Below are positions 1 to 64,000 of a DNA stretch of 64,000 nucleotides, piece by piece (position 1 is the stretch's first letter; the number at the start of each line of letters is the position of its first letter). The position numbers were made by a program, and so were the translations under genes. Source of the stretch: Gemmobacter sp. 24YEA27 (GTDB taxonomy: Bacteria; Pseudomonadota; Alphaproteobacteria; Rhodobacterales; Rhodobacteraceae). The stretch spans positions 492,501 to 556,500 of the forward strand of contig NZ_JASJPW010000001.1 of the NCBI RefSeq assembly GCF_030052995.1, written 5' to 3'. The notes below the pieces were generated by a model. It saw only the letters and a list, made by a program, of their open reading frames with translations, ran no database searches and had not been told where the DNA came from.

Positions 1-169
1 TCAGCGTGTTCGGGGCCAGGTCGGTCGAATAGCGGCCAGGGTCGGCCCGCGCGATTGCAGGCAGGACCGCGCCCGCCATCGCCCCGGCCAGCAACCCGCG
101 CCGGTTGATCCAGGTCGCGCGCGGCGTGACATCGGACCAGCGCAGAGAGTTCGGTGTCTTCGCGGTCAT
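1..169 (-). CDS. msrP: MsrP-type methionine sulfoxide reductase catalytic subunit, 5' fragment
   Basis: Only the first 56 codons are present; the gene runs off the left edge. The product begins MTAKTPNSLRWSDVTPRATW, followed by a twin-arginine signal (NRRGLLAG) and an Ala-rich hydrophobic stretch, then the start of a mature domain (YSTDLAPNTL). This arrangement (W-S-D-V-T-P before a Tat signal) is typical of MsrP/YedY, the periplasmic molybdopterin enzyme that repairs oxidised methionine in envelope proteins with the membrane haem protein MsrQ. The start at 169 is preferred over an ATG at 175 because a GGAGGAG stretch abuts 175 and lies at a normal distance from 169. The molybdenum domain is not visible, so the name rests on the N-terminus alone. 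Confidence 0.7.
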   Translation of the reverse strand, partial: MTAKTPNSLRWSDVTPRATWINRRGLLAGAMAGAVLPAIARADPGRYSTDLAPNTL

Positions 170-290
170 GCTCATCTCCTCCACGGCAGACCCGGATCAG
201 AACCCGGGCTTGCCCCGCACCCTGACACAGAAGGCGCGAAACTCCACACACAGATAAGAGAGCGGCGGCCCTATCCGGTGGAATTCCGGC

Positions 291-329
291 TTTCATCTGT
301 CCTTAAATATCCCCGCCGGAGGCATCCGA
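291..329 (+). repeat. Intergenic repeat copy D (divergent AAATATCCC family)
   Basis: A short motif TTCATCTGTCCTTAAATATC followed by a GC-rich CCCGCCGGAGG tail. It resembles the copies at 17470, 40950 and 62650, which share a pyrimidine-rich TCCTCCTGAC-like block, an A-rich AAATACTC block and a GC-rich end. It lies between msrP and the 3' end of clpB. Function unknown; this is the most divergent copy. Confidence 0.35.
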
Positions 330-339
330 CGACAGGAAA

Positions 340-364
340 GGGCGGCAAGGTTTCCCTGCCGCCC
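340..364 (-). terminator. Rho-independent-like terminator of clpB
   Basis: On the minus strand an 8-bp stem GGGCGGCA / TGCCGCCC encloses a 9-base loop and is followed by CTTTCC. It starts 10 bases after the restored clpB stop at 374-376. The uncorrected clpB frame would read straight through it to a stop at 271, which supports the frameshift correction in clpB. Confidence 0.6.
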
Positions 365-373
365 CATTCTGGT

Positions 374-2988
374 TCAGTGAACCTGCGTCCCGCCCGGCCG
401 CGTCCGGTGCGAGGCGACGACGCGGTCGCCCACCTGCAGCCCTTCATCCGAGGCCGTGACATGCACGATCGAGCCGTCGAGGATCTCCCCCCCAGGAGCA
501 TCTCGGCCAGTGGATCCTGCAATTGCCGCTGGATCACCCGTTTCAGCGGGCGGGCGCCAAAGACCGGATCATAGCCCTCCTCGGCCAGCCAATCCCTGGC
601 CTTATCGTCCAGCGCCAGCGTGATCTTGCGATCCGCCAGACGTTTCTCCAGCCGTTTCAGCTGGATCGAAACGATACCGGACATATCGGCACGGCCCAGG
701 CGGTCAAAGATGATCATCTCATCCAGCCGGTTGAGGAATTCGGGGCGGAAATGCAGCCGCACTGCTTCCATAACCTCGGCCTTCGCCCTCGACGTGTCCG
801 CGCCATCCGGCAGTTCAGACAAAGCCCGCGCGCCAAGGTTCGAGGTCAGGATGATCAGCGTCTGTTTGAAATCGACCACACGCCCCTGACCATCGGTCAG
901 TCGCCCGTCATCCAGCACCTGCAACAGCACGTTGAACACATCCGGATGTGCCTTCTCGACCTCGTCGAACAAGACGACCTGATAGGGCCGGCGCCGCACG
1001 GCTTCGGTCAGCACACCGCCCTCGTCATAGCCGACATAGCCCGGAGGGGCGCCGATCAGCCGCGCGACCGAATGCTTCTCCATGAATTCCGACATATCGA
1101 TGCGGACCATCGCATTGTCATCGTCAAAGAGATATTCGGCCAGAGCCTTGGTCAGTTCGGTTTTCCCCACGCCGGTCGGCCCGAGGAACAGGAACGAGCC
1201 AAGCGGCTTATTCTCATCCGACAGCCCTGCCCGCGCACGCCGCACGGCTTTCGACACCGCTTCCACCGCCTGACGCTGACCGATCACCCGTTTCCCGAGC
1301 TCCTCCTCCATCTTCAGGAGCTTCTCTTTCTCTCCCTCCAGCATCTTGGTGGTGGGGATACCGGTCCAGCGCTCGACCACTTCGGCGATCTGCTCGGGGC
1401 GCACCGATTCCGAGACCAAAGCCTCGCCTTCCCGGCCCTCCGCCTCGCCAAGCTGCTTTTCCAGCTCGGGGATGGTGCCATATTGCAACTCGCCCGCTTT
1501 GGCGAAATTGCTTTCGCGTTTGGCCTGGTCAAGCTCTGCCCGGGCGCGGTCAAGCTGTTCCTTGAGATCGCGGGCCTTATTGAGGTTGTCGCGCTCGGCC
1601 TGCCATTTCGCGGTCATCTCGGCGGAATGGTCTTTCAGATTGGCAAGTTCCAGCTCCAGCTTGTCCAGCCGGTCTTTCGACGCCACATCCTCTTCTTTCT
1701 TCAGCGCTTCGGCCTCGATGGTCAGCTGCAGGATCTGACGATCCAGCGCATCGAGTTCTTCGGGCTTGCTGTCGACTTCCATCCGCAGCCGTGCCGATGC
1801 CTCATCGACAAGGTCGATCGCCTTATCCGGCAGGAAGCGGTCGGTGATATAGCGATGCGACAGCTGGGCCGCCGCAACCAGAGCCGAGTCGGTGATCTTG
1901 ACCCCGTGATGGAGCTCGTATTTCTCCTTGATGCCGCGCAGGATCGAGATCGTGTCCTCGACGGTCGGCTCTTTCACCAGCACCGGCTGGAAGCGCCGGG
2001 CCAGAGCCGCGTCTTTCTCGATATATTTGCGGTATTCATCAAGCGTGGTCGCCCCGACGCAATGCAGCTCCCCCCGGGCAAGCGCAGGCTTGATCAGGTT
2101 GGCGGCATCCATTGCGCCGTCGGACTTGCCGGCGCCAACAAGCACATGCAGCTCGTCGATAAAAAGGATGATCTCGCCGGCGGCGGCCTCGATCTCTTTC
2201 AGGATGGCCTTCAGCCGCTCCTCGAACTCACCGCGATATTTCGCCCCGGCGATCAGCGCGCCCATATCCAGCGCCATCAGCTTTTTATTGCGCAGGCTCT
2301 CCGGCACATCGCCGTCGATGATGCGCAAAGCGAGGCCCTCGGCGATGGCCGTCTTACCGACACCGGGCTCCCCGATCAGCACCGGGTTGTTCTTGGTGCG
2401 GCGCGACAGCACCTGCATCGCGCGGCGGATCTCGTCATCGCGGCCGATGATCGGGTCGATCTTGCCCTGGGCTGCGGCCTCGGTCAGGTCGCGGGCATAT
2501 TTCTTCAGCGCCTCCATCGTGTCTTCCGACGAGGCACTGTCAGCCGTCCGGCCCTTGCGAATGTCATTGATCGCGGCGTTCAGACCCTGGGCCGTCACGG
2601 CACCTGCCGTCAGCGCATCTTTCGCACGGGTGTTCACCAGCGCGAGCGCGGTCAGCATCCGCTCGACCGGCACGAAACTGTCGCCCGCCTTTTTGGCAAC
2701 CTCTTCCGCCTCGTCCAGCACGCGGACAAGTTGCGGGTCGATATAGGTCTGACCGTCACCGCCGGTCACTTTCGGCAGTTTCTGGATGGCGGCATTCACC
2801 GCCTCATTGACGCGCTCAGGCGCGCCACCGGCACGGCGGATCAGGTTGGAGGCCAGGCCCTGGTCATCATCCATCAGGGCTTTCAGCAGGTGATCGGGCA
2901 GCACGCGCTGGTGGCTTTCCCGCATCGCAATCGTCTGGGCCGCCTGGATAAAACCGCGCGACCGTTCCGTGAACTTTTCTATGTTCAT
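374..2988 (-). CDS. clpB: ClpB disaggregase (frameshift near C-terminus as read)
   Basis: AAA+ protein disaggregase that works with DnaK on heat-aggregated proteins. The restored product is 871 residues, the usual ClpB length. Visible parts are the N-terminal Clp repeat domain (about 1-145), Walker A GEPGVGKT at 206-213, a long charged coiled-coil middle domain (about 410-530), a second Walker A GPTGVGKT near 605, and the C-terminal D2-small domain. The start at 2988 ([10 protein letters not shown]) follows an AAGGAGAG ribosome site; open frame continues upstream but lacks family similarity. A run of seven C on the plus strand (487-493) should be eight: one more G on the coding strand gives [15 protein letters not shown] and a stop at 374, whereas the sequence as read yields an unrelated Arg-rich tail to 271. 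Preceded by a sigma-32-like promoter. Confidence 0.95.
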
Positions 2989-3063
2989 CGGTCTCTCCTT
3001 TTCATAAGCGCCGATCTTTGCGGATGCCCTGAAAAGGCACATCCACCCCGGCCTTCGCCTCTC

Positions 3064-3093
3064 AATCTGGGGCGGCGCAGGGCGGGGTTCAAG
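3064..3093 (-). promoter_or_regulatory. Putative RpoH (sigma-32) promoter of clpB
   Basis: On the minus strand CTTGAA is separated by 15 bases from CCCCAGATT, close to the heat-shock consensus CTTGAA-N(13-15)-CCCCATNT. It lies about 75 bases upstream of the clpB start. ClpB is a classical RpoH target, so location and sequence agree. Inferred from pattern only. Confidence 0.5.
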
Positions 3094-3263
3094 CCGTCCG
3101 GGGGCACCCCGGCGAAAAAATCCCACGCTCTGGCGGGGCCATTTTCCGCCGAGGCGCGGCGGAGATTTCGGCGGCTTTCGTCGCGCGCTTCTGCGAGAGC
3201 GACGCCAGACCTTGTCCCCATGCGCCTGGCACAGGCACTGTTACAGCAAAAGAGGATAAGAGC

Positions 3264-3698
3264 ATGACCGAGAGACTCGAAGCCATTCTGCCGCAGGTGC
3301 CCGTCGAAGGCATCGCCGTTCATATCGGCCGCGCCGGGATCTGCATGGGCGATATGGCCGAAGCGCGGCTTTTGCCCGATGGACGGGTCGGGATTTACGC
3401 GATGGTCCGGCGCCGGCTCATGGGGATCATTCCGGTCAGGCGGATGAGCTATCTCGGTCATCTCGGGCCGGTGGCCGAACGTATTCTGGCCCCGGCACTG
3501 ATCGAGGGGCTGATGTTGCGGCTGAGGATCGTGGTGCTGACGCCCGAACATCTCGCCACATCCGGGCCGCCCGAGATCCATGTCTCGGTCTGGGCCGATC
3601 CCTACCGGCTTGCGCCCTGCCTGAGCGATGATGCGCTGATCCTCCCCGAGCCCCCGCGCGACGCTGACCGGGATGAGGACGCGCTGAGCCCGGCCTGA
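3264..3698 (+). CDS. Conserved hypothetical protein, 144 aa
   Basis: I do not recognise this family. The 144-residue product has no signal peptide or membrane segment. Its first half alternates hydrophobic and Gly-rich pieces (VHIGRAGICMGDM, LLPDGRVGIYAMVRRR), suggesting a small beta-rich fold; the last 20 residues are acidic and probably disordered. The start ATG at 3264 follows AGAGGATAAG. It is divergent from clpB, with about 275 bases between the two starts, so its promoter may overlap the heat-shock region, but no stress role can be claimed. Codon use matches the neighbours. Confidence 0.7.
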   Translation: MTERLEAILPQVPVEGIAVHIGRAGICMGDMAEARLLPDGRVGIYAMVRRRLMGIIPVRRMSYLGHLGPVAERILAPALIEGLMLRLRIVVLTPEHLATSGPPEIHVSVWADPYRLAPCLSDDALILPEPPRDADRDEDALSPA

Positions 3699-3739
3699 GG
3701 CCCGGCGCGCGACCGTAGCAGCAGCACAGGATCAACCGC

Positions 3740-4600
3740 TCAGGGTTCGTAGCGGATATAGGCAAAAGCGCTGCCATCCGGCGCCCAGGACGGCACATTG
3801 ATCGTCCCCTGGCCCCCGGTTATTTCACGCAGGACCCGACGATCCCCGCCATCTGCATCAGAAATCATCAGCCACACCGGCAGATCGGCGGGATGCCCTT
3901 CGGTCCCGGGCGGATAGGACAACCAGCACAGCCAGCGCCCACAGGGCGAGGGATGCGGGAACCAGTTCACCCGGTCATCCTGGAAAAGCTGGCGCTGATT
4001 GCCGCCATCCGCCGCCATCACCCAGATCTGCGCATGGCCTGCGCGGTCGCTGTTCCAGTATATCTGCGCCCCGTCATGACTGAAATCCGGCCCGTCATTA
4101 TGGCCTGCGGCTTCGGTCAGCCGGGTCTCAGGCCCTCCCGCCAGCGCGCGGCGGTATATATCGATCTGACGCTTTTCGCCCCGCGCTGCCGGATAGGTCA
4201 TGGTCAGACCATCGGGAGAAAGCCCGTGCCACCAGCTCGGGGTCGCAGAGGACACTTTCTCCGGCGCCTGACCGGCCCCGATCCCGGCCACGGGCACCGC
4301 ATAGATCTGCGCGCCCTCGGCCTCGTAATGGCTGCCAAACAGGATCCGGCCATCACGGGTGAAACCATGATCATTGTTGCAGCGCCCCGCGATCCCGGTG
4401 CCGATCGGTTCCAGCCGGGGCGACTGCGCAGGCACCCGCCAGAGCCGCCCCCCGGCATTGACCAGAAACCAGGTGCCGCCAGATGATCCATCGGGCGACC
4501 AGTTCGGCGCCTCCAGCCGCTCCTGCCCTTCACACCCCTGATGGCGCAGCACCTCCGTCACCTGCCCGTCAGGGGTGACGGTTTCCAGAACCGAGATCAC
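3740..4600 (-). CDS. TolB-like beta-propeller protein
   Basis: A 286-residue protein made of repeated WD40-like (PD40) blades of the TolB type: recurring motifs such as NWSPDGS, GLSPDGLTMTY, DFSHDGAQIYWNSDRAG and SWAPDGSAFAYIRY are spaced about 45 residues apart. There is no signal peptide, unlike TolB itself, so it is probably cytoplasmic and not part of the Tol-Pal system. The ATG at 4600 overlaps the stop of the upstream gene (ATGA), so the two are translationally coupled. Propellers of this type often bind peptides or sugars; the ligand here is unknown. Confidence 0.75.
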   Translation of the reverse strand: MISVLETVTPDGQVTEVLRHQGCEGQERLEAPNWSPDGSSGGTWFLVNAGGRLWRVPAQSPRLEPIGTGIAGRCNNDHGFTRDGRILFGSHYEAEGAQIYAVPVAGIGAGQAPEKVSSATPSWWHGLSPDGLTMTYPAARGEKRQIDIYRRALAGGPETRLTEAAGHNDGPDFSHDGAQIYWNSDRAGHAQIWVMAADGGNQRQLFQDDRVNWFPHPSPCGRWLCWLSYPPGTEGHPADLPVWLMISDADGGDRRVLREITGGQGTINVPSWAPDGSAFAYIRYEP

Positions 4601-5370
4601 TCGCGCACCTTTGGCGTCAGAAGCTTCTTCGGCCTCAGCGCCTCAGCCGCCTTAAAGAGGCCAAAGGTCTGGTTGACGTAATTCACCGCGCCGCCGATCT
4701 GGTCGATATAGGTATCCAGCTCGGCCGTGCGTTCGGCCGCGACGACCTGCACCGTGCGGGACGGATCCACCCCCTCGAACTGCACATAGAACAAGGGCTC
4801 GCCCCGGCGCAGCACGAGGTCTTTCTGCGGCTCATGCCATTCGAACGCCCACATCAGCGGGCGCGGCCAGACCGAGATCGGGAACCGCCCGCCGAAGATC
4901 GTGCCCGGCAGCGGATCGGGGCGGTAATGCATGAAAGGCGACAGCTGCGTCAGATAGACCAGCTCATCCGCGATGAAGCAGTAAGGCAGCGAAAGCTGGA
5001 TCGTCGGGCGGTCAGGATAGCGCCATTCTGCCTCGTTCACGAGGGTCAGCATCTCATTAAGCTTGTTCCCCCGGACCGGGCTCGCGCTCCCAAGCCGGTT
5101 GATCAGCACCGCGCGGCCATCCTTGTCGCGGCCAAAGCCGATCTGCAGGTCAAAGGGGCATTTCACCATGAAGTACCGGCTTTCCAGCTGGATCACCCCT
5201 GGGCAACGCGCGGCACTTTTGGCATGGCTGCGGTTTTGCTGGCGAAACATCACCCGCTCCGGCGGATCGTAAAGCACCGCATTCTTGTCTTTGGTCAGGA
5301 ACCAGCCCACCTGGATCGGGCCCGAGCCCGGCCCGTCCTCGGGGCGCTCGACGGTAATCGTGATGTCCAT
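4597..5370 (-). CDS. Conserved hypothetical protein, 257 aa
   Basis: I do not recognise the family. From the preferred start (MDITITVERPED) the protein has 257 residues, no signal peptide and no membrane helix, and is rich in aromatic residues and prolines (WPRPLMWAFEWHEPQ, SLPYCFIADEL). The start at 5370 is preferred over an in-frame ATG at 5424 because AAGGCAGG precedes it and the extra 18 residues look unstructured. It overlaps by four bases the TolB-like propeller gene, which suggests a shared function. Convergence with a known enzyme fold is not evident. Confidence 0.65.
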   Translation of the reverse strand: MDITITVERPEDGPGSGPIQVGWFLTKDKNAVLYDPPERVMFRQQNRSHAKSAARCPGVIQLESRYFMVKCPFDLQIGFGRDKDGRAVLINRLGSASPVRGNKLNEMLTLVNEAEWRYPDRPTIQLSLPYCFIADELVYLTQLSPFMHYRPDPLPGTIFGGRFPISVWPRPLMWAFEWHEPQKDLVLRRGEPLFYVQFEGVDPSRTVQVVAAERTAELDTYIDQIGGAVNYVNQTFGLFKAAEALRPKKLLTPKVRE

Positions 5371-5563
5371 ATGCCTGCCTTCGGATATTTCCGCCAAAGT
5401 CGCGTCATTAACCCTGTCTGTCAATCAAGCCCGGCCTTCGGTGAACAGCGGCTTAACGGTGCTGCCCTTTCGCGCGGGGCTTCCCTTGTCAAATGCGCGC
5501 GCGCGTGAGAGAGGGGCCGAAACCCCTTTGCAGCCCCCCGCTTTACAGCTCCGGAGAAGCCCG

Positions 5564-6250
5564 ATGGATGACCGCCTGATCGTCGCGATGGATGTGCCGA
5601 ATGTGGTGGCGGGCCTCGCCCTGGCCGACCGGCTGGGCGATGCGGTCGATTTCTACAAGATCGGGCTTGGAATGCTGACCGGCGGTGGCCTGGCACTTGC
5701 ACTGGAACTGAAGAATGAGCGCGAAAAGCGGGTGTTCCTCGACCTCAAGCTTTTTGACATCGGCCAGACCATCGAGAATGCGGTGAAGGGGATTGCCGGG
5801 CTTGGCCTCGATTTCCTCACCGTCCATGGCGACCCGCAGGTGGTGCGGGCGGCCGCCGAAGGCAAGTCAGGGACCGATCTGAAGATCCTCGCGGTGACGG
5901 TGCTGACCTCGCTCGACCGGGGCGATCTGGATGCGAATATGATCCTGCCCGGCGACATCCATGACATCACCGTCGAACGGGCGGCGCGGGCGCTCGCCGC
6001 CGGCGCCGATGGCGTCATCGCCAGCCCGCAGGAGGCGGCGCGGATCCGCGCCCTCCCCGAGGCCGTTGGCAAGCTGATCGTCACCCCCGGCGTGCGCCCG
6101 GCAGGGGCTGCAACCGGCGATCAGAAGCGCATCGCCACGCCCGGGGCCGCGATCCGCGACGGCGCCGATCATATCGTGGTGGGCCGCCCGATCTGGGCCA
6201 GTGCCGATCCGGCAGCCGCGGCCCGTGCGATTATTGCGGAACTGCCCTGA
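5564..6250 (+). CDS. pyrF: Orotidine 5'-phosphate decarboxylase
   Basis: Catalyses the last step of UMP synthesis, decarboxylating OMP. The product of 228 residues is a single TIM barrel of normal length. It starts RLIVAMDVPN and carries the catalytic DxKxxD motif at residues 60-65 (DLKLFD), followed by phosphate-binding loops ILAVTVLTSL, VTPGVRP and HIVVGRPI. The ATG at 5564 follows CGGAGAAG; an upstream in-frame ATG at 5285 would add 93 residues with no similarity. Its 3' end overlaps the converging TetR-family gene by 20 bases. Confidence 0.95.
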   Translation: MDDRLIVAMDVPNVVAGLALADRLGDAVDFYKIGLGMLTGGGLALALELKNEREKRVFLDLKLFDIGQTIENAVKGIAGLGLDFLTVHGDPQVVRAAAEGKSGTDLKILAVTVLTSLDRGDLDANMILPGDIHDITVERAARALAAGADGVIASPQEAARIRALPEAVGKLIVTPGVRPAGAATGDQKRIATPGAAIRDGADHIVVGRPIWASADPAAAARAIIAELP

Positions 6251-6929
6251 CCAGACCTTCCGCGACCAGACCTTCCACGCTGAAATGGCGCGGGAAAAAT
6301 GCGGTGACACAGACCATCAGTGTCGCCAGCGCTTCGCTTGCATCATAAGGTGACTGCATCGTCATCATATCGAGCCAGACACCCTCGGTCGTGACCCGGA
6401 GAACCCGCGCCGTGCGGGTCGGATCGACCATATAGCCATGATCCTCATTCATCCGACGGCAGAGCTCTTCCAGATACTGGTTATACTGCTCGTCGTTTGA
6501 GCCGCATTTCTCCTGGTAAAGCGGCCTCCCCGAGGTCTCGCCCCAGAACGAACACCAGGCCGCCAGCCGCCCCGGCGTGCAGATCTCGGGCCGGAAATCA
6601 GCCGCCAGCATGGCATAAAGCTGTTCCGCCGCCCCTGGCCCCGCCGCCTCGACCGCCCCGGTCCAGTTCTGCCGGTATTCCGCGGACAGATAGAGCAGCG
6701 TTTCCGAGAGCAGGTTTTCCTTGGTCTGGAAGTGGAAATTCACGAGCCCATGCGAAAGGCCGGCCATCCGTGCCACCTCGGACATCGTCGTCCTGGAATA
6801 GCCAAAACGTGCGATGGTCTCGATCGTCGCCTCGATCAGCTGCACGCGCCGGGCATCGCGCGGCATCTTGCGGGGCTGGGAATCAGGGGTCCCGGATTCT
6901 GGGGTATCGGTCTGCTCGATTGCGGCCAT
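6231..6929 (-). CDS. TetR-family repressor, BetI-like
   Basis: A 232-residue regulator. Residues about 28-75 form a TetR helix-turn-helix (LIEATIETIARFGYSRTTMS, then GLSHGLVNFHFQTKENLL), and the remainder is a helical ligand domain of the BetI type (LAAWCSFWGE, GVWLDMMTM). BetI represses choline/glycine-betaine genes; the resemblance suggests an onium or amine effector here. It is transcribed divergently from the aminotransferase/Rieske operon, and the shared intergenic region holds a TTGAC-N6-GTCAA inverted repeat, so it is the probable local repressor. Its 3' end overlaps pyrF by 20 bases. The exact ligand is not predictable. Confidence 0.88.
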   Translation of the reverse strand: MAAIEQTDTPESGTPDSQPRKMPRDARRVQLIEATIETIARFGYSRTTMSEVARMAGLSHGLVNFHFQTKENLLSETLLYLSAEYRQNWTGAVEAAGPGAAEQLYAMLAADFRPEICTPGRLAAWCSFWGETSGRPLYQEKCGSNDEQYNQYLEELCRRMNEDHGYMVDPTRTARVLRVTTEGVWLDMMTMQSPYDASEALATLMVCVTAFFPRHFSVEGLVAEGLVRAVPQ

Positions 6930-6996
6930 CTGCGTCTCCGTTCGCGGCCAGTCTTGCCTGAAAAACCTGCCCGGTAAAAGCGATTTCAGATTCTGA

Positions 6997-7012
6997 TTGA
7001 CAGTTCAGTCAA
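6997..7012. promoter_or_regulatory. Probable operator between the TetR gene and the catabolic operon
   Basis: A perfect inverted repeat TTGAC-AGTTCA-GTCAA in the 129-base divergent intergenic region. Each arm also supplies a TTGAC -35-like element for one strand, so a bound repressor would block both promoters. TetR/BetI proteins bind such short palindromes. No second copy was seen elsewhere in the island. Confidence 0.5.
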
Positions 7013-7058
7013 AATAATTCGACAGTTTGGAGAGCCGCAACAGGAACAGGTTTACGCC

Positions 7059-8416
7059 ATGACCACCGCGCCGCACCGCAAGCTGGAAAAGTCCAACGCC
7101 CATTTCCAAAAGGCGCTGAAGAAGCTGCCGCTGGGGTGGCCTCGACCTTCCGATACTGGGGTGATGAGCGAACGATCTATGTCGATCACGGCAAAGGCGG
7201 CCGGACCTGGGATATCGACGGCAATAATTACGTTGATTACCGGCTGGGCTACGGGCCGGCGATCCTCGGCTATGCAGACGACCGGGTCGATGCCGCCGCA
7301 AAGCGGGGGATGGAGGTCGGCGGCGTCTTTGCCCTCTCGACCGAGCGCGAGCTGGCCGTGGCCGAACGCATCTCGAAAATGGTTCCGGCGGCCGAACTGG
7401 TGCGGTTCTCCAATTCCGGCACCGAGGCGGTGATGTCCGCGCTGCGTCTCGCCCGCGCCTATACGGGGCGCGAGAGCTATCTGCTGGTCGAGGGCGGCTA
7501 TCACGGGTTGTTTGATGCCGCCATGTGGATGGCGAATATGGATGAATGGGACGCGAAATCGAACAGCGATCCCGAGATCGTGCCCTATGGCCAGGGCATC
7601 CCGAATACCGTCAAACAACTCGCCCATCTGGTGCCGATGAACGATATGCAGCGGCTGGAAGACACCTTCCGCCGCCATGGCGACGATATGGCCGCGATGC
7701 TGATCGAGCCGATCCAGGGCAATTGCTGCGGCATCTCGGCCCGAAAAGACTATGTGCAGCGCGCCCGCAAGCTCTGCGACCAATATGGCGTTTTGCTGAT
7801 CATTGATGAGGTGAAAACCGGCTTTCGCGTCGGCAAGGGCGGCATTCAGGGTATCCTGGGCGTCACGCCCGATATCACCACCTTCGCGAAAGCGGTCGCC
7901 AATGGCTATCCGATCTCGCTGGTCGCGGGGCGCGAGGATATCATGCGCACCTTCCGCTATGGCGGCGCGTCGCATGGCGGCACCTATACCGCCCATTCCG
8001 TCAGCCTCGCCGCCGCCGAGGAAACGCTGCGCATCCTTGATGAGACCCCGGCGCTTGAAACGCTCGCGAATTACGGCACCCGGCTGAAGGCCGGCATTTC
8101 CGAAATCCTCTCGGCGCGCGGCATCACGCATAGTTTCTCGGGCCATCCCTCGATGTTCGGCATCTTCTTCGCGCCCGAACCACCGGACAATTACCGCGCC
8201 TGGAAGACCTCGGATTACTCCTTCTACGACCGCATGGCCTGGTACCTGCATGATCTTAACATCATCGTGGAACCCGACTCGCGCGAGCCCTGGTTCATGT
8301 GCGAGGCGCATGGCCTGGACGAGACCTGCTACACCGACACCATCCGCGCGGTGGAGACAGCCGTTGACCTGACGCTGCGTGACCAGGCGGAAGGCAAGCT
8401 GGACGCCGCCGAATGA
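7059..8416 (+). CDS. Class-III PLP aminotransferase (frameshift as read)
   Basis: Restored length is 452 residues. It belongs to the fold-type I class-III group that includes glutamate-1-semialdehyde aminomutase and omega-amine transaminases. Visible motifs are the SNSGTEA phosphate loop, GGYHG, EPIQGN, DEVKTGFR (about 250-257) and the Schiff-base lysine in TTFAKAVANGYP (about residue 278). The true start is ATG 7059 after CAGGAACAGG; the frame breaks at the G run 7133-7136, where one extra G joins KKLPLG to VASTFRYW. Reading from GTG 7136 alone would lose the N-terminal helix. It is the first gene of the operon and overlaps the next by four bases. Role inferred: removal or exchange of an amino group on the imported substrate. 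Confidence 0.88.
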
Positions 8417-10044
8417 CATATGACGCCCTGATCCTTGGTGCCGGGCATAACGGGCTGGTCACCGCCTGCTACCTCGCCCGCGCCGGGATGAAGGTGCTGG
8501 TGATCGAGAAAAACGACTGGGTTGGCGGGGCCGCCGTCTCGCGCGAACTGACCCCCGGCTTCACCTATTCCAACTGCTCCTATGTCGCATCCCTCTTCCG
8601 CCCCGAGATCATGCGCGACCTTGAACTGCCGCGCCACGGGTTGCAGATCCTGCCCTATGAGGGTGGCGCGGTGTTCCAGGAGGGCGGCGGCTACCTCGGC
8701 ATGTATCGCGACCATGATGCGAACCGCCGCGAATTCGCCCGCCACTCGGCCCGCGATGCCGAGGCCTATGATGTCTATTCCCGCGACGTGCTGCGCTATT
8801 GCCGTTTCATCCGCCCGATGCTTCTGCGCACCCCGCCGGACCCGGCGCGGTTCCGCCCGCGCGACATCGGAGAGCTGCTGTTCATCGGCAAACAGGTCTC
8901 GGGCCTGTCGGAACGCCAGATTGCTGACATGGTCCGCTTCTGGACCATGTCGATCTCGGATTACCTCGACCACTATTTTGAAAGCCCTGTGATCAAGGCC
9001 TATCTCGCGGTTTCCGCAATCATCGGCACCGCGCTCGGTCCGATGTCGCCCGGCTCGGCCTATGTGCTCTTGCATCACTATATGGGCGATGTGGATGGCA
9101 ATATCGGTGCCTGGGGGTTCGCGCGCGGCGGCATGGGGTCGATCACCAAAGCGCTGTCGTCGTCCTTGCAGGCCTCGGGTGGCGAGATCCGCACCGGCGC
9201 ACCGGTCGCCCGGGTGCTGGTGAAGAACGGGCGTTCCATCGGCGTTGTGCTGGAGAACGGCGATGAGATCCGGGCAAAGCGCGTGATCTCGAACATGGAT
9301 GTCAAACGTACGATGCTGAAACATGTCGAGGAGCGCGAGCTTCCCGGCGATTATCTCGCCTCGGTCAAAAAGTTCAAAACGCGCGGCTCCTCGGGCAAGC
9401 TGAACATCGCGCTGGACGCCGCCCCGAAATTCACCGCGCTTCCCGAGGGGTCACCCGCGATCAAAGGTGATCTGCATTTCACCGATTCCATCGAAAAGAT
9501 GGAACGCGCCTATGACGACTGGAAGGCCGGGCATTTCTCGCGCGACCCGTTCCAGGATGTGATGATCCCCACCATGATCGACCCGACCATGACGCCACCG
9601 GGCAAGCATTTCATGTCGTGCTTCGTGCAATATGCGCCGCCAAAGATCGGAGGCCTGGCAGAGGGGGGCCGCGACTGGACCGATGCCGATCGCGATGCTT
9701 TCGGCGAAGCCTGTCTGAACCAGATCGAGCGTTACGCACCCGGTTTCAGAAACCTCGTCCGCCATGTCGAGATCCGCACCCCGCGCGAGCTGGAGGCCGA
9801 AGTCGGGCTGACCGAAGGCAACATCTTCCAGGGCGAGCTGACCTTTGACCAGTTGCTCTTCAACCGGCCGGTGCCGGGATATGCCAATTACCGAACCCCC
9901 GTTCGTGATCTCTGGATCTGCGGCTCCTCGACCCATCCCGGCGGTGGCGTGATGGGCGCGCCGGGGCGCAATGCGGCGTCAGAAATCCTGCGCGATGCGA
10001 AACTCTCTCCAAAGGATATGAGCGATGCCTGGCCCGTCCTTTGA
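8413..10044 (+). CDS. FAD-dependent oxidoreductase, phytoene-desaturase-like (1)
   Basis: A 543-residue flavoprotein with an N-terminal Rossmann dinucleotide motif GAGHNG at 9-14, an acidic VIEKN strand end, and the C-terminal FAD motif WICGSSTHPGGGVMGAPG. This layout is that of CrtI/phytoene-desaturase-like and related amine-oxidising FAD enzymes. The neighbours contain no carotenoid genes, so a role in oxidising an amine or intermediate of the methylated substrate is more likely. Its ATG overlaps the aminotransferase stop (ATGA), and its 3' end overlaps the next flavoprotein gene by 20 bases. The reaction is unknown. Confidence 0.85.
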   Translation: MTYDALILGAGHNGLVTACYLARAGMKVLVIEKNDWVGGAAVSRELTPGFTYSNCSYVASLFRPEIMRDLELPRHGLQILPYEGGAVFQEGGGYLGMYRDHDANRREFARHSARDAEAYDVYSRDVLRYCRFIRPMLLRTPPDPARFRPRDIGELLFIGKQVSGLSERQIADMVRFWTMSISDYLDHYFESPVIKAYLAVSAIIGTALGPMSPGSAYVLLHHYMGDVDGNIGAWGFARGGMGSITKALSSSLQASGGEIRTGAPVARVLVKNGRSIGVVLENGDEIRAKRVISNMDVKRTMLKHVEERELPGDYLASVKKFKTRGSSGKLNIALDAAPKFTALPEGSPAIKGDLHFTDSIEKMERAYDDWKAGHFSRDPFQDVMIPTMIDPTMTPPGKHFMSCFVQYAPPKIGGLAEGGRDWTDADRDAFGEACLNQIERYAPGFRNLVRHVEIRTPRELEAEVGLTEGNIFQGELTFDQLLFNRPVPGYANYRTPVRDLWICGSSTHPGGGVMGAPGRNAASEILRDAKLSPKDMSDAWPVL

Positions 10045-11554
10045 TCGTGATGTGATCGTCATCGGGGCCGGGCCTAATGGTCTGGCCTGCGCCCATCGAC
10101 TGGCATCGAAAGGCCGCAAGGTGACGCTGATCGAGGCCGAAGCCACGCCCGGTGGCGGCATCCGTGCACTTCCGGATCTGGCGCCCGGACTGACGCCTTC
10201 GCTGGCGCATCTTGTCTGGCAGATCGACCCGCGGGTCGACGCCGCGATGGATCTGTCGCGCCACGGCCTCACATGGGAGGCCACAGATATTGCGACCACA
10301 GTGATCGGGCGCGACGGCAACCTGGTGATCCGGGGGCCACTGACCGAGGGCCCTGACGCGGCGATCTGGAAGGCGCTTTACCAGCGCCTCCTCTCCTTTG
10401 CTGCCGCGCTGGAGCCTTTCCGCCGGATGGCGCCGCCGCGCCTGCAGGCCGGCGGCAATTCCTGGGTCAGGCTTGCAAAGAACCTGCTTGGTATCCGGGC
10501 GCTTGGCACGAAGGATTATCGCGAATTGCTGCGGGTGATCCTGATCAATGCCCATGACGTGGCTCAGGATGAACTGACAGATCCCCGGCTGCGCGCCGCC
10601 CTGTGTTTCGATGCCGTGCTGGGCGCCTGGGCGGGGCCGCGCTCTCCCAATACACTGATTTTGCTTCTGGATCGGCTGTCCGGAGAAATCGCGGGACGTA
10701 AGGGGGCACTCGGGTTGCCCAAAGGCGGGATGCCCGCGCTGGCGCTGGCTATGACAAATGCTGCGACTGCAGCAGGTGTTTCGCTGCGCAGCAATTCCCG
10801 CGTCAGCCGGATCAGCATCGCCGATGATCGCGTCACCGGCGTGATCCTTCACAGCGGCGAAACCCTTGGCGCGCCGGTGGTGATCTCGGCGATCGGGCCA
10901 AAGGCGACGATCCTGTCCCTCGCTGGCCCGGAGCATTTCGACACCGGCCTTGTCACCGCTTTGCGTCATCAGAAATCGCGGGGCGGCACCGCAAAACTGC
11001 ATCTCGCGCTTTCCGCCCGCCCGGATTTTCAGGGCGCCGACCTGCGCTCCCGCCTGCTGCTGGCCGCAGATGAGCATGAGGTTGAGACCGCCTTCAACCC
11101 GGTCAAATATGGCGAAGTGCCTGACCGCCCGGTGATGGAAGTCGTGATCCCCACGGCATTTTCCGGCGGCACTGGCCCGCATCTTCTGTCGGCCAATGTG
11201 CAATTCGCACCCCATGCGCCGAAGGCGGGCGAAGACGCGGCACGTGAGGCGATGCTCAAGGCCAGCCTCGCGCGGCTGGAGGAGGCGGCGCCAGGGATCA
11301 GCGCGCTGATCACCCGTGCCGGGATCCTGATGCCCTATGATATCGAACGACAGTTCGGCATGGCGGGTGGCAACTGGCATCATGGCGAGCTGGCGGTTGA
11401 ACAGATGCTCTTCAACCGCCCGATCGCGCCGCTGTCGCGCTATGCAACACCGCTGAAAGGGCTCTGGCTTACCGGCGCCGGAACCCATCCGGGCGGCATG
11501 TCGGGCGCCGCCGGCTGGAACGCGGCTGACGCGGTGCTGGAGGCGAAAGCATGA
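10025..11554 (+). CDS. FAD-dependent oxidoreductase, phytoene-desaturase-like (2)
   Basis: A 509-residue paralogue of the preceding flavoprotein: FAD motif GAGPNG at 14-19, TLIEAEATPGGGIR, and C-terminal LWLTGAGTHPGGMSGAAGWN aligned with the equivalent motif of its neighbour. The two probably arose by tandem duplication and may form a heterodimer or catalyse successive oxidations. Start at 10025 lies inside the end of gene 1 in another frame; GGATATGAGCG upstream supplies a weak ribosome site. The stop overlaps the start of the GcvT-like gene (ATGA). Substrate unknown. Confidence 0.85.
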   Translation: MPGPSFDRDVIVIGAGPNGLACAHRLASKGRKVTLIEAEATPGGGIRALPDLAPGLTPSLAHLVWQIDPRVDAAMDLSRHGLTWEATDIATTVIGRDGNLVIRGPLTEGPDAAIWKALYQRLLSFAAALEPFRRMAPPRLQAGGNSWVRLAKNLLGIRALGTKDYRELLRVILINAHDVAQDELTDPRLRAALCFDAVLGAWAGPRSPNTLILLLDRLSGEIAGRKGALGLPKGGMPALALAMTNAATAAGVSLRSNSRVSRISIADDRVTGVILHSGETLGAPVVISAIGPKATILSLAGPEHFDTGLVTALRHQKSRGGTAKLHLALSARPDFQGADLRSRLLLAADEHEVETAFNPVKYGEVPDRPVMEVVIPTAFSGGTGPHLLSANVQFAPHAPKAGEDAAREAMLKASLARLEEAAPGISALITRAGILMPYDIERQFGMAGGNWHHGELAVEQMLFNRPIAPLSRYATPLKGLWLTGAGTHPGGMSGAAGWNAADAVLEAKA

Positions 11555-12774
11555 GCGCAGCCCCCCATCTTAATGCGCCGCTGGTGCTGACCCATTTCAC
11601 CGCCCCGCTGGCGCAGACCCCGTTCCACCCGCGCACCGAAGCCGCGAATCGCCTGCAGGGCTGGGCGCCCTGGGCCGGATACATGACTGCCACCTGTTTC
11701 GGCGACAGCACCATGGAACATACCGCGATCCGCAATGCGGCGACGCTGTATGATATCTCGCCCATGGTGAAATACCGCATCACCGGGCCGGATGCGGTGG
11801 TCTATCTCAACCGCCTGACGCTGCGCGATGTGGGGCGGCTGGCGGTGGGTCAGGTGCATTACACCGCCTGGTGTGACGATCTGGGCAAGGTGATGGATGA
11901 TGGCACCGTCTTTCGCCTCGGGCCTGATGATTTCCGGCTGTGCTGTCAGGAGCGGCACCTGCCCTGGCTGCTCGACAGCGCCTGGGGTCTGGAGGTGCGG
12001 CTCCGGGACGAGACCGAAGATCTCGCCGCGCTGGCGCTGCAGGGGCCGGTTTCGGCGACGGTGCTGGCTCAGGCCGGGTTTGACATCCAGGCGCTGAAAC
12101 CCTTCCGGCTGGCGACTTTCCCGTTCCTGACCGGCGAGGTGATGATTTCGCGCACCGGATTTACCGGCGATCTGGGCTATGAGCTCTGGATCGGCCCCGA
12201 TCTCGCTTTGCCGCTCTGGGATCACCTGATGCAGGCGGGCGCGCTTTACGGGCTGATGCCGGTCGGGTCCGAGGCGGTGATGCTTGCGCGGCTTGAAGCC
12301 GGGTTCATCACGACCGGCATGGATTTCGTCCCTGTCCAGCATGCGGTGCGCGAAGACCGGGCGCGCTCGCCGTTCGAAATCGGCCTCGACTGGATGATCG
12401 CCTGGGATAAGGGGCATTTCACCGGGCGGCGCGCCCTGATGGCCGAGCGCGACGACAAATCATCGAAATGGGCGCTGGTCGGGCTCGACATCCCCGGCAA
12501 TGTCAGTGCCGAGGGCGCGATCCTCTACTTCGACAAGCGCCGCGAGGCGGGGTTCATCACCGCCGCCTGCTGGTCTCCGACATTAAAACGCAACATCGCC
12601 ATCGCCCAGGTCGAGGCGCGTCACGCCAGTTGCGACCATCTCTGGGTCGAAATCTACGCGCTGCGCGAGCTGCAATATCAAAAACTTATGCTGCCGGTCA
12701 CCAAAACCGCCCGGCCGTTTTTCGCCCCGAACGCCGCCGTGCCACCCCACCGGGGAGGTTCTGATGCCGCATGA
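11551..12774 (+). CDS. GcvT-like folate-dependent aminomethyltransferase
   Basis: A 407-residue protein of the glycine-cleavage T-protein/DmdA family. It shows the T-protein features CFGDSTMEHTAIRNAATLYD, the DISPMVKYRITGPDA strand, LQGPVSATVL, RTGFTGDLGYELW and GHFTGRRAL. Family members bind tetrahydrofolate and accept a methylene or methyl group from an N- or S-methyl donor (glycine cleavage, dimethylglycine oxidation, DMSP demethylation by DmdA). Next to Rieske demethylase-like genes it probably captures the released one-carbon unit. No H-, P- or L-protein gene is nearby, so it is not a glycine-cleavage component. It overlaps both neighbours. Confidence 0.88.
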   Translation: MSAAPHLNAPLVLTHFTAPLAQTPFHPRTEAANRLQGWAPWAGYMTATCFGDSTMEHTAIRNAATLYDISPMVKYRITGPDAVVYLNRLTLRDVGRLAVGQVHYTAWCDDLGKVMDDGTVFRLGPDDFRLCCQERHLPWLLDSAWGLEVRLRDETEDLAALALQGPVSATVLAQAGFDIQALKPFRLATFPFLTGEVMISRTGFTGDLGYELWIGPDLALPLWDHLMQAGALYGLMPVGSEAVMLARLEAGFITTGMDFVPVQHAVREDRARSPFEIGLDWMIAWDKGHFTGRRALMAERDDKSSKWALVGLDIPGNVSAEGAILYFDKRREAGFITAACWSPTLKRNIAIAQVEARHASCDHLWVEIYALRELQYQKLMLPVTKTARPFFAPNAAVPPHRGGSDAA

Positions 12775-13932
12775 CATCGCCCAAAGCCCCCATCCTGACA
12801 GCCCCCGCCTCAGCCACTGCCCCGAAACGCTTCCCCGTGCGGCCTGGATCGCCCCGAGTGGTTCGCCCGGGAAATGGAGACGATTTTCGCGCACGAATGG
12901 GTGATGATCGGGCGACTGGCCGATCTGCCCGCCGGCACCATGCGCGGAACCAGGGTGGGAGAGGCCCCGGTTCTGCTGGCGCGGGCGCCTGACGGCAGCG
13001 TCTCGGCCTTTCACAACAGCTGTCGCCATCGCGGGTCTGAACTGTGTCGCGAGGGGGAAGAGCGGTCCTTCAGCAAGCTGATCACCTGCCCCTATCACGC
13101 CTGGGCCTATGCCGCCAAAGACGGGCGACTTGTCTCGACCGCCCATGCCGTGCCAACCTCGGATTTCCGCAAGGAAGACCACGCGCTGAAGCCGGTCGCC
13201 GTGCAGATCTGGAACGGCTTCATCTTCCTGAACCTCGCCTCCGATCCCGGCCCGCTGACTGCCGATATGCCGCTGGAAACCTATGACAACTGGCCAATGG
13301 CGGGGATTGTCACCGGGCATCGCTGGGTCTCGGACCTCGACTGCAACTGGAAGGCATTCTGGGAGAATTACTCGGAATGCCTCCACTGCCCCGGCATCCA
13401 TCCCGAACTCTGCGACATGGTGCCGGTCTATCGCCAGGGCATCATGGGCGCCAACGAAGCGCGGGACTGGGCACCCGATCAGCCCACCGGCCCGAACCTC
13501 AAAGCAGGGGCCGAAAGCTGGACACCTTCGGGCGCGCCTTGCGGGCCGGTCTTTCCCGGGCTGACACCTGAGGAACGCGCGCGCGGCTATACCTTCGTCA
13601 CCCTCTGGCCCTCGACCTATATCGTCGCGCATGTCGATTATGTCCGCGCCGTGCGGCTGGAGCCGGTCTCGCCCACCCGCACGAGGCTGGTGGCGGAGTG
13701 GTATTTCCTGCCCGAAACACTGGCACAGCCCGGCTTTGACGCCGCCACCATCGCGGCTTTCGCGAAACTGGTGATGGAGCAGGACGGCGCCGCGTCCGAG
13801 ATGAACCAGCGCGGCATTGCCTCGCCATCGTTCACGCGCGGCACGCTGATGCCCGAAGAATATGAGATCCACCGTTTCCACCAATGGGTGCTGGCGGCCA
13901 TGGCGACCGGCGGCAAGAGGGGGGCTGCATGA
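12764..13932 (+). CDS. Rieske non-haem iron oxygenase, quaternary-amine type (frameshift as read)
   Basis: Restored length 389 residues. Rieske ligands are C87-x-H89 (CRHRG) and C109-xx-H112 (CPYH). The mononuclear iron motif is ECLHCPGIHPEL: Glu about 205, His 208, His 213. Glu rather than Asp at the position three before the first His is described for carnitine oxygenase CntA and is compatible with GbcA/Stc2-type betaine demethylases, which also have E-C-x-H-C-x3-H-P-E-L. The start is ATG 12764, seven bases after GGGGAGG, giving MPHDIAQSPHPDSP; the C run 12852-12855 lacks one C, without which PEWFAREMETIF is out of frame. An ATG at 12771 opens a wrong frame. It overlaps the GcvT-like gene and the next Rieske gene. 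No reductase partner is adjacent. Confidence 0.88.
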
Positions 13933-15158
13933 CCATATTTCCCGATACTCCGCTGCGCTCTGACCCGATCCCGACAGGCTGGGACCGGCGCGGATTGCCC
14001 GCCTGGACCTATCATTCCCAGGCCCTGTTCGATCTGGAACGTGAAGAGATTTTTCTGACCCACTGGCAGGTCGCGGGCCATATCTCCGACATCCCGGCAC
14101 CGGGCGACTGGCTCTCCTTTGACCTTCTGGGCGAGCGTGCAGTGATCATCCGGGGCCAGGATGGCGAGATCCGCGCCTTCATGAACCTCTGCCGCCATCG
14201 CGGCGCGCGGGTGGTGGATGGCGCGCAGGGCAAGTGCAGGGGCGCGCTGGTCTGCCCCTTCCATGGCTGGGTCTATAACCTTGACGGCACGCTTCGCGGC
14301 GTCTCGCGCCCCGAAACCTTCGGCGATGGCCTGGACAAATCTGCCTTCGGGCTGAAACCGCTGGAGCTTGAGATTTTCGCAGGCTTCCTCTTCCTGCGCT
14401 TTCGCCCCGGGCCTCAGCCGGCGGTGCGCGACCTCCTTGCGCCCTATGCGCCCGATTTCACCGCCTGGAGCGGCGAGAGGCTGATGCCGCTCGATATCTC
14501 CGGCTGGTGGGCGGAGCTTGCAGTGAACTGGAAATCGGTGCGCGATGTGGACAATGAGGGCTATCACGTCGCCCTCGCCCATCCGTCTTTGCAGGATCTG
14601 TACGGCCGCGATTATCGCGACCTGTACCTGCCAGGCGGCCTGCATGTCAGCTACGGCTTTTACGGCGACCGCCCGGGCCGGAGCTGGTCGGTTAGGAACT
14701 ATGTCAGGCATTCGCCGCAGCGCGCAGATCTGCCGCCACATCTGCAACGGAACTGGGCCTATTACGGCCTTTTTCCCAATACGGTGATCGCCTTCACGCC
14801 GGAAAGCGCACAATTCTACCATGACCTGCCGCTGTCACCGGGCAAAACGCTCCTGACCGGCCGCCAGTATCGCCTGGCCGATGAAGACCGCCAGACCCGC
14901 GTCGCCCGCTATCTCGCGCAGCGGATCGACCGCGACACCTCGGCCGAAGATCAGCAGCTGTCGATCTGGTCGAACGAATCAATGCGGTCTGAAAATTTCG
15001 AAGGCTTCCACCTCTCGGACCTCGAATACGGGTTGCGCCGCCATCATGATCAGCTGCGCCGCCTGCTTCCGGTGATGTCCCGCAGCGCCGCACCCGCAGA
15101 GGGTGAAATGCGCGCCCTGAACAAGGATTTGCTTTGTGCAAAGGCAGGGCGGGCTTAG
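13929..15158 (+). CDS. Second Rieske non-haem iron oxygenase alpha subunit
   Basis: A 409-residue ring-hydroxylase-type protein. The Rieske centre is C88-x-H90 and C109-xx-H112 (CRHRG, CPFHG); the catalytic iron motif is DNEGYHVALAHPSL with Glu 210, His 213 and His 218. It is clearly a paralogue, not a copy, of the preceding oxygenase: identity is low outside these motifs. The ATG at 13929 overlaps the previous stop (ATGA). Two Rieske alpha subunits in one operon suggest two successive oxidations, for example two demethylations or demethylation plus hydroxylation. Both need electrons from an NAD(P)H reductase encoded elsewhere. Confidence 0.88.
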   Translation: MTIFPDTPLRSDPIPTGWDRRGLPAWTYHSQALFDLEREEIFLTHWQVAGHISDIPAPGDWLSFDLLGERAVIIRGQDGEIRAFMNLCRHRGARVVDGAQGKCRGALVCPFHGWVYNLDGTLRGVSRPETFGDGLDKSAFGLKPLELEIFAGFLFLRFRPGPQPAVRDLLAPYAPDFTAWSGERLMPLDISGWWAELAVNWKSVRDVDNEGYHVALAHPSLQDLYGRDYRDLYLPGGLHVSYGFYGDRPGRSWSVRNYVRHSPQRADLPPHLQRNWAYYGLFPNTVIAFTPESAQFYHDLPLSPGKTLLTGRQYRLADEDRQTRVARYLAQRIDRDTSAEDQQLSIWSNESMRSENFEGFHLSDLEYGLRRHHDQLRRLLPVMSRSAAPAEGEMRALNKDLLCAKAGRA

Positions 15159-15200
15159 GCTTTCTTAAAAATCAGACAATAAAACGCCAGGGAGACTAAG

Positions 15201-16319
15201 ATGAAGCTGACCCGTCGCCACGCACTTACCGCCCTTTCCGGTTCCGTTCTTGCCGGACCGCTGTCTGCGCCCTTCATCCGCCCGGCCCGCGCGAGCGCAG
15301 GCTCGGTCAATGTCTATAACTGGTCGGATTACATCGGTGAGACCACAATTGCCGATTTCGAGGCCGAAACCGGAATCTCGGTCACCTATGACCTTTATGC
15401 CAGCGCCGAAGAGGTGGATGCCAAAATGCTGGTCAGCGGCACCGGATATGACCTCGTTTTGCAATCGGGCATGTCCTATCCGCGTATGGTGGCGGCTGGT
15501 GTCTATCAGAAACTCGACCGCTCCAAATTGCCGGGATGGAGCAATCTAGACCCCGACATCCTGAAAATCATCGAAGATTACGATCCCGGGCAGGTCCATG
15601 GCGTCCCCTATATGTGGGGATCGGTCGGTATGGCCTACAATATGCAGATGGTACGCGCGCGGCTGCCGGATGCTGATCTGAACAGCCTTGATGTTCTGTT
15701 CAAGCCCGGGAATGCGTCGAAACTGGCCGATTGCGGCATCTCGGTTCTCGATAGCCCAAGCGATGCCGGCTATATGATGCTGAAATATCTGGGCCTCGAC
15801 CCCAATACTGCCGGCCCCGCCGAATATGCGAAAATGACCGAGGCTTTTGCGCCGATCCGGAAATATATTACCACATTTGACAATGCGAATTACCTCAACG
15901 CGATCCCAAATGGCGAACTCTGTGTGATCAATTCCTGGTCCGGTGATTACGCTGTCGCCAAGGCTCGCGCCGCCGAAGCCGGGATCGAAATGGAGCTGGC
16001 CTATTTCGTTCCCGAAACCGGCGCGCCGGCCTGGTTCGATCTCTGGGGCATTCCGGCCGATGCGCCGAATGTGGAAAATGCCTACATATTGCTCGATTAT
16101 CTGTTGCGGCCCGAAGTGGCGGCGGCCTGCACCAATTTCACCGGCTATGCCAATGCCAATAAGGCGGCGACGCCGCTGGTCGATCCCGCAATCGCCGGCG
16201 ACCCGGCGATCTATCCCGATGCCGAGACCCTCTCGCGCCTCTTCACCACGCGCCCGATGACCGAAGACCAGGAGCGCGACCTGAACCGAGCCTGGCAGAC
16301 GATCAAGAGTGGCAGTTGA
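15201..16319 (+). CDS. PotD-like extracytoplasmic solute-binding protein
   Basis: A 372-residue periplasmic binding protein for an ABC importer of the polyamine/spermidine-putrescine family. A twin-arginine-like signal (TRRHALTALSGSVLAGP) ends near residue 33; the mature part opens with GSVNVYNWSDYIGE, the typical PotD/PotF beginning, and includes LVLQSGMSYPRM and GVPYMWGSVGMAYN. Ribosome site CAGGGAGA precedes ATG 15201. It heads the transporter genes and follows the second Rieske gene by 42 bases, so is likely in the same transcript. PotD relatives bind polyamines, opines or other cationic and zwitterionic solutes; the ligand here is unassigned. Confidence 0.88.
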   Translation: MKLTRRHALTALSGSVLAGPLSAPFIRPARASAGSVNVYNWSDYIGETTIADFEAETGISVTYDLYASAEEVDAKMLVSGTGYDLVLQSGMSYPRMVAAGVYQKLDRSKLPGWSNLDPDILKIIEDYDPGQVHGVPYMWGSVGMAYNMQMVRARLPDADLNSLDVLFKPGNASKLADCGISVLDSPSDAGYMMLKYLGLDPNTAGPAEYAKMTEAFAPIRKYITTFDNANYLNAIPNGELCVINSWSGDYAVAKARAAEAGIEMELAYFVPETGAPAWFDLWGIPADAPNVENAYILLDYLLRPEVAAACTNFTGYANANKAATPLVDPAIAGDPAIYPDAETLSRLFTTRPMTEDQERDLNRAWQTIKSGS

Positions 16320-16332
16320 GGCGAGGCCCGTC

Positions 16333-17448
16333 ATGTCAGAGCCCGTCATGTCGGAAAATGCCCCTTTCATCCGTATCGAGGGCGTCACCAAACGCTTTGG
16401 CCAGTTCGAGGCGGTACGTGACGTAAATCTGACCATTGGCAAGGGCGAGATCTTCGCCCTGCTCGGCGGCTCCGGCTGCGGCAAGACCACGCTTCTTCGG
16501 ATGCTGGCGGGCTTCGAGACCCCGACAGCGGGGCGGATCTTCATCGACGGCCAGGATATGGCCGATACGCCGCCCTGGGATCGCCCGGTCCATATGATGT
16601 TCCAGAGCTACGCAATCTTTCCGCATATGAGCGTCGAAAAGAACATCGCCTATGGGCTGAAGCACGAAAAGATGACCGCCGCGCGGCGTGCCGCCCGGGT
16701 CGAAGAGATGCTGGCCCTGGTGCAGCTGACGCCTTTTGCCAAAAGGAAACCGCATCAGATTTCCGGCGGACAACGCCAGCGCGTGGCACTGGCGCGCGCG
16801 CTGGCGCGGCAGCCCAAGGTGCTTTTGCTGGACGAGCCACTCGCAGCGCTCGACAAGAAACTGCGCGAACATACCCAGTTCGAACTGATGTCGATCCAGC
16901 AGAATACCGGCGTCACCTTTGTCGTGGTGACCCATGATCAGGAAGAGGCGATGACCCTCGCCGACCGTATCGCGGTGATGGATAAGGGCGAGGTCAAACA
17001 GGTCGGTCCGGCGAACCAGATTTACGAATACCCCAATTCCCGCTTTGTTGCCGGCTTTATCGGCGCGATCTCGACCTATCCGGCCCGCGTCATCCGCCTG
17101 ACCGGCGATCTCACCGAGATCGACATCCCCGCCATGGGCGGCACCTTTGCGGCCCGATCCCTCCCCGGCCTGACCGAGGGCCAGACCGTCACCGTAGCCC
17201 TGCGCCCCGAGAAAGTCTCCATCTCGAAAACCTGCCCCGATGCCGTCAATGTGGTCGAAGGTCAGGTGAAAGACCTCGCCTATTTCGGCAAGGACAGCCT
17301 CTACCGGGTGATCCTGCCGGGGGGCGATCTGATCTCGGTCCATACGGTCAATGCGCGGCGCGCCTCGGAATCCGGCCGCCCCGCCGACTGGGATGACCGC
17401 GTCTGGCTGTCCTTCGAGCCTGCCTCAGCCATCCTCCTGACGGATTGA
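16333..17448 (+). CDS. PotA-like ABC transporter ATPase
   Basis: A 371-residue cytoplasmic ATPase driving the importer. Walker A GGSGCGKT at 45-52, signature ISGGQRQR, Walker B LLLDEPLAALD and switch VVVTHDQEEAM are intact; the last 120 residues form a TOBE-type regulatory domain. An upstream ATG at 16309 overlaps the binding-protein gene, but 16333 is preferred because a GAGGCGAGG ribosome site sits just before it and similarity begins there. Followed by a 99-base gap with an intergenic repeat before the permease genes. Confidence 0.9.
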   Translation: MSEPVMSENAPFIRIEGVTKRFGQFEAVRDVNLTIGKGEIFALLGGSGCGKTTLLRMLAGFETPTAGRIFIDGQDMADTPPWDRPVHMMFQSYAIFPHMSVEKNIAYGLKHEKMTAARRAARVEEMLALVQLTPFAKRKPHQISGGQRQRVALARALARQPKVLLLDEPLAALDKKLREHTQFELMSIQQNTGVTFVVVTHDQEEAMTLADRIAVMDKGEVKQVGPANQIYEYPNSRFVAGFIGAISTYPARVIRLTGDLTEIDIPAMGGTFAARSLPGLTEGQTVTVALRPEKVSISKTCPDAVNVVEGQVKDLAYFGKDSLYRVILPGGDLISVHTVNARRASESGRPADWDDRVWLSFEPASAILLTD

Positions 17449-17469
17449 CGCTATGCGAAAAGCCGCCCC

Positions 17470-17520
17470 CTTCCTCCTGACACAAATACTCCCGGGGGTG
17501 CGGGGGCAGGCAGCCCCCGC
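17470..17520 (+). repeat. Intergenic repeat copy A with GC-rich hairpin
   Basis: TTCCTCCTGACACAAATACT is followed by a GC-rich inverted repeat GCGGGGGC / GCCCCCGC. The same design occurs at 62650 and, shortened, at 40950. Here it lies inside the transporter operon between the ATPase and first permease genes, where the hairpin could attenuate or stabilise the downstream message. Confidence 0.6.
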
Positions 17521-17547
17521 CGCGAGCCCCAGAACACGAGGCCTGCC

Positions 17548-18468
17548 ATGAAATCCCTCGCCTCCTGGTTCCACCGCCGCGGCTGGCGCGATCTGATCAT
17601 CGGCATCCCCTATCTCTGGCTGATCGTCTTCTTCCTGATCCCCTTCCTCATCGTCGTGGCGATGAGCCTCGCGACCCGCACCCCCACCGCGCCGCCCTTT
17701 GGCTATGGCGGCGAGAACCCGATCCTTAATTTTGACGGCTATGCGCGGCTTTTCACCGAGACCCTCTATATCCGCGCCTTTATCACCTCGCTGATAAATG
17801 CCGCCGTCGCCACGGCGATCTGCCTGATCATCGGCTATCCGATGGCGCTCGGCCTCACCCGGGTTTCGAAATCCTGGCGCAATATTCTTCTGATGCTGGT
17901 GATCCTGCCCTTCTGGACCTCGTTCCTGCTGCGCGTCTACGCCTGGATGGGGATGATGGGGCGGAACTCCTGGTTCAACGGGCTCCTGACCGACATCTGG
18001 AATCTCCTCACCCCGCAATCTTACGCGCTGACCTCGATCCCGATGATGAACAGCAATTTCGCGGTGGTTCTCGTCATGGTCTATTGCTACCTGCCCTTCA
18101 TGATCCTGCCGCTTTACGCCAATCTCGAACGGCTCGATCCGGTGCTGGACGAGGCCGCGATGGATCTCGGCTCAAGGCCTTTCCAGGTCTTCCGCGATGT
18201 CACCCTGCCGCAATCGATACCGGGCATCATCGCGGGCGCCATGCTCGTCTTCATCCCGGCAGCGGGAGAGCTGGTGATCCCCGCCCTCGTCGGCAACCCC
18301 TCTTCGCCGATGATCGGCCGCATCATCTCGGATGAATTCGCGCAGGTCAGGGACTGGCCCATGGCCTCGACCGTCGCCGTGGCGCTTCTGATCCTGATGG
18401 TCGGGCCGACCATGCTTTATTCCCGCTATCAGCAAAAAGCCGAGGGCCGGGCGGAGGAGCGCCCATGA
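17548..18468 (+). CDS. PotB-like ABC transporter permease
   Basis: A 306-residue inner-membrane permease with six predicted transmembrane segments (first at about 17-40, IIGIPYLWLIVFFLIPFLIV). The EAA loop that contacts the ATPase is visible as DEAAMDLGSRPFQVFRDVTL. Position between the ATPase and a second permease matches the potABCD-type arrangement. Start ATG 17548 follows a weak GAGGCC site. It overlaps the next gene by four bases. Confidence 0.9.
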   Translation: MKSLASWFHRRGWRDLIIGIPYLWLIVFFLIPFLIVVAMSLATRTPTAPPFGYGGENPILNFDGYARLFTETLYIRAFITSLINAAVATAICLIIGYPMALGLTRVSKSWRNILLMLVILPFWTSFLLRVYAWMGMMGRNSWFNGLLTDIWNLLTPQSYALTSIPMMNSNFAVVLVMVYCYLPFMILPLYANLERLDPVLDEAAMDLGSRPFQVFRDVTLPQSIPGIIAGAMLVFIPAAGELVIPALVGNPSSPMIGRIISDEFAQVRDWPMASTVAVALLILMVGPTMLYSRYQQKAEGRAEERP

Positions 18469-19304
18469 CCCGCCGCCCCGTCTTTCTGATCACCGTGATG
18501 TGCTTTGGGTTCGCCTTTTTCTACATCCCGATCCTCTCGATGATCATCTATTCCTTCAACGAAAGCCGGCTGGTGACGGTCTGGGGCGGATTCTCAATCA
18601 AATGGTATGTCTCGCTGTTTTCCAATCGCCAGATCGGCGCCGCGCTCTGGCTCTCGTTGCAGATCGCCCTGATCTCGGCCTCGGTCGCGACGGTGCTTGG
18701 CGCCATGGCCGGGATCACGCTGGCGCGGTTTCGCAAATTCCGGGGCCGCACCGCGTTTTCCGGCATGGTCACAGCACCGCTGATCATGCCCGAGGTGATC
18801 ACCGGCATCTCGCTGCTGATCTTCTTCACGCTGCTTGCGAACTGGATCGGCTGGCCGGGGCAGCGCGGTTTCACCACGATCACGCTGGCGCATATCACCT
18901 TCTCGATGGTGTTCGTCACCACCGTGGTCCATTCGCGGATGATCCAGATGGACCGCTCGATCGAAGAGGCCGCGATGGATCTTGGGGCCCGTCCCTGGCA
19001 GGTGCTGAAGGACGTGACACTGCCGGTGATCTCGCCCGCGCTGCTGTCGGGCTGGCTGCTGGCCTTCACCATCTCGCTTGATGATGTGGTGATCACCACC
19101 TTCGTGATGGGGCCGGGATCGACCACGCTTCCCTTGCTGATCTGGTCCAAGGTCAAGCTGGGCGTCACGCCCGATATCAACGCACTCGCCACGCTGATCG
19201 TGGTGATTGTGGGGATCTGCGTTGCCATTGCCGGCTGGCTGATGAGCCGGGCCGAAAGGCGGCGCCTCGCCGAAGAACGCCTCGCTTACCGGAGCAACGG
19301 ATGA
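18465..19304 (+). CDS. PotC-like ABC transporter permease
   Basis: A 279-residue second permease with six hydrophobic segments and an EAA loop EEAAMDLGARPWQVLKDVTL. Together with the preceding permease it forms the membrane channel of the importer. Start ATGA overlap with the upstream gene and an ATGA overlap with the cupin gene downstream show a single translationally coupled operon. Confidence 0.9.
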   Translation: MTRRPVFLITVMCFGFAFFYIPILSMIIYSFNESRLVTVWGGFSIKWYVSLFSNRQIGAALWLSLQIALISASVATVLGAMAGITLARFRKFRGRTAFSGMVTAPLIMPEVITGISLLIFFTLLANWIGWPGQRGFTTITLAHITFSMVFVTTVVHSRMIQMDRSIEEAAMDLGARPWQVLKDVTLPVISPALLSGWLLAFTISLDDVVITTFVMGPGSTTLPLLIWSKVKLGVTPDINALATLIVVIVGICVAIAGWLMSRAERRRLAEERLAYRSNG

Positions 19305-20160
19305 CGGATCTCAGAACCGGCGCGCTATGGCTTGCCCTGGCTGAGCCCGCCGGCCCGCCCGGCTCCGGGCGTCGCCGCTACGGCGCGGCGATGGCGCTCC
19401 ACGCAGCCGGCGCGCTGAGCACCGCCCAGCTCGAGGCTTACCGCGAGGCGGCCACCGCCGATGCCGTCGAGCCATTCCGCGTCATGGCGGATCGCGGGCT
19501 CGCGCCACCCGCCGCGCCCGCGCCCGATGCCGCCGCCCGCCTCGCGCATCTCATGGCCGAGACAGACCGCTGCCTTGCCGCCCTTTCCGGCCCGGGGATT
19601 GCCGAGACCCGAACGCTTCTCGCCCCCGCCCTGCTGCAAAAGCCAGACCCACGCCCCGGGCGCGCAAACCTGGTGGTCGAAACCCATATGGATACCGCAT
19701 TGGAGGCCGCAAAAACCATCGACCCGACACTGGCCGCCGCCATCGCCGCCGCGACGGGGGATCTGACCTGGATCACCTATGACGCCTATCCGCCCGATCA
19801 GATCGGGCCGCATTTTGCCTCTTCCCACGCCTTCTGCTCACTGATCGGCGCAGCCGCGCCCTGGACAGCCAGCGATTTCGACCTTGGCCTCTTCCTCGTC
19901 GCGCCTGGCATTCTCTACCGCGATCATGCCCATCCGCGCCCGAGCTTTACCTGCCGCTCACCGGCCCGCATCGCTGGCGTTTCACCCCTGACGGAGTCTT
20001 CCGCACGCTTCCCGCGCTGCAGCCGGTCTGGAACCCGGCGTTAAAGCCGCATGCGACCCTGACCGGGGCCCTGCCCTTCCTCAGCCTCTTCGCCTGGACC
20101 CGCGATGTCGACCAGCCTGCCCATGTGCTGCCGGCCAGCGACTGGAGCCTTTATGAGTGA
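19301..20160 (+). CDS. DMSP-lyase-like cupin protein (frameshift as read)
   Basis: Restored length 286 residues. The N-terminal helical part (about 1-170) is followed by SSHAFCSLIG and a cupin whose metal motif, once the frame is corrected, reads YRDHAHPAPELYLPLTG: H-x-H-x3-E plus a Tyr two residues on, as in DddQ-type dimethylsulfoniopropionate lyases; a later His (KPHATL) can be the fourth ligand. DddQ cleaves DMSP to acrylate and dimethyl sulfide. The raw sequence lacks one G near 19936 (CCGCG for CCGGCG), which replaces the metal site with an Arg/Ser-rich tail ending at 20044. The true stop at 20158-20160 overlaps the amidohydrolase start. Actual substrate may be another beta-onium carboxylate. 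Confidence 0.75.
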
Positions 20161-21774
20161 CCACCTCCTGATCAATGGCCACATCCATACGATGGACCCG
20201 GCTTTGCCGCAGGCGCGCGCGATCCTGATCCGCGACGGCATTATCGCAGCCGTCGGAGGCGATGACATCGCCGCCCTCGCCCACCCCGAGCACGGATCAC
20301 CGACCTTGGCGGGCGGCTCGTCCTGCCCGGGTTTCAGGATGCCCATACCCATCTCCTCTCCGGCGGCACCGATCTCGCCACCGCTGCACAGCTTTACGAG
20401 GCCGAAGACCTCGCTACGCTGGCACAGCTGATCCGCAGCCATGCCGCAGCTCATCCCGACCTGCCTTTGCTGGTTGGTGCCGGCTGGCAGCCGGGGATTT
20501 TCGGCGACCATAACCTCACCGCCGCCTGGCTTGACCCGCTGACCGGTTCCCGCCCGGCGCTGATCTATGATTCCAGCTTCCACTCCGCCTGTTTCAACTC
20601 TGCCGCACTGGAGATCGCCGGGATCACCGATGACACAAACGATCCGCCCAATGGCCATATCCTGCGGGATGCGACCGGCCAGGCCACCGGCATGTTGCAT
20701 GAAGAAGCGATCCCCTGGGCGCTGGAACGCCTGCCCGGCTTCACCGATGACCAGCTGTTGGCCGGGCTGATGGCAGGCCAGGCCCATGCCAATCGCCATG
20801 GCATCACCGGCGTGATCGACGCCAAAATCACCGCGATCGAGGCGCGGATCTATGCCCGTGCCGCGCGCGAAAACCTCCTCACCCTGCGCGTCGCCGGGGC
20901 GGCCCATGTCTCCGAGGCCGATACTCCGGAAACCGCAGTGGCACGGCTGAGCGCATTGCGCGCCGCCCATCCGGGTCCGGATTTCCACATCAATGCCGCG
21001 AAGTTTTTCATGGACGGCGTGTTCGAGAACCGAACCGCCGCCTGCCTCGTCCCCTATGCCGATGCAGAGGGCGGCAATGCACCCTGCATGTTCCGCCATG
21101 ATCAGACGCTGGCGCTGATGACAGCACTGGATGCCGCGCGCTTTCAGATCCATGTCCATGTGATTGGCGATGCCGCCTGCGCCCGCGCGCTGGACGGGCT
21201 GGAGGCAGCGCTGGCCGCCAATGGTCCCTGGCCCGCCTGCCACCAGATCACTCATCTGCAACTGGTGGCCCCCGCCGATTTCCCCCGCCTCGCGCGGCTC
21301 GCAATGGCGAATATTCAGCCGCTCTGGGCGCGATTCGACCCGAAGATCCCCGATATCGCGCTCGACATGATCGGGCCCGCGCGCCTGCCGCAGACCTATG
21401 CGTTTCGCGACATGGTGAATCTGGGAGCCAGTTTCGCCATGTCGTCGGACTGGCCGGTCTCGACCCTGAACCCGTTCGAGATCATCGAAACCGCCATTAC
21501 CCGCCAGGCGCGCGCCCATGATCATCCCGGCCCGCCCTTCCTGCCTGCTCAGGCGCTCAGTGTGACCGAATGTGTAGCGGGCTATACGATTAACGCCGCC
21601 CGCGCCTCCTGGCGTGACGGCTATAGCGGCCGGCTCTCTCCGGGTTTTTCTGCCGATCTGATCGTGACGGATCTGGATATTTTCAGCTGTGCGCCCGCGC
21701 GGATTTCTGCCACCCGCGTCCTTCTGACCCTGTTCCGGGGACAGGAGGTCTGGCGCGATCCTTCTCTGCGCTGA
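20153..21774 (+). CDS. YtcJ-like metal-dependent amidohydrolase (frameshift as read)
   Basis: Restored length 540 residues, normal for the amidohydrolase-3 (YtcJ) family. The corrected N-terminus gives LLINGHIHTMDPALPQARAI and then the metal motif LPGFQDAHTHL; later motifs are HVIGDAACARAL and MSSDWPVSTLNP. A base is missing around 20293-20295 (CACGGATC should have one more C or G), which otherwise truncates the protein after about 90 residues and leaves an apparently separate frame from 20467. Members hydrolyse amide or related C-N bonds with one or two zinc ions. As last gene of the island it may release the substrate from a conjugate or open a ring. Confidence 0.85.
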
Positions 21775-21853
21775 AAGAACAGATCCCGCATAAACCCATT
21801 CTAAACGCTCTGGCTTGCACAATGCCCCTGATTTTCAGCAAGGGCCGGCAGGC

Positions 21854-22090
21854 ATGTATCCGCTCCATCTCTTCCTCCGGCTCGAAACCGGCACCGGGCG
21901 TGACGACTGGCTGCTCCTCAGCGTGGCAGCGGCGGCGCTTACAACCTTTATAGGCATCTGGCTGAGTTCGGGCGGCGCCGATCAGGTCACGCTCGGTCTG
22001 CGCGGCGTCATCTCGGATGCGGTGTATGAAATCGGCCGCGAGGAAGGGCCAGTGCCCGACCTGCCGCCAGGAGGGGAGGAAATACCGTGA
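21854..22090 (+). CDS. Flp-like type IVb prepilin candidate
   Basis: A 78-residue protein directly before cpaB. A short leader MYPLHLFLRLETG is followed by TGRDDW and a hydrophobic helix LLLSVAAAALTTFIGIWL. With cleavage after the Gly, Asp falls at mature position 5 and Trp at 6, the same places as Glu5-Tyr6 in canonical Flp pilins and Asp5-Trp6 in many Rhodobacteraceae Flp proteins. The tail is longer and more acidic than a standard Flp (about 45 residues after the helix), so it may be a minor pilin. Start 21854 is preferred over 21815. Its TGA overlaps the GTG start of cpaB. Confidence 0.6.
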   Translation: MYPLHLFLRLETGTGRDDWLLLSVAAAALTTFIGIWLSSGGADQVTLGLRGVISDAVYEIGREEGPVPDLPPGGEEIP

Positions 22091-22917
22091 AAGTCAGGAT
22101 TCTGATGCTTATCCTGTTTGGCATCCTGCTCTCTGTGGCCGCGGGTTTCGGGACGTTTCAGTATTCGCGCGCGCTGGAAACGGAACTCGCCACCGCCAGG
22201 GTCAGCCTGCGCGCCTTTGGTGACACCGTGCTGGTGCCGGTACCGGCCCGCGACCTCGCCCCGGGCAGTATCCTCAGCCAGGAAGATTTCCTGCCGGTCA
22301 GGATGCCGGGCAGCTTCCTTCCGGCCAATGTGTTGCAAAAGCTCCCTCCCCCGAGTGAGGGCGGCCTTATCGCGCTGGCCGCAATGCGTCAGGGGGCGCT
22401 CGTCCTGAATGGCGATATTGCCACATCTGCCGGGGGCCCTGATTACGGGTTTATTCTCTCCGGCGATGCCAGGGCCATCGCCATCAAGGCACAAAATCTG
22501 CTGGATTTTATTGATCGGCTGAAACCGGGTGATCCCGTCGACCTGTTATGGACCCGCAATATCGGTGGCGGCACGACTGAGACGCGGATGATCGGCTCGG
22601 CCCTGCGGATCCTCACGCTTCCGGGCAACAGCGGCGAGGGGCCGCTGGCCGATAAAATGATGCTCGAAGGCGCCTCGCAGGACGCGATGCGTGTGGTGGA
22701 GGCATCGTCTTCAGGCGTGTTCAGCATCCTGCCCGCAGCGCGCAAGCTGAGTCTTGAGCACGAAGAATTTGTGGTTGGCCCGGCCGATCTGGCAACTTTG
22801 CCACTGGTGGTACGCGAGGGACAGACCGACGGGATCGCGCAGGTCTCGGCCCGCGCAAGGTGCCAGACAGCCATCGTGCGTGGCGGAGCACGGTCGGTGA
22901 TGGATGTGCCATGCTGA
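22087..22917 (+). CDS. cpaB: Flp pilus assembly protein CpaB/RcpC
   Basis: A 276-residue periplasmic protein of the Tad (tight adherence) pilus machine. One N-terminal membrane segment (residues 4-22, ILMLILFGILLSVAAGF) is followed by an SAF domain (about 50-115, VPVPARDLAPGSILSQEDF) typical of CpaB/RcpC, which is thought to act at the secretin or peptidoglycan. The start is GTG 22087, overlapping the stop of the prepilin-like gene. Its stop overlaps the tadZ start. Confidence 0.88.
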   Translation: MKVRILMLILFGILLSVAAGFGTFQYSRALETELATARVSLRAFGDTVLVPVPARDLAPGSILSQEDFLPVRMPGSFLPANVLQKLPPPSEGGLIALAAMRQGALVLNGDIATSAGGPDYGFILSGDARAIAIKAQNLLDFIDRLKPGDPVDLLWTRNIGGGTTETRMIGSALRILTLPGNSGEGPLADKMMLEGASQDAMRVVEASSSGVFSILPAARKLSLEHEEFVVGPADLATLPLVVREGQTDGIAQVSARARCQTAIVRGGARSVMDVPC

Positions 22918-24263
22918 CAGAGGATCCTGCCCCAACAGCTGAAGACGACGCGCCGCTCAGGATCTGTGCGATCTGCGACGGGTTCGATGCGCTTTTACGG
23001 ATGTCGGCCTGGCTTGTGCATCTGCCGGCGAATGCCATCCGTTCCGATCTGAGCCTGACCGAGGCGCTGGATATGCTGCATCAACCAGAAGCGCAGGATT
23101 TCGACCAGATCATCCTCGCCCCGGATACCGGCAAATCGGTTGCGCCAAAACTGGTGACCGGTGTTTTGCAGGCTGCGGCCAGCCTCAATTGTGAACTTGC
23201 GTTGCTGCTGCCACCCGGCGCGAGGCTGACCCTGCCACAAATCCCCGAGATGCAAATCCATTACGGTCCCCCCTTCGCCCCGCCAGATCGTCGCGCTGAA
23301 CACGAAGCTGACCTTCCAGGCATCGCGCGCGATGAAACCTTACCCTCGCCAGATTCGGCCCGACGCCCGGATGAGGTTGCGCCCCAGACCGGCAGAACCC
23401 TGGTGAGCCGCCTGTTGCGCCGGCAGTCGGTGAATGCCGCGCCGCAGATCAAGGCATTCACCGCGCCCGAGCTGCCGCAGCACCCTTGCCGAATTCTGGC
23501 CTTTCAGCCGGTTGCCGGCGGCGTCGGCGCCACTACGATAGTGGTCAACCTTGCGATCGAGCTCTCTCGCCTGTCTCCGCCTTCGGAAATTTGTCTGATT
23601 GACCTCAATCCGCAATTCGGAAACGTCGGCACCTATCTTGATCTGCCGGCAAATTCGCGGGTGACCGACGCCTATCGGCAGCTTTCGGCGCTGGACTACG
23701 ACTCCTTTCAGTCCTGTCTGCTGCGTCATTCTGACCATCTGCGGGTCTTCACAGCCCCTGCGGAAATCCTGCCGGTCGATGGGATTTCAGAACGGGATCT
23801 GCGCCGCATTCTCGCGCTTGCCCGCGACAGTGCCGATCTGATCCTTCTCGATCTGCCACATCTGATCACCGACTGGAGCGGAACCGCCTGGGCCGAGGCT
23901 GACGCCATTTTCACCACCAGCCGGGCCGATGTGCGCTCGGCCCAGAATATGGCGCGGCTGCTCGCCCTGCTGCGGTCCGAAAGACTCGCCGATGGCCGGC
24001 TCTTTCATCTGCTGAACATGGTGCCGGCCCGACCCGATGCGGGCTGGACCGCCTCGCGAAACGGGTTTGAAACCGGCCTCGGCGCAGGATTCTTCCGCCT
24101 TCTGCCCGATGGCGGCCATGAGGTCGGGGCGGCCTGCAATTCCGGCACTCCCCTGTGGCGGGCGGCTCCTGACAATCCGCTGCGCAAGGTGATCCTCGGT
24201 CTTGGTGAACTCCTGGCGCCAAAGATCGGGCGCCGTCATCTGAATGAAACGGGAACCGCCTGA
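22911..24263 (+). CDS. tadZ: TadZ/CpaE-type pilus-localisation ATPase
   Basis: A 450-residue protein with an N-terminal receiver-like domain (about 18-125) lacking a clear phosphoacceptor context, a Pro-rich linker, and a MinD/ParA-like ATPase domain. The Walker A segment VAGGVGATTIVVNLA lacks the usual Lys before Thr, a deviation seen in TadZ/CpaE proteins. These proteins position the Tad machinery at the cell pole. ATG 22911 overlaps the cpaB stop; the stop overlaps the cpaF ATG (TGATG), so the pilus genes are coupled. Confidence 0.85.
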   Translation: MLTEDPAPTAEDDAPLRICAICDGFDALLRMSAWLVHLPANAIRSDLSLTEALDMLHQPEAQDFDQIILAPDTGKSVAPKLVTGVLQAAASLNCELALLLPPGARLTLPQIPEMQIHYGPPFAPPDRRAEHEADLPGIARDETLPSPDSARRPDEVAPQTGRTLVSRLLRRQSVNAAPQIKAFTAPELPQHPCRILAFQPVAGGVGATTIVVNLAIELSRLSPPSEICLIDLNPQFGNVGTYLDLPANSRVTDAYRQLSALDYDSFQSCLLRHSDHLRVFTAPAEILPVDGISERDLRRILALARDSADLILLDLPHLITDWSGTAWAEADAIFTTSRADVRSAQNMARLLALLRSERLADGRLFHLLNMVPARPDAGWTASRNGFETGLGAGFFRLLPDGGHEVGAACNSGTPLWRAAPDNPLRKVILGLGELLAPKIGRRHLNETGTA

Positions 24264-25650
24264 TGTTCGACAAATTCCGCCAGAGCAAATTCGGCGAGGC
24301 CACGCCGGTCGCCGCACAGAATCTTCCCCTGCCAGGGACGGCCGAAGCCGAGCCCATCCCCTCGACTGACGTTTCTACAGCCAGGCAACGGCGCCGGAAG
24401 CTTGCTGAAATCCGGCAGCAGGCACATCAGCAACTGTTGGAAATCCTGAACCTTTCCGCGCTGGTGCAGGCCTCTGAGGCCGATATTAAGGCCGAGATCG
24501 CTACGGTCCTCAAAGCGCTGATTCCATCGCAAAGTGTGGCCGTCAGCCGCTCGGAACGGGATGGGCTGGTCGAAGACCTCTATTATGAGGTGATGGGCCT
24601 TGGCCCGCTTGAGATCCTGATCAATGATGAGACGGTTTCCGACATTCTGATCAATGGGCCGGAACAGGTTTTCGTAGAACAAGGTGGTCTGCTCGAGATC
24701 ACCGATGTGCAATTCCAGGATGAGGCGCATCTGCGGCGCATCCTGCAAAAGATTGTCGGCATGGCGGGCCGGCGGCTCGACGAATCGACGCCCTATGTCG
24801 ATTCCCGTCTGCCTGACGGGTCGCGGCTCAATGCGGTCATCGCGCCGATCGCGCTGGGCGGCACGCTGGTTTCGATCCGCAAGTTCCGCAAAGACAAGCT
24901 GAGCCTTGAACAACTGACCTTTCTCGGCGCCATGAGCGATAAGATGGCCATATACCTGCGTGCCGCCGTCGCCTGCCGGCTGAATATCGTGATCTCGGGC
25001 GGCACGGGATCGGGGAAAACCACGCTGATGAACGCGCTTTCGGCCTTTATTGGCAAGCGGGAGCGGATCATCACCGTCGAAGACACCGCCGAGTTGCAAT
25101 TGCAGCAGGCGCATATCGGCCGGATGGAAAGCCGGCCCGCGAATATCGAAGGCAAAGGCGCCATCACCCAGCGGGATTGTCTGAGGAATGCCCTGCGGAT
25201 GCGCCCCGACCGGATCATCGTGGGCGAGACCCGCGGCGATGAGGTGATCGACATGCTGCAGGCAATGAATACCGGTCATGATGGCTCGATGACCACGATC
25301 CACGCCAACTCCGCCCGTGACGCCACCAGCCGGCTGGAAAACATGGTCGCGATGTCGGGCGTTGAGATCCCGCTCGGCGCGTTGCGGCGCCAGGTCGCAA
25401 GCGCGGTCAATCTGATCGTGCAGGTCAACCGGCTGCAAGACGGCAGCCGCAAAGTGACCTCCATCACAGAAGTCACCGGCTGCGAAGGCGAGGTTATGAC
25501 CATGCAGGAGCTGTTCTTCTTTGAGCATACCGGCGTCACCCCGGATGGCAGGGTCGAGGGCGATTACGGCACGTCAGGGGTGCGCTCGGCCTGGTCCGAC
25601 CGCTTCCGACGCTGGGGGATTTCCCTTCCCCCGACCTCTACGGGGTATGA
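24263..25650 (+). CDS. cpaF: Tad pilus secretion ATPase TadA/CpaF (frameshift at 3' end as read)
   Basis: Restored length 462 residues. A hexameric ATPase that powers Flp pilus export. The VirB11-like core includes NDETVSDILINGPEQVFVE, Walker A SGGTGSGKTTL, the Asp box TVEDTAELQL, Walker B RMRPDRIIVGETRG and the His box GSMTTIHANS. The C run 25628-25632 lacks one C: the correction ends the protein ISLPPDLYGV with a stop at 25648-25650, overlapping the tadB ATG, while the raw frame runs on 180 meaningless codons through tadB. The break touches only the last eight residues. Confidence 0.93.
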
Positions 25651-26603
25651 CCATGTCGCTTTCCCTGACCTTCGGCCTGATCCTGACCCTCGGCTGCGGC
25701 CTCCTCCTGCTGGCCCTGTGGCAGATCTCGGAGCTTGGCCCACGGCGCAGGCGGCTTATGGCGATCCGGCGTTTCTCGGGGCAGGTCCGCAGCGAGGACC
25801 CGCTGCTGGAAGCGGCCGATGCCATCGCACTCCGCCGGGACGGGTTGCACAAAAGCTGGCTGGGCCTGTCTGGTGCGGCCGCCGGCGGGCGGGCAGATGT
25901 GCTGCCCCGCCATCTCGCCCTGATCCTCGTCCTCACGGTTACCACGGTTGTGACATTGCTGGCGCATGTCATCCTTGGACTCGGGCTCGCGATCGGGGTT
26001 GCCTGCGGCCTGATCCTCGCCGTGACCATCTGGATCCTGCAGGTCCGGCGTCTGATCCACCGTCGCGCCCTGGCCATCGAGGAAGCCCTTCCCGAAGCTA
26101 TGGATCTGATCGTGCGTTCGCTCAGGGTGGGCCAGCCGGTGGGTCCGGCCGTTCAGACCGCCGGGAAAGAGCTCAGCGGCCCGATTGCGGAAGAGTTCTC
26201 TGAAACCTCGGCGCGGATCAGCTATGGCCAGGAACCGGTGAGCGCATTGCGCGACATGGCAAACAGAACGGACTGTCAGGGCCTGCGCTTTTTCGCGGCG
26301 GCAGTTGCGATCCAGTCCAACACCGGCGGTAATCTCGCCGAAGTGCTGGACCGGCTCGCCGCCATCGCGCGCGGGCGACAGCAATTGCACCGCAAGGTGC
26401 GCTCCATCACCTCGGAAGCGAAATGGTCCGGGCGGTTTCTGTCTTTTTTCCCGCTGGGCGCAACGGGGATGCTTCTTATGGTAAACCCTGATTATTTCTC
26501 GGAAATATCTGACAAACCTTTCTTTTTGCCAATGCTGGGCCTGGTGGGGACTTTGCTCTTTCTCAACATTCTCTTCATGCGCTGGCTGGTCAAAGTGGAA
26601 TGA
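25647..26603 (+). CDS. tadB: Tad pilus inner-membrane platform protein TadB
   Basis: A 318-residue GspF-like membrane protein. Hydrophobic segments lie near residues 5-22, about 95-140 and 285-312, with a cytoplasmic type II secretion F domain between (ALIEEALPEAMDLIVRSLRVG region to RSITSEAKWSGRF). It starts at ATG 25647, overlapping the corrected cpaF stop by three bases. Pairs with TadC to form the pilus platform. Confidence 0.92.
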   Translation: MTMSLSLTFGLILTLGCGLLLLALWQISELGPRRRRLMAIRRFSGQVRSEDPLLEAADAIALRRDGLHKSWLGLSGAAAGGRADVLPRHLALILVLTVTTVVTLLAHVILGLGLAIGVACGLILAVTIWILQVRRLIHRRALAIEEALPEAMDLIVRSLRVGQPVGPAVQTAGKELSGPIAEEFSETSARISYGQEPVSALRDMANRTDCQGLRFFAAAVAIQSNTGGNLAEVLDRLAAIARGRQQLHRKVRSITSEAKWSGRFLSFFPLGATGMLLMVNPDYFSEISDKPFFLPMLGLVGTLLFLNILFMRWLVKVE

Positions 26604-26640
26604 CACGGCAGTTCAGAAATCTGGCAGGCGGATACCGGCA

Positions 26641-27489
26641 ATGACCTCATCCCTGTTTTTCCTCGGTGCCTTCACACTCGGCGGATCGCTTTTCTCCCTG
26701 GCCATGCTGGTGGTCAGCCGCCTGCCGGAAAGCGCCTTCCGCGCCAGGGAGCCGAGCGATCCGGCCGCCCCCGCGCCACTCTCCGGCAATGCGGCCGAGC
26801 TGCGGCGTCAGCTCTTCCAGGCCGGCTTCAGCCATCCCGAGGCCGCGCGCTATTTCACTCTGGTTAAAATCGGGCTGTCGGTCCTGCTGGTCGCCCTGGT
26901 TGCGACGTCTCTGGTCCTTATCGGGCCCCTCGACGAACTCACCCCGGTGAAAAAGGCGATCGCTTTGGTGGGCGCCTTTCTCGCGGGCTATTTTCTGCCC
27001 ACCCTCATCGTTGACAGAAGGCGCAAGGCCTGGAAAAAGCGGATCGCCATCGCGCTGCCGGATGCGCTGGATTTCATGCTCGTCTGCGTCGAGGCCGGGC
27101 AGACCACCGATCTCGCATTGCTGCGCGTCGCCGAAGAACTGGAACCGGTACACCCCGATCTTTCAGCCCGTCTCCAGGCGCTGACCGAGGCGCTGACCGC
27201 TGGAGCCGAGAGACAGGATGCCTGGAGCCGGCTTGCCCTTGAGACCGGCAATGATGATCTGCGTCAGCTCGCCACCATCATCGTGCAATCCGGCACGATG
27301 GGCACGCCGGTCGCCCATACATTGCGGGTGTTCAGCGCCGATCTGCGCGACCGCCGGGTGCGTCAGATCGAAGAGCGCGCAAATGTGCTGCCAACCAAGA
27401 TGACGCTCGGGACAATGATCTTCACTGTGCCCCCGCTGCTGATCCTGCTGCTTGCGCCCGCGATCTACCGTCTGATCACCACCAGCTGA
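26641..27489 (+). CDS. tadC: Tad pilus inner-membrane platform protein TadC
   Basis: A 282-residue GspF-like protein with membrane segments at about 5-25, 80-125 and 255-280 and a central cytoplasmic domain (IALPDALDFMLVCVEAGQT, RQIEERANVLPTKMTLG). Located 37 bases after tadB; the two are the standard heteromeric platform pair. No tadD, tadE/F/G, secretin (rcpA/cpaC) or prepilin peptidase gene follows, so the rest of the machine must lie elsewhere. Confidence 0.92.
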   Translation: MTSSLFFLGAFTLGGSLFSLAMLVVSRLPESAFRAREPSDPAAPAPLSGNAAELRRQLFQAGFSHPEAARYFTLVKIGLSVLLVALVATSLVLIGPLDELTPVKKAIALVGAFLAGYFLPTLIVDRRRKAWKKRIAIALPDALDFMLVCVEAGQTTDLALLRVAEELEPVHPDLSARLQALTEALTAGAERQDAWSRLALETGNDDLRQLATIIVQSGTMGTPVAHTLRVFSADLRDRRVRQIEERANVLPTKMTLGTMIFTVPPLLILLLAPAIYRLITTS

Positions 27490-27506
27490 CGGCGAGGACC
27501 CCCGCA

Positions 27507-29996
27507 ATGGACCAGAACCGGAAACACAGTGAGGGAGAACGGAGCTGGCGCCCGGCCACGGTCTTTTGCCTGACCCTCATACCGGCGGCGGGTCAGATCC
27601 TGACCCCGCTCGCCAAACAACCGACCGTGCAGCCACTCGCAACCGCAGTTTTTGGCGCTGTCCTGACAGGTATCCTCACGGCCCTCTTGCCGATGGACAG
27701 GTTTGGCGGCCGGATCACCCTGGTGCTCGTCCTCATAGCTGCGTTGCTCTTGCAGCCTGCATTCGGATTCAGCAGTCTCTTTCTGCCCGATGGCACCGGT
27801 ACCGGCGAGCCCGTTGTCATGACGTCACTCTGCTGGGGGGGCGGCGCCCTGCTCGCCTTGCTGGCCCGCACCTCGCGACAGGTGCTCAGCTGGCAGGCCG
27901 TCGCGAATTCAAAGGCACTGATCCACCCTATTCATCTGGTTTTCGCCTGTTCGGTCTATGCGACCGGGTTCTGGCTTATCGCAACCGTGGTGCTGCCGGG
28001 CCTCAGCTCCCCGTTCTCGGCCGAACGCGCCCTGCTGGCCGCAGCGCTCGCCGCCCTCACAACCGGCATTACGCTCCTCTTCGGGCTTGCCGTAACCATC
28101 GCCAGTGACCGCAAGGAAATGGCGCCATCTGAACTGACCCCGGTTCTTCTCGCCATAGCCGCCATGCTGGGCTACGGGATCATTACCGGCAACCGTGTCG
28201 CTGCTGAAACGTCCTCCGGCTTCCTCACCCTGTTGCTGGTGCCCGCGCTGCTCACGGTTTTTCTGATGCGGCGTTTCACAGCGCTGACCCTTATGGGAAT
28301 GCTGCTCTGCCTTTCGACACCGCTGTTTTGCGGCTGGTTGCTCAGCAATCCGACAGGCGACCCGGGTCTCATTGCGCTTCTGCTGGCGCTTCCTTTCAGC
28401 ATCATGCGCACCAGCCGACGCAGCGGCGGCACTCTCGTGCGCCGGGCCGGCGACCCTCCGCCTGCGGTGATCTCAGCCTTCAACCGCGATTCGACCAGCT
28501 GGCTCGTTCTGCTCGACCTGGAAAAGCAGATAGTGCATTTCCCCTTCGGATCCGCCTTTTCGGCAGAGCGCGGGCCACCGGTCAGCTTCAATCGAATCTT
28601 CCATGAAAGCGCCTCGAGCGGGCTGCTCGATTTGCTGCGCGAGCTGCAAAAGCCAGAGGGAGCGCAGTCCGCGCCGGTCAGAATTCGCCTGCAGATGAAA
28701 CGCGCTGGTGAAACGCGCCACGAGGTCAGCGGGCCGCAGCTTTTCGAAGCGCGGGTGCTGGAGAAGACCCTTCCAACCGCATGGCTCGCGCTTTTCAGCC
28801 TTTCGCATGAAAAAGAACTGGCCGAACGTGCAGAACGCGCAGAAAGGCTGCTGGCAGATGCCGTCCTGCGCGAGGAAAGGCTGCTCTCCTTTGCCGCACA
28901 TGAATTGCGCACCCCATCGCCATCCTCTCGATGCTCGCCGAAGAGCTGCGCAACGGCGCGCTCTGGGAAGATGTTCGAGAAGGGTTTGCACAAACGATGG
29001 ACCGGATCAGCTCGATCATCGAAGATCTCAGGGCAGATTCCGGCGCCTCAGCCCTTCCCGTCGGGCAGAGCTTTACGCCCATCGACCTGATATCCCAACT
29101 GCTTGAGATTTTCTCGCCGGTCGCCACCACCCATGGCATTACAATTGAGGCCAGCCGGACGGAGAGCGCCGATCTGCAGTTTCGCGGCGATTTCGCGCGG
29201 GTTTTTCATTGCGCTTTCAAAATTACTTCACAACGCGATCCTGCATTCGAAAGGCTCGGCAATCCGCCTCAGCGTGATTGCAGGTCGCGGGCTGGTGCCG
29301 AGGTCATGCTCACCTGGCATGTCGCCGATAATGGCATCGGCATCCCTGACGCGGAACGCGCGCGGATGTTCGAGCCCTTCAGCACTCCGCCCGAACACCG
29401 CCCGGGGCGTGGCGGCGCCGGCTTGGCCTTTATACCGCACGCAAGGCCATTACTCTGCTCGGTGGCGAGCTGAACCTGCTTGAAACACCCAGGGGCGCCC
29501 ATTTCGTGCTGAGCCACCCGGTGCGCAGTGTCACTGCCCCACCCCGACCCAGATGCCAGGGACACTTTGCGAAGAAGACCCGGCCAATTCTGCCGGCGCA
29601 CCGCGCTGGTTTGCCCGGAAGGTTCTGCTGATCGAGGACAACCGCCTTGTCGGCGAGATCACCCGCACGAGGCTGCGACGGCTGTTTCACCTGGTCGACA
29701 GGGCCGAGACCGGACCAGCCGGTCTGGATATGTGGGCGCGCGGGAATTACGATCTGATCCTCGTCGACCAGCTGCTGCCGGGCAGTACCGGTTGCGAAAT
29801 CGTGAGAGAAATCCGCAAGACTGACAAAAATGTTCCGATCATCGGCATCACCGCCTCGACGCTGGGGTCCGAATGTCGGGACCTCGAAGCCGCAGGTGTC
29901 ACCCTCGCGCTGGAGAAACCCCTCAGCTATACTCAGCTGCTCGGCCTGGCCGAGGAATGGTATCCTGCCGAAGATGCATATCGGGGTCGCAGATGA
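27507..29996 (+). pseudogene. Membrane hybrid histidine kinase / response regulator, five frame breaks as read
   Basis: When joined it is an 830-residue hybrid kinase. The first 310 residues hold about eight hydrophobic segments; a HisKA phosphoacceptor box FAAHELRTP follows near residue 465; then HATPase motifs (LSKLLHNAILHSKG, VADNGIGIPDAERARMF, GGAGLGLYTARKAI) and a C-terminal receiver domain (VLLIEDN, phosphoacceptor in LILVDQLLPGSTG, LEKPLS). The frame breaks near 28912-28915 (one C missing), 29202-29206 (one T extra), 29289-29291, 29421-29424 and 29537-29545 (one base missing each); the net change is a multiple of three, so start and stop agree. Five lesions in 640 bases is dense even here, so genuine decay is possible. 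It follows tadC by 17 bases and may regulate the pilus. Confidence 0.75.
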
Positions 29997-30736
29997 GCGG
30001 GTAACGAAAACTCTGCTCCGCAGATCCGGGCAAACGGCAATCAGCACCAAGCCGTAAGCAGGTTGCCCCATAGGCTACCGGCGGCTGGCTGTAAAAGCGA
30101 TCCTCGACGGTTCACCCGTTTTCTCCAGAACCCAAGGGGGAGATCCAACCGCCCCTGTCGCTCAGCGGGAGGCAGACCTTTTCGCGACAAGGATACCTGC
30201 GAGGAAATCGACACCCGTTCGGGGCCATCGACCCTGCCCTCGCCACTATGCAGCCAGGGCAAGGCACCGGGTTTGCGTTTTGCCTGTCGGGCCAAAGCTG
30301 CACAACCGGGCCAGGTTGCGAAATCATAGTTTCGCTTTGCGAATTGCGCAGCGTCGTCCATCCCGGTGCAAGGCATCGCATCGAACGGCAAGCGCTGCGA
30401 ACGCGTGTGCCTTTCCCAGGCGATGCGATCCCCTGGACTGTTCCCTGATCTGGCGCGCCTCAAGCCCGTTCTGGCGCATCGATTCGCCGATTTACAGACC
30501 ATCACATCCGGCGTTCCGCCTGCAGAAGACCGCATTGCTGACCCCATGCTTGCCGCAGCTGGCGAGGACGGAATCGCCCGCCTTCCTCTCGCTCACTATG
30601 CAGAGCGATCCGGCTTTCGCTGAAGCCCACGCGCTTCACATCTGGTTATTTCAATTGTGGCAGGACCCGCTCAAACCGGATTGGCCGCAGACGGCGACGT
30701 CATCAGCTGCCGGTCGCGGACGGGTGAAAAAGAACC
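29997..30736. other. 740-base stretch without a convincing gene
   Basis: Open frames on both strands are present (for example minus 30041-30547 and plus 30366-30623) but their products are Arg/Ser/Pro-rich, lack start context and show no recognisable motif. No tRNA-like fold or long repeat was seen. Given the dense frame breaks just upstream, a gene hidden by further indels cannot be excluded. Confidence 0.5.
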
Positions 30737-30762
30737 GGCCCCCGACTAAGAAAGCCGGGGCC
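30737..30762 (-). terminator. Rho-independent terminator of the DEAD-box helicase gene
   Basis: On the minus strand GGCCCCGGC and TCGGGGGCC pair around a short AT-rich loop and are followed by GGTTCTTTTT. It lies about 45 bases after the restored helicase stop. Confidence 0.75.
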
Positions 30763-30805
30763 GTGATATCATGTTGCCCTAGCGGGGCAGTGGTCAGCGC
30801 TGCGC

Positions 30806-33118
30806 TCAGCTGCGCGGGCGTTTCGGCGGGGTGAAGCGCTTTGAGGTATCGGTGGCATCTGCCGGGCGCGCCGCAGGCTTGCGCGGAGCAAAGCCTTTGC
30901 CTGCGTCAGGTTTCGCGCCAAAGGGCTTGCTGCCGGCCGCGCGCGGTGCGCCTTTGCTATAGGCCGGTTTCGCATCACCTGATTTTGCCGCTGCGGACTT
31001 CCCGGCATAGGGCTTGCTGCCCTCCCGTTTCTCAAAAGGCCGGCCCTCGGCGCCCCCTTCGGCGTGCGGTTTGCGCGGCGCCTCATCGCGGCCCGCATAA
31101 GAGTCGCGGCCTTTCGGCGCGCCGGCATGGCTCTTGAATCCGGTAGAGCGCGCCGGGCGATCCGGGCTGCCACCATGCGATTTGAACCCGGTCGAGCGCG
31201 GTGCGGGCTTTGACGGCCGGTCATCGCGCATCGGGCGCTCGCCTTCGGTCGGCGTCCAGCGCGGTTTGGCCGACGCATCACTATCCTCACGGCGCGTATA
31301 GGGTTTCCGCGGCGCATCGCTGTCCTCACGGCGCGCATAGGGCTTACGGGGCGCATCGCCATCCTCACGCTTTGCCCAGGGCTTGCGCGCTTCGCCGCTT
31401 TCAGCTGCCTCACGCGGGGCGCGCGACGGCGCGGCGCCTCTTCTTCGCCCTCGCCACGCGACGGGCGCGGCGACCAGGCCGGTTTGCCTTCACGCGGGGC
31501 GCGTTCGGGCCGGCCACCGGTCACCCGGCCCTTCGGCCCGAATTCCGGCGCCTCAGCGACACGCTCCATCGTAAGACCCGGCTCGATCTCGGTCGTCTCT
31601 TTGAACCGCCCGGCCAGCTGCTCGGCGATCTGCACATAGGTCACGTCCTGCTGCACCCGGATCGCGCCGATCCCGTCTTTAGAAATACCGCCGGCATCGC
31701 AGATTTTCGGCAGGAGCCAGCGCGCTTCGGCCCGGCCCTCGTGCCCAACCGAAAGCTTGTACCAGACCGACGGCCCGAACTCGCCCCGCTCACGCGGCGG
31801 CAAAGCGGCGGGGGCGGCAGGTCTTCGACCAGCTCTTCCGGGGCCGAACGCTTGGCGCGCCACAGCCGCACAAAAGCTGCAGCGATTGCCTCGCCGCCAT
31901 GTGCCTCTAGCAGATCAGCCGCGATCCCGGCCTCTTCGCCCGGCGCCTCGGTCAGAGCCGGGTCCGAGATCAGACGCTCATCCTCGCGCGACTGCACCTC
32001 ATCAGCGCCCGGCGCCTTGCCCCATTCGGCGACCAGCTTGGCGCCTTGCAGGATACGGTTCGCTTTGCGGAATTCGGCCTGCGGCACCACAAGGACCGAG
32101 GTCCCCTTGCGCCCGGCGCGGCCCGTCCGGCCCGAACGGTGCAACAATGTTTCCGGATTGGTCGGCAGATCGGCATGGATCACCAGATCCAGCCCCGGCA
32201 GATCGATGCCGCGTGCCGCCACATCGGTCGCGATGCAGACGCGGGCGCGCCCGTCGCGCAGCGCCTGGAGCGCATGCAGCCGCTCGCTTTGCGACAGCTC
32301 GCCCGAAAGCGCCACCACCGGGAAGCCCCGGTTCACCATCCGCGCATGCAGGTGGTTCACATTGGCCCGGGTTTTGGCGAAGACAATCGCCACCTGCGCA
32401 TCATACCAGCGCAGAAGATTGAAGATCGCCGGTTCCTTGTCCCGGTTCGACACCGAGATCGCGCGATATTCGATATCGGCATGCTGGCTGGCCGAAGATT
32501 TCACCTCGACGCGGCGCGCTTCGCGCTGATAGGTCGCGGCAAGCGAGGCGATCTCTTTCGGCACCGTGGCCGAGAACATCAGCACGCGCTTTTCTTCCGG
32601 GGCGCCGCCCAGCAGGAATTCCAGATCCTCGGCAAAGCCCATATCCAGCATCTCATCGGCCTCATCGAGGACGACCGCCGCCAGTTCCGACAGATCAAGC
32701 GACTTGCGCTCGACATGGTCGCGCAACCGGCCCGGAGTGCCGACCACGATATGGGCGCCCTGGGAAAGAGCTCGGCGTTCGGTGCGGTAATCCATCCCGC
32801 CCACGCAAGAGGCCACGACAGCCCCCTCATACAGCCAGACCAGTTCGCGCTGCACCTGAAGCGCCAGTTCGCGGGTCGGCGCGATGACCAGAGCCAGCGG
32901 CTTTTCCGGCGGCAGAAGCCGGTCGATGCCGCCCAGAACCTCGGGCGCGATGGCCAGGCCGAAGGCCACCGTCTTGCCCGACCCGGTCTGCGCCGAAACC
33001 AGCAGATCGCGCCCGATCAGTTCGGGGCCAGCACGGCCTCCTGCACCGGGGTCAGCGCGGAATAGCCCTTGGCTGCCAGCGCCGCCTTAAGCGGGCCTGC
33101 GATAGAATCAATCGTCAT
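30806..33118 (-). CDS. DEAD-box RNA helicase with DbpA-like domain and repetitive basic tail (three frame breaks as read)
   Basis: Restored length 771 residues. Helicase core (about 1-370): Q-motif GYSALTPVQEAVLAPE, Walker A AQTGSGKT, PTRELA, VLDEADEML, SAT and HRSGRTGRAG. After it comes a DbpA-type RNA-binding fold (VWYKLSVGHEGRAEARWLLP, ISKDGIGAIRVQQDVTYVQI) and a 280-residue Lys/Arg/Pro-rich tail with 13-residue repeats (RREDSDAPRKPYA) and FKSHGG repeats. Single bases are missing at 33024-33027, near 31816 and near 31413; adding three restores one frame from ATG 33118 to the stop at 30806. CsdA/DbpA-like enzymes act in ribosome assembly and cold adaptation. The correct start is MTIDSIAGPLKAAL. 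Confidence 0.88.
31275..31391 (-). repeat. 39-bp coding minisatellite, three units, in helicase tail
   Basis: Three head-to-tail 39-base units at 31275-31313, 31314-31352 and 31353-31391, each encoding a variant of R-R-E-D-[SG]-D-A-P-R-K-P-[YW]-[AT]. The third unit is the most diverged. Such tracts change copy number easily and lie in an unstructured basic tail. Confidence 0.85.
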
Positions 33119-33352
33119 TATTTGTCCTGTCAGGGAGCCAGTCGCCCCCGCATATGAGCCAGAAAGAAGGCCCAGAGCACCGCCGCAACCCTCCCGGTCG
33201 CGGCCCGGAGCAGACAGGCCTGGGGGCGCCATACAGGGTTTTCCCGCCACTGTCCATAAATCACCGCCCATCAGGCCCCAGACAGCAAATCGCCCTGCCC
33301 GCCAAGGCCGAACCGGGCCCGCCACCTCTGTTCCAAGGCCGATGTTCCGGGT

Positions 33353-34660
33353 ATGATCCCCGCTATTATGCCAGCCCTCTGCCGCGATTGCCTGACCCGA
33401 TTCGAACCAGGACAGCCAGGTATCGACCAACCGGGCCTGGTGGGGCGTGGCCGCCGCTGCCCCTCCTGCCGGTCGCCCAGGGTCATCGTCCATGCCGAGC
33501 TCGACCACCTTTCCATCGCCCATATGGATTGCGACGCCTTTTACGCCAGCGTTGAAAAACGCGACAATCCGGCGCTGCGAGACCAGCCGCTGATCGTCGG
33601 CGGCGGCAGGCGCGGCGTGGTTTCGACCTGTTGCTATCTTGCCCGGATCAAAGGCGTGCGCTCGGCCATGCCGATGTTCCAGGCGATGAAGCTCTGCCCC
33701 GAGGCCGTGGTCGTGCCCCCCCGCATCGCGCATTACGCCGAAGCGTCGCGGCAGATCCGCGCCATGATGGAAGAGCTGACTCCCGACATTGAACCCCTGT
33801 CGCTGGATGAGGCCTTTCTCGATCTCTCTGGCACCGCGCGGCTGCATGGCGCGCCGCCTGCCGTGCTGCTCGCGCGGCTGACAAAGCGGATGGAGGACGA
33901 GATCGGCGTTTCCGGCTCGATCGGCTTGTCGCATAACAAATTTCTGGCCAAGATTGCCTCGGATCTCGATAAGCCGCGCGGCTTTTCGGTGATCGGGCGG
34001 GCCGAGACCCAGGCTTTCCTGATGCCAAAACCGGTCGGCATCATCTGGGGTGTCGGCGCAGCGAGCCGGAGCGCGCTTGAGGCCGCAGGGGTCAGAACCA
34101 TTGCCGATCTCCTCCGCTGGGACCGTCGCGATCTGGCATTGCGATTTGGCCAGATGGGCGAACGCCTCTGGCACCTGGCGCGGGGCGAAGACCATCGCCG
34201 CGTCAGCCGCGATACCGGTCTGAAATCCATCTCAAAGGAAACCACATTTTTTGAGGACACCACCGATGCCGATTTGCTCGACGGCCATCTCTGGCGGCTT
34301 GCCGAACAGGTCTCCGACCGCGCGAAAGCCAAGGACCTCGCCGGCCGCACCGTCACGCTCAAACTGAGAAAGGGTGACTTCCAGATTGTCACCCGCCGCC
34401 AGGCGCTGTCAGATCCGACCCAGCTTGCCGACCGCATCTACCGCACCGCGCGCAATATGCTCGACCGCGCAGGCGTCAGGGGCCCGTTTCGCCTGATCGG
34501 AACCGGCCTTGCCGATCTCTGCCCCGGAACTGAGGCCGACCGCAGCCCCGACCTTCTCGACCCGACCGCCGCCCAGCGCGCAAAGGCGGAACATGCGGCA
34601 GATGCGATCCGCGCCCGTTTCGGCAAGGATGCCATCATCAAAGGCCGGGCCTTGCGCTGA
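33353..34660 (+). CDS. dinB: DNA polymerase IV with N-terminal cysteine cluster
   Basis: A 435-residue Y-family translesion polymerase. Catalytic motifs are HMDCDAFYASVE and SLDEAFLDLSG; GIGLSHNKFLAKIASDLDKP-like and little-finger regions follow. Before the palm domain lies a 50-residue extension with LCRDCLTRF and RRCPSC, two Cys pairs that look like a zinc ribbon, absent from E. coli DinB. Start could be 33353 or 33371 (MPALCRDC); neither has a strong ribosome site. It is divergent from the helicase gene. No convincing SOS box was found upstream. Confidence 0.92.
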   Translation: MIPAIMPALCRDCLTRFEPGQPGIDQPGLVGRGRRCPSCRSPRVIVHAELDHLSIAHMDCDAFYASVEKRDNPALRDQPLIVGGGRRGVVSTCCYLARIKGVRSAMPMFQAMKLCPEAVVVPPRIAHYAEASRQIRAMMEELTPDIEPLSLDEAFLDLSGTARLHGAPPAVLLARLTKRMEDEIGVSGSIGLSHNKFLAKIASDLDKPRGFSVIGRAETQAFLMPKPVGIIWGVGAASRSALEAAGVRTIADLLRWDRRDLALRFGQMGERLWHLARGEDHRRVSRDTGLKSISKETTFFEDTTDADLLDGHLWRLAEQVSDRAKAKDLAGRTVTLKLRKGDFQIVTRRQALSDPTQLADRIYRTARNMLDRAGVRGPFRLIGTGLADLCPGTEADRSPDLLDPTAAQRAKAEHAADAIRARFGKDAIIKGRALR

Positions 34661-34943
34661 GCCTTTTCCTTCTGGCGTAATATTCCCGCCAGCGACGTCT
34701 AGAGCCTCCCCGGAGACAGAACAGAGACGGGCACTGCGATCTGACCCTTGCTGATCTTCAGAGAGGGGGAAAGCGATGCTGTGCTCAGCAAGGCGAGACG
34801 GCACTGACCTGCCCCGAACCTGGATCCAGCGCGCGGCAAGCCAGGTCAGCGGGTCGCGGGCCGCGACATTTCCCCTTCCACAGCCCCGCCCGGAAGGCGC
34901 CTCTTCTGCCCCCGCAATTGTGTTTTCAACCGGGCGAATAAGG

Positions 34944-35285
34944 TCAGTCGAAGAACGGCGTCATCTGCGCCACGATCACCGAATTCTCGGCCAGAGCGCG
35001 CTCCATCAGCACGACCTCGTCTTCGCCGATCTCATCCCCGGCGGCCCGGCGCTCTTCAAGCGTGCCAAGCCCCTGGACTTCCAGCGGCGAGAGATCGGCA
35101 TCCTTCAGGATCGCCACCGTCTCGCGCACCGCCTCTGCCTCATCCACGCCCGAGGCATAGCACAGCAATGCCGCTCCGGTCGCTTTCTCCGGGAGACCGT
35201 CACCGGCCTTGCGACCAACCTCGACCACCAGCGAATAGACCTGCTGCGGACGTTTTTCTTTTACCGGCTTCTCAACATCATCCAT
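34944..35285 (-). CDS. Conserved hypothetical protein downstream of dapD
   Basis: A 113-residue acidic protein without signal peptide or membrane segment. It has a short Lys/Arg-rich start (VEKPVKEKRPQQVYSLVVEV) followed by an alternating helical region (GLPEKATGAALLCYASGVDE, AVRETVAILKDADLSP). Not recognised as a known family. It follows dapD on the same strand, separated by 78 bases that contain two tight hairpins, so it may be co-transcribed with dapD under attenuation. The 283 bases between its stop and dinB hold no gene that I can support. Confidence 0.65.
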   Translation of the reverse strand: MDDVEKPVKEKRPQQVYSLVVEVGRKAGDGLPEKATGAALLCYASGVDEAEAVRETVAILKDADLSPLEVQGLGTLEERRAAGDEIGEDEVVLMERALAENSVIVAQMTPFFD

Positions 35286-35293
35286 GTCGCGCC

Positions 35294-35338
35294 CCCAAAT
35301 CCTTCAAAGGATTTGGGCCGGTTTCTGCTCAGAAACCG
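35294..35338. repeat. Tandem hairpin pair between dapD and the next gene
   Basis: Two adjacent near-perfect palindromes with two-base centres: 35294-35317 (11-bp stem CCCAAATCCTT / AAGGATTTGGG) and 35319-35338 (9-bp stem CGGTTTCTG / CAGAAACCG). The stems differ in sequence but share geometry with those at 53399-53467. No T-run follows, so they are not classical terminators. Confidence 0.8.
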
Positions 35339-35363
35339 ACCCGCGCCCCTGTTCACCTGCGGC

Positions 35364-36191
35364 TCAGTCGCGCAGCAGCTCGTTGATCGAGGTCTTGGAC
35401 CGCGTCTGTGCATCGACCCGTTTCACAATCACCGCGCAGTAAAGGTTCACCCCGTTCTTCGAGGGCAGCGAGCCCGCGACAACGACCGAACCTGCCGGCA
35501 CTTCGCCATACATCACTTCGCCGGTCTCACGGTCGACGATCTTGGTCGATTTCCCGATGAACACACCCATGCCCAGGACCGCGCCCTCACGCACGATGCA
35601 GCCCTCGACAACCTCGGACCGCGCGCCGATAAAGCAGTTATCCTCGATGATGGTCGGGCCGGCCTGCATCGGCTCCAGCACGCCGCCGATGCCAACGCCG
35701 CCGGACAGGTGCACATTCTTGCCGATCTGGGCGCAGGAGCCAACGGTCGCCCAGGTGTCGACCATGGTGCCCTCATCGACATGCGCGCCGAGATTGACGA
35801 AAGACGGCATCAGCACCACGCCTTTCGCGATATAGGCCGAACGGCGGACGATGCAGTTCGGCACCGCGCGGAAACCAGCGGTTTTCCATTCGGCTTCGCC
35901 CCAGCCGTTGAACTTGCTGTCGACCTTGTCCCACCAGGTGCCGCCCTGCGAGCCGCCCTCATGGATCTCCATATCTTTCAGACGGAACCCCAGCAGGACC
36001 GCCTTTTTCGCCCATTGGTTCACATGCCAGACCCCATCCGCCTGACGCTCGGCCACCCGCAGCTGGCCTTTGTCGAGCGATTCCAGCGTCGCCTCGATCG
36101 CATCACGCGCCTCGCCTTTCGTGGCCGGGGTGATGGTATCGCGCGCCTCCCAGGCGGCCTCGATTGCGGTTTCCAGCGCGGCGTTCGACAT
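35364..36191 (-). CDS. dapD: Tetrahydrodipicolinate N-succinyltransferase
   Basis: A 275-residue enzyme of lysine/diaminopimelate synthesis that succinylates tetrahydrodipicolinate. An N-terminal helical domain (about 1-105) is followed by a left-handed beta-helix of hexapeptide repeats ([60 protein letters not shown]). Length matches the family. Start ATG 36191 follows GAGGAGATCC. Transcribed with the 113-residue hypothetical gene downstream. Confidence 0.96.
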
Positions 36192-36330
36192 GTGGATCTC
36201 CTCGGGCAGATTTATTCGGACAGTTTTGTTCTGGCAGGCTTCGTTCGTGACAGGGTTTTGTTCGGGTCCATGGGGCTATAAGGCTTGTATCCGGGTCACG
36301 CAATCGGCCCGGTGACTGGTGGGAGGTATC

Positions 36331-37152
36331 ATGAACGACGAGTCGCGCAATCATCCGTTCCGGGACAGTGGCCAGGATCTGGTCGCGGCAGATAAATGCC
36401 CCGATACGCTGCAGACCCGCGCCCCGGCTTACCGGCTGGCCTTTGCCGACCAGGATTTTCTGACGCGCGAAGATCTGCGTCCGGTAAGGCTGCAGCTGGA
36501 ACTGCTGAAACCGCAGCTGATCATGGATGAACGCGGGATCGAGACCACCATCGTCCTGTTCGGCGGGGCCCGCATTCCCGCGCCGGAACATCGCGATCAG
36601 GCAAAGAGCAAGGCGCTGGCCGATCTCTCGCCCTATTACGATGAGGCGCGCCGTTTCGCGAAGATCATGACCGAGCGCAGCCTGGGGTCTTACGGGCGCA
36701 AAGGCGTGATCGTGACCGGCGGCGGGCCGGGTGTGATGGAGGCGGGAAATCGCGGCGCGGCAGATGCCGGGGGCCATTCCATCGGCCTCAATATCGTGCT
36801 GCCGCATGAACAGGCGCCGAACGCTTATGTCTCACCAGATCTGTGCTTCAACTTCCACTATTTCGCGATCCGCAAGATGCATTTCCTGATGCGAGCCGAG
36901 GCGATCGTGGTTTTCCCCGGCGGCTTTGGCACGCTTGATGAGATGTTCGAGGCGCTGACCCTGATCCAGACTCATCGGATGAAGCCCGTGCCCTTCCTGC
37001 TCTTTGGCAAGAGCTGGTGGGAAAGTGTGGTCAACTGGAGCCAACTGGCGGATGCGGGGGTGATCTCTCCGGAAGATCTCGACCTCTTCCGCATGGTCGA
37101 GACCGCAGAAGAGGCGATTTCGGTGATCGACGGCTGGAAAAAGCCCTGCTGA
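36331..37152 (+). CDS. LOG-family nucleotide phosphoribohydrolase
   Basis: A 273-residue protein of the LOG (lysine-decarboxylase-like, TIGR00730) family. The hallmark motifs GGGPGVMEAGNRGA and PGGFGTLDEMFEAL are intact. Members cleave nucleoside 5'-monophosphates to base and ribose phosphate; the family gained its name from cytokinin activation. The N-terminal 80 residues are longer than in the small LOG group. ATG 36331 follows GGGAGG; an in-frame ATG at 36319 is less likely. Divergent from dapD. Confidence 0.88.
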   Translation: MNDESRNHPFRDSGQDLVAADKCPDTLQTRAPAYRLAFADQDFLTREDLRPVRLQLELLKPQLIMDERGIETTIVLFGGARIPAPEHRDQAKSKALADLSPYYDEARRFAKIMTERSLGSYGRKGVIVTGGGPGVMEAGNRGAADAGGHSIGLNIVLPHEQAPNAYVSPDLCFNFHYFAIRKMHFLMRAEAIVVFPGGFGTLDEMFEALTLIQTHRMKPVPFLLFGKSWWESVVNWSQLADAGVISPEDLDLFRMVETAEEAISVIDGWKKPC

Positions 37153-37186
37153 ATGCACGGGCGGGGGCAACCCCGCCCGCAGCTCC

Positions 37187-37882
37187 TTACCCGCGGGCGG
37201 GGATATTCATGGCGCGCTGCATGGCCGGGCGCGCAAGGATCCGGTCCAGATAGGCCGGCACGTTTTTCAGATCCGCCCAGCCTGCGATCTCTGCGGCTTT
37301 GTAAAAGCCCTTCAGCGTATTGAGCCAGGGGCCGATTGCCATATCGGCAATAGTATATTCGCCAACCAGCCAGTCCTGCCCCTCAAGCGCCTGATCCAGC
37401 ACCTTCAGCAGCCGCTCTGCCTCGGCACGGTAACGTTCCTTCGGGCGCGGATCTTCGATCTCTTTGCCCGCAAAATGATGAAAAAAGCCCAGCTGGCCGA
37501 ACATCGGACCAAGCCCACCCATCTGAAACATCAGCCACTGGATCACCTGCCAGCGTTTGGCCTCGGGCAGGAATTTCCCGCTTTTCTCGGCAAGATAGAG
37601 CAGGATCGCCCCGCTCTCGAACAAGGGCAGCGGCTTATCCCCCGGCCCATGCGGGTCAATCATCGCCGGGATCTTGTTATTCGGGTTCAGCGACAGGAAT
37701 TCCGGGCTGAGCTGGTCATTTTTCCCGAAATCGACCAGATGCGCCTCATAGGGCAGGCCGGTCTCCTCAAGCATCAGGGACACCTTGATCCCGTTGGGCG
37801 TGGGCAGCGAATAAAGCTGGATCACCTCGGGATTGAGGGCGGGCCAGCGCGCCGTCACCGGAAAAGCTGAAAGTGTGGACAA
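37187..37882 (-). CDS. Glutathione S-transferase family protein (YfcG/YghU-like)
   Basis: A 231-residue thioredoxin-fold protein: N-terminal beta-alpha domain [17 protein letters not shown], cis-Pro region [12 protein letters not shown]-binding [16 protein letters not shown], and an all-helical C-terminus with [16 protein letters not shown] and the N-cap motif [11 protein letters not shown]. The TPNG-x-K segment is typical of Nu-class disulfide-bond oxidoreductases such as YfcG and YghU. It converges on the LOG gene and its start lies divergent from mscL. Confidence 0.88.
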
Positions 37883-38031
37883 TGTGGCCTCCTGCGGCTG
37901 TTTTGCTAAGAGATAGGCAATTTTTCCCAGTGGGTAAGCCCCAATTTATGTGCGATATTCCTGCGGTAACTGTGCGTGAAGCGCAGAGAAGCGGACCGGC
38001 GCAAGAGCCGGAGGAAACAAGGGACAGTCAG

Positions 38032-38418
38032 ATGCTCAATGAGTTCAAGGCCTTTATCTCGCGCGGCAATGTCATCGACATGGCCGTCGGTATCATCATC
38101 GGCGCAGCCTTCACCGCCATCGTCACCTCGCTGGTCGATGACCTCGTCAATCCGCTGATCGGTCTGATCGTCGGCGGCATCGACTTTTCGAATGTCAGCT
38201 TCGGGCTCGGCGAAGCGCAGTTCAAAATCGGCAGCTTCATCAATGCCGTGATCAAGTTCCTGATCATCGCCTGGGTGGTCTTCCTGCTGGTCAAAGGCAT
38301 CAACCGCGTCTCGCAACTTGGCAAGAAGAAAGAAGAAGCGGCCCCGGATGCGCCGGCCGCGCCCACCGAGGCAGAGCTGCTTCAGGCGATCCTGGTCGAG
38401 CTGAAATCGAAAGCCTGA
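38032..38418 (+). CDS. mscL: Large-conductance mechanosensitive channel
   Basis: A 128-residue membrane protein that forms a pentameric tension valve protecting against hypo-osmotic shock. It begins [20 protein letters not shown], then TM1 ([20 protein letters not shown]), a periplasmic loop, TM2 ([19 protein letters not shown]) and a charged C-terminal helix ([14 protein letters not shown]). ATG 38032 follows CGGAGGAAAC at some distance; open frame extends upstream but without family similarity. A strong terminator follows. Confidence 0.96.
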
Positions 38419-38427
38419 TCTGACAGA

Positions 38428-38454
38428 ACGGCCCGCCTCTCGCGGGCCGTTTTC
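38428..38454 (+). terminator. Rho-independent terminator of mscL
   Basis: ACGGCCCGC / GCGGGCCGT stem with a CTCTC loop region followed by TTTT, ten bases after the mscL stop. The 200 bases between this and the rpsU terminator hold no gene I can support. Confidence 0.85.
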
Positions 38455-38663
38455 GATGGCGCGGGGCGGTTGTGACCCGTGGCTTTTGCACGTCAGCCCG
38501 GCGAAAAAGCTTCTGTCCTGCCCGACGCGGGCGGCGACACGATCATGGATTTGCTGAACGTCGCCGGAAACAACGGTCTCTTCTGTATTTCGGCGGCGGG
38601 TTTCGTGATCCCCTGGAGGACAACAGCTCTGGGACCTGGCCTTTCAGAGACCCGAAAAAGGAA

Positions 38664-38689
38664 AACCCCCAACCACGAGGGCGGGGGTT
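38664..38689 (-). terminator. Rho-independent terminator of rpsU
   Basis: On the minus strand AACCCCC and GGGGGTT pair across a 12-base loop and are followed by TTCCTTTTTC. It lies about 110 bases after the rpsU stop. Confidence 0.7.
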
Positions 38690-38796
38690 GACCTTGTAAG
38701 GACCGAACGGCCCCAGTGTTCACGTCCCTGTCTGATCCTCTGGAAAACCGGAAGGACCAGATCGGGAAACGCCTCAAAGCTACCTCGCGGTAAAAC

Positions 38797-39003
38797 TCAG
38801 AGTGCGCCTTCGCGTTGCGCTTTCTTGCGCGCGAGTTTACGCGCACGGCGGATCGCTTCGGCTTGCTCGCGAGCTTTCTTAACCGACGGTTTCTCGAAAT
38901 GTTGCTTAAGCTTCATTTCACGGAAAACGCCTTCGCGCTGCAGCTTCTTTTTCAGAGCACGGAGTGCCTGTTCGACGTTATTGTCGCGGACGCTGACCTG
39001 CAT
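38797..39003 (-). CDS. rpsU: 30S ribosomal protein S21
   Basis: A 68-residue, highly basic ribosomal protein: [20 protein letters not shown], then [20 protein letters not shown] and an Arg/Lys-rich tail. It contributes to 16S rRNA 3'-end positioning during initiation. The preceding GAAGGTGGTGAC is the ribosome site. Divergent from the COQ9 gene, an arrangement common in Rhodobacteraceae. Confidence 0.97.
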
Positions 39004-39110
39004 GTGGTTGTCACCACCTTCCTAAGCTAGAGTTGCACATATTTGTGCAGGCCCGGCGCGCATAACAGATGCAGGGGCTCCTGTCCACCTTTCGACCTGC
39101 GGAGACGATG

Positions 39111-39809
39111 ATGGAAGCGGCGATTGCAAGGGAAAAACTGCTGGATGCGGCCCTGGCGCATGTGGCGTTCGATGGCTGGTCCGAGACCACGCTGAAGGCG
39201 GCGGCGGCTGATTCGGGCGTGGCGCCGGGCCTTGCGGCCGCGCTCTTCCCGCGCGGCGGGGTCGATCTGGCACTGGCCTGGCATATGCGGGGCGACCGCG
39301 AGATGGCGCGGATCCTTGCCGAAGAGGATCTGGCCGCGCTGAGGTTTCGCGACCGGGTGGCGCGGGCGGTGCTCCTGCGGCTGGAGATCGCGGATCGCGA
39401 GGCGGTCCGGCGGGGCACCACCCTTTTCGCGCTGCCCCAATACAGTGCGGAGGGAAGCCGCGCGATCTGGGGCACGGCGGATGCGATCTGGACCGCGCTT
39501 GGCGATACATCGGATGATCTGAACTGGTACACGAAACGCCTCAGCCTCTCGGCGGTCTATGGCGCCACGGTTCTGTTCTGGCTCGGGGATGACAGCACCG
39601 GCCTTCAGGCCACGCGCGATTTCCTCGACCGCCGCATCGAAAATGTGATGCAGTTCGAGAAAGCGAAAGCAGCCCTTGCCAGCAACCCGATCAGCAAGGC
39701 ACTGATGGGGGGACCGCTGAAATTTCTCGGCCGGATCCGCCCGCCCGTTCTGCCCGATGATCTGCCGGGCCAGGAGGCAAAGGGCGGCAAAGGCCCCCGC
39801 CCGTTCTGA
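39111..39809 (+). CDS. COQ9 family protein
   Basis: A 232-residue protein of the COQ9 family, which in mitochondria and alphaproteobacteria assists ubiquinone synthesis by presenting lipid intermediates to the hydroxylase COQ7. The TetR-like helical N-terminus (REKLLDAALAHVAFDGWSE) and the conserved WTALGDTSDDLNWYTKRLSL and FLDRRIENVMQFEK segments are visible. Start 39111 has GGAG six bases upstream; in-frame ATGs at 39069 and 39108 are alternatives. Followed 72 bases later by a quinone oxidoreductase gene. Confidence 0.9.
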   Translation: MEAAIAREKLLDAALAHVAFDGWSETTLKAAAADSGVAPGLAAALFPRGGVDLALAWHMRGDREMARILAEEDLAALRFRDRVARAVLLRLEIADREAVRRGTTLFALPQYSAEGSRAIWGTADAIWTALGDTSDDLNWYTKRLSLSAVYGATVLFWLGDDSTGLQATRDFLDRRIENVMQFEKAKAALASNPISKALMGGPLKFLGRIRPPVLPDDLPGQEAKGGKGPRPF

Positions 39810-39881
39810 TCCATCCCCCGCCCCCTTTCCGCGTCACTGCCCCGCCCCCCGCATCCCTGCCCGCAAAGACAAAGCAAGCCC

Positions 39882-40889
39882 ATGCCCCTTTCCGACAAAC
39901 TCTCTGATTCCATGCAGGCCATCGAGATCGTTGCCCCCGGCGGCCCGGATGTGCTGCAACCCTGTACTCTGCCGGTGCCGGTGCCGGGCCATGGCCAGAT
40001 CGTGATCCGGGTGGCCTATGCCGGGGTAAACCGCCCCGATGCGCTGCAACGCGCCGGCGCCTATGCGCCGCCCGCGAATGCCTCGCCGCTGCCCGGGCTG
40101 GAATGTTCGGGCACGGTGGTTGAAACCGGCCCCGGCGTCACGCGCTGGAAAATTGGCGACACTGTCTGCGCATTGCTTCCGGGGGGCGGTTACGCGGAAT
40201 ATGCGCTGTGCCACGAAACCCATGCCCTGCCGGTGCCGCAGGGCATGTCGATGAAAATGGCCGCCTGCCTGCCCGAGACCTGCTTCACCGTCTGGTCGAA
40301 TATCGTGATGCGGGGCGGGCTCCGGCCGGGCGAAAAATTCCTCGTCCATGGTGGCACGTCCGGGATCGGCACCACGGCGATCCAGATTGCCAAAGCGCTT
40401 GGAGCGCGGGTCTTCGCGACCGCTGGCAGTGATGAGAAAGCGCAGGTCTGCCTCGATCTCGGCGCCGAGGCTGCCTTCAACTACCGCACCCGCGATTTCG
40501 TGACGGAAATGCGCAAGATCGGCGGGGCGGATGTGATCCTCGACATGGTCGGCGGCAGCTATATCCCGAGGAATATCAAAGCCCTCGCCGATGATGGCCG
40601 CATCGTGCAGATCGCCTTCCTGCAAGGCGCCAAAGCCGAGGTGAACTTCGCCGAGGTGATGATGCGCCGCCTGACCATCACCGGCTCGACCCTTCGCCCG
40701 CAAAGCGATATCGCCAAGGCCCGGATCGCGCGCGATCTGGAACGCCAGGTCTGGCCGATGATCGCCCGGGGGGCGCTGAAAGTGGTGCTCGACAGCGAAT
40801 TCACGCTTAGCGACGCCGCAAAGGCGCATGAGCGGATCGAATCCCCCGGCCATATCGGGAAGATCGTGATGAAGGTCGAGAATTCCTGA
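39882..40889 (+). CDS. NAD(P)H-quinone oxidoreductase, zinc-less MDR family
   Basis: A 335-residue medium-chain dehydrogenase/reductase resembling quinone oxidoreductase and human PIG3. It has the GroES-like N-domain (GVNRPDALQRAGAYAPPA, LPGLECSGTV), a nucleotide-binding motif HGGTSGIGTTAIQIAKALGA and the C-terminal LSDAAKAHERIESPGHIGKI. No structural-zinc Cys cluster is present. Neighbouring COQ9 suggests quinone metabolism, but this context may only reflect conserved synteny. Start 39882 or 39912; ribosome sites are weak at both. Confidence 0.9.
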   Translation: MPLSDKLSDSMQAIEIVAPGGPDVLQPCTLPVPVPGHGQIVIRVAYAGVNRPDALQRAGAYAPPANASPLPGLECSGTVVETGPGVTRWKIGDTVCALLPGGGYAEYALCHETHALPVPQGMSMKMAACLPETCFTVWSNIVMRGGLRPGEKFLVHGGTSGIGTTAIQIAKALGARVFATAGSDEKAQVCLDLGAEAAFNYRTRDFVTEMRKIGGADVILDMVGGSYIPRNIKALADDGRIVQIAFLQGAKAEVNFAEVMMRRLTITGSTLRPQSDIAKARIARDLERQVWPMIARGALKVVLDSEFTLSDAAKAHERIESPGHIGKIVMKVENS

Positions 40890-40949
40890 TCCGGGCGCGG
40901 GCTGAACCCTGCGCCTTCGGCGGGACTATTTCGATCAGGAGAATGCGGC

Positions 40950-40987
40950 ATCCTCCTGACTTAAACACTCTCGCCGGGGGCGTCCGG
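40950..40987 (+). repeat. Intergenic repeat copy C
   Basis: TCCTCCTGACTTAAACACTC followed by a GC-rich tail, in the convergent space between the quinone oxidoreductase and RNase T2 genes. It shares the TCCTCCTGAC block exactly with copies at 17470 and 62650. Confidence 0.55.
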
Positions 40988-40997
40988 ATCACGCCTT

Positions 40998-41639
40998 TCA
41001 GCGCACCGCGTCAAGCACTGCGTCTTTCAGACGGCAGTCGCGGATCGCGTCCTCGCCACAACGGCGCGGCGCGAGGTCTTTGGTCAGGCAGATCCGAACC
41101 TCGCGGATGGCACCGCCTTGGCAGATGACGGTGACCTGATCGGGTTTCAGCCCCGGATTTGAGTCGAGAAAGGCGCCCTCGATCACCTCGGCCGGCACTT
41201 TCAGCGTCTTTGACATGCGCGCAAAGACCGGCGGGATTTTGACTCTTTCATAAGCATCCCGGGCCTTTGCATAGTAATCGCGCGGCGCGAGCCCCGAACA
41301 GCGCCCGTGCTTTTTCCACTGGTAGAAGGCATAACCGGCGCCGCCCATCACATCCGCCATGGCCGCAGATTCCGCCCGGGTCGGATCGCGCTCCACCGTG
41401 CGGCAATAAGATGGCCACCCCTTTTCCTTTTGCGGCCAGAGCCCATGCAGCACAAAGGTAAGCCCGCGCCCCACATCGCATTGCGGATCGCGCCGCGCAT
41501 CGCCTTCGGCCTCGCACCAGCCCGAAGACCAGGACAGTGCCATGACGTAGTAATCGAAGTCGCCCGCCCGCTCGCCCTCGGCTTTTGCCGGAGAGGTCGC
41601 GAGCAGGGACAGCAAGACGAGCGACAGGATCCGCAGCAA
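40998..41639 (-). CDS. Secreted RNase T2 family protein
   Basis: From a TTG start at 41639 the product is 213 residues with a signal peptide (LLRILSLVLLSLLATSPAKA). Both catalytic segments of the RNase T2 family are intact: CAS1 FVLHGLWPQ (His 65) and CAS2 WKKHGRCSG (His 111), plus four or more Cys for disulfides. These enzymes cleave RNA via 2',3'-cyclic phosphates in the periplasm or outside. The TTG start is chosen because AGAGGGA lies eight bases upstream and the signal peptide begins there; the open frame extends to 41960 over non-coding DNA. It is divergent from trcR. Confidence 0.9.
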   Translation of the reverse strand: MLRILSLVLLSLLATSPAKAEGERAGDFDYYVMALSWSSGWCEAEGDARRDPQCDVGRGLTFVLHGLWPQKEKGWPSYCRTVERDPTRAESAAMADVMGGAGYAFYQWKKHGRCSGLAPRDYYAKARDAYERVKIPPVFARMSKTLKVPAEVIEGAFLDSNPGLKPDQVTVICQGGAIREVRICLTKDLAPRRCGEDAIRDCRLKDAVLDAVR

Positions 41640-41702
41640 TTTTACTTTCCCTCTCGCAGGAATCGCACTATATGGCAGGGTAATTCCCCGACATCGGAGA
41701 AC

Positions 41703-41719
41703 GTGAACCAAAGGTTCAC
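41703..41719. promoter_or_regulatory. 17-bp palindrome between RNase T2 and trcR genes
   Basis: Perfect inverted repeat GTGAACC-AAA-GGTTCAC in the 154-base divergent region, 75 bases before the trcR start. Its symmetry and position suggest an operator for a dimeric regulator; the regulator is unknown and the sequence does not match the CtrA or CcrM sites. Confidence 0.4.
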
Positions 41720-41793
41720 AGCCGTTTTCCCGGCGCGGGAGAGATTTGTAAAGGCCAGCCCTGCAAACAGGGCAGCAGCTGAAAGGAAGTCCT

Positions 41794-42561
41794 ATGTCGA
41801 AGCCGATTATGGCCCGCGCGACCGCCGTCTGGCTGGTGGACAACACGACCCTGACCTTCAGACAGATCGCCGATTTCTGCGGCATGCATGAGCTTGAGGT
41901 CCAGGGCATTGCCGATGGTGATGTCGGTGGTGGCGTCAAAGGGTTTGACCCGATCGCCAATAACCAGCTTGAACAGGTCGAGATCGACCGTGGCGAGAAA
42001 GATCCGCTTTACAAGCTCAAGCTCAAGTTCAACGCCGCCGCTCTGGGCGAGGAAAAGCGCCGTGGCCCGCGCTATACCCCGCTCTCGAAACGCCAGGACC
42101 GTCCGGCGGCGATCCTCTGGCTGGTCAAGTTCCACCCGGAACTCTCGGATGGCGCCATTGGCAAGCTCGTTGGCACCACCAAGCCGACGATCCAGTCGAT
42201 CCGCGAACGCACCCATTGGAACATCCAGCATATCACCCCGGTTGACCCGGTCGCGCTTGGTCTGTGCCGCCAGTCCGAGTTGGACGCCGCGGTGCAGCAG
42301 GCCGTCCGCCGCAAGGCAGCCGAGGGCGGCGTGATGTCGGATGACGAGCGTCGCAAACTGGTTTCGACCGAGCAGAGCCTCGGCATGGAGCCGGTGGCGC
42401 GGGTCGAGACCGCCCTTACCGGGCTCGAGGTCTTTGGCGAGGAGCAGCCCGTCGAAGAGGACGAGGCGGAAGAGAAGGACTTCTCGGATGCCGACAGCTT
42501 CTTCTCGCTGCCCTCGGGCGACAAGGATGAGGACGAAGATGACGAGCCAGGCCGTCGCTGA
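41794..42561 (+). CDS. trcR: DUF1013 cell-cycle transcriptional regulator TrcR-like
   Basis: A 255-residue protein of the alphaproteobacterial DUF1013 family, called TrcR in cell-cycle work. It begins MSKPIMARATAVWLVDNTTL and contains helix-turn-helix-like segments TFRQIADFCGMHELEVQGIA and ELSDGAIGKLVGTTKPTIQS; the last 50 residues are strongly acidic (EEDEAEEKDFSDADSF). Presumed nucleoid or transcription role. A ribosome site GAAAGGAAG precedes ATG 41794, and a clear terminator follows. Confidence 0.88.
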   Translation: MSKPIMARATAVWLVDNTTLTFRQIADFCGMHELEVQGIADGDVGGGVKGFDPIANNQLEQVEIDRGEKDPLYKLKLKFNAAALGEEKRRGPRYTPLSKRQDRPAAILWLVKFHPELSDGAIGKLVGTTKPTIQSIRERTHWNIQHITPVDPVALGLCRQSELDAAVQQAVRRKAAEGGVMSDDERRKLVSTEQSLGMEPVARVETALTGLEVFGEEQPVEEDEAEEKDFSDADSFFSLPSGDKDEDEDDEPGRR

Positions 42562-42601
42562 GCCGCAATCCGCGCAGCAATTGGCTTGAATCGAGCGAAA
42601 A

Positions 42602-42627
42602 ACCGGGCCCCGCGCCCGGTTTTTTTC
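42602..42627 (+). terminator. Rho-independent terminator of trcR
   Basis: ACCGGGC / GCCCGGT stem with a short loop and a seven-T run immediately after, 40 bases beyond the trcR stop. Confidence 0.9.
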
Positions 42628-42729
42628 TTTGTATCGCCTTAGTTCAGCGATCTTTGCCATAGATGACAAAAGCGGATCAGCGGGGGCTGATCCAGTCTGA
42701 TGTTTCTCTGGAACGTGGATGCTGCTGCT

Positions 42730-43212
42730 ATGAACCTTTCTTTGTTGCCGTCTCTGACGGCCGCCTTTCTTGCGCTGTCCTTTCCCGCGCTCGCCTGCAC
42801 GGCCGCGTCAGAGCGGCAGCAAATCCGCCAGGAATTCGCGCATTGGGTCAATGGGCTGCGCGCGGAACGGGGGCTTGGGCCGCTGCGCCTCAACGGAACC
42901 CTCGACCGTGCCGCCAGGGGGCACGCCTGTGACATGGCCGTGAATGCTTTCATGAGCCATAGTGGCTCGAACGGCTCGTCGCTGAAGACGCGGCTGAAAA
43001 GGGCGGGCTACGGGCTGAAGACCGCGACCGAGAACCTCGCGACCAGCAGTTCCGCGCCCAATTCGGCGACGCCGGCACGGCTCTGGCTGAATTCGCCGTC
43101 GCATCTGGTCAATCTGCTCAACCCCAATATCACTGAGATGGGGCTTGAGATCACGGTGGCGCGCGGCAAGACCTATTACGTCTTTGTCGGCGGACATCCG
43201 CGCCGCAGCTGA
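42730..43212 (+). CDS. Secreted CAP-domain (SCP/PR-1-like) protein
   Basis: A 160-residue exported protein. The first 23 residues (MNLSLLPSLTAAFLALSFPA) are a signal peptide ending before Cys-Thr. The CAP domain follows: HWVNGLRAERGLGPLRLNGT, AARGHACDMAVNAFMSHSGS, TATENLATSS and LWLNSPSHLVNLLNPNITEM, matching the helix-HNxxR-like and C-terminal SPxHxxNL motifs. Bacterial CAP proteins are extracytoplasmic, of uncertain function. Start 42730 is chosen for the signal peptide; an in-frame ATG at 42700 would spoil it. Confidence 0.88.
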   Translation: MNLSLLPSLTAAFLALSFPALACTAASERQQIRQEFAHWVNGLRAERGLGPLRLNGTLDRAARGHACDMAVNAFMSHSGSNGSSLKTRLKRAGYGLKTATENLATSSSAPNSATPARLWLNSPSHLVNLLNPNITEMGLEITVARGKTYYVFVGGHPRRS

Positions 43213-43215
43213 GCC

Positions 43216-43548
43216 CTATGCGGGCCAGCGCGCCCGGGCAAGGACCGCCGCGTCGCCTTCGGGCGGTGCTGCGCCTGTTTCCCAGGCGTAAAGGCGGATG
43301 TGATCCGGGCTGGTGCCATCCGGCCCGGCAATCACCCGCCATTCAAGGTGAAAGCCCTCGGGGATCAGCCCTTCGGCCCAGAAGGTGATCTCTTCGCTTT
43401 CCAGCGCCTCGGAGGGCAGCGCCGGCCAGCCATCGGCATCGCCCCAGAAGACCAGCGCCTCTATCTCCGGATCCTCACCCGCAAGACGCGCCAGCGGCTG
43501 CAGAAACAGCTCTTCCGGTGTCTTCTCCTGCGGCTTTTTCGGCGCCAT
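43216..43548 (-). CDS. Conserved hypothetical protein, 110 aa
   Basis: An acidic, Trp-rich 110-residue protein of unknown family, without signal peptide or membrane segment: Lys/Pro-rich start (APKKPQEKTPEELFLQPL), then EIEALVFWGDADGWPALPSE and GFHLEWRVIAGPDG. It converges on the CAP gene with three bases between the stops and is divergent from rnr. A ribosome site AGGAGGTCGATATG sits at its start, which supports it as a real gene. Confidence 0.65.
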   Translation of the reverse strand: MAPKKPQEKTPEELFLQPLARLAGEDPEIEALVFWGDADGWPALPSEALESEEITFWAEGLIPEGFHLEWRVIAGPDGTSPDHIRLYAWETGAAPPEGDAAVLARARWPA

Positions 43549-43673
43549 ATCGACCTCCTGCGGGGGGGGGCCGCAGCAGCGGGGGGCTGCGGACTGGCCC
43601 GCATAAGCGCAGGAAGGCGCAGCCTGTCAAGCATCCGCTTCCCGGCTGGCAAGGCGCGTGCTAGGTCTGAGAC

Positions 43674-45922
43674 ATGAGCCAGATCCCGTCCAAAGAGCAG
43701 ATCCGTCAATGGATCACCGATAATCCCGGCCTGTCGTCGAAACGCGACATCGCGAAAGCCTTCGGCGTGAAGGCCGATGAGCGCAACGAGCTGAAACGCC
43801 TGTTGCGCGAGATGGAGGCCGAGGGGGATCTCGCGAAACGCGCGCGCCGCTTCCTGCCGAAAGGCGAGCTGCCGCCGGTCGCGCTGCTGAAAGTGCTGCC
43901 CCCGATGCGGCGGGCGATCTTTTCGCCGAAGCGATGGAGGAAGGCATCGATCCCGATACCGGCCGTATCCTGATCATCGCGAAAAAGGGTGACCCGACCC
44001 TGGGGGCAGGAGACCGGATTCTGGCGCGGCTCGCGCGGGTCGATCTTGACGATTACGTCTGGGAGGCGCGGCTGATCCGGCGGATCGGGTCGAACCCGCT
44101 GAAGGTGCTGGGCGTGTTCCGCAAAGGATCCGATGGCGGGCGGATCGTGCCGATCGACAAGGGCCAGGACAAGGAATGGCGGGTCCTGCCCGATGGCGAT
44201 ATGGGCGCCAAAGACGGCGAGCTGGTCGAGGGCGAGGCCACAGGCCCACGCCGCATGGGTCTGCCGCAGGCGAAGATCCTGGCGCGTCTGGGCGATCCGG
44301 CGGGGCCGCGCGCGGTGTCGCTGATCGCGATCCATCAGCACGGCATTCCTGATCAGTTCCCCGACAAGGCGGTGGAAGAGGCCGATAACGCGCCGCCCTT
44401 TACCATGGCACATCGCGAAGATCTGCGGGGCCTCGACCTTGTGACCATCGACCCCCAGGACGCGCGCGACCGTGATGATGCGGTGCTGGCGCTGGTTGAT
44501 GACGAACCGGGCAATCCGGACGGCTTTGTCCTTTGGGTGGCGATTGCCGATGTGGCGAATTATGTCCGCCCGGGCTCGGCCCTCGACCGCGAGGCGCGGC
44601 GCAGGGGCAATTCGAGCTATTTCCCCGACCGCGTGGTGCCGATGCTGCCCGATACGCTGTCGGGCGATCTGTGTTCGTTGCACGAACATGTCGACCGCCC
44701 CTGTATGGCGGTCAGAATGCGGGTCAATTCGTCGGGGCAAAAGATCGCGCATCGCTTTACGCGGGGCGTGATGCGGTCAAAGGGCAGCCTTGAATATGGC
44801 CAGGTTCAGCGCGCAATCGACGGCCAGCCCGATGCTGCAACCGAGGCGCTTTTGCCGCAGCTCAAAGTGCTTTACGCCTGCTATGACGCGCTGAAACGCG
44901 GGCGGGCCTTGCGCCAGCCGCTGGATCTGGATCTGCCCGAACGCCAGATCGTGCTCTCGGATGAGGGCAAGGTGCTGTCGGTCGATTTCAAGGACCGGCT
45001 CGACGCGCATAAGCTGATAGAAGAATGCATGGTGATGGCGAATGTCGCCGCCGCCGAGGAATTGCAGCGGGTGAAGCAGCCTTTGCTGTACCGCGTTCAT
45101 GAGGAACCCTCGCCCGACAAGCTGGAAAGCCTTCGCGAAGTGGCGGAAAGCTCCGGCTTTACGCTGGCCAAGGGCCAGGTGCTGAAAACCTCTCATCTGA
45201 ACCAGCTGTTGAAACAGGCCGAAGGCTCGGAATTTGACGAGCTGATCAATATCTCGACGCTGCGCTCGATGACCCAGGCCTATTACGCGCCCGAAAATTT
45301 CGGCCATTTCGGGCTGGCGCTGAAGAATTATGCGCATTTCACCTCGCCCATCCGCCGCTATGCCGACCTGATCGTGCATCGCGCGCTGATCCGGGGGCTG
45401 GGCCTCGGACCCGATGGCTTGTCGGATTTCGACATGGAGAACCTCGGCGAGACCGGCAAGCTGATCTCGGATGCCGAGCGCCGCTCGATGGCGGCCGAGC
45501 GTGACACGGTCGACCGCTATCTGGCCGCCTATCTGTCGGACCGGGTCGGCGCAGTCTTTACCGGCCGCGTCGCCGGGGTGCAGCGTTTCGGGCTTTTCGT
45601 GAAGCTTGACGAGACCGGTGCCGACGGGCTGGTTCCGATCCGCGAAGTCGGGCGCGAATTCTTCCATTTCGATCCCGAAAGCCAGACGCTGATGGGGGCC
45701 GATACCGGCCTGACCATTGGCATCGGCCAGAAGGTCAAAGTGCGCCTGGCCGAGGCCGTGCCGGTGACCGGCGGGCTGATCCTGGAACTTGTCGAACTGG
45801 AAGACCGCGCTTTGCCTTCTGGACGTGCCGCGAAAGGCCGGGGCCGCGCGCCGAAACGCGCGCTTGGCAAGGCGCGGGCGGCCGAGGCGGCAAAGCGTCG
45901 GGTGGTAAGGCGGCGGAAATGA
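43674..45922 (+). CDS. rnr: Ribonuclease R (frameshift as read)
   Basis: Restored length 749 residues, normal for RNase R, the 3'-5' exoribonuclease that degrades structured RNA. Order: N-terminal winged helix (QIRQWITDNPGLSSKRDIAK), cold-shock domains, RNB catalytic domain with the metal motif IDPQDARDRDDAV, LRSMTQAYYAPENFGHFGLA and HFTSPIRRYADLIVHR, then an S1 domain (GAVFTGRVAGVQRFGLFV) and a Lys/Arg-rich tail. The C run 43899-43903 lacks one C; the correction joins LLKVLPP to DAAGDLFAEAMEEG. Reading only from ATG 43934 would lose the winged helix. Its TGA overlaps the start of the lytic transglycosylase gene. Confidence 0.93.
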
Positions 45923-47226
45923 AACGGCTCGCCCTTGCGTCGGCGCTGATGCTGGCGCCTCCCGCCATGGGGCCGGCGGTTCACGCCCAGACCATCGAAG
46001 ACACGGAGGGCCGCACAACCGTGGGGCGCGAAAGCGAAAGTGCAGCGGGGTTCCGCGCCTGGATTGGCGAATATCGCGGCAAAGCGCTGGAGGCAGGTGT
46101 TCCGGCGGCGGTCTGGGACCGCGAAATGCGCGCGGCGGAGTTCCTGCCCGATGTCGTGCGCCGCGACCGCAACCAGAATGAGTTTACCCGCACGATCTGG
46201 GATTATCTCGACATTGCCGTCTCGGATGAGCGGGTGGCGATGGGCCAGGCGGCGGCTGAAAAACATGCGGAGCTGCTGGCCCGGATCGAGGCGAAATACG
46301 GTGTGCGCAAGGAAATTGTGCTGGCGGTCTGGGGGCTTGAGACCTCTTACGGCAGTTTTCGCGGCACGACCGACACCATCTCGGCGCTGGCAACGCTGAC
46401 CTATGACGGGCGGCGCGAGGCGTTTTTCGGCGCGCAGCTGATCGAGGCGCTGAAGATCCTTGAGGCGGGCGAGATCACCCGCGCCGATATGCAAGGCAGC
46501 TGGGCGGGCGCGATGGGCCATACCCAGTTCATGCCGACCTCCTGGCGCGATTATGCGGTGGATTTCGATGGCGACGGGCGGCGGAACCTGTGGTCGGATG
46601 ACCCCGCCGACGCCCTGGCCTCGGCGGCGCATTACCTCAGCCGGCATGGCTGGGCGACAGGCGGATGACCCCGCCGACGCCCTGGGGCGGCGCATTACCT
46701 CAGCCGGCATGGCTGGGCGACAGGCGTCCCCTGGGGGATGGAGGTGCAGCTGCCCGAGGGGTTCGATTACGACCTGACCTCTGAACAGGTGGTGAAAGCG
46801 GTATCGGACTGGGCGGCGCTTGGGGTGAAGCCGGTGGCGGGGGACTGGCCAGAGGGCGCGCGGGTGTCGATCCTGGTGCCTGCCGGGGCCAGGGGTGCCG
46901 CTTTCGCGATCTGGCCGAATTTCCAGGCGATCGAGAGCTATAACCCTGCCGATGCCTATGTGATCGCGATTGGCCATCTGGCGGACCGGATCGCGGGCGG
47001 CGCACCCATTGCGGCCGCCTGGCCACGCCACTGGAAGGCGCTGACGCTGGACGAGCGCAAAGAGGTCCAGCAGCTTTTGACGACCGCCGGCTTTGACGCG
47101 GGCGGTGTTGACGGACGGATCGGGCCAAAGACCGTGGCCGCGGTCAAGGCCTGGCAAAAGGCGCGCCAGCTGGTGGCGGATGGCTATGCCAGCCCGGATG
47201 TGCTGCGCGATTTGCGCACGCAGTAA
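45919..47226 (+). pseudogene. MltB-type lytic murein transglycosylase, interrupted by an internal tandem duplication
   Basis: The intact form would be a 414-residue exported enzyme: signal peptide (MKRLALASALMLAPPAMGPA), MltB-like catalytic domain with Glu in VWGLETSYGSF and substrate loop GAMGHTQFMPTSWRDYAVDF, and a C-terminal peptidoglycan-binding domain (ERKEVQQLLTTAGFDAGGVD). It cleaves peptidoglycan to 1,6-anhydromuropeptides. As read, a 67-base segment is repeated (second copy lacking CCTC), adding 63 bases net. The repeat is entered in the wrong phase, so a TGA at 46666-46668 ends the product after 249 residues; the original frame resumes at GVPWGMEVQL after the second copy. ATG overlaps the rnr stop. 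Confidence 0.8.
46595..46726 (+). repeat. Direct tandem duplication inside the lytic transglycosylase gene
   Basis: Copy 1 starts at CGGATGACCCCGCCGACGCC (46595), copy 2 at 46662 with the same sequence; both end in GGCTGGGCGACAGGCG. They are identical except that copy 2 lacks CCTC after GCCCTGG. Copy spacing is 67 bases. Removing one copy restores an uninterrupted frame. Confidence 0.95.
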
Positions 47227-47284
47227 CGGGTCGGGGCGCAGCCCCTACACTGCCGGAATACTCCAGACAGCGGGAAGCCGGGGA

Positions 47285-47941
47285 TTAAAGCCCGAGAAGG
47301 CCGGGCAGATCTTTCATGGACTGAAAAAGCGGCACGTTCAGGGCTTTGAGGCCTCTGGCGGGAGGCGTGTCTTCACCATGGGCGGCAAAGCCGAGGCAGG
47401 GGATGCCTGCGGCGATGGCGGCGCGGGCGCCGGCCGGGCTGTCTTCGATCACAATACAGGCCTCCGGCGCCACGCCGCAGGCTTTTGCACAGGCGAGGTA
47501 AAGATCGGGCAGCGGTTTTGGTTTTCCGATGGCCTGGCCCGACAGCACGGTGCGAAAGCGCGGGATAAGACCTCGCGCGCCCAGGGTGATCTGCATCTTT
47601 TCGGGTGATCCATTAGAGCCGACCGCATAGGGAATGCCGGCTGCATCCAGCCGGTCGAAGACCTGGATGATATCCGGGATCAGCGGCACCCCTGCTTCGA
47701 GCATAGCATACATATTGGCATAGAGATCGGCGACCCAGCTGTCGGGCAGAACGGCGCCATTGGCACGGGCGCGGCTTGCGACATCCTCGACAGTACCGCC
47801 GATATAATCGCGCTCGAGCTCTTCCAGTGTCAGATGAAAGCCGCAGCTGGCAAACTCGGCCAGCATCAGCTCGAAAGTCGGGCCTTCGCTGTCAACGATC
47901 ACGCCGTCACAATCGAAGAGTACAGCAGCGGGAGGGGTCAT
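47285..47941 (-). CDS. HAD-superfamily phosphatase, beta-phosphoglucomutase-like
   Basis: A 218-residue haloacid dehalogenase-like hydrolase. Motif I LFDCDGVIVDSEG gives the nucleophile Asp and acid Asp; a helical cap follows; motif II is AVGSNGS, motif III Lys in GKPKPLPDLYL, motif IV VIEDSPAGARAA. This subgroup includes phosphoglycolate and sugar-phosphate phosphatases; the substrate is not assignable. Start 47941 follows CGGAGCACG; an ATG at 47971 is less likely. Confidence 0.88.
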   Translation of the reverse strand: MTPPAAVLFDCDGVIVDSEGPTFELMLAEFASCGFHLTLEELERDYIGGTVEDVASRARANGAVLPDSWVADLYANMYAMLEAGVPLIPDIIQVFDRLDAAGIPYAVGSNGSPEKMQITLGARGLIPRFRTVLSGQAIGKPKPLPDLYLACAKACGVAPEACIVIEDSPAGARAAIAAGIPCLGFAAHGEDTPPARGLKALNVPLFQSMKDLPGLLGL

Positions 47942-48055
47942 GTCGTGCTCCGGTTCTGGCGGGGGCGGCAATCTCTGCCCGGCGCTATCACCCTTGACCC
48001 CGTGCGAACAGCGCCCGCGCGAGATCAGATCGGGATTGTGTGATAGCGGTAACGC

Positions 48056-48625
48056 TCAGGCCACTCCGGGGGCACGCAGCAGTGTAATCCAGGTATCGCC
48101 ATAGCGGCGCTGGTCGAGCAGCCCGAATGCCCCGGGCGGGGCGGGGGCGGTGCCTTCCTCCCAGACGATGATCGCGCCCGGGGTCAGCCACGCGCCCTCC
48201 AGCGCCGAGGCGAGCGCGGCCTCGCCAAGCGCTTTGCCATAGGGCGGATCGAGGAAGACGAGACCATAGCCGGGGCCGCGATTGGCGCCGAGCTTTGTCG
48301 CATCGCGGCGCCAGACATCGGTGACGCCCATCGCCTGCATCTTTTCGATATTCTTGCGCAGAAGCGCGCGGGACGCCGCGCCGTCATCGACAAAGGCGAC
48401 CTGCGCCGCGCCGCGTGACAATGCCTCAAGCCCGAGCGCCCCGGTGCCCGCGAACAGGTCAAGAACCCGTGCCTCCTGGACCGGATTGCCGTAGCCGCCA
48501 TTCAGCAGCAGGTTGAAAATCGCCTCGCGGACACGGTCGGAGGTGGGACGCAGATGCGCCTCGGCATCCCCCTGCCCGACATCCGTGAGTTGCAACCCGC
48601 GCCGCGCGCCTCCGATGATGCGCAT
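48056..48625 (-). CDS. rsmD: 16S rRNA (guanine-966-N2)-methyltransferase
   Basis: A 189-residue SAM-dependent enzyme that methylates G966 of 16S rRNA. It starts MRIIGGARRGLQL, has the typical LRPTSDRVREAIFNLL, the SAM loop VLDLFAGTGALGLEALSRGA and the N6/N2-amino motif VFLDPPYG. Length matches RsmD. Its ATG overlaps by one base the stop of the upstream flavoprotein gene (TAATG), showing coupling. Confidence 0.94.
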   Translation of the reverse strand: MRIIGGARRGLQLTDVGQGDAEAHLRPTSDRVREAIFNLLLNGGYGNPVQEARVLDLFAGTGALGLEALSRGAAQVAFVDDGAASRALLRKNIEKMQAMGVTDVWRRDATKLGANRGPGYGLVFLDPPYGKALGEAALASALEGAWLTPGAIIVWEEGTAPAPPGAFGLLDQRRYGDTWITLLRAPGVA

Positions 48626-49818
48626 TATTTCAGCAAGGCCTTCAGATCGGGTGCGGTGGTGATCACCTCCGGCGCCGGCGATTTGCCCGATTCGATCAGC
48701 CGCTTGCCGACCATATAGGCGCGCGCATCGCTCATGGCATCGACCGCGAGCAGGTCATCGCCGCGGTAGTACCAATGCGAGATGCCGCCGATCTCGCGGG
48801 TGATCACCCGGTCATAGCCGATGTTCAGCCCGGCAATCTGCAGTTTCAGATCATATTGGTCCGACCAGAACCAGGGTTTTGCCTGATAGGCCTTTGCGGC
48901 GCCGAGCATGTTTTCCGCGACGATTTCGCCCTGATCAATGGCATTCCCGACCGATTCCAGCCGGATCCTGCCGCCTCTCCAGGGAAAGGAGGCACAATCA
49001 CCCGCAGCCCAGATCGCCGGGTCTGAAGTGCGACCGAATTCATCGGTTGCGATACCGTTGTCCAGCGCGATGCCGCTGGCCTCGGCCAGCTCGGCCCCGG
49101 GCGAGACGCCCACCCCCACCACAACGAAATCGGCTGCGATCTCGCGCCCGTCTTTCAACAGGACGCCGGTGACCGCCCTGTCCCCAAGAATGCGGTCAAG
49201 TGCGGTTTCCTCAAGGATCGTAACGCCCTGCCCGCTATGGGTCTTGCGGACAAAATCAGCGGTCTCGGCGGCGGCGACGCGGCCAAGAATGCGGGGTGCT
49301 GCCTCAATCAGGGTGACGGTGAGGCCAAGTTTTTTGGCAACCGCCGCCGCTTCGAGCCCGATATAGCCGCCGCCGATCACGACCAGGCTGCGGCCAGCGG
49401 TGAATTCCGCGCGCATCCGGTCGACATCGCGCAGATTGCGCACGGTGAAGACGCCGTCCAGATCCCCGCCGATGGCAGCGGGCAGGCGGCGCGGGCTGGA
49501 TCCGGTGGTCAGCGCCAGCTGGTCATATGGGATAGTTTCAGCCCCGACCGTCACGGTTTTCGCTGCGCGGTCGATGGCGGTCACGGGCGCGCCGAGATGC
49601 AGCCTGATGTTGTTTTCCTGCCAGAATTCCGGTCCGCGCAGCCAGAGGCGTTCCTGCTCCATCTCGCCCATCAGATAGGCTTTCGACAGCGGCGGGCGCT
49701 GATAGGGCGGCGCGGATTCGTCGCCGATCATCGTGATCGGACCATCAGCGCCAAGGCTGCGCAATTTCGCCGCCAGCGCCGCTCCGGCCTGACCGGCGCC
49801 CACTATCACCACCCGCAT
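48625..49818 (-). CDS. Ferredoxin/rubredoxin reductase-like NAD(P)H-FAD oxidoreductase
   Basis: A 397-residue flavoprotein with FAD motif VIVGAGQAGAALAAKL at residues 4-19, PPYQRPPLSKAYL, NAD(P)H motif VVIGGGYIGLEAAAVAKKLG, the FAD C-motif IWAAGDCASFPW and a C-terminal reductase domain (WFWSDQYDLKLQIAGL). Such enzymes pass electrons to ferredoxins of Rieske oxygenases or P450s. It could in principle serve the Rieske proteins 33 kb away, but nothing in the sequence links them. Start 49818 has AGGGGGCGGA upstream; open frame continues to 50280 over the divergent peroxiredoxin. Confidence 0.9.
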   Translation of the reverse strand: MRVVIVGAGQAGAALAAKLRSLGADGPITMIGDESAPPYQRPPLSKAYLMGEMEQERLWLRGPEFWQENNIRLHLGAPVTAIDRAAKTVTVGAETIPYDQLALTTGSSPRRLPAAIGGDLDGVFTVRNLRDVDRMRAEFTAGRSLVVIGGGYIGLEAAAVAKKLGLTVTLIEAAPRILGRVAAAETADFVRKTHSGQGVTILEETALDRILGDRAVTGVLLKDGREIAADFVVVGVGVSPGAELAEASGIALDNGIATDEFGRTSDPAIWAAGDCASFPWRGGRIRLESVGNAIDQGEIVAENMLGAAKAYQAKPWFWSDQYDLKLQIAGLNIGYDRVITREIGGISHWYYRGDDLLAVDAMSDARAYMVGKRLIESGKSPAPEVITTAPDLKALLK

Positions 49819-49897
49819 ATTCCGCCCCCTCTGGAATGTTACGCGACACAGCCTATAACTTCCCGGGCAACAGGCGCAACGCGCGAGGAGACACGTA

Positions 49898-50389
49898 ATG
49901 TCGCAAATCACTGTCGGGGCGAAACTGCCCGAAGCGAAGCTCTTGAAACTGGGTGCGAACGGGCCGGAAGCGGTGGATCTGGGCGAGAAGCTCAAGGGCC
50001 GCAAATTGGTGATTTTCGGTCTGCCCGGCGCCTTTACCGGCACCTGCACCACCGCCCATGTGCCGAGCTTTATCCGCACTGCCGAAAAATTCGCGGCCAA
50101 AGGCGTGGCAGAGATCATCTGCGTCTCGGTCAATGATCCTTTCGTGATGGATGCCTGGGCGAAATCGACCGGAGCCGACAAGGCGGGGCTGATCTTCCTT
50201 GGTGATGCGGATGGGGCATTCACCAAAGCGATCGGTCTTGAATTCGACGCGCCGCCCGCCGGTCTGCTGGGGCGTTCCAAACGCTACGCGCTGCTGGCCG
50301 AAGATGGCGTTGTAAAGGTGCTGCATCTTGAGGCCTCGCCGGGCCAATGCGAGATCTCGGGCGGCGAAGCGCTGCTGGCAGAGGTCTGA
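49898..50389 (+). CDS. Peroxiredoxin, Prx5/AhpE-like hybrid type
   Basis: A 163-residue thiol peroxidase. The peroxidatic Cys lies in PGAFTGTCTTAHVPSF; Arg and Thr partners and the C-terminal YALLAEDGVVKVLHLE are typical of the Prx5 subfamily. A second Cys (PGQCEISGG) near the end may resolve the sulfenate. Divergent from the ferredoxin-reductase-like gene with 79 bases between starts. Ribosome site GAGGAGACAC. Confidence 0.93.
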   Translation: MSQITVGAKLPEAKLLKLGANGPEAVDLGEKLKGRKLVIFGLPGAFTGTCTTAHVPSFIRTAEKFAAKGVAEIICVSVNDPFVMDAWAKSTGADKAGLIFLGDADGAFTKAIGLEFDAPPAGLLGRSKRYALLAEDGVVKVLHLEASPGQCEISGGEALLAEV

Positions 50390-50397
50390 TCCCTTAC

Positions 50398-50422
50398 GCG
50401 GGTGCCTTTCAGGGGCACCCGC
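50398..50422. terminator. Hairpin between convergent peroxiredoxin and pterin dehydratase genes
   Basis: GCGGGTGCC / GGCACCCGC nine-bp stem with a TTTCAGG loop, nine bases after the peroxiredoxin stop. There is no T-run on either side, so termination is likely but not certain. Confidence 0.5.
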
Positions 50423-50464
50423 CCGCCCTCGCGAAGATCGGGCGGAAATCGAAAGGCCCGGGCT

Positions 50465-50830
50465 TCAGCGGCCCTGCGCCCTCACCTCACACAGGCAGAG
50501 GATCGGCGTACCATGGTCTTCCATGATCGGGGCGCCGGGGGCGAGCCGGTCGAGCCGCTTCGCCAGGTCGATATCCAGCGCGCTCAGGCCATTGACGTCA
50601 TGGGTCGTCAGGGTGACATCGACGATATTGTAGCGGTTCGACCAGTCGGGATGGTGGTTCGCACGTTCCGCTGCTAGCGCCACGCGGGTCATGAAGCCCC
50701 AGGCCTCTGAAAAACTGCGGAATTTCCAGATCTTGCGGATCGCATCCTTGTCCGGCGCCGCCTTCCAGCCCGTCGCATCCAGATCGGGAAGCAGCGTCTG
50801 GCGTTCTTGCTGCGTAAGCAATGCGGTCAT
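50465..50830 (-). CDS. phhB: Pterin-4a-carbinolamine dehydratase
   Basis: A 121-residue protein of the PCD/DCoH family. The diagnostic motif ANHHPDWSNRYNIVDVTLTT followed by HDVNGLSALDIDLAKRLD is complete, with the two catalytic His. It dehydrates 4a-hydroxytetrahydrobiopterin, recycling the cofactor of aromatic amino acid hydroxylases; no hydroxylase gene is nearby. Slightly longer than the usual 95-110 residues. Converges on the peroxiredoxin gene. Confidence 0.93.
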   Translation of the reverse strand: MTALLTQQERQTLLPDLDATGWKAAPDKDAIRKIWKFRSFSEAWGFMTRVALAAERANHHPDWSNRYNIVDVTLTTHDVNGLSALDIDLAKRLDRLAPGAPIMEDHGTPILCLCEVRAQGR

Positions 50831-50869
50831 GGCAACGGGCCCCTCCTGAAACTGAAGATCAATGGCAGG

Positions 50870-52026
50870 CTATTCGTCCCCGGTGCTGCGACGGAAGGGG
50901 CCGTATTCCGTAAGGATCCCGATCTCTTCATCCAGCGCAAGCGATTCGCGGCTGGTGAAATCGGCAACCGCCCGACGAAACCCGGGATCGGTGATCCAGT
51001 GCAGTGACCAGGTTTCCTGGGGCAGATAGCCCCGCGCAAGCTTGTGTTCGCCCTGGGCACCGGCCTCGACCCGTTGCAACCCCTGCTCAATGGCATAGTC
51101 GATGGCCTGATAGTAACAGAGCTCGAAATGCAGCGCCGGATACTCTGCGAGCGCGCCCCAATAGCGCCCGAACAGCGCGTCCCGCCCGATGAAGTTCAGC
51201 GCGCCGGCCACCGCTGTCGCGCCATCGAAGGCAAGGACCAGCAACATGTCGTCGCGCATCGTCTCGTGCAGGGCGGTAAAGGCGGCGCGGGTCAGATAGG
51301 GACGGCCCCATTTGCGCGCGCCGGTATCCTGGTAAAAGGCCCAGAAAGCGCTCCAGTGTTCGGGCAGGATCTGATCGCCGCTGAGCGCCCGAATGGTAAG
51401 GCCATGGGCGCGCGCCGCCTCGCGTTCCTTGCGGATCATCTTGCGCTTGCGCGAGGACAGATCGGCTAGGAAGTCTTCAAATTTGGCATAGCCACGATTA
51501 AACCAATGGAATTGCTGGCTCTTGCGGGGGATGAGGCCCTGGAACCCGCGCAGCGCCTGCGCCTCTTCAGGCGTGCAGAAGGTGACATGCAGCGAAGAAA
51601 TCTGATTGCCGGCGGTGATCGAAATGGCGGCTTCGGCCAGCGCCTCGCGGTAAGGGTCGGGGCCAAGAAACCGTCGGCCGCTGACCGGGGTGAAGGGAAC
51701 CGCCGCCTGCAGCTTCGGGTAATAGCGGCCGCCCGCGCGCTCATAGGCCTCTGCCCAGCCATGATCAAAGATGTATTCCCCCTGGCTGTGGGTCTTGAGC
51801 CAGAGCGGTATAAGTGCAGCCGGGCGCCCGGCATCAGACAGAATCAAGGGCTTTGGCAGCCAGCCGGTCTTCCCCCGGTCGAGCCCGAAGCCTCCAGCGC
51901 CATCAGAAAGCGATGCGTGGTGAAAGGGTCGATGGGCCGGCCATCCGCCTGTTCCGGCGCAGCAATCGCATCCCAGGTGGCAGCAGGGATTTCGGTCAGG
52001 CTTTCGGCGAGGGTAATATCGGCCAT
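50870..52026 (-). CDS. FemAB-like GNAT acyltransferase (frameshift as read)
   Basis: Restored length 385 residues. The family (FemAB_like/Acetyltransf_9, sometimes called peptidoglycan biosynthesis protein) shows TTHRFLMALEASGST near the start, PLYLKTHSQGEY-like PLWLKTHSQGEYIFDHGWA, SRKRKMIRKERE, GARKWGRPYLTRAAF, ELCYYQAIDYAIEQGL and EAGAQGEHKLARGYLP. Acyl donor and acceptor are unknown. The C run 51872-51876 on the plus strand lacks one base; adding it turns TGGRPAGCQSP-stop into TGGKTGWLPKPLIL and restores the frame. Start 52026 (MADITLAESL) is preceded by CAGGATCGCG. Confidence 0.87.
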
Positions 52027-52089
52027 CGCGATCCTGTTTGCGGCGCGGGGAGCAGGTGTCTGGTTTAAATGGGTCACCCAGGGGGCAGA

Positions 52090-52862
52090 TCAAGCCGGAA
52101 GCGGGGCGCAATACCCTTCGAAGGTGATATTCTGCGCGATTTCACGGGCCTTTGCCTCGGCCTCGGGTGACCGGATGGTCCAGCACAGGATCGCCGCGCC
52201 CTGCGCCTTCAGCTCTGCCACGCGCGGGCGCGACAGATCTGCGGCCTCATGGCTGATAAAGGACGCACCGGTGCGGGTGAAATCCGGGATCTCGCGCAGA
52301 TGGTCGCAAATGGCAGGGTCCAGCGGCGCCCAGTCCTCAGTGTCATAGGCCGAGGTGGTGATCCCCCGCGCGATCCCCGGCGCGAGCCGCGCCATATGGG
52401 CGATGGAATGCGGGTTGAAGGACATCACCGCCACATCGCCCCGGTAATCAGCCAGCAACCGCGCAGTCTCGGCCTCAAGCCGCCCATCGGTGTCAGACAT
52501 GGTCAGGGTCTGATCTTTGATCTCGATCAGGAGCGGCACCTGTCCCGCAACAAGATCAAGCACTTCAGTAAGGGGCGGGATCCTGTCCTTGCTGTCTTTC
52601 AACGTGATCCGGGCCAGATCAGCCGCGTTGCATGCATTCAGCGGCCCGGTCTCATGCGTCAGACGGTCGAGGTCCTCATCATGGAACACCATCGCCACGC
52701 CGTCCTGCGACAGCTGCAGGTCGATCTCGATCGCATAGCCGGCGCGGATGGCCGCCCTTATGGCGGCGGGAGAATTCTCGATGATCCCCCGCTGCGGTCA
52801 TGCAAGGCACGATGCGCGACCGGCAGGCAAAGCATTGACGGCGGCAGAGGGACCCGTGTCAT
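52090..52862 (-). CDS. Glycerophosphodiester phosphodiesterase (frameshift as read)
   Basis: Restored length 257 residues. GDPD TIM barrel: VAHRALHDRSGG, then ENSPAAIRAAIRAGYAIEID with the metal acid pair E-I-D, VFHDEDLDRLT, PLLIEIK, and C-terminal ILCWTIRSPEAEA. It hydrolyses glycerophosphodiesters to glycerol-3-phosphate and an alcohol. The C run 52786-52790 on the plus strand lacks one base, splitting the HRA motif from the rest. ATG 52862 lies three bases after the ridA stop, so the two genes are coupled. No signal peptide is evident, suggesting a cytoplasmic enzyme. Confidence 0.9.
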
Positions 52863-52864
52863 GA

Positions 52865-53323
52865 TCAGGCGATCTCGAATATCGCGTCGATCTCGACGGC
52901 CACGCCAAGCGGCAGCGAGTTTGCAGAGACCGCAGCCCGGGCATGGCGCCCTTTGTCGCCCAGCACATCAACCATGAAATCCGACGCGCCGTTGATCACC
53001 TTTGGCTGATCGGTAAAATCGGCGGTGGAATTGACGAAGCCGGTCAGTTTCACCAGCCGGGTGATACGGCTCAGATCGCCACCACAGGCCGCTTTTGCCT
53101 GCGACAGGAGCGAAATCGCGCAGCGACGCGCGGCAGCTGCACCCTGTTCGACCGAGAGGTCACTGCCCAGTTTGCCTTTGATCGGGCCGTTTTCATCGGC
53201 GCTGATCTGGCCCGAAATATGGACGAGATTTCCGGTCTGGACGAAGCCCACGTAATTCGCGACCGGGGCAGGCGCGTCAGGAAGGGTGACGCCAAGCTCT
53301 TTCAGGCGGGCTTCGATGGACAT
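52865..53323 (-). CDS. RidA/YjgF-family deaminase-like protein
   Basis: A 152-residue protein of the Rid superfamily: NYVGFVQTGNLVHISGQIS, then LGSDLSVEQGAAAARRCAIS and a C-terminal ARAAVSANSLPLGVAVEIDA with the Arg that binds the imine carboxylate and a Pro-Leu-Gly loop. Longer than classical RidA (about 128), matching the Rid subgroup of 150-residue proteins. RidA hydrolyses reactive enamine/imine intermediates from PLP enzymes. First gene of an operon with the glycerophosphodiesterase. Confidence 0.9.
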   Translation of the reverse strand: MSIEARLKELGVTLPDAPAPVANYVGFVQTGNLVHISGQISADENGPIKGKLGSDLSVEQGAAAARRCAISLLSQAKAACGGDLSRITRLVKLTGFVNSTADFTDQPKVINGASDFMVDVLGDKGRHARAAVSANSLPLGVAVEIDAIFEIA

Positions 53324-53398
53324 GGGATTCTCCGCTGATCAATGTCGCGGCCGAGCCTATCCGCAGGCCGCCCGGGCGACAAGCCGGGCGCGTCGGAA

Positions 53399-53467
53399 AC
53401 GATTTCTTACAAGAAATCGTGCCGGAGCCTGTGCAGGCTCCGGTCCGGAGTTTTGGTAAAACTCCGG
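53399..53467. repeat. Three tandem 22-23-bp hairpins downstream of the type I secretion operon
   Basis: Three adjacent palindromes, each with a 10-bp perfect stem and a 2-3-base centre: 53399-53420 (ACGATTTCTT / AAGAAATCGT), 53422-53443 (CCGGAGCCTG / CAGGCTCCGG) and 53445-53467 (CCGGAGTTTT / AAAACTCCGG). A weaker CCCGG / CCGGG pair precedes them. Stems vary but geometry is kept, as in the pair at 35294-35338. They lie between the hlyD-like stop and the ridA start. Confidence 0.85.
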
Positions 53468-53468
53468 C

Positions 53469-54794
53469 TCAGCTCTCACGGAATGCGCGATTGAAATAGT
53501 CCATGAAGGGTTTGACCAGATAGCCGATCGGGGTGCGAGGATCGGTCTGGATAAAAGCTTCGACCGGCATGCCGGGCATCAGCTGCAGATCTTCCAGTTT
53601 GTCCATTTCCCCGACATCAAGCACGATTTCGACCCGGTAGAAACTGGCATGGGTCGTCTGGTCGCTGAAAGCATCGGCCGATACCACCGTCACCTTGCCC
53701 AACAGATGCGGCGTGGTGCGCGAAGAAAAGGCCGAGAACACCAGCTCCACCGGCTGGCCGACATGAATCTGGTCAATATCAATCGGCGAGACCTGAGCCG
53801 CGATCACCAGCGGGCGATCCTGCGGCACGATATAGAGCAGGGGATCTGCCGCCCTGATGACCGCCCGCGGCGTGGTCACGCCAAGCCCCAGCACGATCCC
53901 GGAAACCGGCGTGCGGATATCAAGCCGGGCCACCTGTTCGCGCAGCGCACGCCGCCGTTCGGCCAGTTCCAGCTCCATCGGAGCGATCTCGCGCAGCCGG
54001 TCGGTCGCCTCTTCACGACGGCGGATGTCGATACTGCCGATCACCACATTGATTTCGGTGATACGCTCTTCGGCCTGGGCGCGGGTCGAAATCAGATCCC
54101 CGGTCTGGCCCAGAAGCCGTGCTTCTTCGCGCTGCAGTGCAAGCACCGAGGCCATCTGGGTCAGCCCGCGATCCAGCAGGCTCTTCTGGCTGGTCAGCTC
54201 CTGGCGGATCAGGTCAAGCTGGATCCGGATCGCCTCGGATTGCGCGTCGATGCCGGTGATCCGCGCCTGGATCTGGCCGATCTGACGCCCCAGCTGCTCC
54301 GCCTCTTTCGCCGAAGTCGCAAGGCGCGCCTCAAAGAGGCTGATCTGGCCGTCGATCTGCCCCTGTATCTCGGGGCGGGTCTTCGCCTCTTCCCGCAGCG
54401 CCTCGGGGAAGTCGAGCATCGGGATATTGTCACGCTCCGCCTCCAGCCGCACCCGCTGCGAGATCACCTCGGAAAGCTGGCCTTCAACAATCGCAAGTTC
54501 ACTGTGCAAAAGCGTCCCGTCCAGCCGGATCAGTATATCGCCGGCCTCGACCCGCTTGCCCTCAGTGACCTCAATCGCGGCCACAACCCCGCCATCAGGG
54601 TGCTGGATCACCTGACGGTTCTGCTCGACCTCGATCTGGCCCCTGGCGACGATAGCGCCCGAAAGGCTTGCCATAGCGCCCCAGACGCCGAAACCGCCGA
54701 TCAGCGCGATAAGGGCGGTAAAGCCGATGATCAGCGGGCGGTGCATGGGCCATTGCCGCAGGCCGGGGAAGCTGCCGGGGGCAGAGCGGCTCAT
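53469..54794 (-). CDS. HlyD-family type I secretion adaptor
   Basis: A 441-residue membrane-fusion protein. One N-terminal transmembrane helix (about 19-42, PLIIGFTALIALIGGFGVWG) is followed by a lipoyl/barrel-sandwich half (IVARGQIEVEQNRQVIQHPD), a long alpha-helical hairpin (about 100-290) and the second half (RTPVSGIVLGLGVTTP) ending in a beta-barrel. It links the inner-membrane ABC protein to a TolC-like outer channel. Its ATG overlaps the ABC gene stop. No TolC gene or RTX substrate gene is adjacent. Confidence 0.92.
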   Translation of the reverse strand: MSRSAPGSFPGLRQWPMHRPLIIGFTALIALIGGFGVWGAMASLSGAIVARGQIEVEQNRQVIQHPDGGVVAAIEVTEGKRVEAGDILIRLDGTLLHSELAIVEGQLSEVISQRVRLEAERDNIPMLDFPEALREEAKTRPEIQGQIDGQISLFEARLATSAKEAEQLGRQIGQIQARITGIDAQSEAIRIQLDLIRQELTSQKSLLDRGLTQMASVLALQREEARLLGQTGDLISTRAQAEERITEINVVIGSIDIRRREEATDRLREIAPMELELAERRRALREQVARLDIRTPVSGIVLGLGVTTPRAVIRAADPLLYIVPQDRPLVIAAQVSPIDIDQIHVGQPVELVFSAFSSRTTPHLLGKVTVVSADAFSDQTTHASFYRVEIVLDVGEMDKLEDLQLMPGMPVEAFIQTDPRTPIGYLVKPFMDYFNRAFRES

Positions 54795-56548
54795 TGCACG
54801 CCTCCCTGGCTGGCCAGGGTCTGGGCGCCCTGCACAGGACGGGTAATATCGCCGGCATTTTTCACCGCCTCACGCAGCACCTGATCGCGCGGACCGAAAT
54901 TCTGCACCATCCCGTCTTTCATCAGCATCAGCAGGTCACATTCCTGGATCGCCGCCGGACGGTGCGCCATAATGAATACCGCGCAGCCATCGGTTTTCGC
55001 CTGTCGGATCGCCCGGTTCAGCGCCAGCGAGCCGTCATTGTCGAGGTTGGAATTCGGCTCATCCAGCACCAGCATCACCGGATTGCCGTAAAACGCCCGC
55101 GCGAGGCCAATGCGCTGGATCTGGCCACCTGACAACTGGCCGCCCATGCTGGTCACCGGGGTGTCATAGCCCTTGGGCAGATGCAGGATCAGATCATGCA
55201 CTGCCGCCTTCTTCGCCGCCTCGACGATCTCAGCGGGATCGGCATTCTCATCGAGCCGCGAGATATTCTCTGCAATGGTCCCGTCAAACAGCGACACCCG
55301 CTGCGGCAGATAGCCGATATAGCTCCCCAGCACATCGGGATCATACTGATCCAGCGTCGCGCCATCGAGCCTGATCGTCCCCGCGGCAGGCGGCCAGACC
55401 CCGCAAAGTGCCCGCGCCAGTGAGGATTTCCCCGAGCCCGAAAGGCCAATCACCCCGATGGCCTGACCGGGATCGACCCGGAAAGACACGCCCCGCAGAA
55501 CCGGACGCGGATCACCAGGCGGCAGAACCGCAAGACCCGAAACCTCGATCCGCCCTGTCGGACGCGGCAAGGCGGTGCGGCTCCCCTCGCGCGGCACTTC
55601 GGATAAAAGCTTGCCCAGCCGGTCGTGCGCCGCCCGCGTTCTGGTCAGCATCGGCCATTGCCCGATGGTCTGTTCGATCGGCTGCAAGGCCCGCCCCAAC
55701 AGGATCGAGCCCGCAATCATCGCCCCGGGCGACAGCGCGTTTTTCAGCACGAGCCAGGCGCCAAGGCCAAGAATCGCCGATTGCAGGAACAGCCGCAGCG
55801 TTTTGGTCAGAACCGAATAGCCGCCCGAGCGATCCGCCAGCTCCATCCCCCGGATCAGCGCGCGGCTGCGCAGATGATACCAGCGGGTAAAGGCATTGCC
55901 GCTCATCCCGAGGGACCGCACCAGTTCGGATTCGGATTTCAGGTTCTCGGCCTGGCGGTCGGCCGCGAAACTGGCCAGCGTGGCCTGTTGGGTGATCGTA
56001 TCGGTGGCGCGCTGATTGGCCCAGGCCAGCAAGAGCAACAGGATCGCCGCGCCAACCGCAAACCAGCCCAGCACTGGATGAAAAATGAACAGGGCGGCGA
56101 TAAAGATCGGGGTCCAGGGCAGATCCAGCAGGCCCTGCAGAAGCGGCGAGGCCCAGAAGCGCGCAATCGCCTCCAGATCCGACTGGGCAGCGCGAGCCTC
56201 GGTATGCATCGGCGCAACCGAGAGCCTGCGAAACGAGGCTGCCAGCACCCGTTTGTCCAGGGCCTCCTGGAATCGCGCCCCGATCCGGGCCAGGATGCGC
56301 GACCGCGCATGATCCAGAAGCCCCATCACCGCGAACAGGAAGACCATCAGCACCGTGAGCGCGATCAGCGTCGGCTCGGATCTCGACAGCAGCACGCGGT
56401 CATAGATCTGCAGCATGTAAAGCGGCGAGGTCAGCATCAGGAGATTGGCAAAGACCGAGAAGAGAAATGCCGCCGACAACGCCCCCTTTGAGAGGGACCG
56501 GACCGAGGAAAGCTCGCTCAGTCCGGATTGCGAGGTGTCTTTGACCAA
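54791..56548 (-). CDS. Type I secretion ABC transporter (PrtD/HlyB-like permease-ATPase)
   Basis: A 585-residue fused exporter with six transmembrane segments in the first 320 residues (AFLFSVFANLLMLTSPLYML onward) and a C-terminal ATPase: Walker A GLSGSGKSS, signature LSGGQIQRIGLARA, Walker B VLVLDEPNSNLD, H-loop MAHRP. No peptidase or CLD domain precedes the membrane part, as in PrtD. The start is probably TTG 56548 (VKDTSQSGL follows): GGAGAA lies six bases upstream, and no ATG in frame sits near the first conserved residue. Divergent from mlaA. Confidence 0.92.
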   Translation of the reverse strand: MVKDTSQSGLSELSSVRSLSKGALSAAFLFSVFANLLMLTSPLYMLQIYDRVLLSRSEPTLIALTVLMVFLFAVMGLLDHARSRILARIGARFQEALDKRVLAASFRRLSVAPMHTEARAAQSDLEAIARFWASPLLQGLLDLPWTPIFIAALFIFHPVLGWFAVGAAILLLLLAWANQRATDTITQQATLASFAADRQAENLKSESELVRSLGMSGNAFTRWYHLRSRALIRGMELADRSGGYSVLTKTLRLFLQSAILGLGAWLVLKNALSPGAMIAGSILLGRALQPIEQTIGQWPMLTRTRAAHDRLGKLLSEVPREGSRTALPRPTGRIEVSGLAVLPPGDPRPVLRGVSFRVDPGQAIGVIGLSGSGKSSLARALCGVWPPAAGTIRLDGATLDQYDPDVLGSYIGYLPQRVSLFDGTIAENISRLDENADPAEIVEAAKKAAVHDLILHLPKGYDTPVTSMGGQLSGGQIQRIGLARAFYGNPVMLVLDEPNSNLDNDGSLALNRAIRQAKTDGCAVFIMAHRPAAIQECDLLMLMKDGMVQNFGPRDQVLREAVKNAGDITRPVQGAQTLASQGGVQ

Positions 56549-56732
56549 TGCATTTCTCCAGATGTCACATAAATCGCTCAGTAAAGGGTCTGATTTTGGC
56601 CGAAGCCTGCCACCCTGGGGGTCGCTGCAGAAATGTCCGTTGTCTTGAGGATTGCCACACCGTAAGCCTCTCACGCAATATCTCTGCACCCTTCTCCTTG
56701 TTTAGTGTCTCGTGACGCCTGAGATTCCGTTA

Positions 56733-57521
56733 ATGACCGTGACCAGCCAGACCGAAATCCTCTCTCTTCGCCCCTTCCTGCTGGTCCTCGGGCTGAGCGC
56801 GCTTGCGGCCTGTGCCCAGACGCCGCGCACGGATGGCATCTATGACCCGATTGAGCCGATGAATCGCGGCGTCCATGCGGTGAATAAAGGGCTGGACACG
56901 GCAATTGTGCGGCCGGTGTCAAAGGCCTATGGCACCGTGGTGCCGAATCCGCTGCGCCAGGGGGTCTCGAATGTCGCCGATACGCTGGATCTGCCGGGCG
57001 TGGTGGTGAACCAGGTGCTGCAGGCCCGAATCGGCGAAGCAACAACAAATACGTTGCGCTTTGCAGTGAACGCGACCGCCGGGATCGGCGGGCTGTTCGA
57101 CGTGGCCTCGGTGCTGGGAATGCCGAAAACCGATGCCGATTTCGGCCAGACGCTCGCCGTCTGGGGTGTCGGCGAAGGGCCCTATGTCGAATTGCCCATC
57201 GAAGGGCCCTCCACTGCACGCGACACGGTCGGGATCGTGGTCGATTTCGCGATGAACCCGCTGAACAATGTGTTCGACGGCAATGATGCCGATGCAACGC
57301 TCGCCATTGAAGGGCTTTCACGCCTAAATGATCGCTACCGCTATTCCGATACGGTGAATTCGATCCTATATGACAGCGCTGACAGCTATGCCCAGCTCCG
57401 GCTTCTGTATCTGCAGAACCGGCGCCATGAGATTGCGAAGGCAAAGGGCGCAGCGGATGGGGATGATGGCGATTTCATCGACCCCTATGAAGACGATTTC
57501 ATTGATCCCTACGCGGATTGA
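56733..57521 (+). CDS. mlaA: MlaA/VacJ lipoprotein
   Basis: A 262-residue outer-membrane lipoprotein of the Mla phospholipid-transport system, which removes misplaced phospholipids from the outer leaflet. Lipobox LAAC with Cys 27; then the family core YDPIEPMNRGVHAVNKGLD, VVPNPLRQGVSNVADTLDLP, ATAGIGGLFDVASVLGM and FGQTLAVWGVGEGPYVELPI. The end is an acidic duplicated FIDPYEDDFIDPYAD. Start 56733 is preferred over a GTG at 56712. Directly followed by the mlaC gene; the inner-membrane MlaFEDB genes are not in the window. Confidence 0.93.
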   Translation: MTVTSQTEILSLRPFLLVLGLSALAACAQTPRTDGIYDPIEPMNRGVHAVNKGLDTAIVRPVSKAYGTVVPNPLRQGVSNVADTLDLPGVVVNQVLQARIGEATTNTLRFAVNATAGIGGLFDVASVLGMPKTDADFGQTLAVWGVGEGPYVELPIEGPSTARDTVGIVVDFAMNPLNNVFDGNDADATLAIEGLSRLNDRYRYSDTVNSILYDSADSYAQLRLLYLQNRRHEIAKAKGAADGDDGDFIDPYEDDFIDPYAD

Positions 57522-57537
57522 CGTTGCGAGGACTGAC

Positions 57538-58149
57538 ATGTCTGTTCATCTGGTTTCCGGCCTTTCGCGCCGACACTTCCTCGGCACCGGCCTTGCGGCA
57601 GCGGCCGCGCTTGGGGCCATGCCCGCCCTCGCCTTCTCGGATGCCGAGGCCAAGGCGCTGATCGACAAGGCGGTCGCGGATATCAATGCGATCATCAACT
57701 CGGGCCGCTCCGAAGCCCAGATGTATCCGGCCTTTGAAAAGCTCTTCGTGAATTATGCCGATGTGCCCCAGATCGCACGGTCGGCCCTTGGACCGGCCGC
57801 GAAATCGGCGTCAAAGGCCCAGATGCAGGCCTTCACCCAGGCCTTCCAGGGCTATATCAGCCGCAAATACGGCCGCCGCTTCCGCGAGTTCATCGGAGGC
57901 CGCATTGAAGTCACCGGCGCCCGCCCGGTGAAAAGCTATTTCGAGGTGATCTCAACCGCCTATCTCAAGGGCTCAAGCCCTTTCGAGGTGCGCTGGCAAG
58001 TCTCGAACAAAAGCGGGCGGGATCTCTTTTTCAACATCATCATCGAAGGCGTGAACATGCTCGCCTCGGAGCGCACCGAAATCGGCGCGATGCTCGACAA
58101 ACGCAGGGGCGATATTGATGCGCTGATCCAGGATCTGCAAAGGGCCTGA
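57538..58149 (+). CDS. mlaC: MlaC/Ttg2D periplasmic phospholipid carrier
   Basis: A 203-residue exported protein. A twin-arginine signal (SRRHFLGTGLAAAAALGA) ends near Ala-Leu-Ala-Phe at residue 33. The mature MlaC fold contains FVNYADVPQIARSALG, QAFTQAFQGYISRKYGRRF and GSSPFEVRWQVSNKSGRDLF. It shuttles phospholipids between MlaA and the inner-membrane complex. ATG 57538 follows GCGAGGACTG, 16 bases after mlaA. Transcription ends at a bidirectional hairpin shared with amtB. Confidence 0.92.
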   Translation: MSVHLVSGLSRRHFLGTGLAAAAALGAMPALAFSDAEAKALIDKAVADINAIINSGRSEAQMYPAFEKLFVNYADVPQIARSALGPAAKSASKAQMQAFTQAFQGYISRKYGRRFREFIGGRIEVTGARPVKSYFEVISTAYLKGSSPFEVRWQVSNKSGRDLFFNIIIEGVNMLASERTEIGAMLDKRRGDIDALIQDLQRA

Positions 58150-58225
58150 GGCCGCGCCTCCCGACCGCCGGAGCGTCCAGGGGCTGCGGCGATCACCACG
58201 CTGAAGATGCGCGCTGAACATGGGA

Positions 58226-58253
58226 AAAGCCCGCCGGAACGACCGGCGGGCTT
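58226..58253. terminator. Bidirectional terminator between mlaC and amtB
   Basis: AAAGCCCGCCGG / CCGGCGGGCTTT, a 12-bp stem with an AACGA loop. The A and T ends give a T-rich tail in both directions, fitting the convergent genes. Confidence 0.9.
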
Positions 58254-58299
58254 TGACTTTTGTCAGAGGCGGGGCCCCGCGGCCCCGCGCCCGGGCCGA

Positions 58300-59649
58300 T
58301 CAGGAGTGATAGGCGCGCTCGCCATGCGAGGTGAGGTCGAGGCCTTCGCGCTCGGCTTCTTCCTTGACCCGCAGGCCGCCGGTCAGAACGCCGACCACCT
58401 TGTAGAGGATGAAAGACAGCACCGCACAGTAGAGAATGGTGATGCCGACAGCTGCGATCTGATAATAGACCTGCTCACCCATGCCGCGGCCTTCCGGATA
58501 GCCCTGGCCGCCCAGTGACGGTGCTGCGAAGATGCCCGCGCCAACAGCGCCGACGATGCCGCCGATCCCGTGGATGCCGAAGACGTCGAGGCTGTCATCA
58601 TAGCCCAGTTTCACCTTCACGACGGCGACGAAGTAATAGGCCGCTGCCGAAGCAATCGCGCCGAGGAAGATCGCGCCGATCGGGCCGACTGCGCCGGCAG
58701 CGGGGGTGATGGCCACGAGGCCAGCGATCATGCCCGAGACACCGCCCAGCATCGAAGCCTTGCCGCGCAGCAGCGCCTCAACCAGGACCCAGCCGAGGAT
58801 GCCGCCGGCGGTTGCGGTGAAGGTGTTGATCATCGCAAGGCCTGCCAGCGTGCCGGCCCCCAGAGCAGAGCCGACGTTGAAGCCGAACCAGCCCACGAAG
58901 AGGATCGAGGCACCGACCATGGTCAGGGTCAGCGAATGCGGCTGCATGTTCTCTTTGCCATAGCCGAGGCGCTTGCCGACGCAGATGGCGCCAACCAGAG
59001 CCGCAATACCGGCATTGATGTGCACAACCGTGCCGCCTGCAAAGTCAAACACTTCCCAGCCGAAGAAGAGGCCATTCGCGTCCCATGCCATATGTGCGAC
59101 CGGGTAATAGACCACGGTGACCCACAGCAGCGAGAAGAGGAGCGCCGCCGAGAATTTGATCCGCTCGGCGAAGGCTCCGATGATCAGCACCGGGGTGATC
59201 GAGGCGAAGGTCATCTGGAAGGCGATGAAGACATATTCCGGAATGGTGCCCGAAAGGCTCTCCGGCCCCACACCTGCCAGGAAGAGCTTGCCGAAACCAC
59301 CGAAATACGGGCCCTCGGCGCCACCAAAGGCGAAGGAGTAGCCGTAAACCACATAGGCGACCATCATCAGCGCGGCGATGGTGGTGGTCTGCATCAGCAC
59401 GGAAAGCATGTTCTTGCTGCGCACCAGCCCGCCGTAGAACAGCGCGATGCCCGGGAAGATCATGAAGAGCACGATGACGGTTGAAATCATCATCCATGCG
59501 GTATCGCCGGTATCCAGCGCCGGTGCGGCCTCGGCCACTTCGATCACCGCCTCTGCCGCCGCTTGCGTGGCGTCCTGCGCCAGGGCGGGCAGTCCGGCGA
59601 GAAGCGACATCGCCGCCGCGAGACCGGAATATTTGACAAGTTTGTTCAT
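58300..59649 (-). CDS. amtB: Ammonium transporter
   Basis: A 449-residue Amt-family channel with an N-terminal signal-like segment (LAAAMSLLAGLPALAQ), then eleven hydrophobic spans. Conserved pore features include WMMISTVIVLFMIFPGIALFYGGLVRSKN region, AYPVAHM-like YYPVAHMAWD, FDFAGGTVVHINAGIAAL and DDSLDVFGIHGIGGIVGAVG with the twin His. It imports ammonium under nitrogen limitation and is gated by GlnK. It lies 35 bases after glnK, the standard glnK-amtB pair. Confidence 0.96.
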   Translation of the reverse strand: MNKLVKYSGLAAAMSLLAGLPALAQDATQAAAEAVIEVAEAAPALDTGDTAWMMISTVIVLFMIFPGIALFYGGLVRSKNMLSVLMQTTTIAALMMVAYVVYGYSFAFGGAEGPYFGGFGKLFLAGVGPESLSGTIPEYVFIAFQMTFASITPVLIIGAFAERIKFSAALLFSLLWVTVVYYPVAHMAWDANGLFFGWEVFDFAGGTVVHINAGIAALVGAICVGKRLGYGKENMQPHSLTLTMVGASILFVGWFGFNVGSALGAGTLAGLAMINTFTATAGGILGWVLVEALLRGKASMLGGVSGMIAGLVAITPAAGAVGPIGAIFLGAIASAAAYYFVAVVKVKLGYDDSLDVFGIHGIGGIVGAVGAGIFAAPSLGGQGYPEGRGMGEQVYYQIAAVGITILYCAVLSFILYKVVGVLTGGLRVKEEAEREGLDLTSHGERAYHS

Positions 59650-59684
59650 TTTGGCTGTTTTCCCCTGTTCCCTCGGGTCGATGT

Positions 59685-60158
<474 letters not shown>

Positions 60159-60294
60159 CTAATCGGGGCATGTGATTATTTTTTCATCAGCGGATAGATT
60201 CGAATCGTTTCCTCCTGCCCTTCGCAAAGCCGGGCGAACCCGCTATTCTCTGCCGGATTCTGAAAGAACACGCTTCGAGGCGGGCAGCAGGCAT

Positions 60295-62640
<2,346 letters not shown>

Positions 62641-62649
62641 GCCCCGGTC

Positions 62650-62700
62650 TTCCTCCTGACGGAAATACTCCACGGTGTGGGGAGGAGCCCCCCACCGCGG
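62650..62700 (+). repeat. Intergenic repeat copy B with GC-rich hairpin
   Basis: TTCCTCCTGACGGAAATACT followed by GGTGTGGGG / CCCCCCACC. It shares the first blocks with copy A at 17470; the hairpin arms differ in sequence but keep position. It sits ten bases after the PBP stop. Confidence 0.6.
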
Positions 62701-62715
62701 CCAAGGCCAAATGCA

Positions 62716-62742
62716 AAAGGGCGGGACATTGTCCCGCCCTTT
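62716..62742. terminator. Bidirectional terminator between PBP and aminotransferase genes
   Basis: AAAGGGCGGGAC / GTCCCGCCCTTT, a 12-bp stem with a short ATT centre; A/T ends serve both convergent genes. Confidence 0.85.
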
Positions 62743-62760
62743 CCACATCTGTCAGACCGC

Positions 62761-63936
62761 TCAGAGAACCGAGGCAATCGCCTTTGCCAGCACCGGCACG
62801 GTCCCCTTGTTCAGCCCGGCGATATTGATCCGCGAATCGCCGACCATATAGACGCCGAACTCTTCGCGCAGCTTCACCACCTGCGCCTCGGACAGCCCGA
62901 GCCGCGAGAACATGCCCCGATGATCCGCGACAAAGTCAAACCGGTCGGAATTGGTGGCCTTGCGCAGCTCGGATGCCAGCTGCTCGCGCAGGCCCAGCAT
63001 ATTGAGGCGCACTTCCTCCAGCTCGGCCTTCCAGTCGGCAGTCAGGGCCGCGTCTTCCAGGATCGTGGTCACGATCCGCGCGCCATGATCGGGCGGGAAG
63101 CTGAAGTTCTGGCGGTTGAGGAAGTTCAGATTGCCCTGCACCACCGCTTTGCGATCCGCTGATGTCAGCGCGATCAGCACGCCGGTCCGCTCGCGGTAGA
63201 TCCCGAAATTCTTCGAGCACGAGGCCGCGATCAGAACTTCATCAAAGGCCGCTGCGACTTTGCGGGTAGCCTCGGCATCCGCATCCAGCCCGTCGCCAAA
63301 GCCCTGATAGGCAAGATCGACCAGCGGCAGCGCCTTGCGGCTCTTCAGAACCGCAATCACCTCATCCCACTCAGCCTGCGACAGGTTCGCCCCGGTCGGG
63401 TTGTGGCAGCAGCCATGCAGCAGCACCACATCGCCCTCAGTCACCTGGCCGAGATCCTCGATCAGACCGGCGAAATCCAGCCCCGAGGTCTTCACGTCAA
63501 AATAGCGGTATTCCGCCATCGGCAGGCCAAGGAATTTCACCATAGACGGATGGTTCGGCCAGGTCGGCGCCGAAAGCCAGACCTTCGCCCCGGGCCGCGC
63601 AAGCTTTACCAGCTCGAACGCCTGACGCAGCGCGCCGGTGCCGCCGGGGGTCGAGATCGAGGCGGCACGATCCCCAAACCCATCGCCAAGGATCAGCGCG
63701 GTGATTGCCGCATTATAGGCGGGCTCGCCCGCGAGCGCGGTATAGGTCTTGGTGGTCTCGGCTTCCCAGATCTTCTTTTCGGCGGCCTTGACCGCGCGCA
63801 TCACCGGGGTGAGCCCGGTCGCGTCCTTGTAAACACCAACGCCAAGATCAATCTTGCCGTCCCGCTTGTCCTCGCGAAACATCGCGATCAGTTGCAGGAT
63901 CTTGTCCTGCGGCTGCTGGGTCAAAGCCTCAAGCAT
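62761..63936 (-). CDS. Aspartate/aromatic amino acid aminotransferase (class I)
   Basis: A 391-residue PLP enzyme of the AspC/TyrB type. Motifs: IDLGVGVYKDATGLTPVM near the start, TYTALAGEPAYN, GGTGALRQAFELV, WPNHPSMVKFLGL, HGCCHNPTGANLS, and the Schiff-base Lys in ASCSKNFGIYRERTG (about 245-259); Arg for the substrate carboxylate is in SRINIAGL. It interconverts aspartate or aromatic amino acids with 2-oxoglutarate. ATG 63936 follows GAGGAAGAC. The remaining bases to the right edge (63937-64000) are its upstream region; no other gene starts there. Confidence 0.94.
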   Translation of the reverse strand: MLEALTQQPQDKILQLIAMFREDKRDGKIDLGVGVYKDATGLTPVMRAVKAAEKKIWEAETTKTYTALAGEPAYNAAITALILGDGFGDRAASISTPGGTGALRQAFELVKLARPGAKVWLSAPTWPNHPSMVKFLGLPMAEYRYFDVKTSGLDFAGLIEDLGQVTEGDVVLLHGCCHNPTGANLSQAEWDEVIAVLKSRKALPLVDLAYQGFGDGLDADAEATRKVAAAFDEVLIAASCSKNFGIYRERTGVLIALTSADRKAVVQGNLNFLNRQNFSFPPDHGARIVTTILEDAALTADWKAELEEVRLNMLGLREQLASELRKATNSDRFDFVADHRGMFSRLGLSEAQVVKLREEFGVYMVGDSRINIAGLNKGTVPVLAKAIASVL

Positions 63937-64000
63937 GTCTTCCTCACATCAGCGGGCCAGTCCCCGGCCCCATTGCGCCCGTTCCGGCGGCCTTGCCTTA

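Follow-up and report, generated by a model that had tools for sequence, protein, structure and literature searches.

A window of 64,000 nucleotides from Gemmobacter sp. 24YEA27 contains a set of 13 genes which raises the question of what compound it serves to import and degrade. A first-pass annotation had read the set as a complete pathway for the import and demethylation of a betaine or sulfonium osmolyte under its own regulator. The analysis presented here favors the substrate-inducible catabolism of an amine that is N-methylated and carries two positive charges (a methylated diamine or polyamine), to which a probability of roughly 45% is given.

Gene content and conservation

A BetI-type TetR gene lies divergent from a densely packed operon which encodes, on the plus strand, a class-III aminotransferase (AT), two CrtI-type flavoproteins (CrtA and CrtB), a GcvT-type protein, two Rieske oxygenases (RieA and RieB), the importer PotDABC, a cupin and an amidohydrolase. 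A domain scan confirmed the genes and families named earlier at their positions, and the ORF coordinates in the window bear out the tight overlap that had been described, with adjoining genes sharing a few bases at many of their junctions. The same gene order, which the first-pass annotation had suggested looking for in other genomes, recurs across many of them, far beyond chance. A scan with RieA retained the best 80 loci, of which 25 without enough flank were excluded from the module counts. All 13 genes are kept in 17 of the remaining 55 relatives, gene presence being scored by identity thresholds of our own setting; the cupin gene is absent from several operons. Of 394 genomes sampled from the window's family, 54 contain the RieB gene.

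The island's genes include no oxygenase reductase or aldehyde dehydrogenase according to the domain scan, so that the term "complete" was too strong; a GbcB-like reductase is encoded elsewhere in the same genome. The idea of a complete pathway inside the operon is rejected since, in genomes with compact operons, close copies of the CrtA-CrtB-GcvT trio were not found in 17 of 20 and a close AT was not found in 15 of 15. The operon for homarine goes by the name homABCDER. No published assignment of the 13-gene set was found in the open-access literature searched, a scope outside which a homarine study from 2026 falls, and the earlier statement that no described pathway has this exact gene set stands within that scope. 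The 2026 study is cited in PMC13390433, which also contains a remark on Mgd.

In this assembly four genes are split between reading frames, namely at the 5′ ends of the AT and RieA genes, in the 3′ part of the cupin gene and in the 5′ part of the amidohydrolase gene. These splits had been overlooked previously. In comparison with locus L009 (95% identical), 15 of 16 indel runs within 21 kb are frame-breaking and 12 of these 15 are bases missing from the window, which suggests an assembly error. This bias towards missing bases comes from L009 only, as the frame-breaking runs among the 93 found against L010 (84% identical) are balanced (40 missing, 35 extra). Relatives carry intact copies of the split genes. 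On these sequence comparisons the splits are probably errors of assembly; a pseudogene island is disfavored, short of proof, by the L009 bias and the intact relatives, with L010 showing no such bias.

Regulator and operator-like repeat

The repressor gene (6231..6929, minus strand) encodes a protein with TetR_N and TetR_C_6 domains. Its description as BetI-like holds for the family, through the BetI-type domain TetR_C_6 alone, but not for BetI itself, the score against the BetI equivalog TIGR03384 being 89.5 bits, where 201.3 bits is the curated cut-off. An operator-like inverted repeat, TTGACAGTTCAGTCAA (6997..7012), lies in the gap that separates tetR from the AT gene. The intergenic region beside tetR was examined in the window and in 51 other loci, each having a tetR no less than 45% identical and a gap between 20 and 500 bases long; an operator-like TTGACAGNNCAGTCAR site is present in all 52. 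At least 11 of the 14 fixed positions of the consensus, which was derived from these same 52 regions, are matched in every one. Mononucleotide shuffling, which preserves base composition only, predicts such a match in 0.8% of regions. The genome has seven TTGACN6GTCAA sites, and the single one with this core is that at 6997..7012. The exact repeat is not shared by the sister clusters, some of which have related TTGA/TCAA palindromes.

Importer

PotD (15201..16319) is a PotF-type binding protein (SBP_bac_8) with a conserved polyamine-type pocket. It is accompanied by the ATPase PotA (16309..17448; ABC_tran and TOBE_2), which at 372.6 bits is above the cut-off of TIGR01187 (355.6), and by the permeases PotB (17548..18468) and PotC (18465..19304), both with BPD_transp_1. 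Against the PotF equivalog NF007962 PotD scores 331.8 bits, under the cut-off of 636. The PotF-type acidic and aromatic pocket residues, whose roles under PotF numbering are assumed here, are found in 47 of 47 binding proteins at seven positions and in 46 of 47 at two. Position 185 (PotF numbering) is Asp in PotD (Glu in PotF) and position 276 is Trp (Phe in PotF). Because the pocket keeps these PotF-type residues, a diamine or polyamine that is N-methylated and doubly cationic is favored over a betaine or DMSP. In the binding proteins of sister clusters the acidic pocket is lost.

Rieske oxygenases

RieA (12764..13932, frame-split at its 5′ end, main frame 12874-13932) and RieB (13929..15158, with an inferred start in a frame open from 13884) both contain Rieske and Ring_hydroxyl_A domains. 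RieA is Stc2/GbcA-like, with Stc2 (3vca) as its best match among solved proteins and relatives of Stc2 next. RieB is CntA-like by sequence, CntA being its nearest solved protein in a ranking that is in part not decisive, and its predicted structure aligns best with Stc2 3vca in a fold ranking that is not decisive. Both lie below the cut-off of the GbcA equivalog NF058607 (670 bits), at 147.7 bits for RieA (main frame only) and 123.5 bits for RieB, and identity is ~30% for RieA to a GbcA-like protein and for RieB to YeaW.

Among hand-picked Rieske rows, a Glu bridging the Rieske and iron sites is present in 19 of 19 RieA or RieA-like rows and 10 of 10 RieB rows. It is also present in YeaW, the GbcA-like protein and Stc2, with Asp in NdoB, BenA, 9o71, 2bmo and 7yls. 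We take this Glu as a class mark from the references compared, and presume it for CntA. In the tree RieB and a Sphingobium relative group with YeaW/CntA (92/86) and RieA forms its own clade (99/99). A placement of both proteins among aromatic dioxygenases, which would have refuted the original reading, was not found, although the classes are not cleanly separated, as the long-branched NdoB/BenA group with GbcA-like rows (94/90). Relatives of RieA adjoin MTTB, NADH:flavin-oxidoreductase or agmatine-deiminase-family genes, and the sister cluster L121 has a GbcA-like Rieske gene. The S. meliloti pair in L110, presumed here to be GbcA/GbcB, is recorded as an aromatic ring-hydroxylating dioxygenase and a hybrid-cluster NAD(P)-dependent oxidoreductase.

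One of the closest known systems is stachydrine (proline betaine) catabolism, in which a StcD-type flavin oxidoreductase partners Stc2, this structure giving the best solved match of RieA and the best alignment of the RieB model. An NADH:flavin oxidoreductase gene is a neighbor of the RieA relative in L073 and is also present in L121, whereas the island in the window does not have it and possesses a Pot-type importer, an AT and the CrtI-type trio. The CntA/CntB and GbcA/GbcB systems are similar in the bridging Glu of their Rieske subunits and in the grouping of RieB, and differ in the low identity, the GbcA score far under its cut-off and the lack of an adjoining reductase gene here.

The CrtA-CrtB-GcvT trio

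CrtA (8413..10044), a CrtI/CrtO-type flavoprotein, and CrtB (10025..11554), a second CrtI-type flavoprotein with ~30% identity to it, have Amino_oxidase domains and are followed by a stand-alone GcvT-type tetrahydrofolate enzyme (11551..12774; GCV_T at 189 bits and GCV_T_C). The predicted fold of CrtA is nearest to carotenoid desaturase, then to 3ka7, renalase and putrescine oxidase, the structure models having been built from shallow alignments (16 and 11 sequences). Despite this fold, a carotenoid role for CrtA and CrtB is disfavored by gene context. Among solved proteins the one nearest to this GcvT-type enzyme is TMAO demethylase (Tdm), in its C-terminal half, followed by GcvT and dimethylglycine oxidase; the match of the enzyme to DmdA is weak (123.7 bits, cut-off 410). 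The tripeptide DDG, presumably the folate site, is found in 36 of 36 GcvT relatives and aligns with the DDG of Tdm, so that features of a GcvT/DMGDH-type folate domain are present.

CrtA was found in 17 genomes, the window's own included, from which 14 neighborhoods were taken (L172 duplicates L073). The trio occurs together in 13 of the 14 further neighborhoods. The second flavoprotein is closer to CrtA than to CrtB in L173, L177 and L178, and the L168 neighborhood contains an AT and an aldehyde dehydrogenase. The trio is a separable module, best read as a split N-methylamine dehydrogenase which would pass a one-carbon unit onto tetrahydrofolate. Dimethylglycine dehydrogenase/oxidase, sarcosine oxidase and Tdm likewise have a GcvT-type folate domain that catches an amine-derived one-carbon unit; here, however, GcvT is a separate protein beside two flavoproteins of CrtI type, not DAO type.

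Three CrtA relatives (P0006, P0009 and P0061) have UniRef names beginning "Pyridine nucleotide-disulfid" or "Pyridine nucleotide", which we take to indicate the PYROXD family; other relatives are named phytoene desaturase. To our knowledge, the enzymatic function of human PYROXD2 is not known. Searching again for homologs, this time with a CrtA of marine origin as query, did not strengthen the PYROXD2 link. Variants of human PYROXD2 show associations with N6-methyl-, dimethyl- and trimethyllysine, N-methylpipecolate, trimethylamine and dimethylamine (PMC8109053), with the methyllysine association also in a second source (PMC9730628), and PYROXD2 is further associated with hydroxyhexadecanoylcarnitine (PMC9320943). 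The likeness of human PYROXD2 to the trio consists of the N-methylated amines which its variants track and the three names. It is possible, if doubtful, that the trio constitutes a new class of N-methylamine demethylase, in which two CrtI/PYROXD2-type flavoproteins oxidize and a separate GcvT traps the methylene on tetrahydrofolate, and which bacteria combine with varied sets of importer, aminotransferase and onium-type Rieske oxygenase so as to use methylated amines, in this case a methylated diamine or polyamine. If PYROXD2 were the animal counterpart, its strong genetic link to methyllysines would gain a direct enzymatic explanation. The trio would also offer a simple bacterial system for probing PYROXD2-like flavoprotein function, and the operon may hint at the role of this poorly understood human enzyme.

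Aminotransferase, cupin and amidohydrolase

The AT (7059..8416; Aminotran_3), with a frame change near its 5′ end and a main frame of 7136-8416, is GSAM/GntE-like, and its nearest solved structures are GSAM enzymes. The main frame alone is below the cut-offs of both GntE (NF041362; 412.5 bits against 525) and hemL (319.7 against 527.3). The cupin (19301..20044), the 3′ part of which runs on in another frame, belongs to the DMSP_lyase family (PF16867, 42.4 bits for the frame-split copy). The intact cupin of the annotated Fuscovulum ytuae copy (L109) reaches only 36 bits to the solved DMSP lyase 5cu1, with the His/His/Glu and His positions aligned. The YtcJ-type amidohydrolase (20467..21774; Amidohydro_3, PF07969) has its 5′ part upstream in other frames and is longer and intact in L109; its role might, at a guess, be N-formyl or lactam hydrolysis.

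Proposed pathway and alternative substrates

In the proposed pathway PotDABC would take up the methylated amine, and the compound or its product would release the BetI-type repressor from the TTGACAG..CAGTCAR operator. RieA and RieB, with electrons from a reductase encoded elsewhere (possibly the GbcB-like one), would hydroxylate N-methyls on quaternary or tertiary nitrogen, the methyls being lost as formaldehyde. The remaining N-methylamine would be dehydrogenated to an iminium by CrtA and CrtB, with GcvT transferring the one-carbon unit to tetrahydrofolate as in a split dimethylglycine dehydrogenase. The AT may then take off the primary amine, leaving a carbon skeleton for central metabolism. 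Putrescine/polyamine uptake by PotFGHI with the AT/aldehyde dehydrogenase route is comparable in the PotF/SpuD-like PotD with its pocket kept, the class-III AT and the AT and aldehyde dehydrogenase of L168; the polyamine routes known to us have neither Rieske oxygenases nor the trio. From the original reading, import and Rieske/GcvT demethylation of an onium compound under a dedicated regulator are retained on the likeness to Stc2 and CntA, the bridging Glu and the neighbors of RieA, and completeness is not.

Of the candidates first listed, a methylated polyamine fits best. A carboxylate betaine (carnitine-like, beta-alanine betaine, proline-betaine-like, homarine or trigonelline), for which a Pot-type system would have been re-purposed as importer and RieA/RieB would carry out demethylation together with the trio, is unlikely: the pocket Asp residues retained in this operon type should repel a carboxylate and a simple betaine would need no class-III AT, even though Stc2 and CntA both act on betaines, sister clusters have lost the acidic pocket, L121 has its GbcA-like gene and MTTB genes lie by some RieA relatives. 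Somewhat less likely again is an amino acid that is methylated and bears a second amine, N6-mono-, di- or trimethyllysine in particular. The AT and quaternary-amine Rieske enzymes are compatible with it and the PYROXD-like names and methyllysine associations point to it, but the importer is PotF-like rather than one for amino acids, the PYROXD2 link draws on partial names beside relatives named phytoene desaturase, and the acylcarnitine association (PMC9320943) points elsewhere.

A pathway for aromatic or xenobiotic amines, in which RieA/RieB would hydroxylate the ring, is improbable. It is rejected as the main reading because of the Glu bridge in 29 of 29 RieA/RieB rows and the lack of ring-cleavage genes (nor were ferredoxin or small-subunit genes present among the scanned genes), and the polyamine-type pocket also speaks against it; neither the tree nor the fold ranking decides the matter, nor does part of the RieB sequence ranking. 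A sulfonium pathway, with the cupin as DMSP lyase and GcvT acting as DmdA, is very improbable. The family of the cupin and the weak DmdA match of GcvT would agree with it, but it is rejected because the cupin is remote from solved lyases, besides being absent from several operons, GcvT is nearer to Tdm and aminomethyltransferases, and the importer is of polyamine type; the sulfonium candidate raised earlier is dropped accordingly on the score of the intact cupin.

The preferred reading, catabolism of a methylated diamine or polyamine, concerns a use for which we know of no assigned genes, and in fresh water as in the sea the methylated amines form a large pool of nitrogen that is poorly resolved. 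A proven substrate would lead to the re-annotation of many genomes in which these genes are now named phytoene desaturase, aromatic dioxygenase or DMSP lyase. Downstream of the amidohydrolase gene, the window continues with Tad-pilus/T2SS-type genes and the F. ytuae copy with a methyltransferase gene.

Organization of the island

The island was found to comprise a BetI-type TetR gene (6231–6929, minus strand) diverging from a plus-strand operon that ends at 21774 and encodes, in order, a class-III aminotransferase (AT), two CrtI-type flavoproteins (CrtA and CrtB), GcvT, two Rieske oxygenases (RieA and RieB), PotD, PotA, PotB, PotC, a DMSP-lyase-family cupin and a YtcJ-type amidohydrolase. Family and domain scans of the window upheld the gene list and coordinates of the first-pass annotation. 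Genes for an OMP decarboxylase and a Clp-type ATPase lie upstream, and Tad-pilus/T2SS-type genes follow shortly downstream (22087–29090; RcpC/CpaB-like, AAA ATPase, T2SSE and two T2SSF). Other genomes have intact copies, for example an annotated plasmid of Fuscovulum ytuae (L109), on which the amidohydrolase gene is followed by a methyltransferase gene. Each island enzyme falls in a known family, and the cut-offs of the curated GbcA, BetI, PotF, GntE and GSAM models were missed by the island proteins (AT and RieA being represented by their main frames only).

Four of the genes are frame-split in the assembly (7059–7140, 12764–12874 and 19900–20500), the break falling towards the 5' end of AT and RieA, in the 3' part of the cupin and in the 5' part of the amidohydrolase. 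Compared with the locus of Paracoccus sp. IB05 (L009, 95% identical, 21 kb), of the 16 indel runs 15 disrupt the frame, and in 12 of these 15 the window lacks bases; against a locus of 84% identity (L010), 75 of 93 runs do so (40 missing and 35 extra in the window). Judging from these alignments, the splits are probably assembly errors.

Conservation and modular composition

Scanning of genome contigs with RieA yielded at least 593 relatives in 597 stretches. The best 80 were taken, and modules were counted in the 55 of these loci whose flanks reach 6.5 kb or more upstream and 7.5 kb or more downstream, the other 25 being omitted. Among these 55 flanked loci from the best 80 relatives, RieB was found in 42 and all four pot genes in 41, always together with RieB, followed by the cupin (38), the complete CrtA-CrtB-GcvT trio (30, with at least one member in 31), AT (28) and the amidohydrolase (27). 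The complete 13-gene set occurred in 17, while nine had RieA without any of the other twelve genes. In the window's family, 54 of the 394 genomes sampled (47 of 347 good genomes) encode RieB at E ≤1e-60.

Compact operons consist of tetR, rieA, rieB and potDABC, often with the cupin gene. In 20 genomes lacking the trio at the locus, a close CrtA (63–66% identity) was encoded elsewhere in three, the remainder giving distant matches (≤35%, over long stretches) or none, and 15 genomes in which no AT adjoins the locus gave no close AT match (best 35% identity). These absences are provisional because several of the genomes are MAGs. On these results the trio and AT look accessory to a core of the two Rieske enzymes and the importer.

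Distant RieB relatives (47–59% identity) in Shinella, Rhizobium sp. SL42, Ensifer and Parasedimentitalea adjoin the trio, a TetR gene, a class-III AT and a Pot-type importer. Their AT (27–28%) and binding protein (24–25% identical to the window's) belong to other lineages, so different bacteria have joined one shared core to aminotransferases and importers recruited separately. A RieB-like gene of Sphingobium (39%, Asp at the bridge between the Rieske and iron sites) adjoins a CrtA-like gene (40%), the other members being absent there. In three genomes of one genus (L175, L176 and L180), a trio of CrtA, a second flavoprotein and GcvT was observed without AT, Rieske or Pot matches; a glnE-like gene lies immediately upstream of it in L175, where L176 and L180 have a similarly sized open frame.

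Two records with Rhodobacteraceae-type operon genes, named Exiguobacterium profundum (L048, CP059262.1; RieA, 71% identity) and Pseudomonas sp. GX19020 (P0004; CrtA, 97% identity), are probably mislabelled, to judge by these sequences.

Operator-like repeat

An operator-like inverted repeat, TTGACAGNNCAGTCAR, lies between the tetR and AT genes (6997–7012). All 52 intergenic regions examined between tetR and the operon contain it (at least 11 of 14 positions; mononucleotide shuffles give a chance expectation of 0.8% per region), irrespective of whether AT, crtA or rieA opens the operon, and it is the predicted binding site of the operon TetR protein. Since only the window site, among seven TTGACN6GTCAA sites in the genome, has the TTGACAGNNCAGTCAR core, the regulator appears to act locally. 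In one sister cluster (L173), the palindrome TTGATTGAACGTTCAATCAA (3145–3164) lies between the tetR and AT genes; it resembles a BetI box.

Importer and proposed pathway

The nearest relatives of PotD are SpuD and PotF. Of the positions which we take to line the ligand pocket (PotF numbering), W37, D39, Y40, D185, W244, W276 and D278 are shared by all 47 PotD sequences, and D247 and Y314 each by 46; PotF differs in having Glu at 185 and Phe at 276, where PotD has Asp and Trp. In five sister-type binding proteins (L120, L121, L122, L169 and L170), positions 39, 247 and 278 are occupied by Gly, Thr and Cys; PotD of locus L168 retains all three Asp. From the Asp residues kept in the operon PotDs and replaced in the five sister types, the studied operon seems to import a compound positively charged at both ends, and the sister clusters a different compound.

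A pathway is proposed on the basis of the anatomy, conservation and residue patterns observed, from which we infer its substrate, step order and electron source. The substrate would be imported and then N-demethylated by RieA/RieB with loss of formaldehyde; CrtA/CrtB would dehydrogenate the leftover N-methylamine, GcvT passing the one-carbon unit to tetrahydrofolate, and AT would finally deaminate the product; the cupin and the amidohydrolase are given no step in this scheme. In the openly available papers searched by full text, no description of such a gene set or of its substrate was found. PMC13390433 cites a homarine paper of 2026, and the island may overlap with the homarine operon.

Possible further methylated-amine genes

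Genes of the MTTB family were found near RieA relatives that lie outside the operon, at six loci (L035, L071 and L073 by Pfam; L069, L070 and L077 by clustering), accompanied by an NADH:flavin oxidoreductase (Pfam, L073). Glutamine-synthetase-like genes near the relatives in L065 and L074, about equally close to gamma-glutamylputrescine synthetase, score far below the cut-off for that enzyme. Based on N-terminal sequences only, we read genes of L035 as sarcosine-oxidase-like and one of L066 as DMGDH-like. The latter lies in a region (L066, 5000–17200) with a RieA relative, an agmatine-deiminase-family gene (scoring below its cut-off), an aminotransferase and a PnrA-type ABC importer, possibly another methylated-amine cluster. 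The window's genome (G000:C1, C2 and C3) has 15 matches to the GcvT query, one being the window's own, and four further Rieske oxygenases with a Glu bridge (L136, L137, L138 and L140), which suggests a broad capacity for methylated-amine catabolism.
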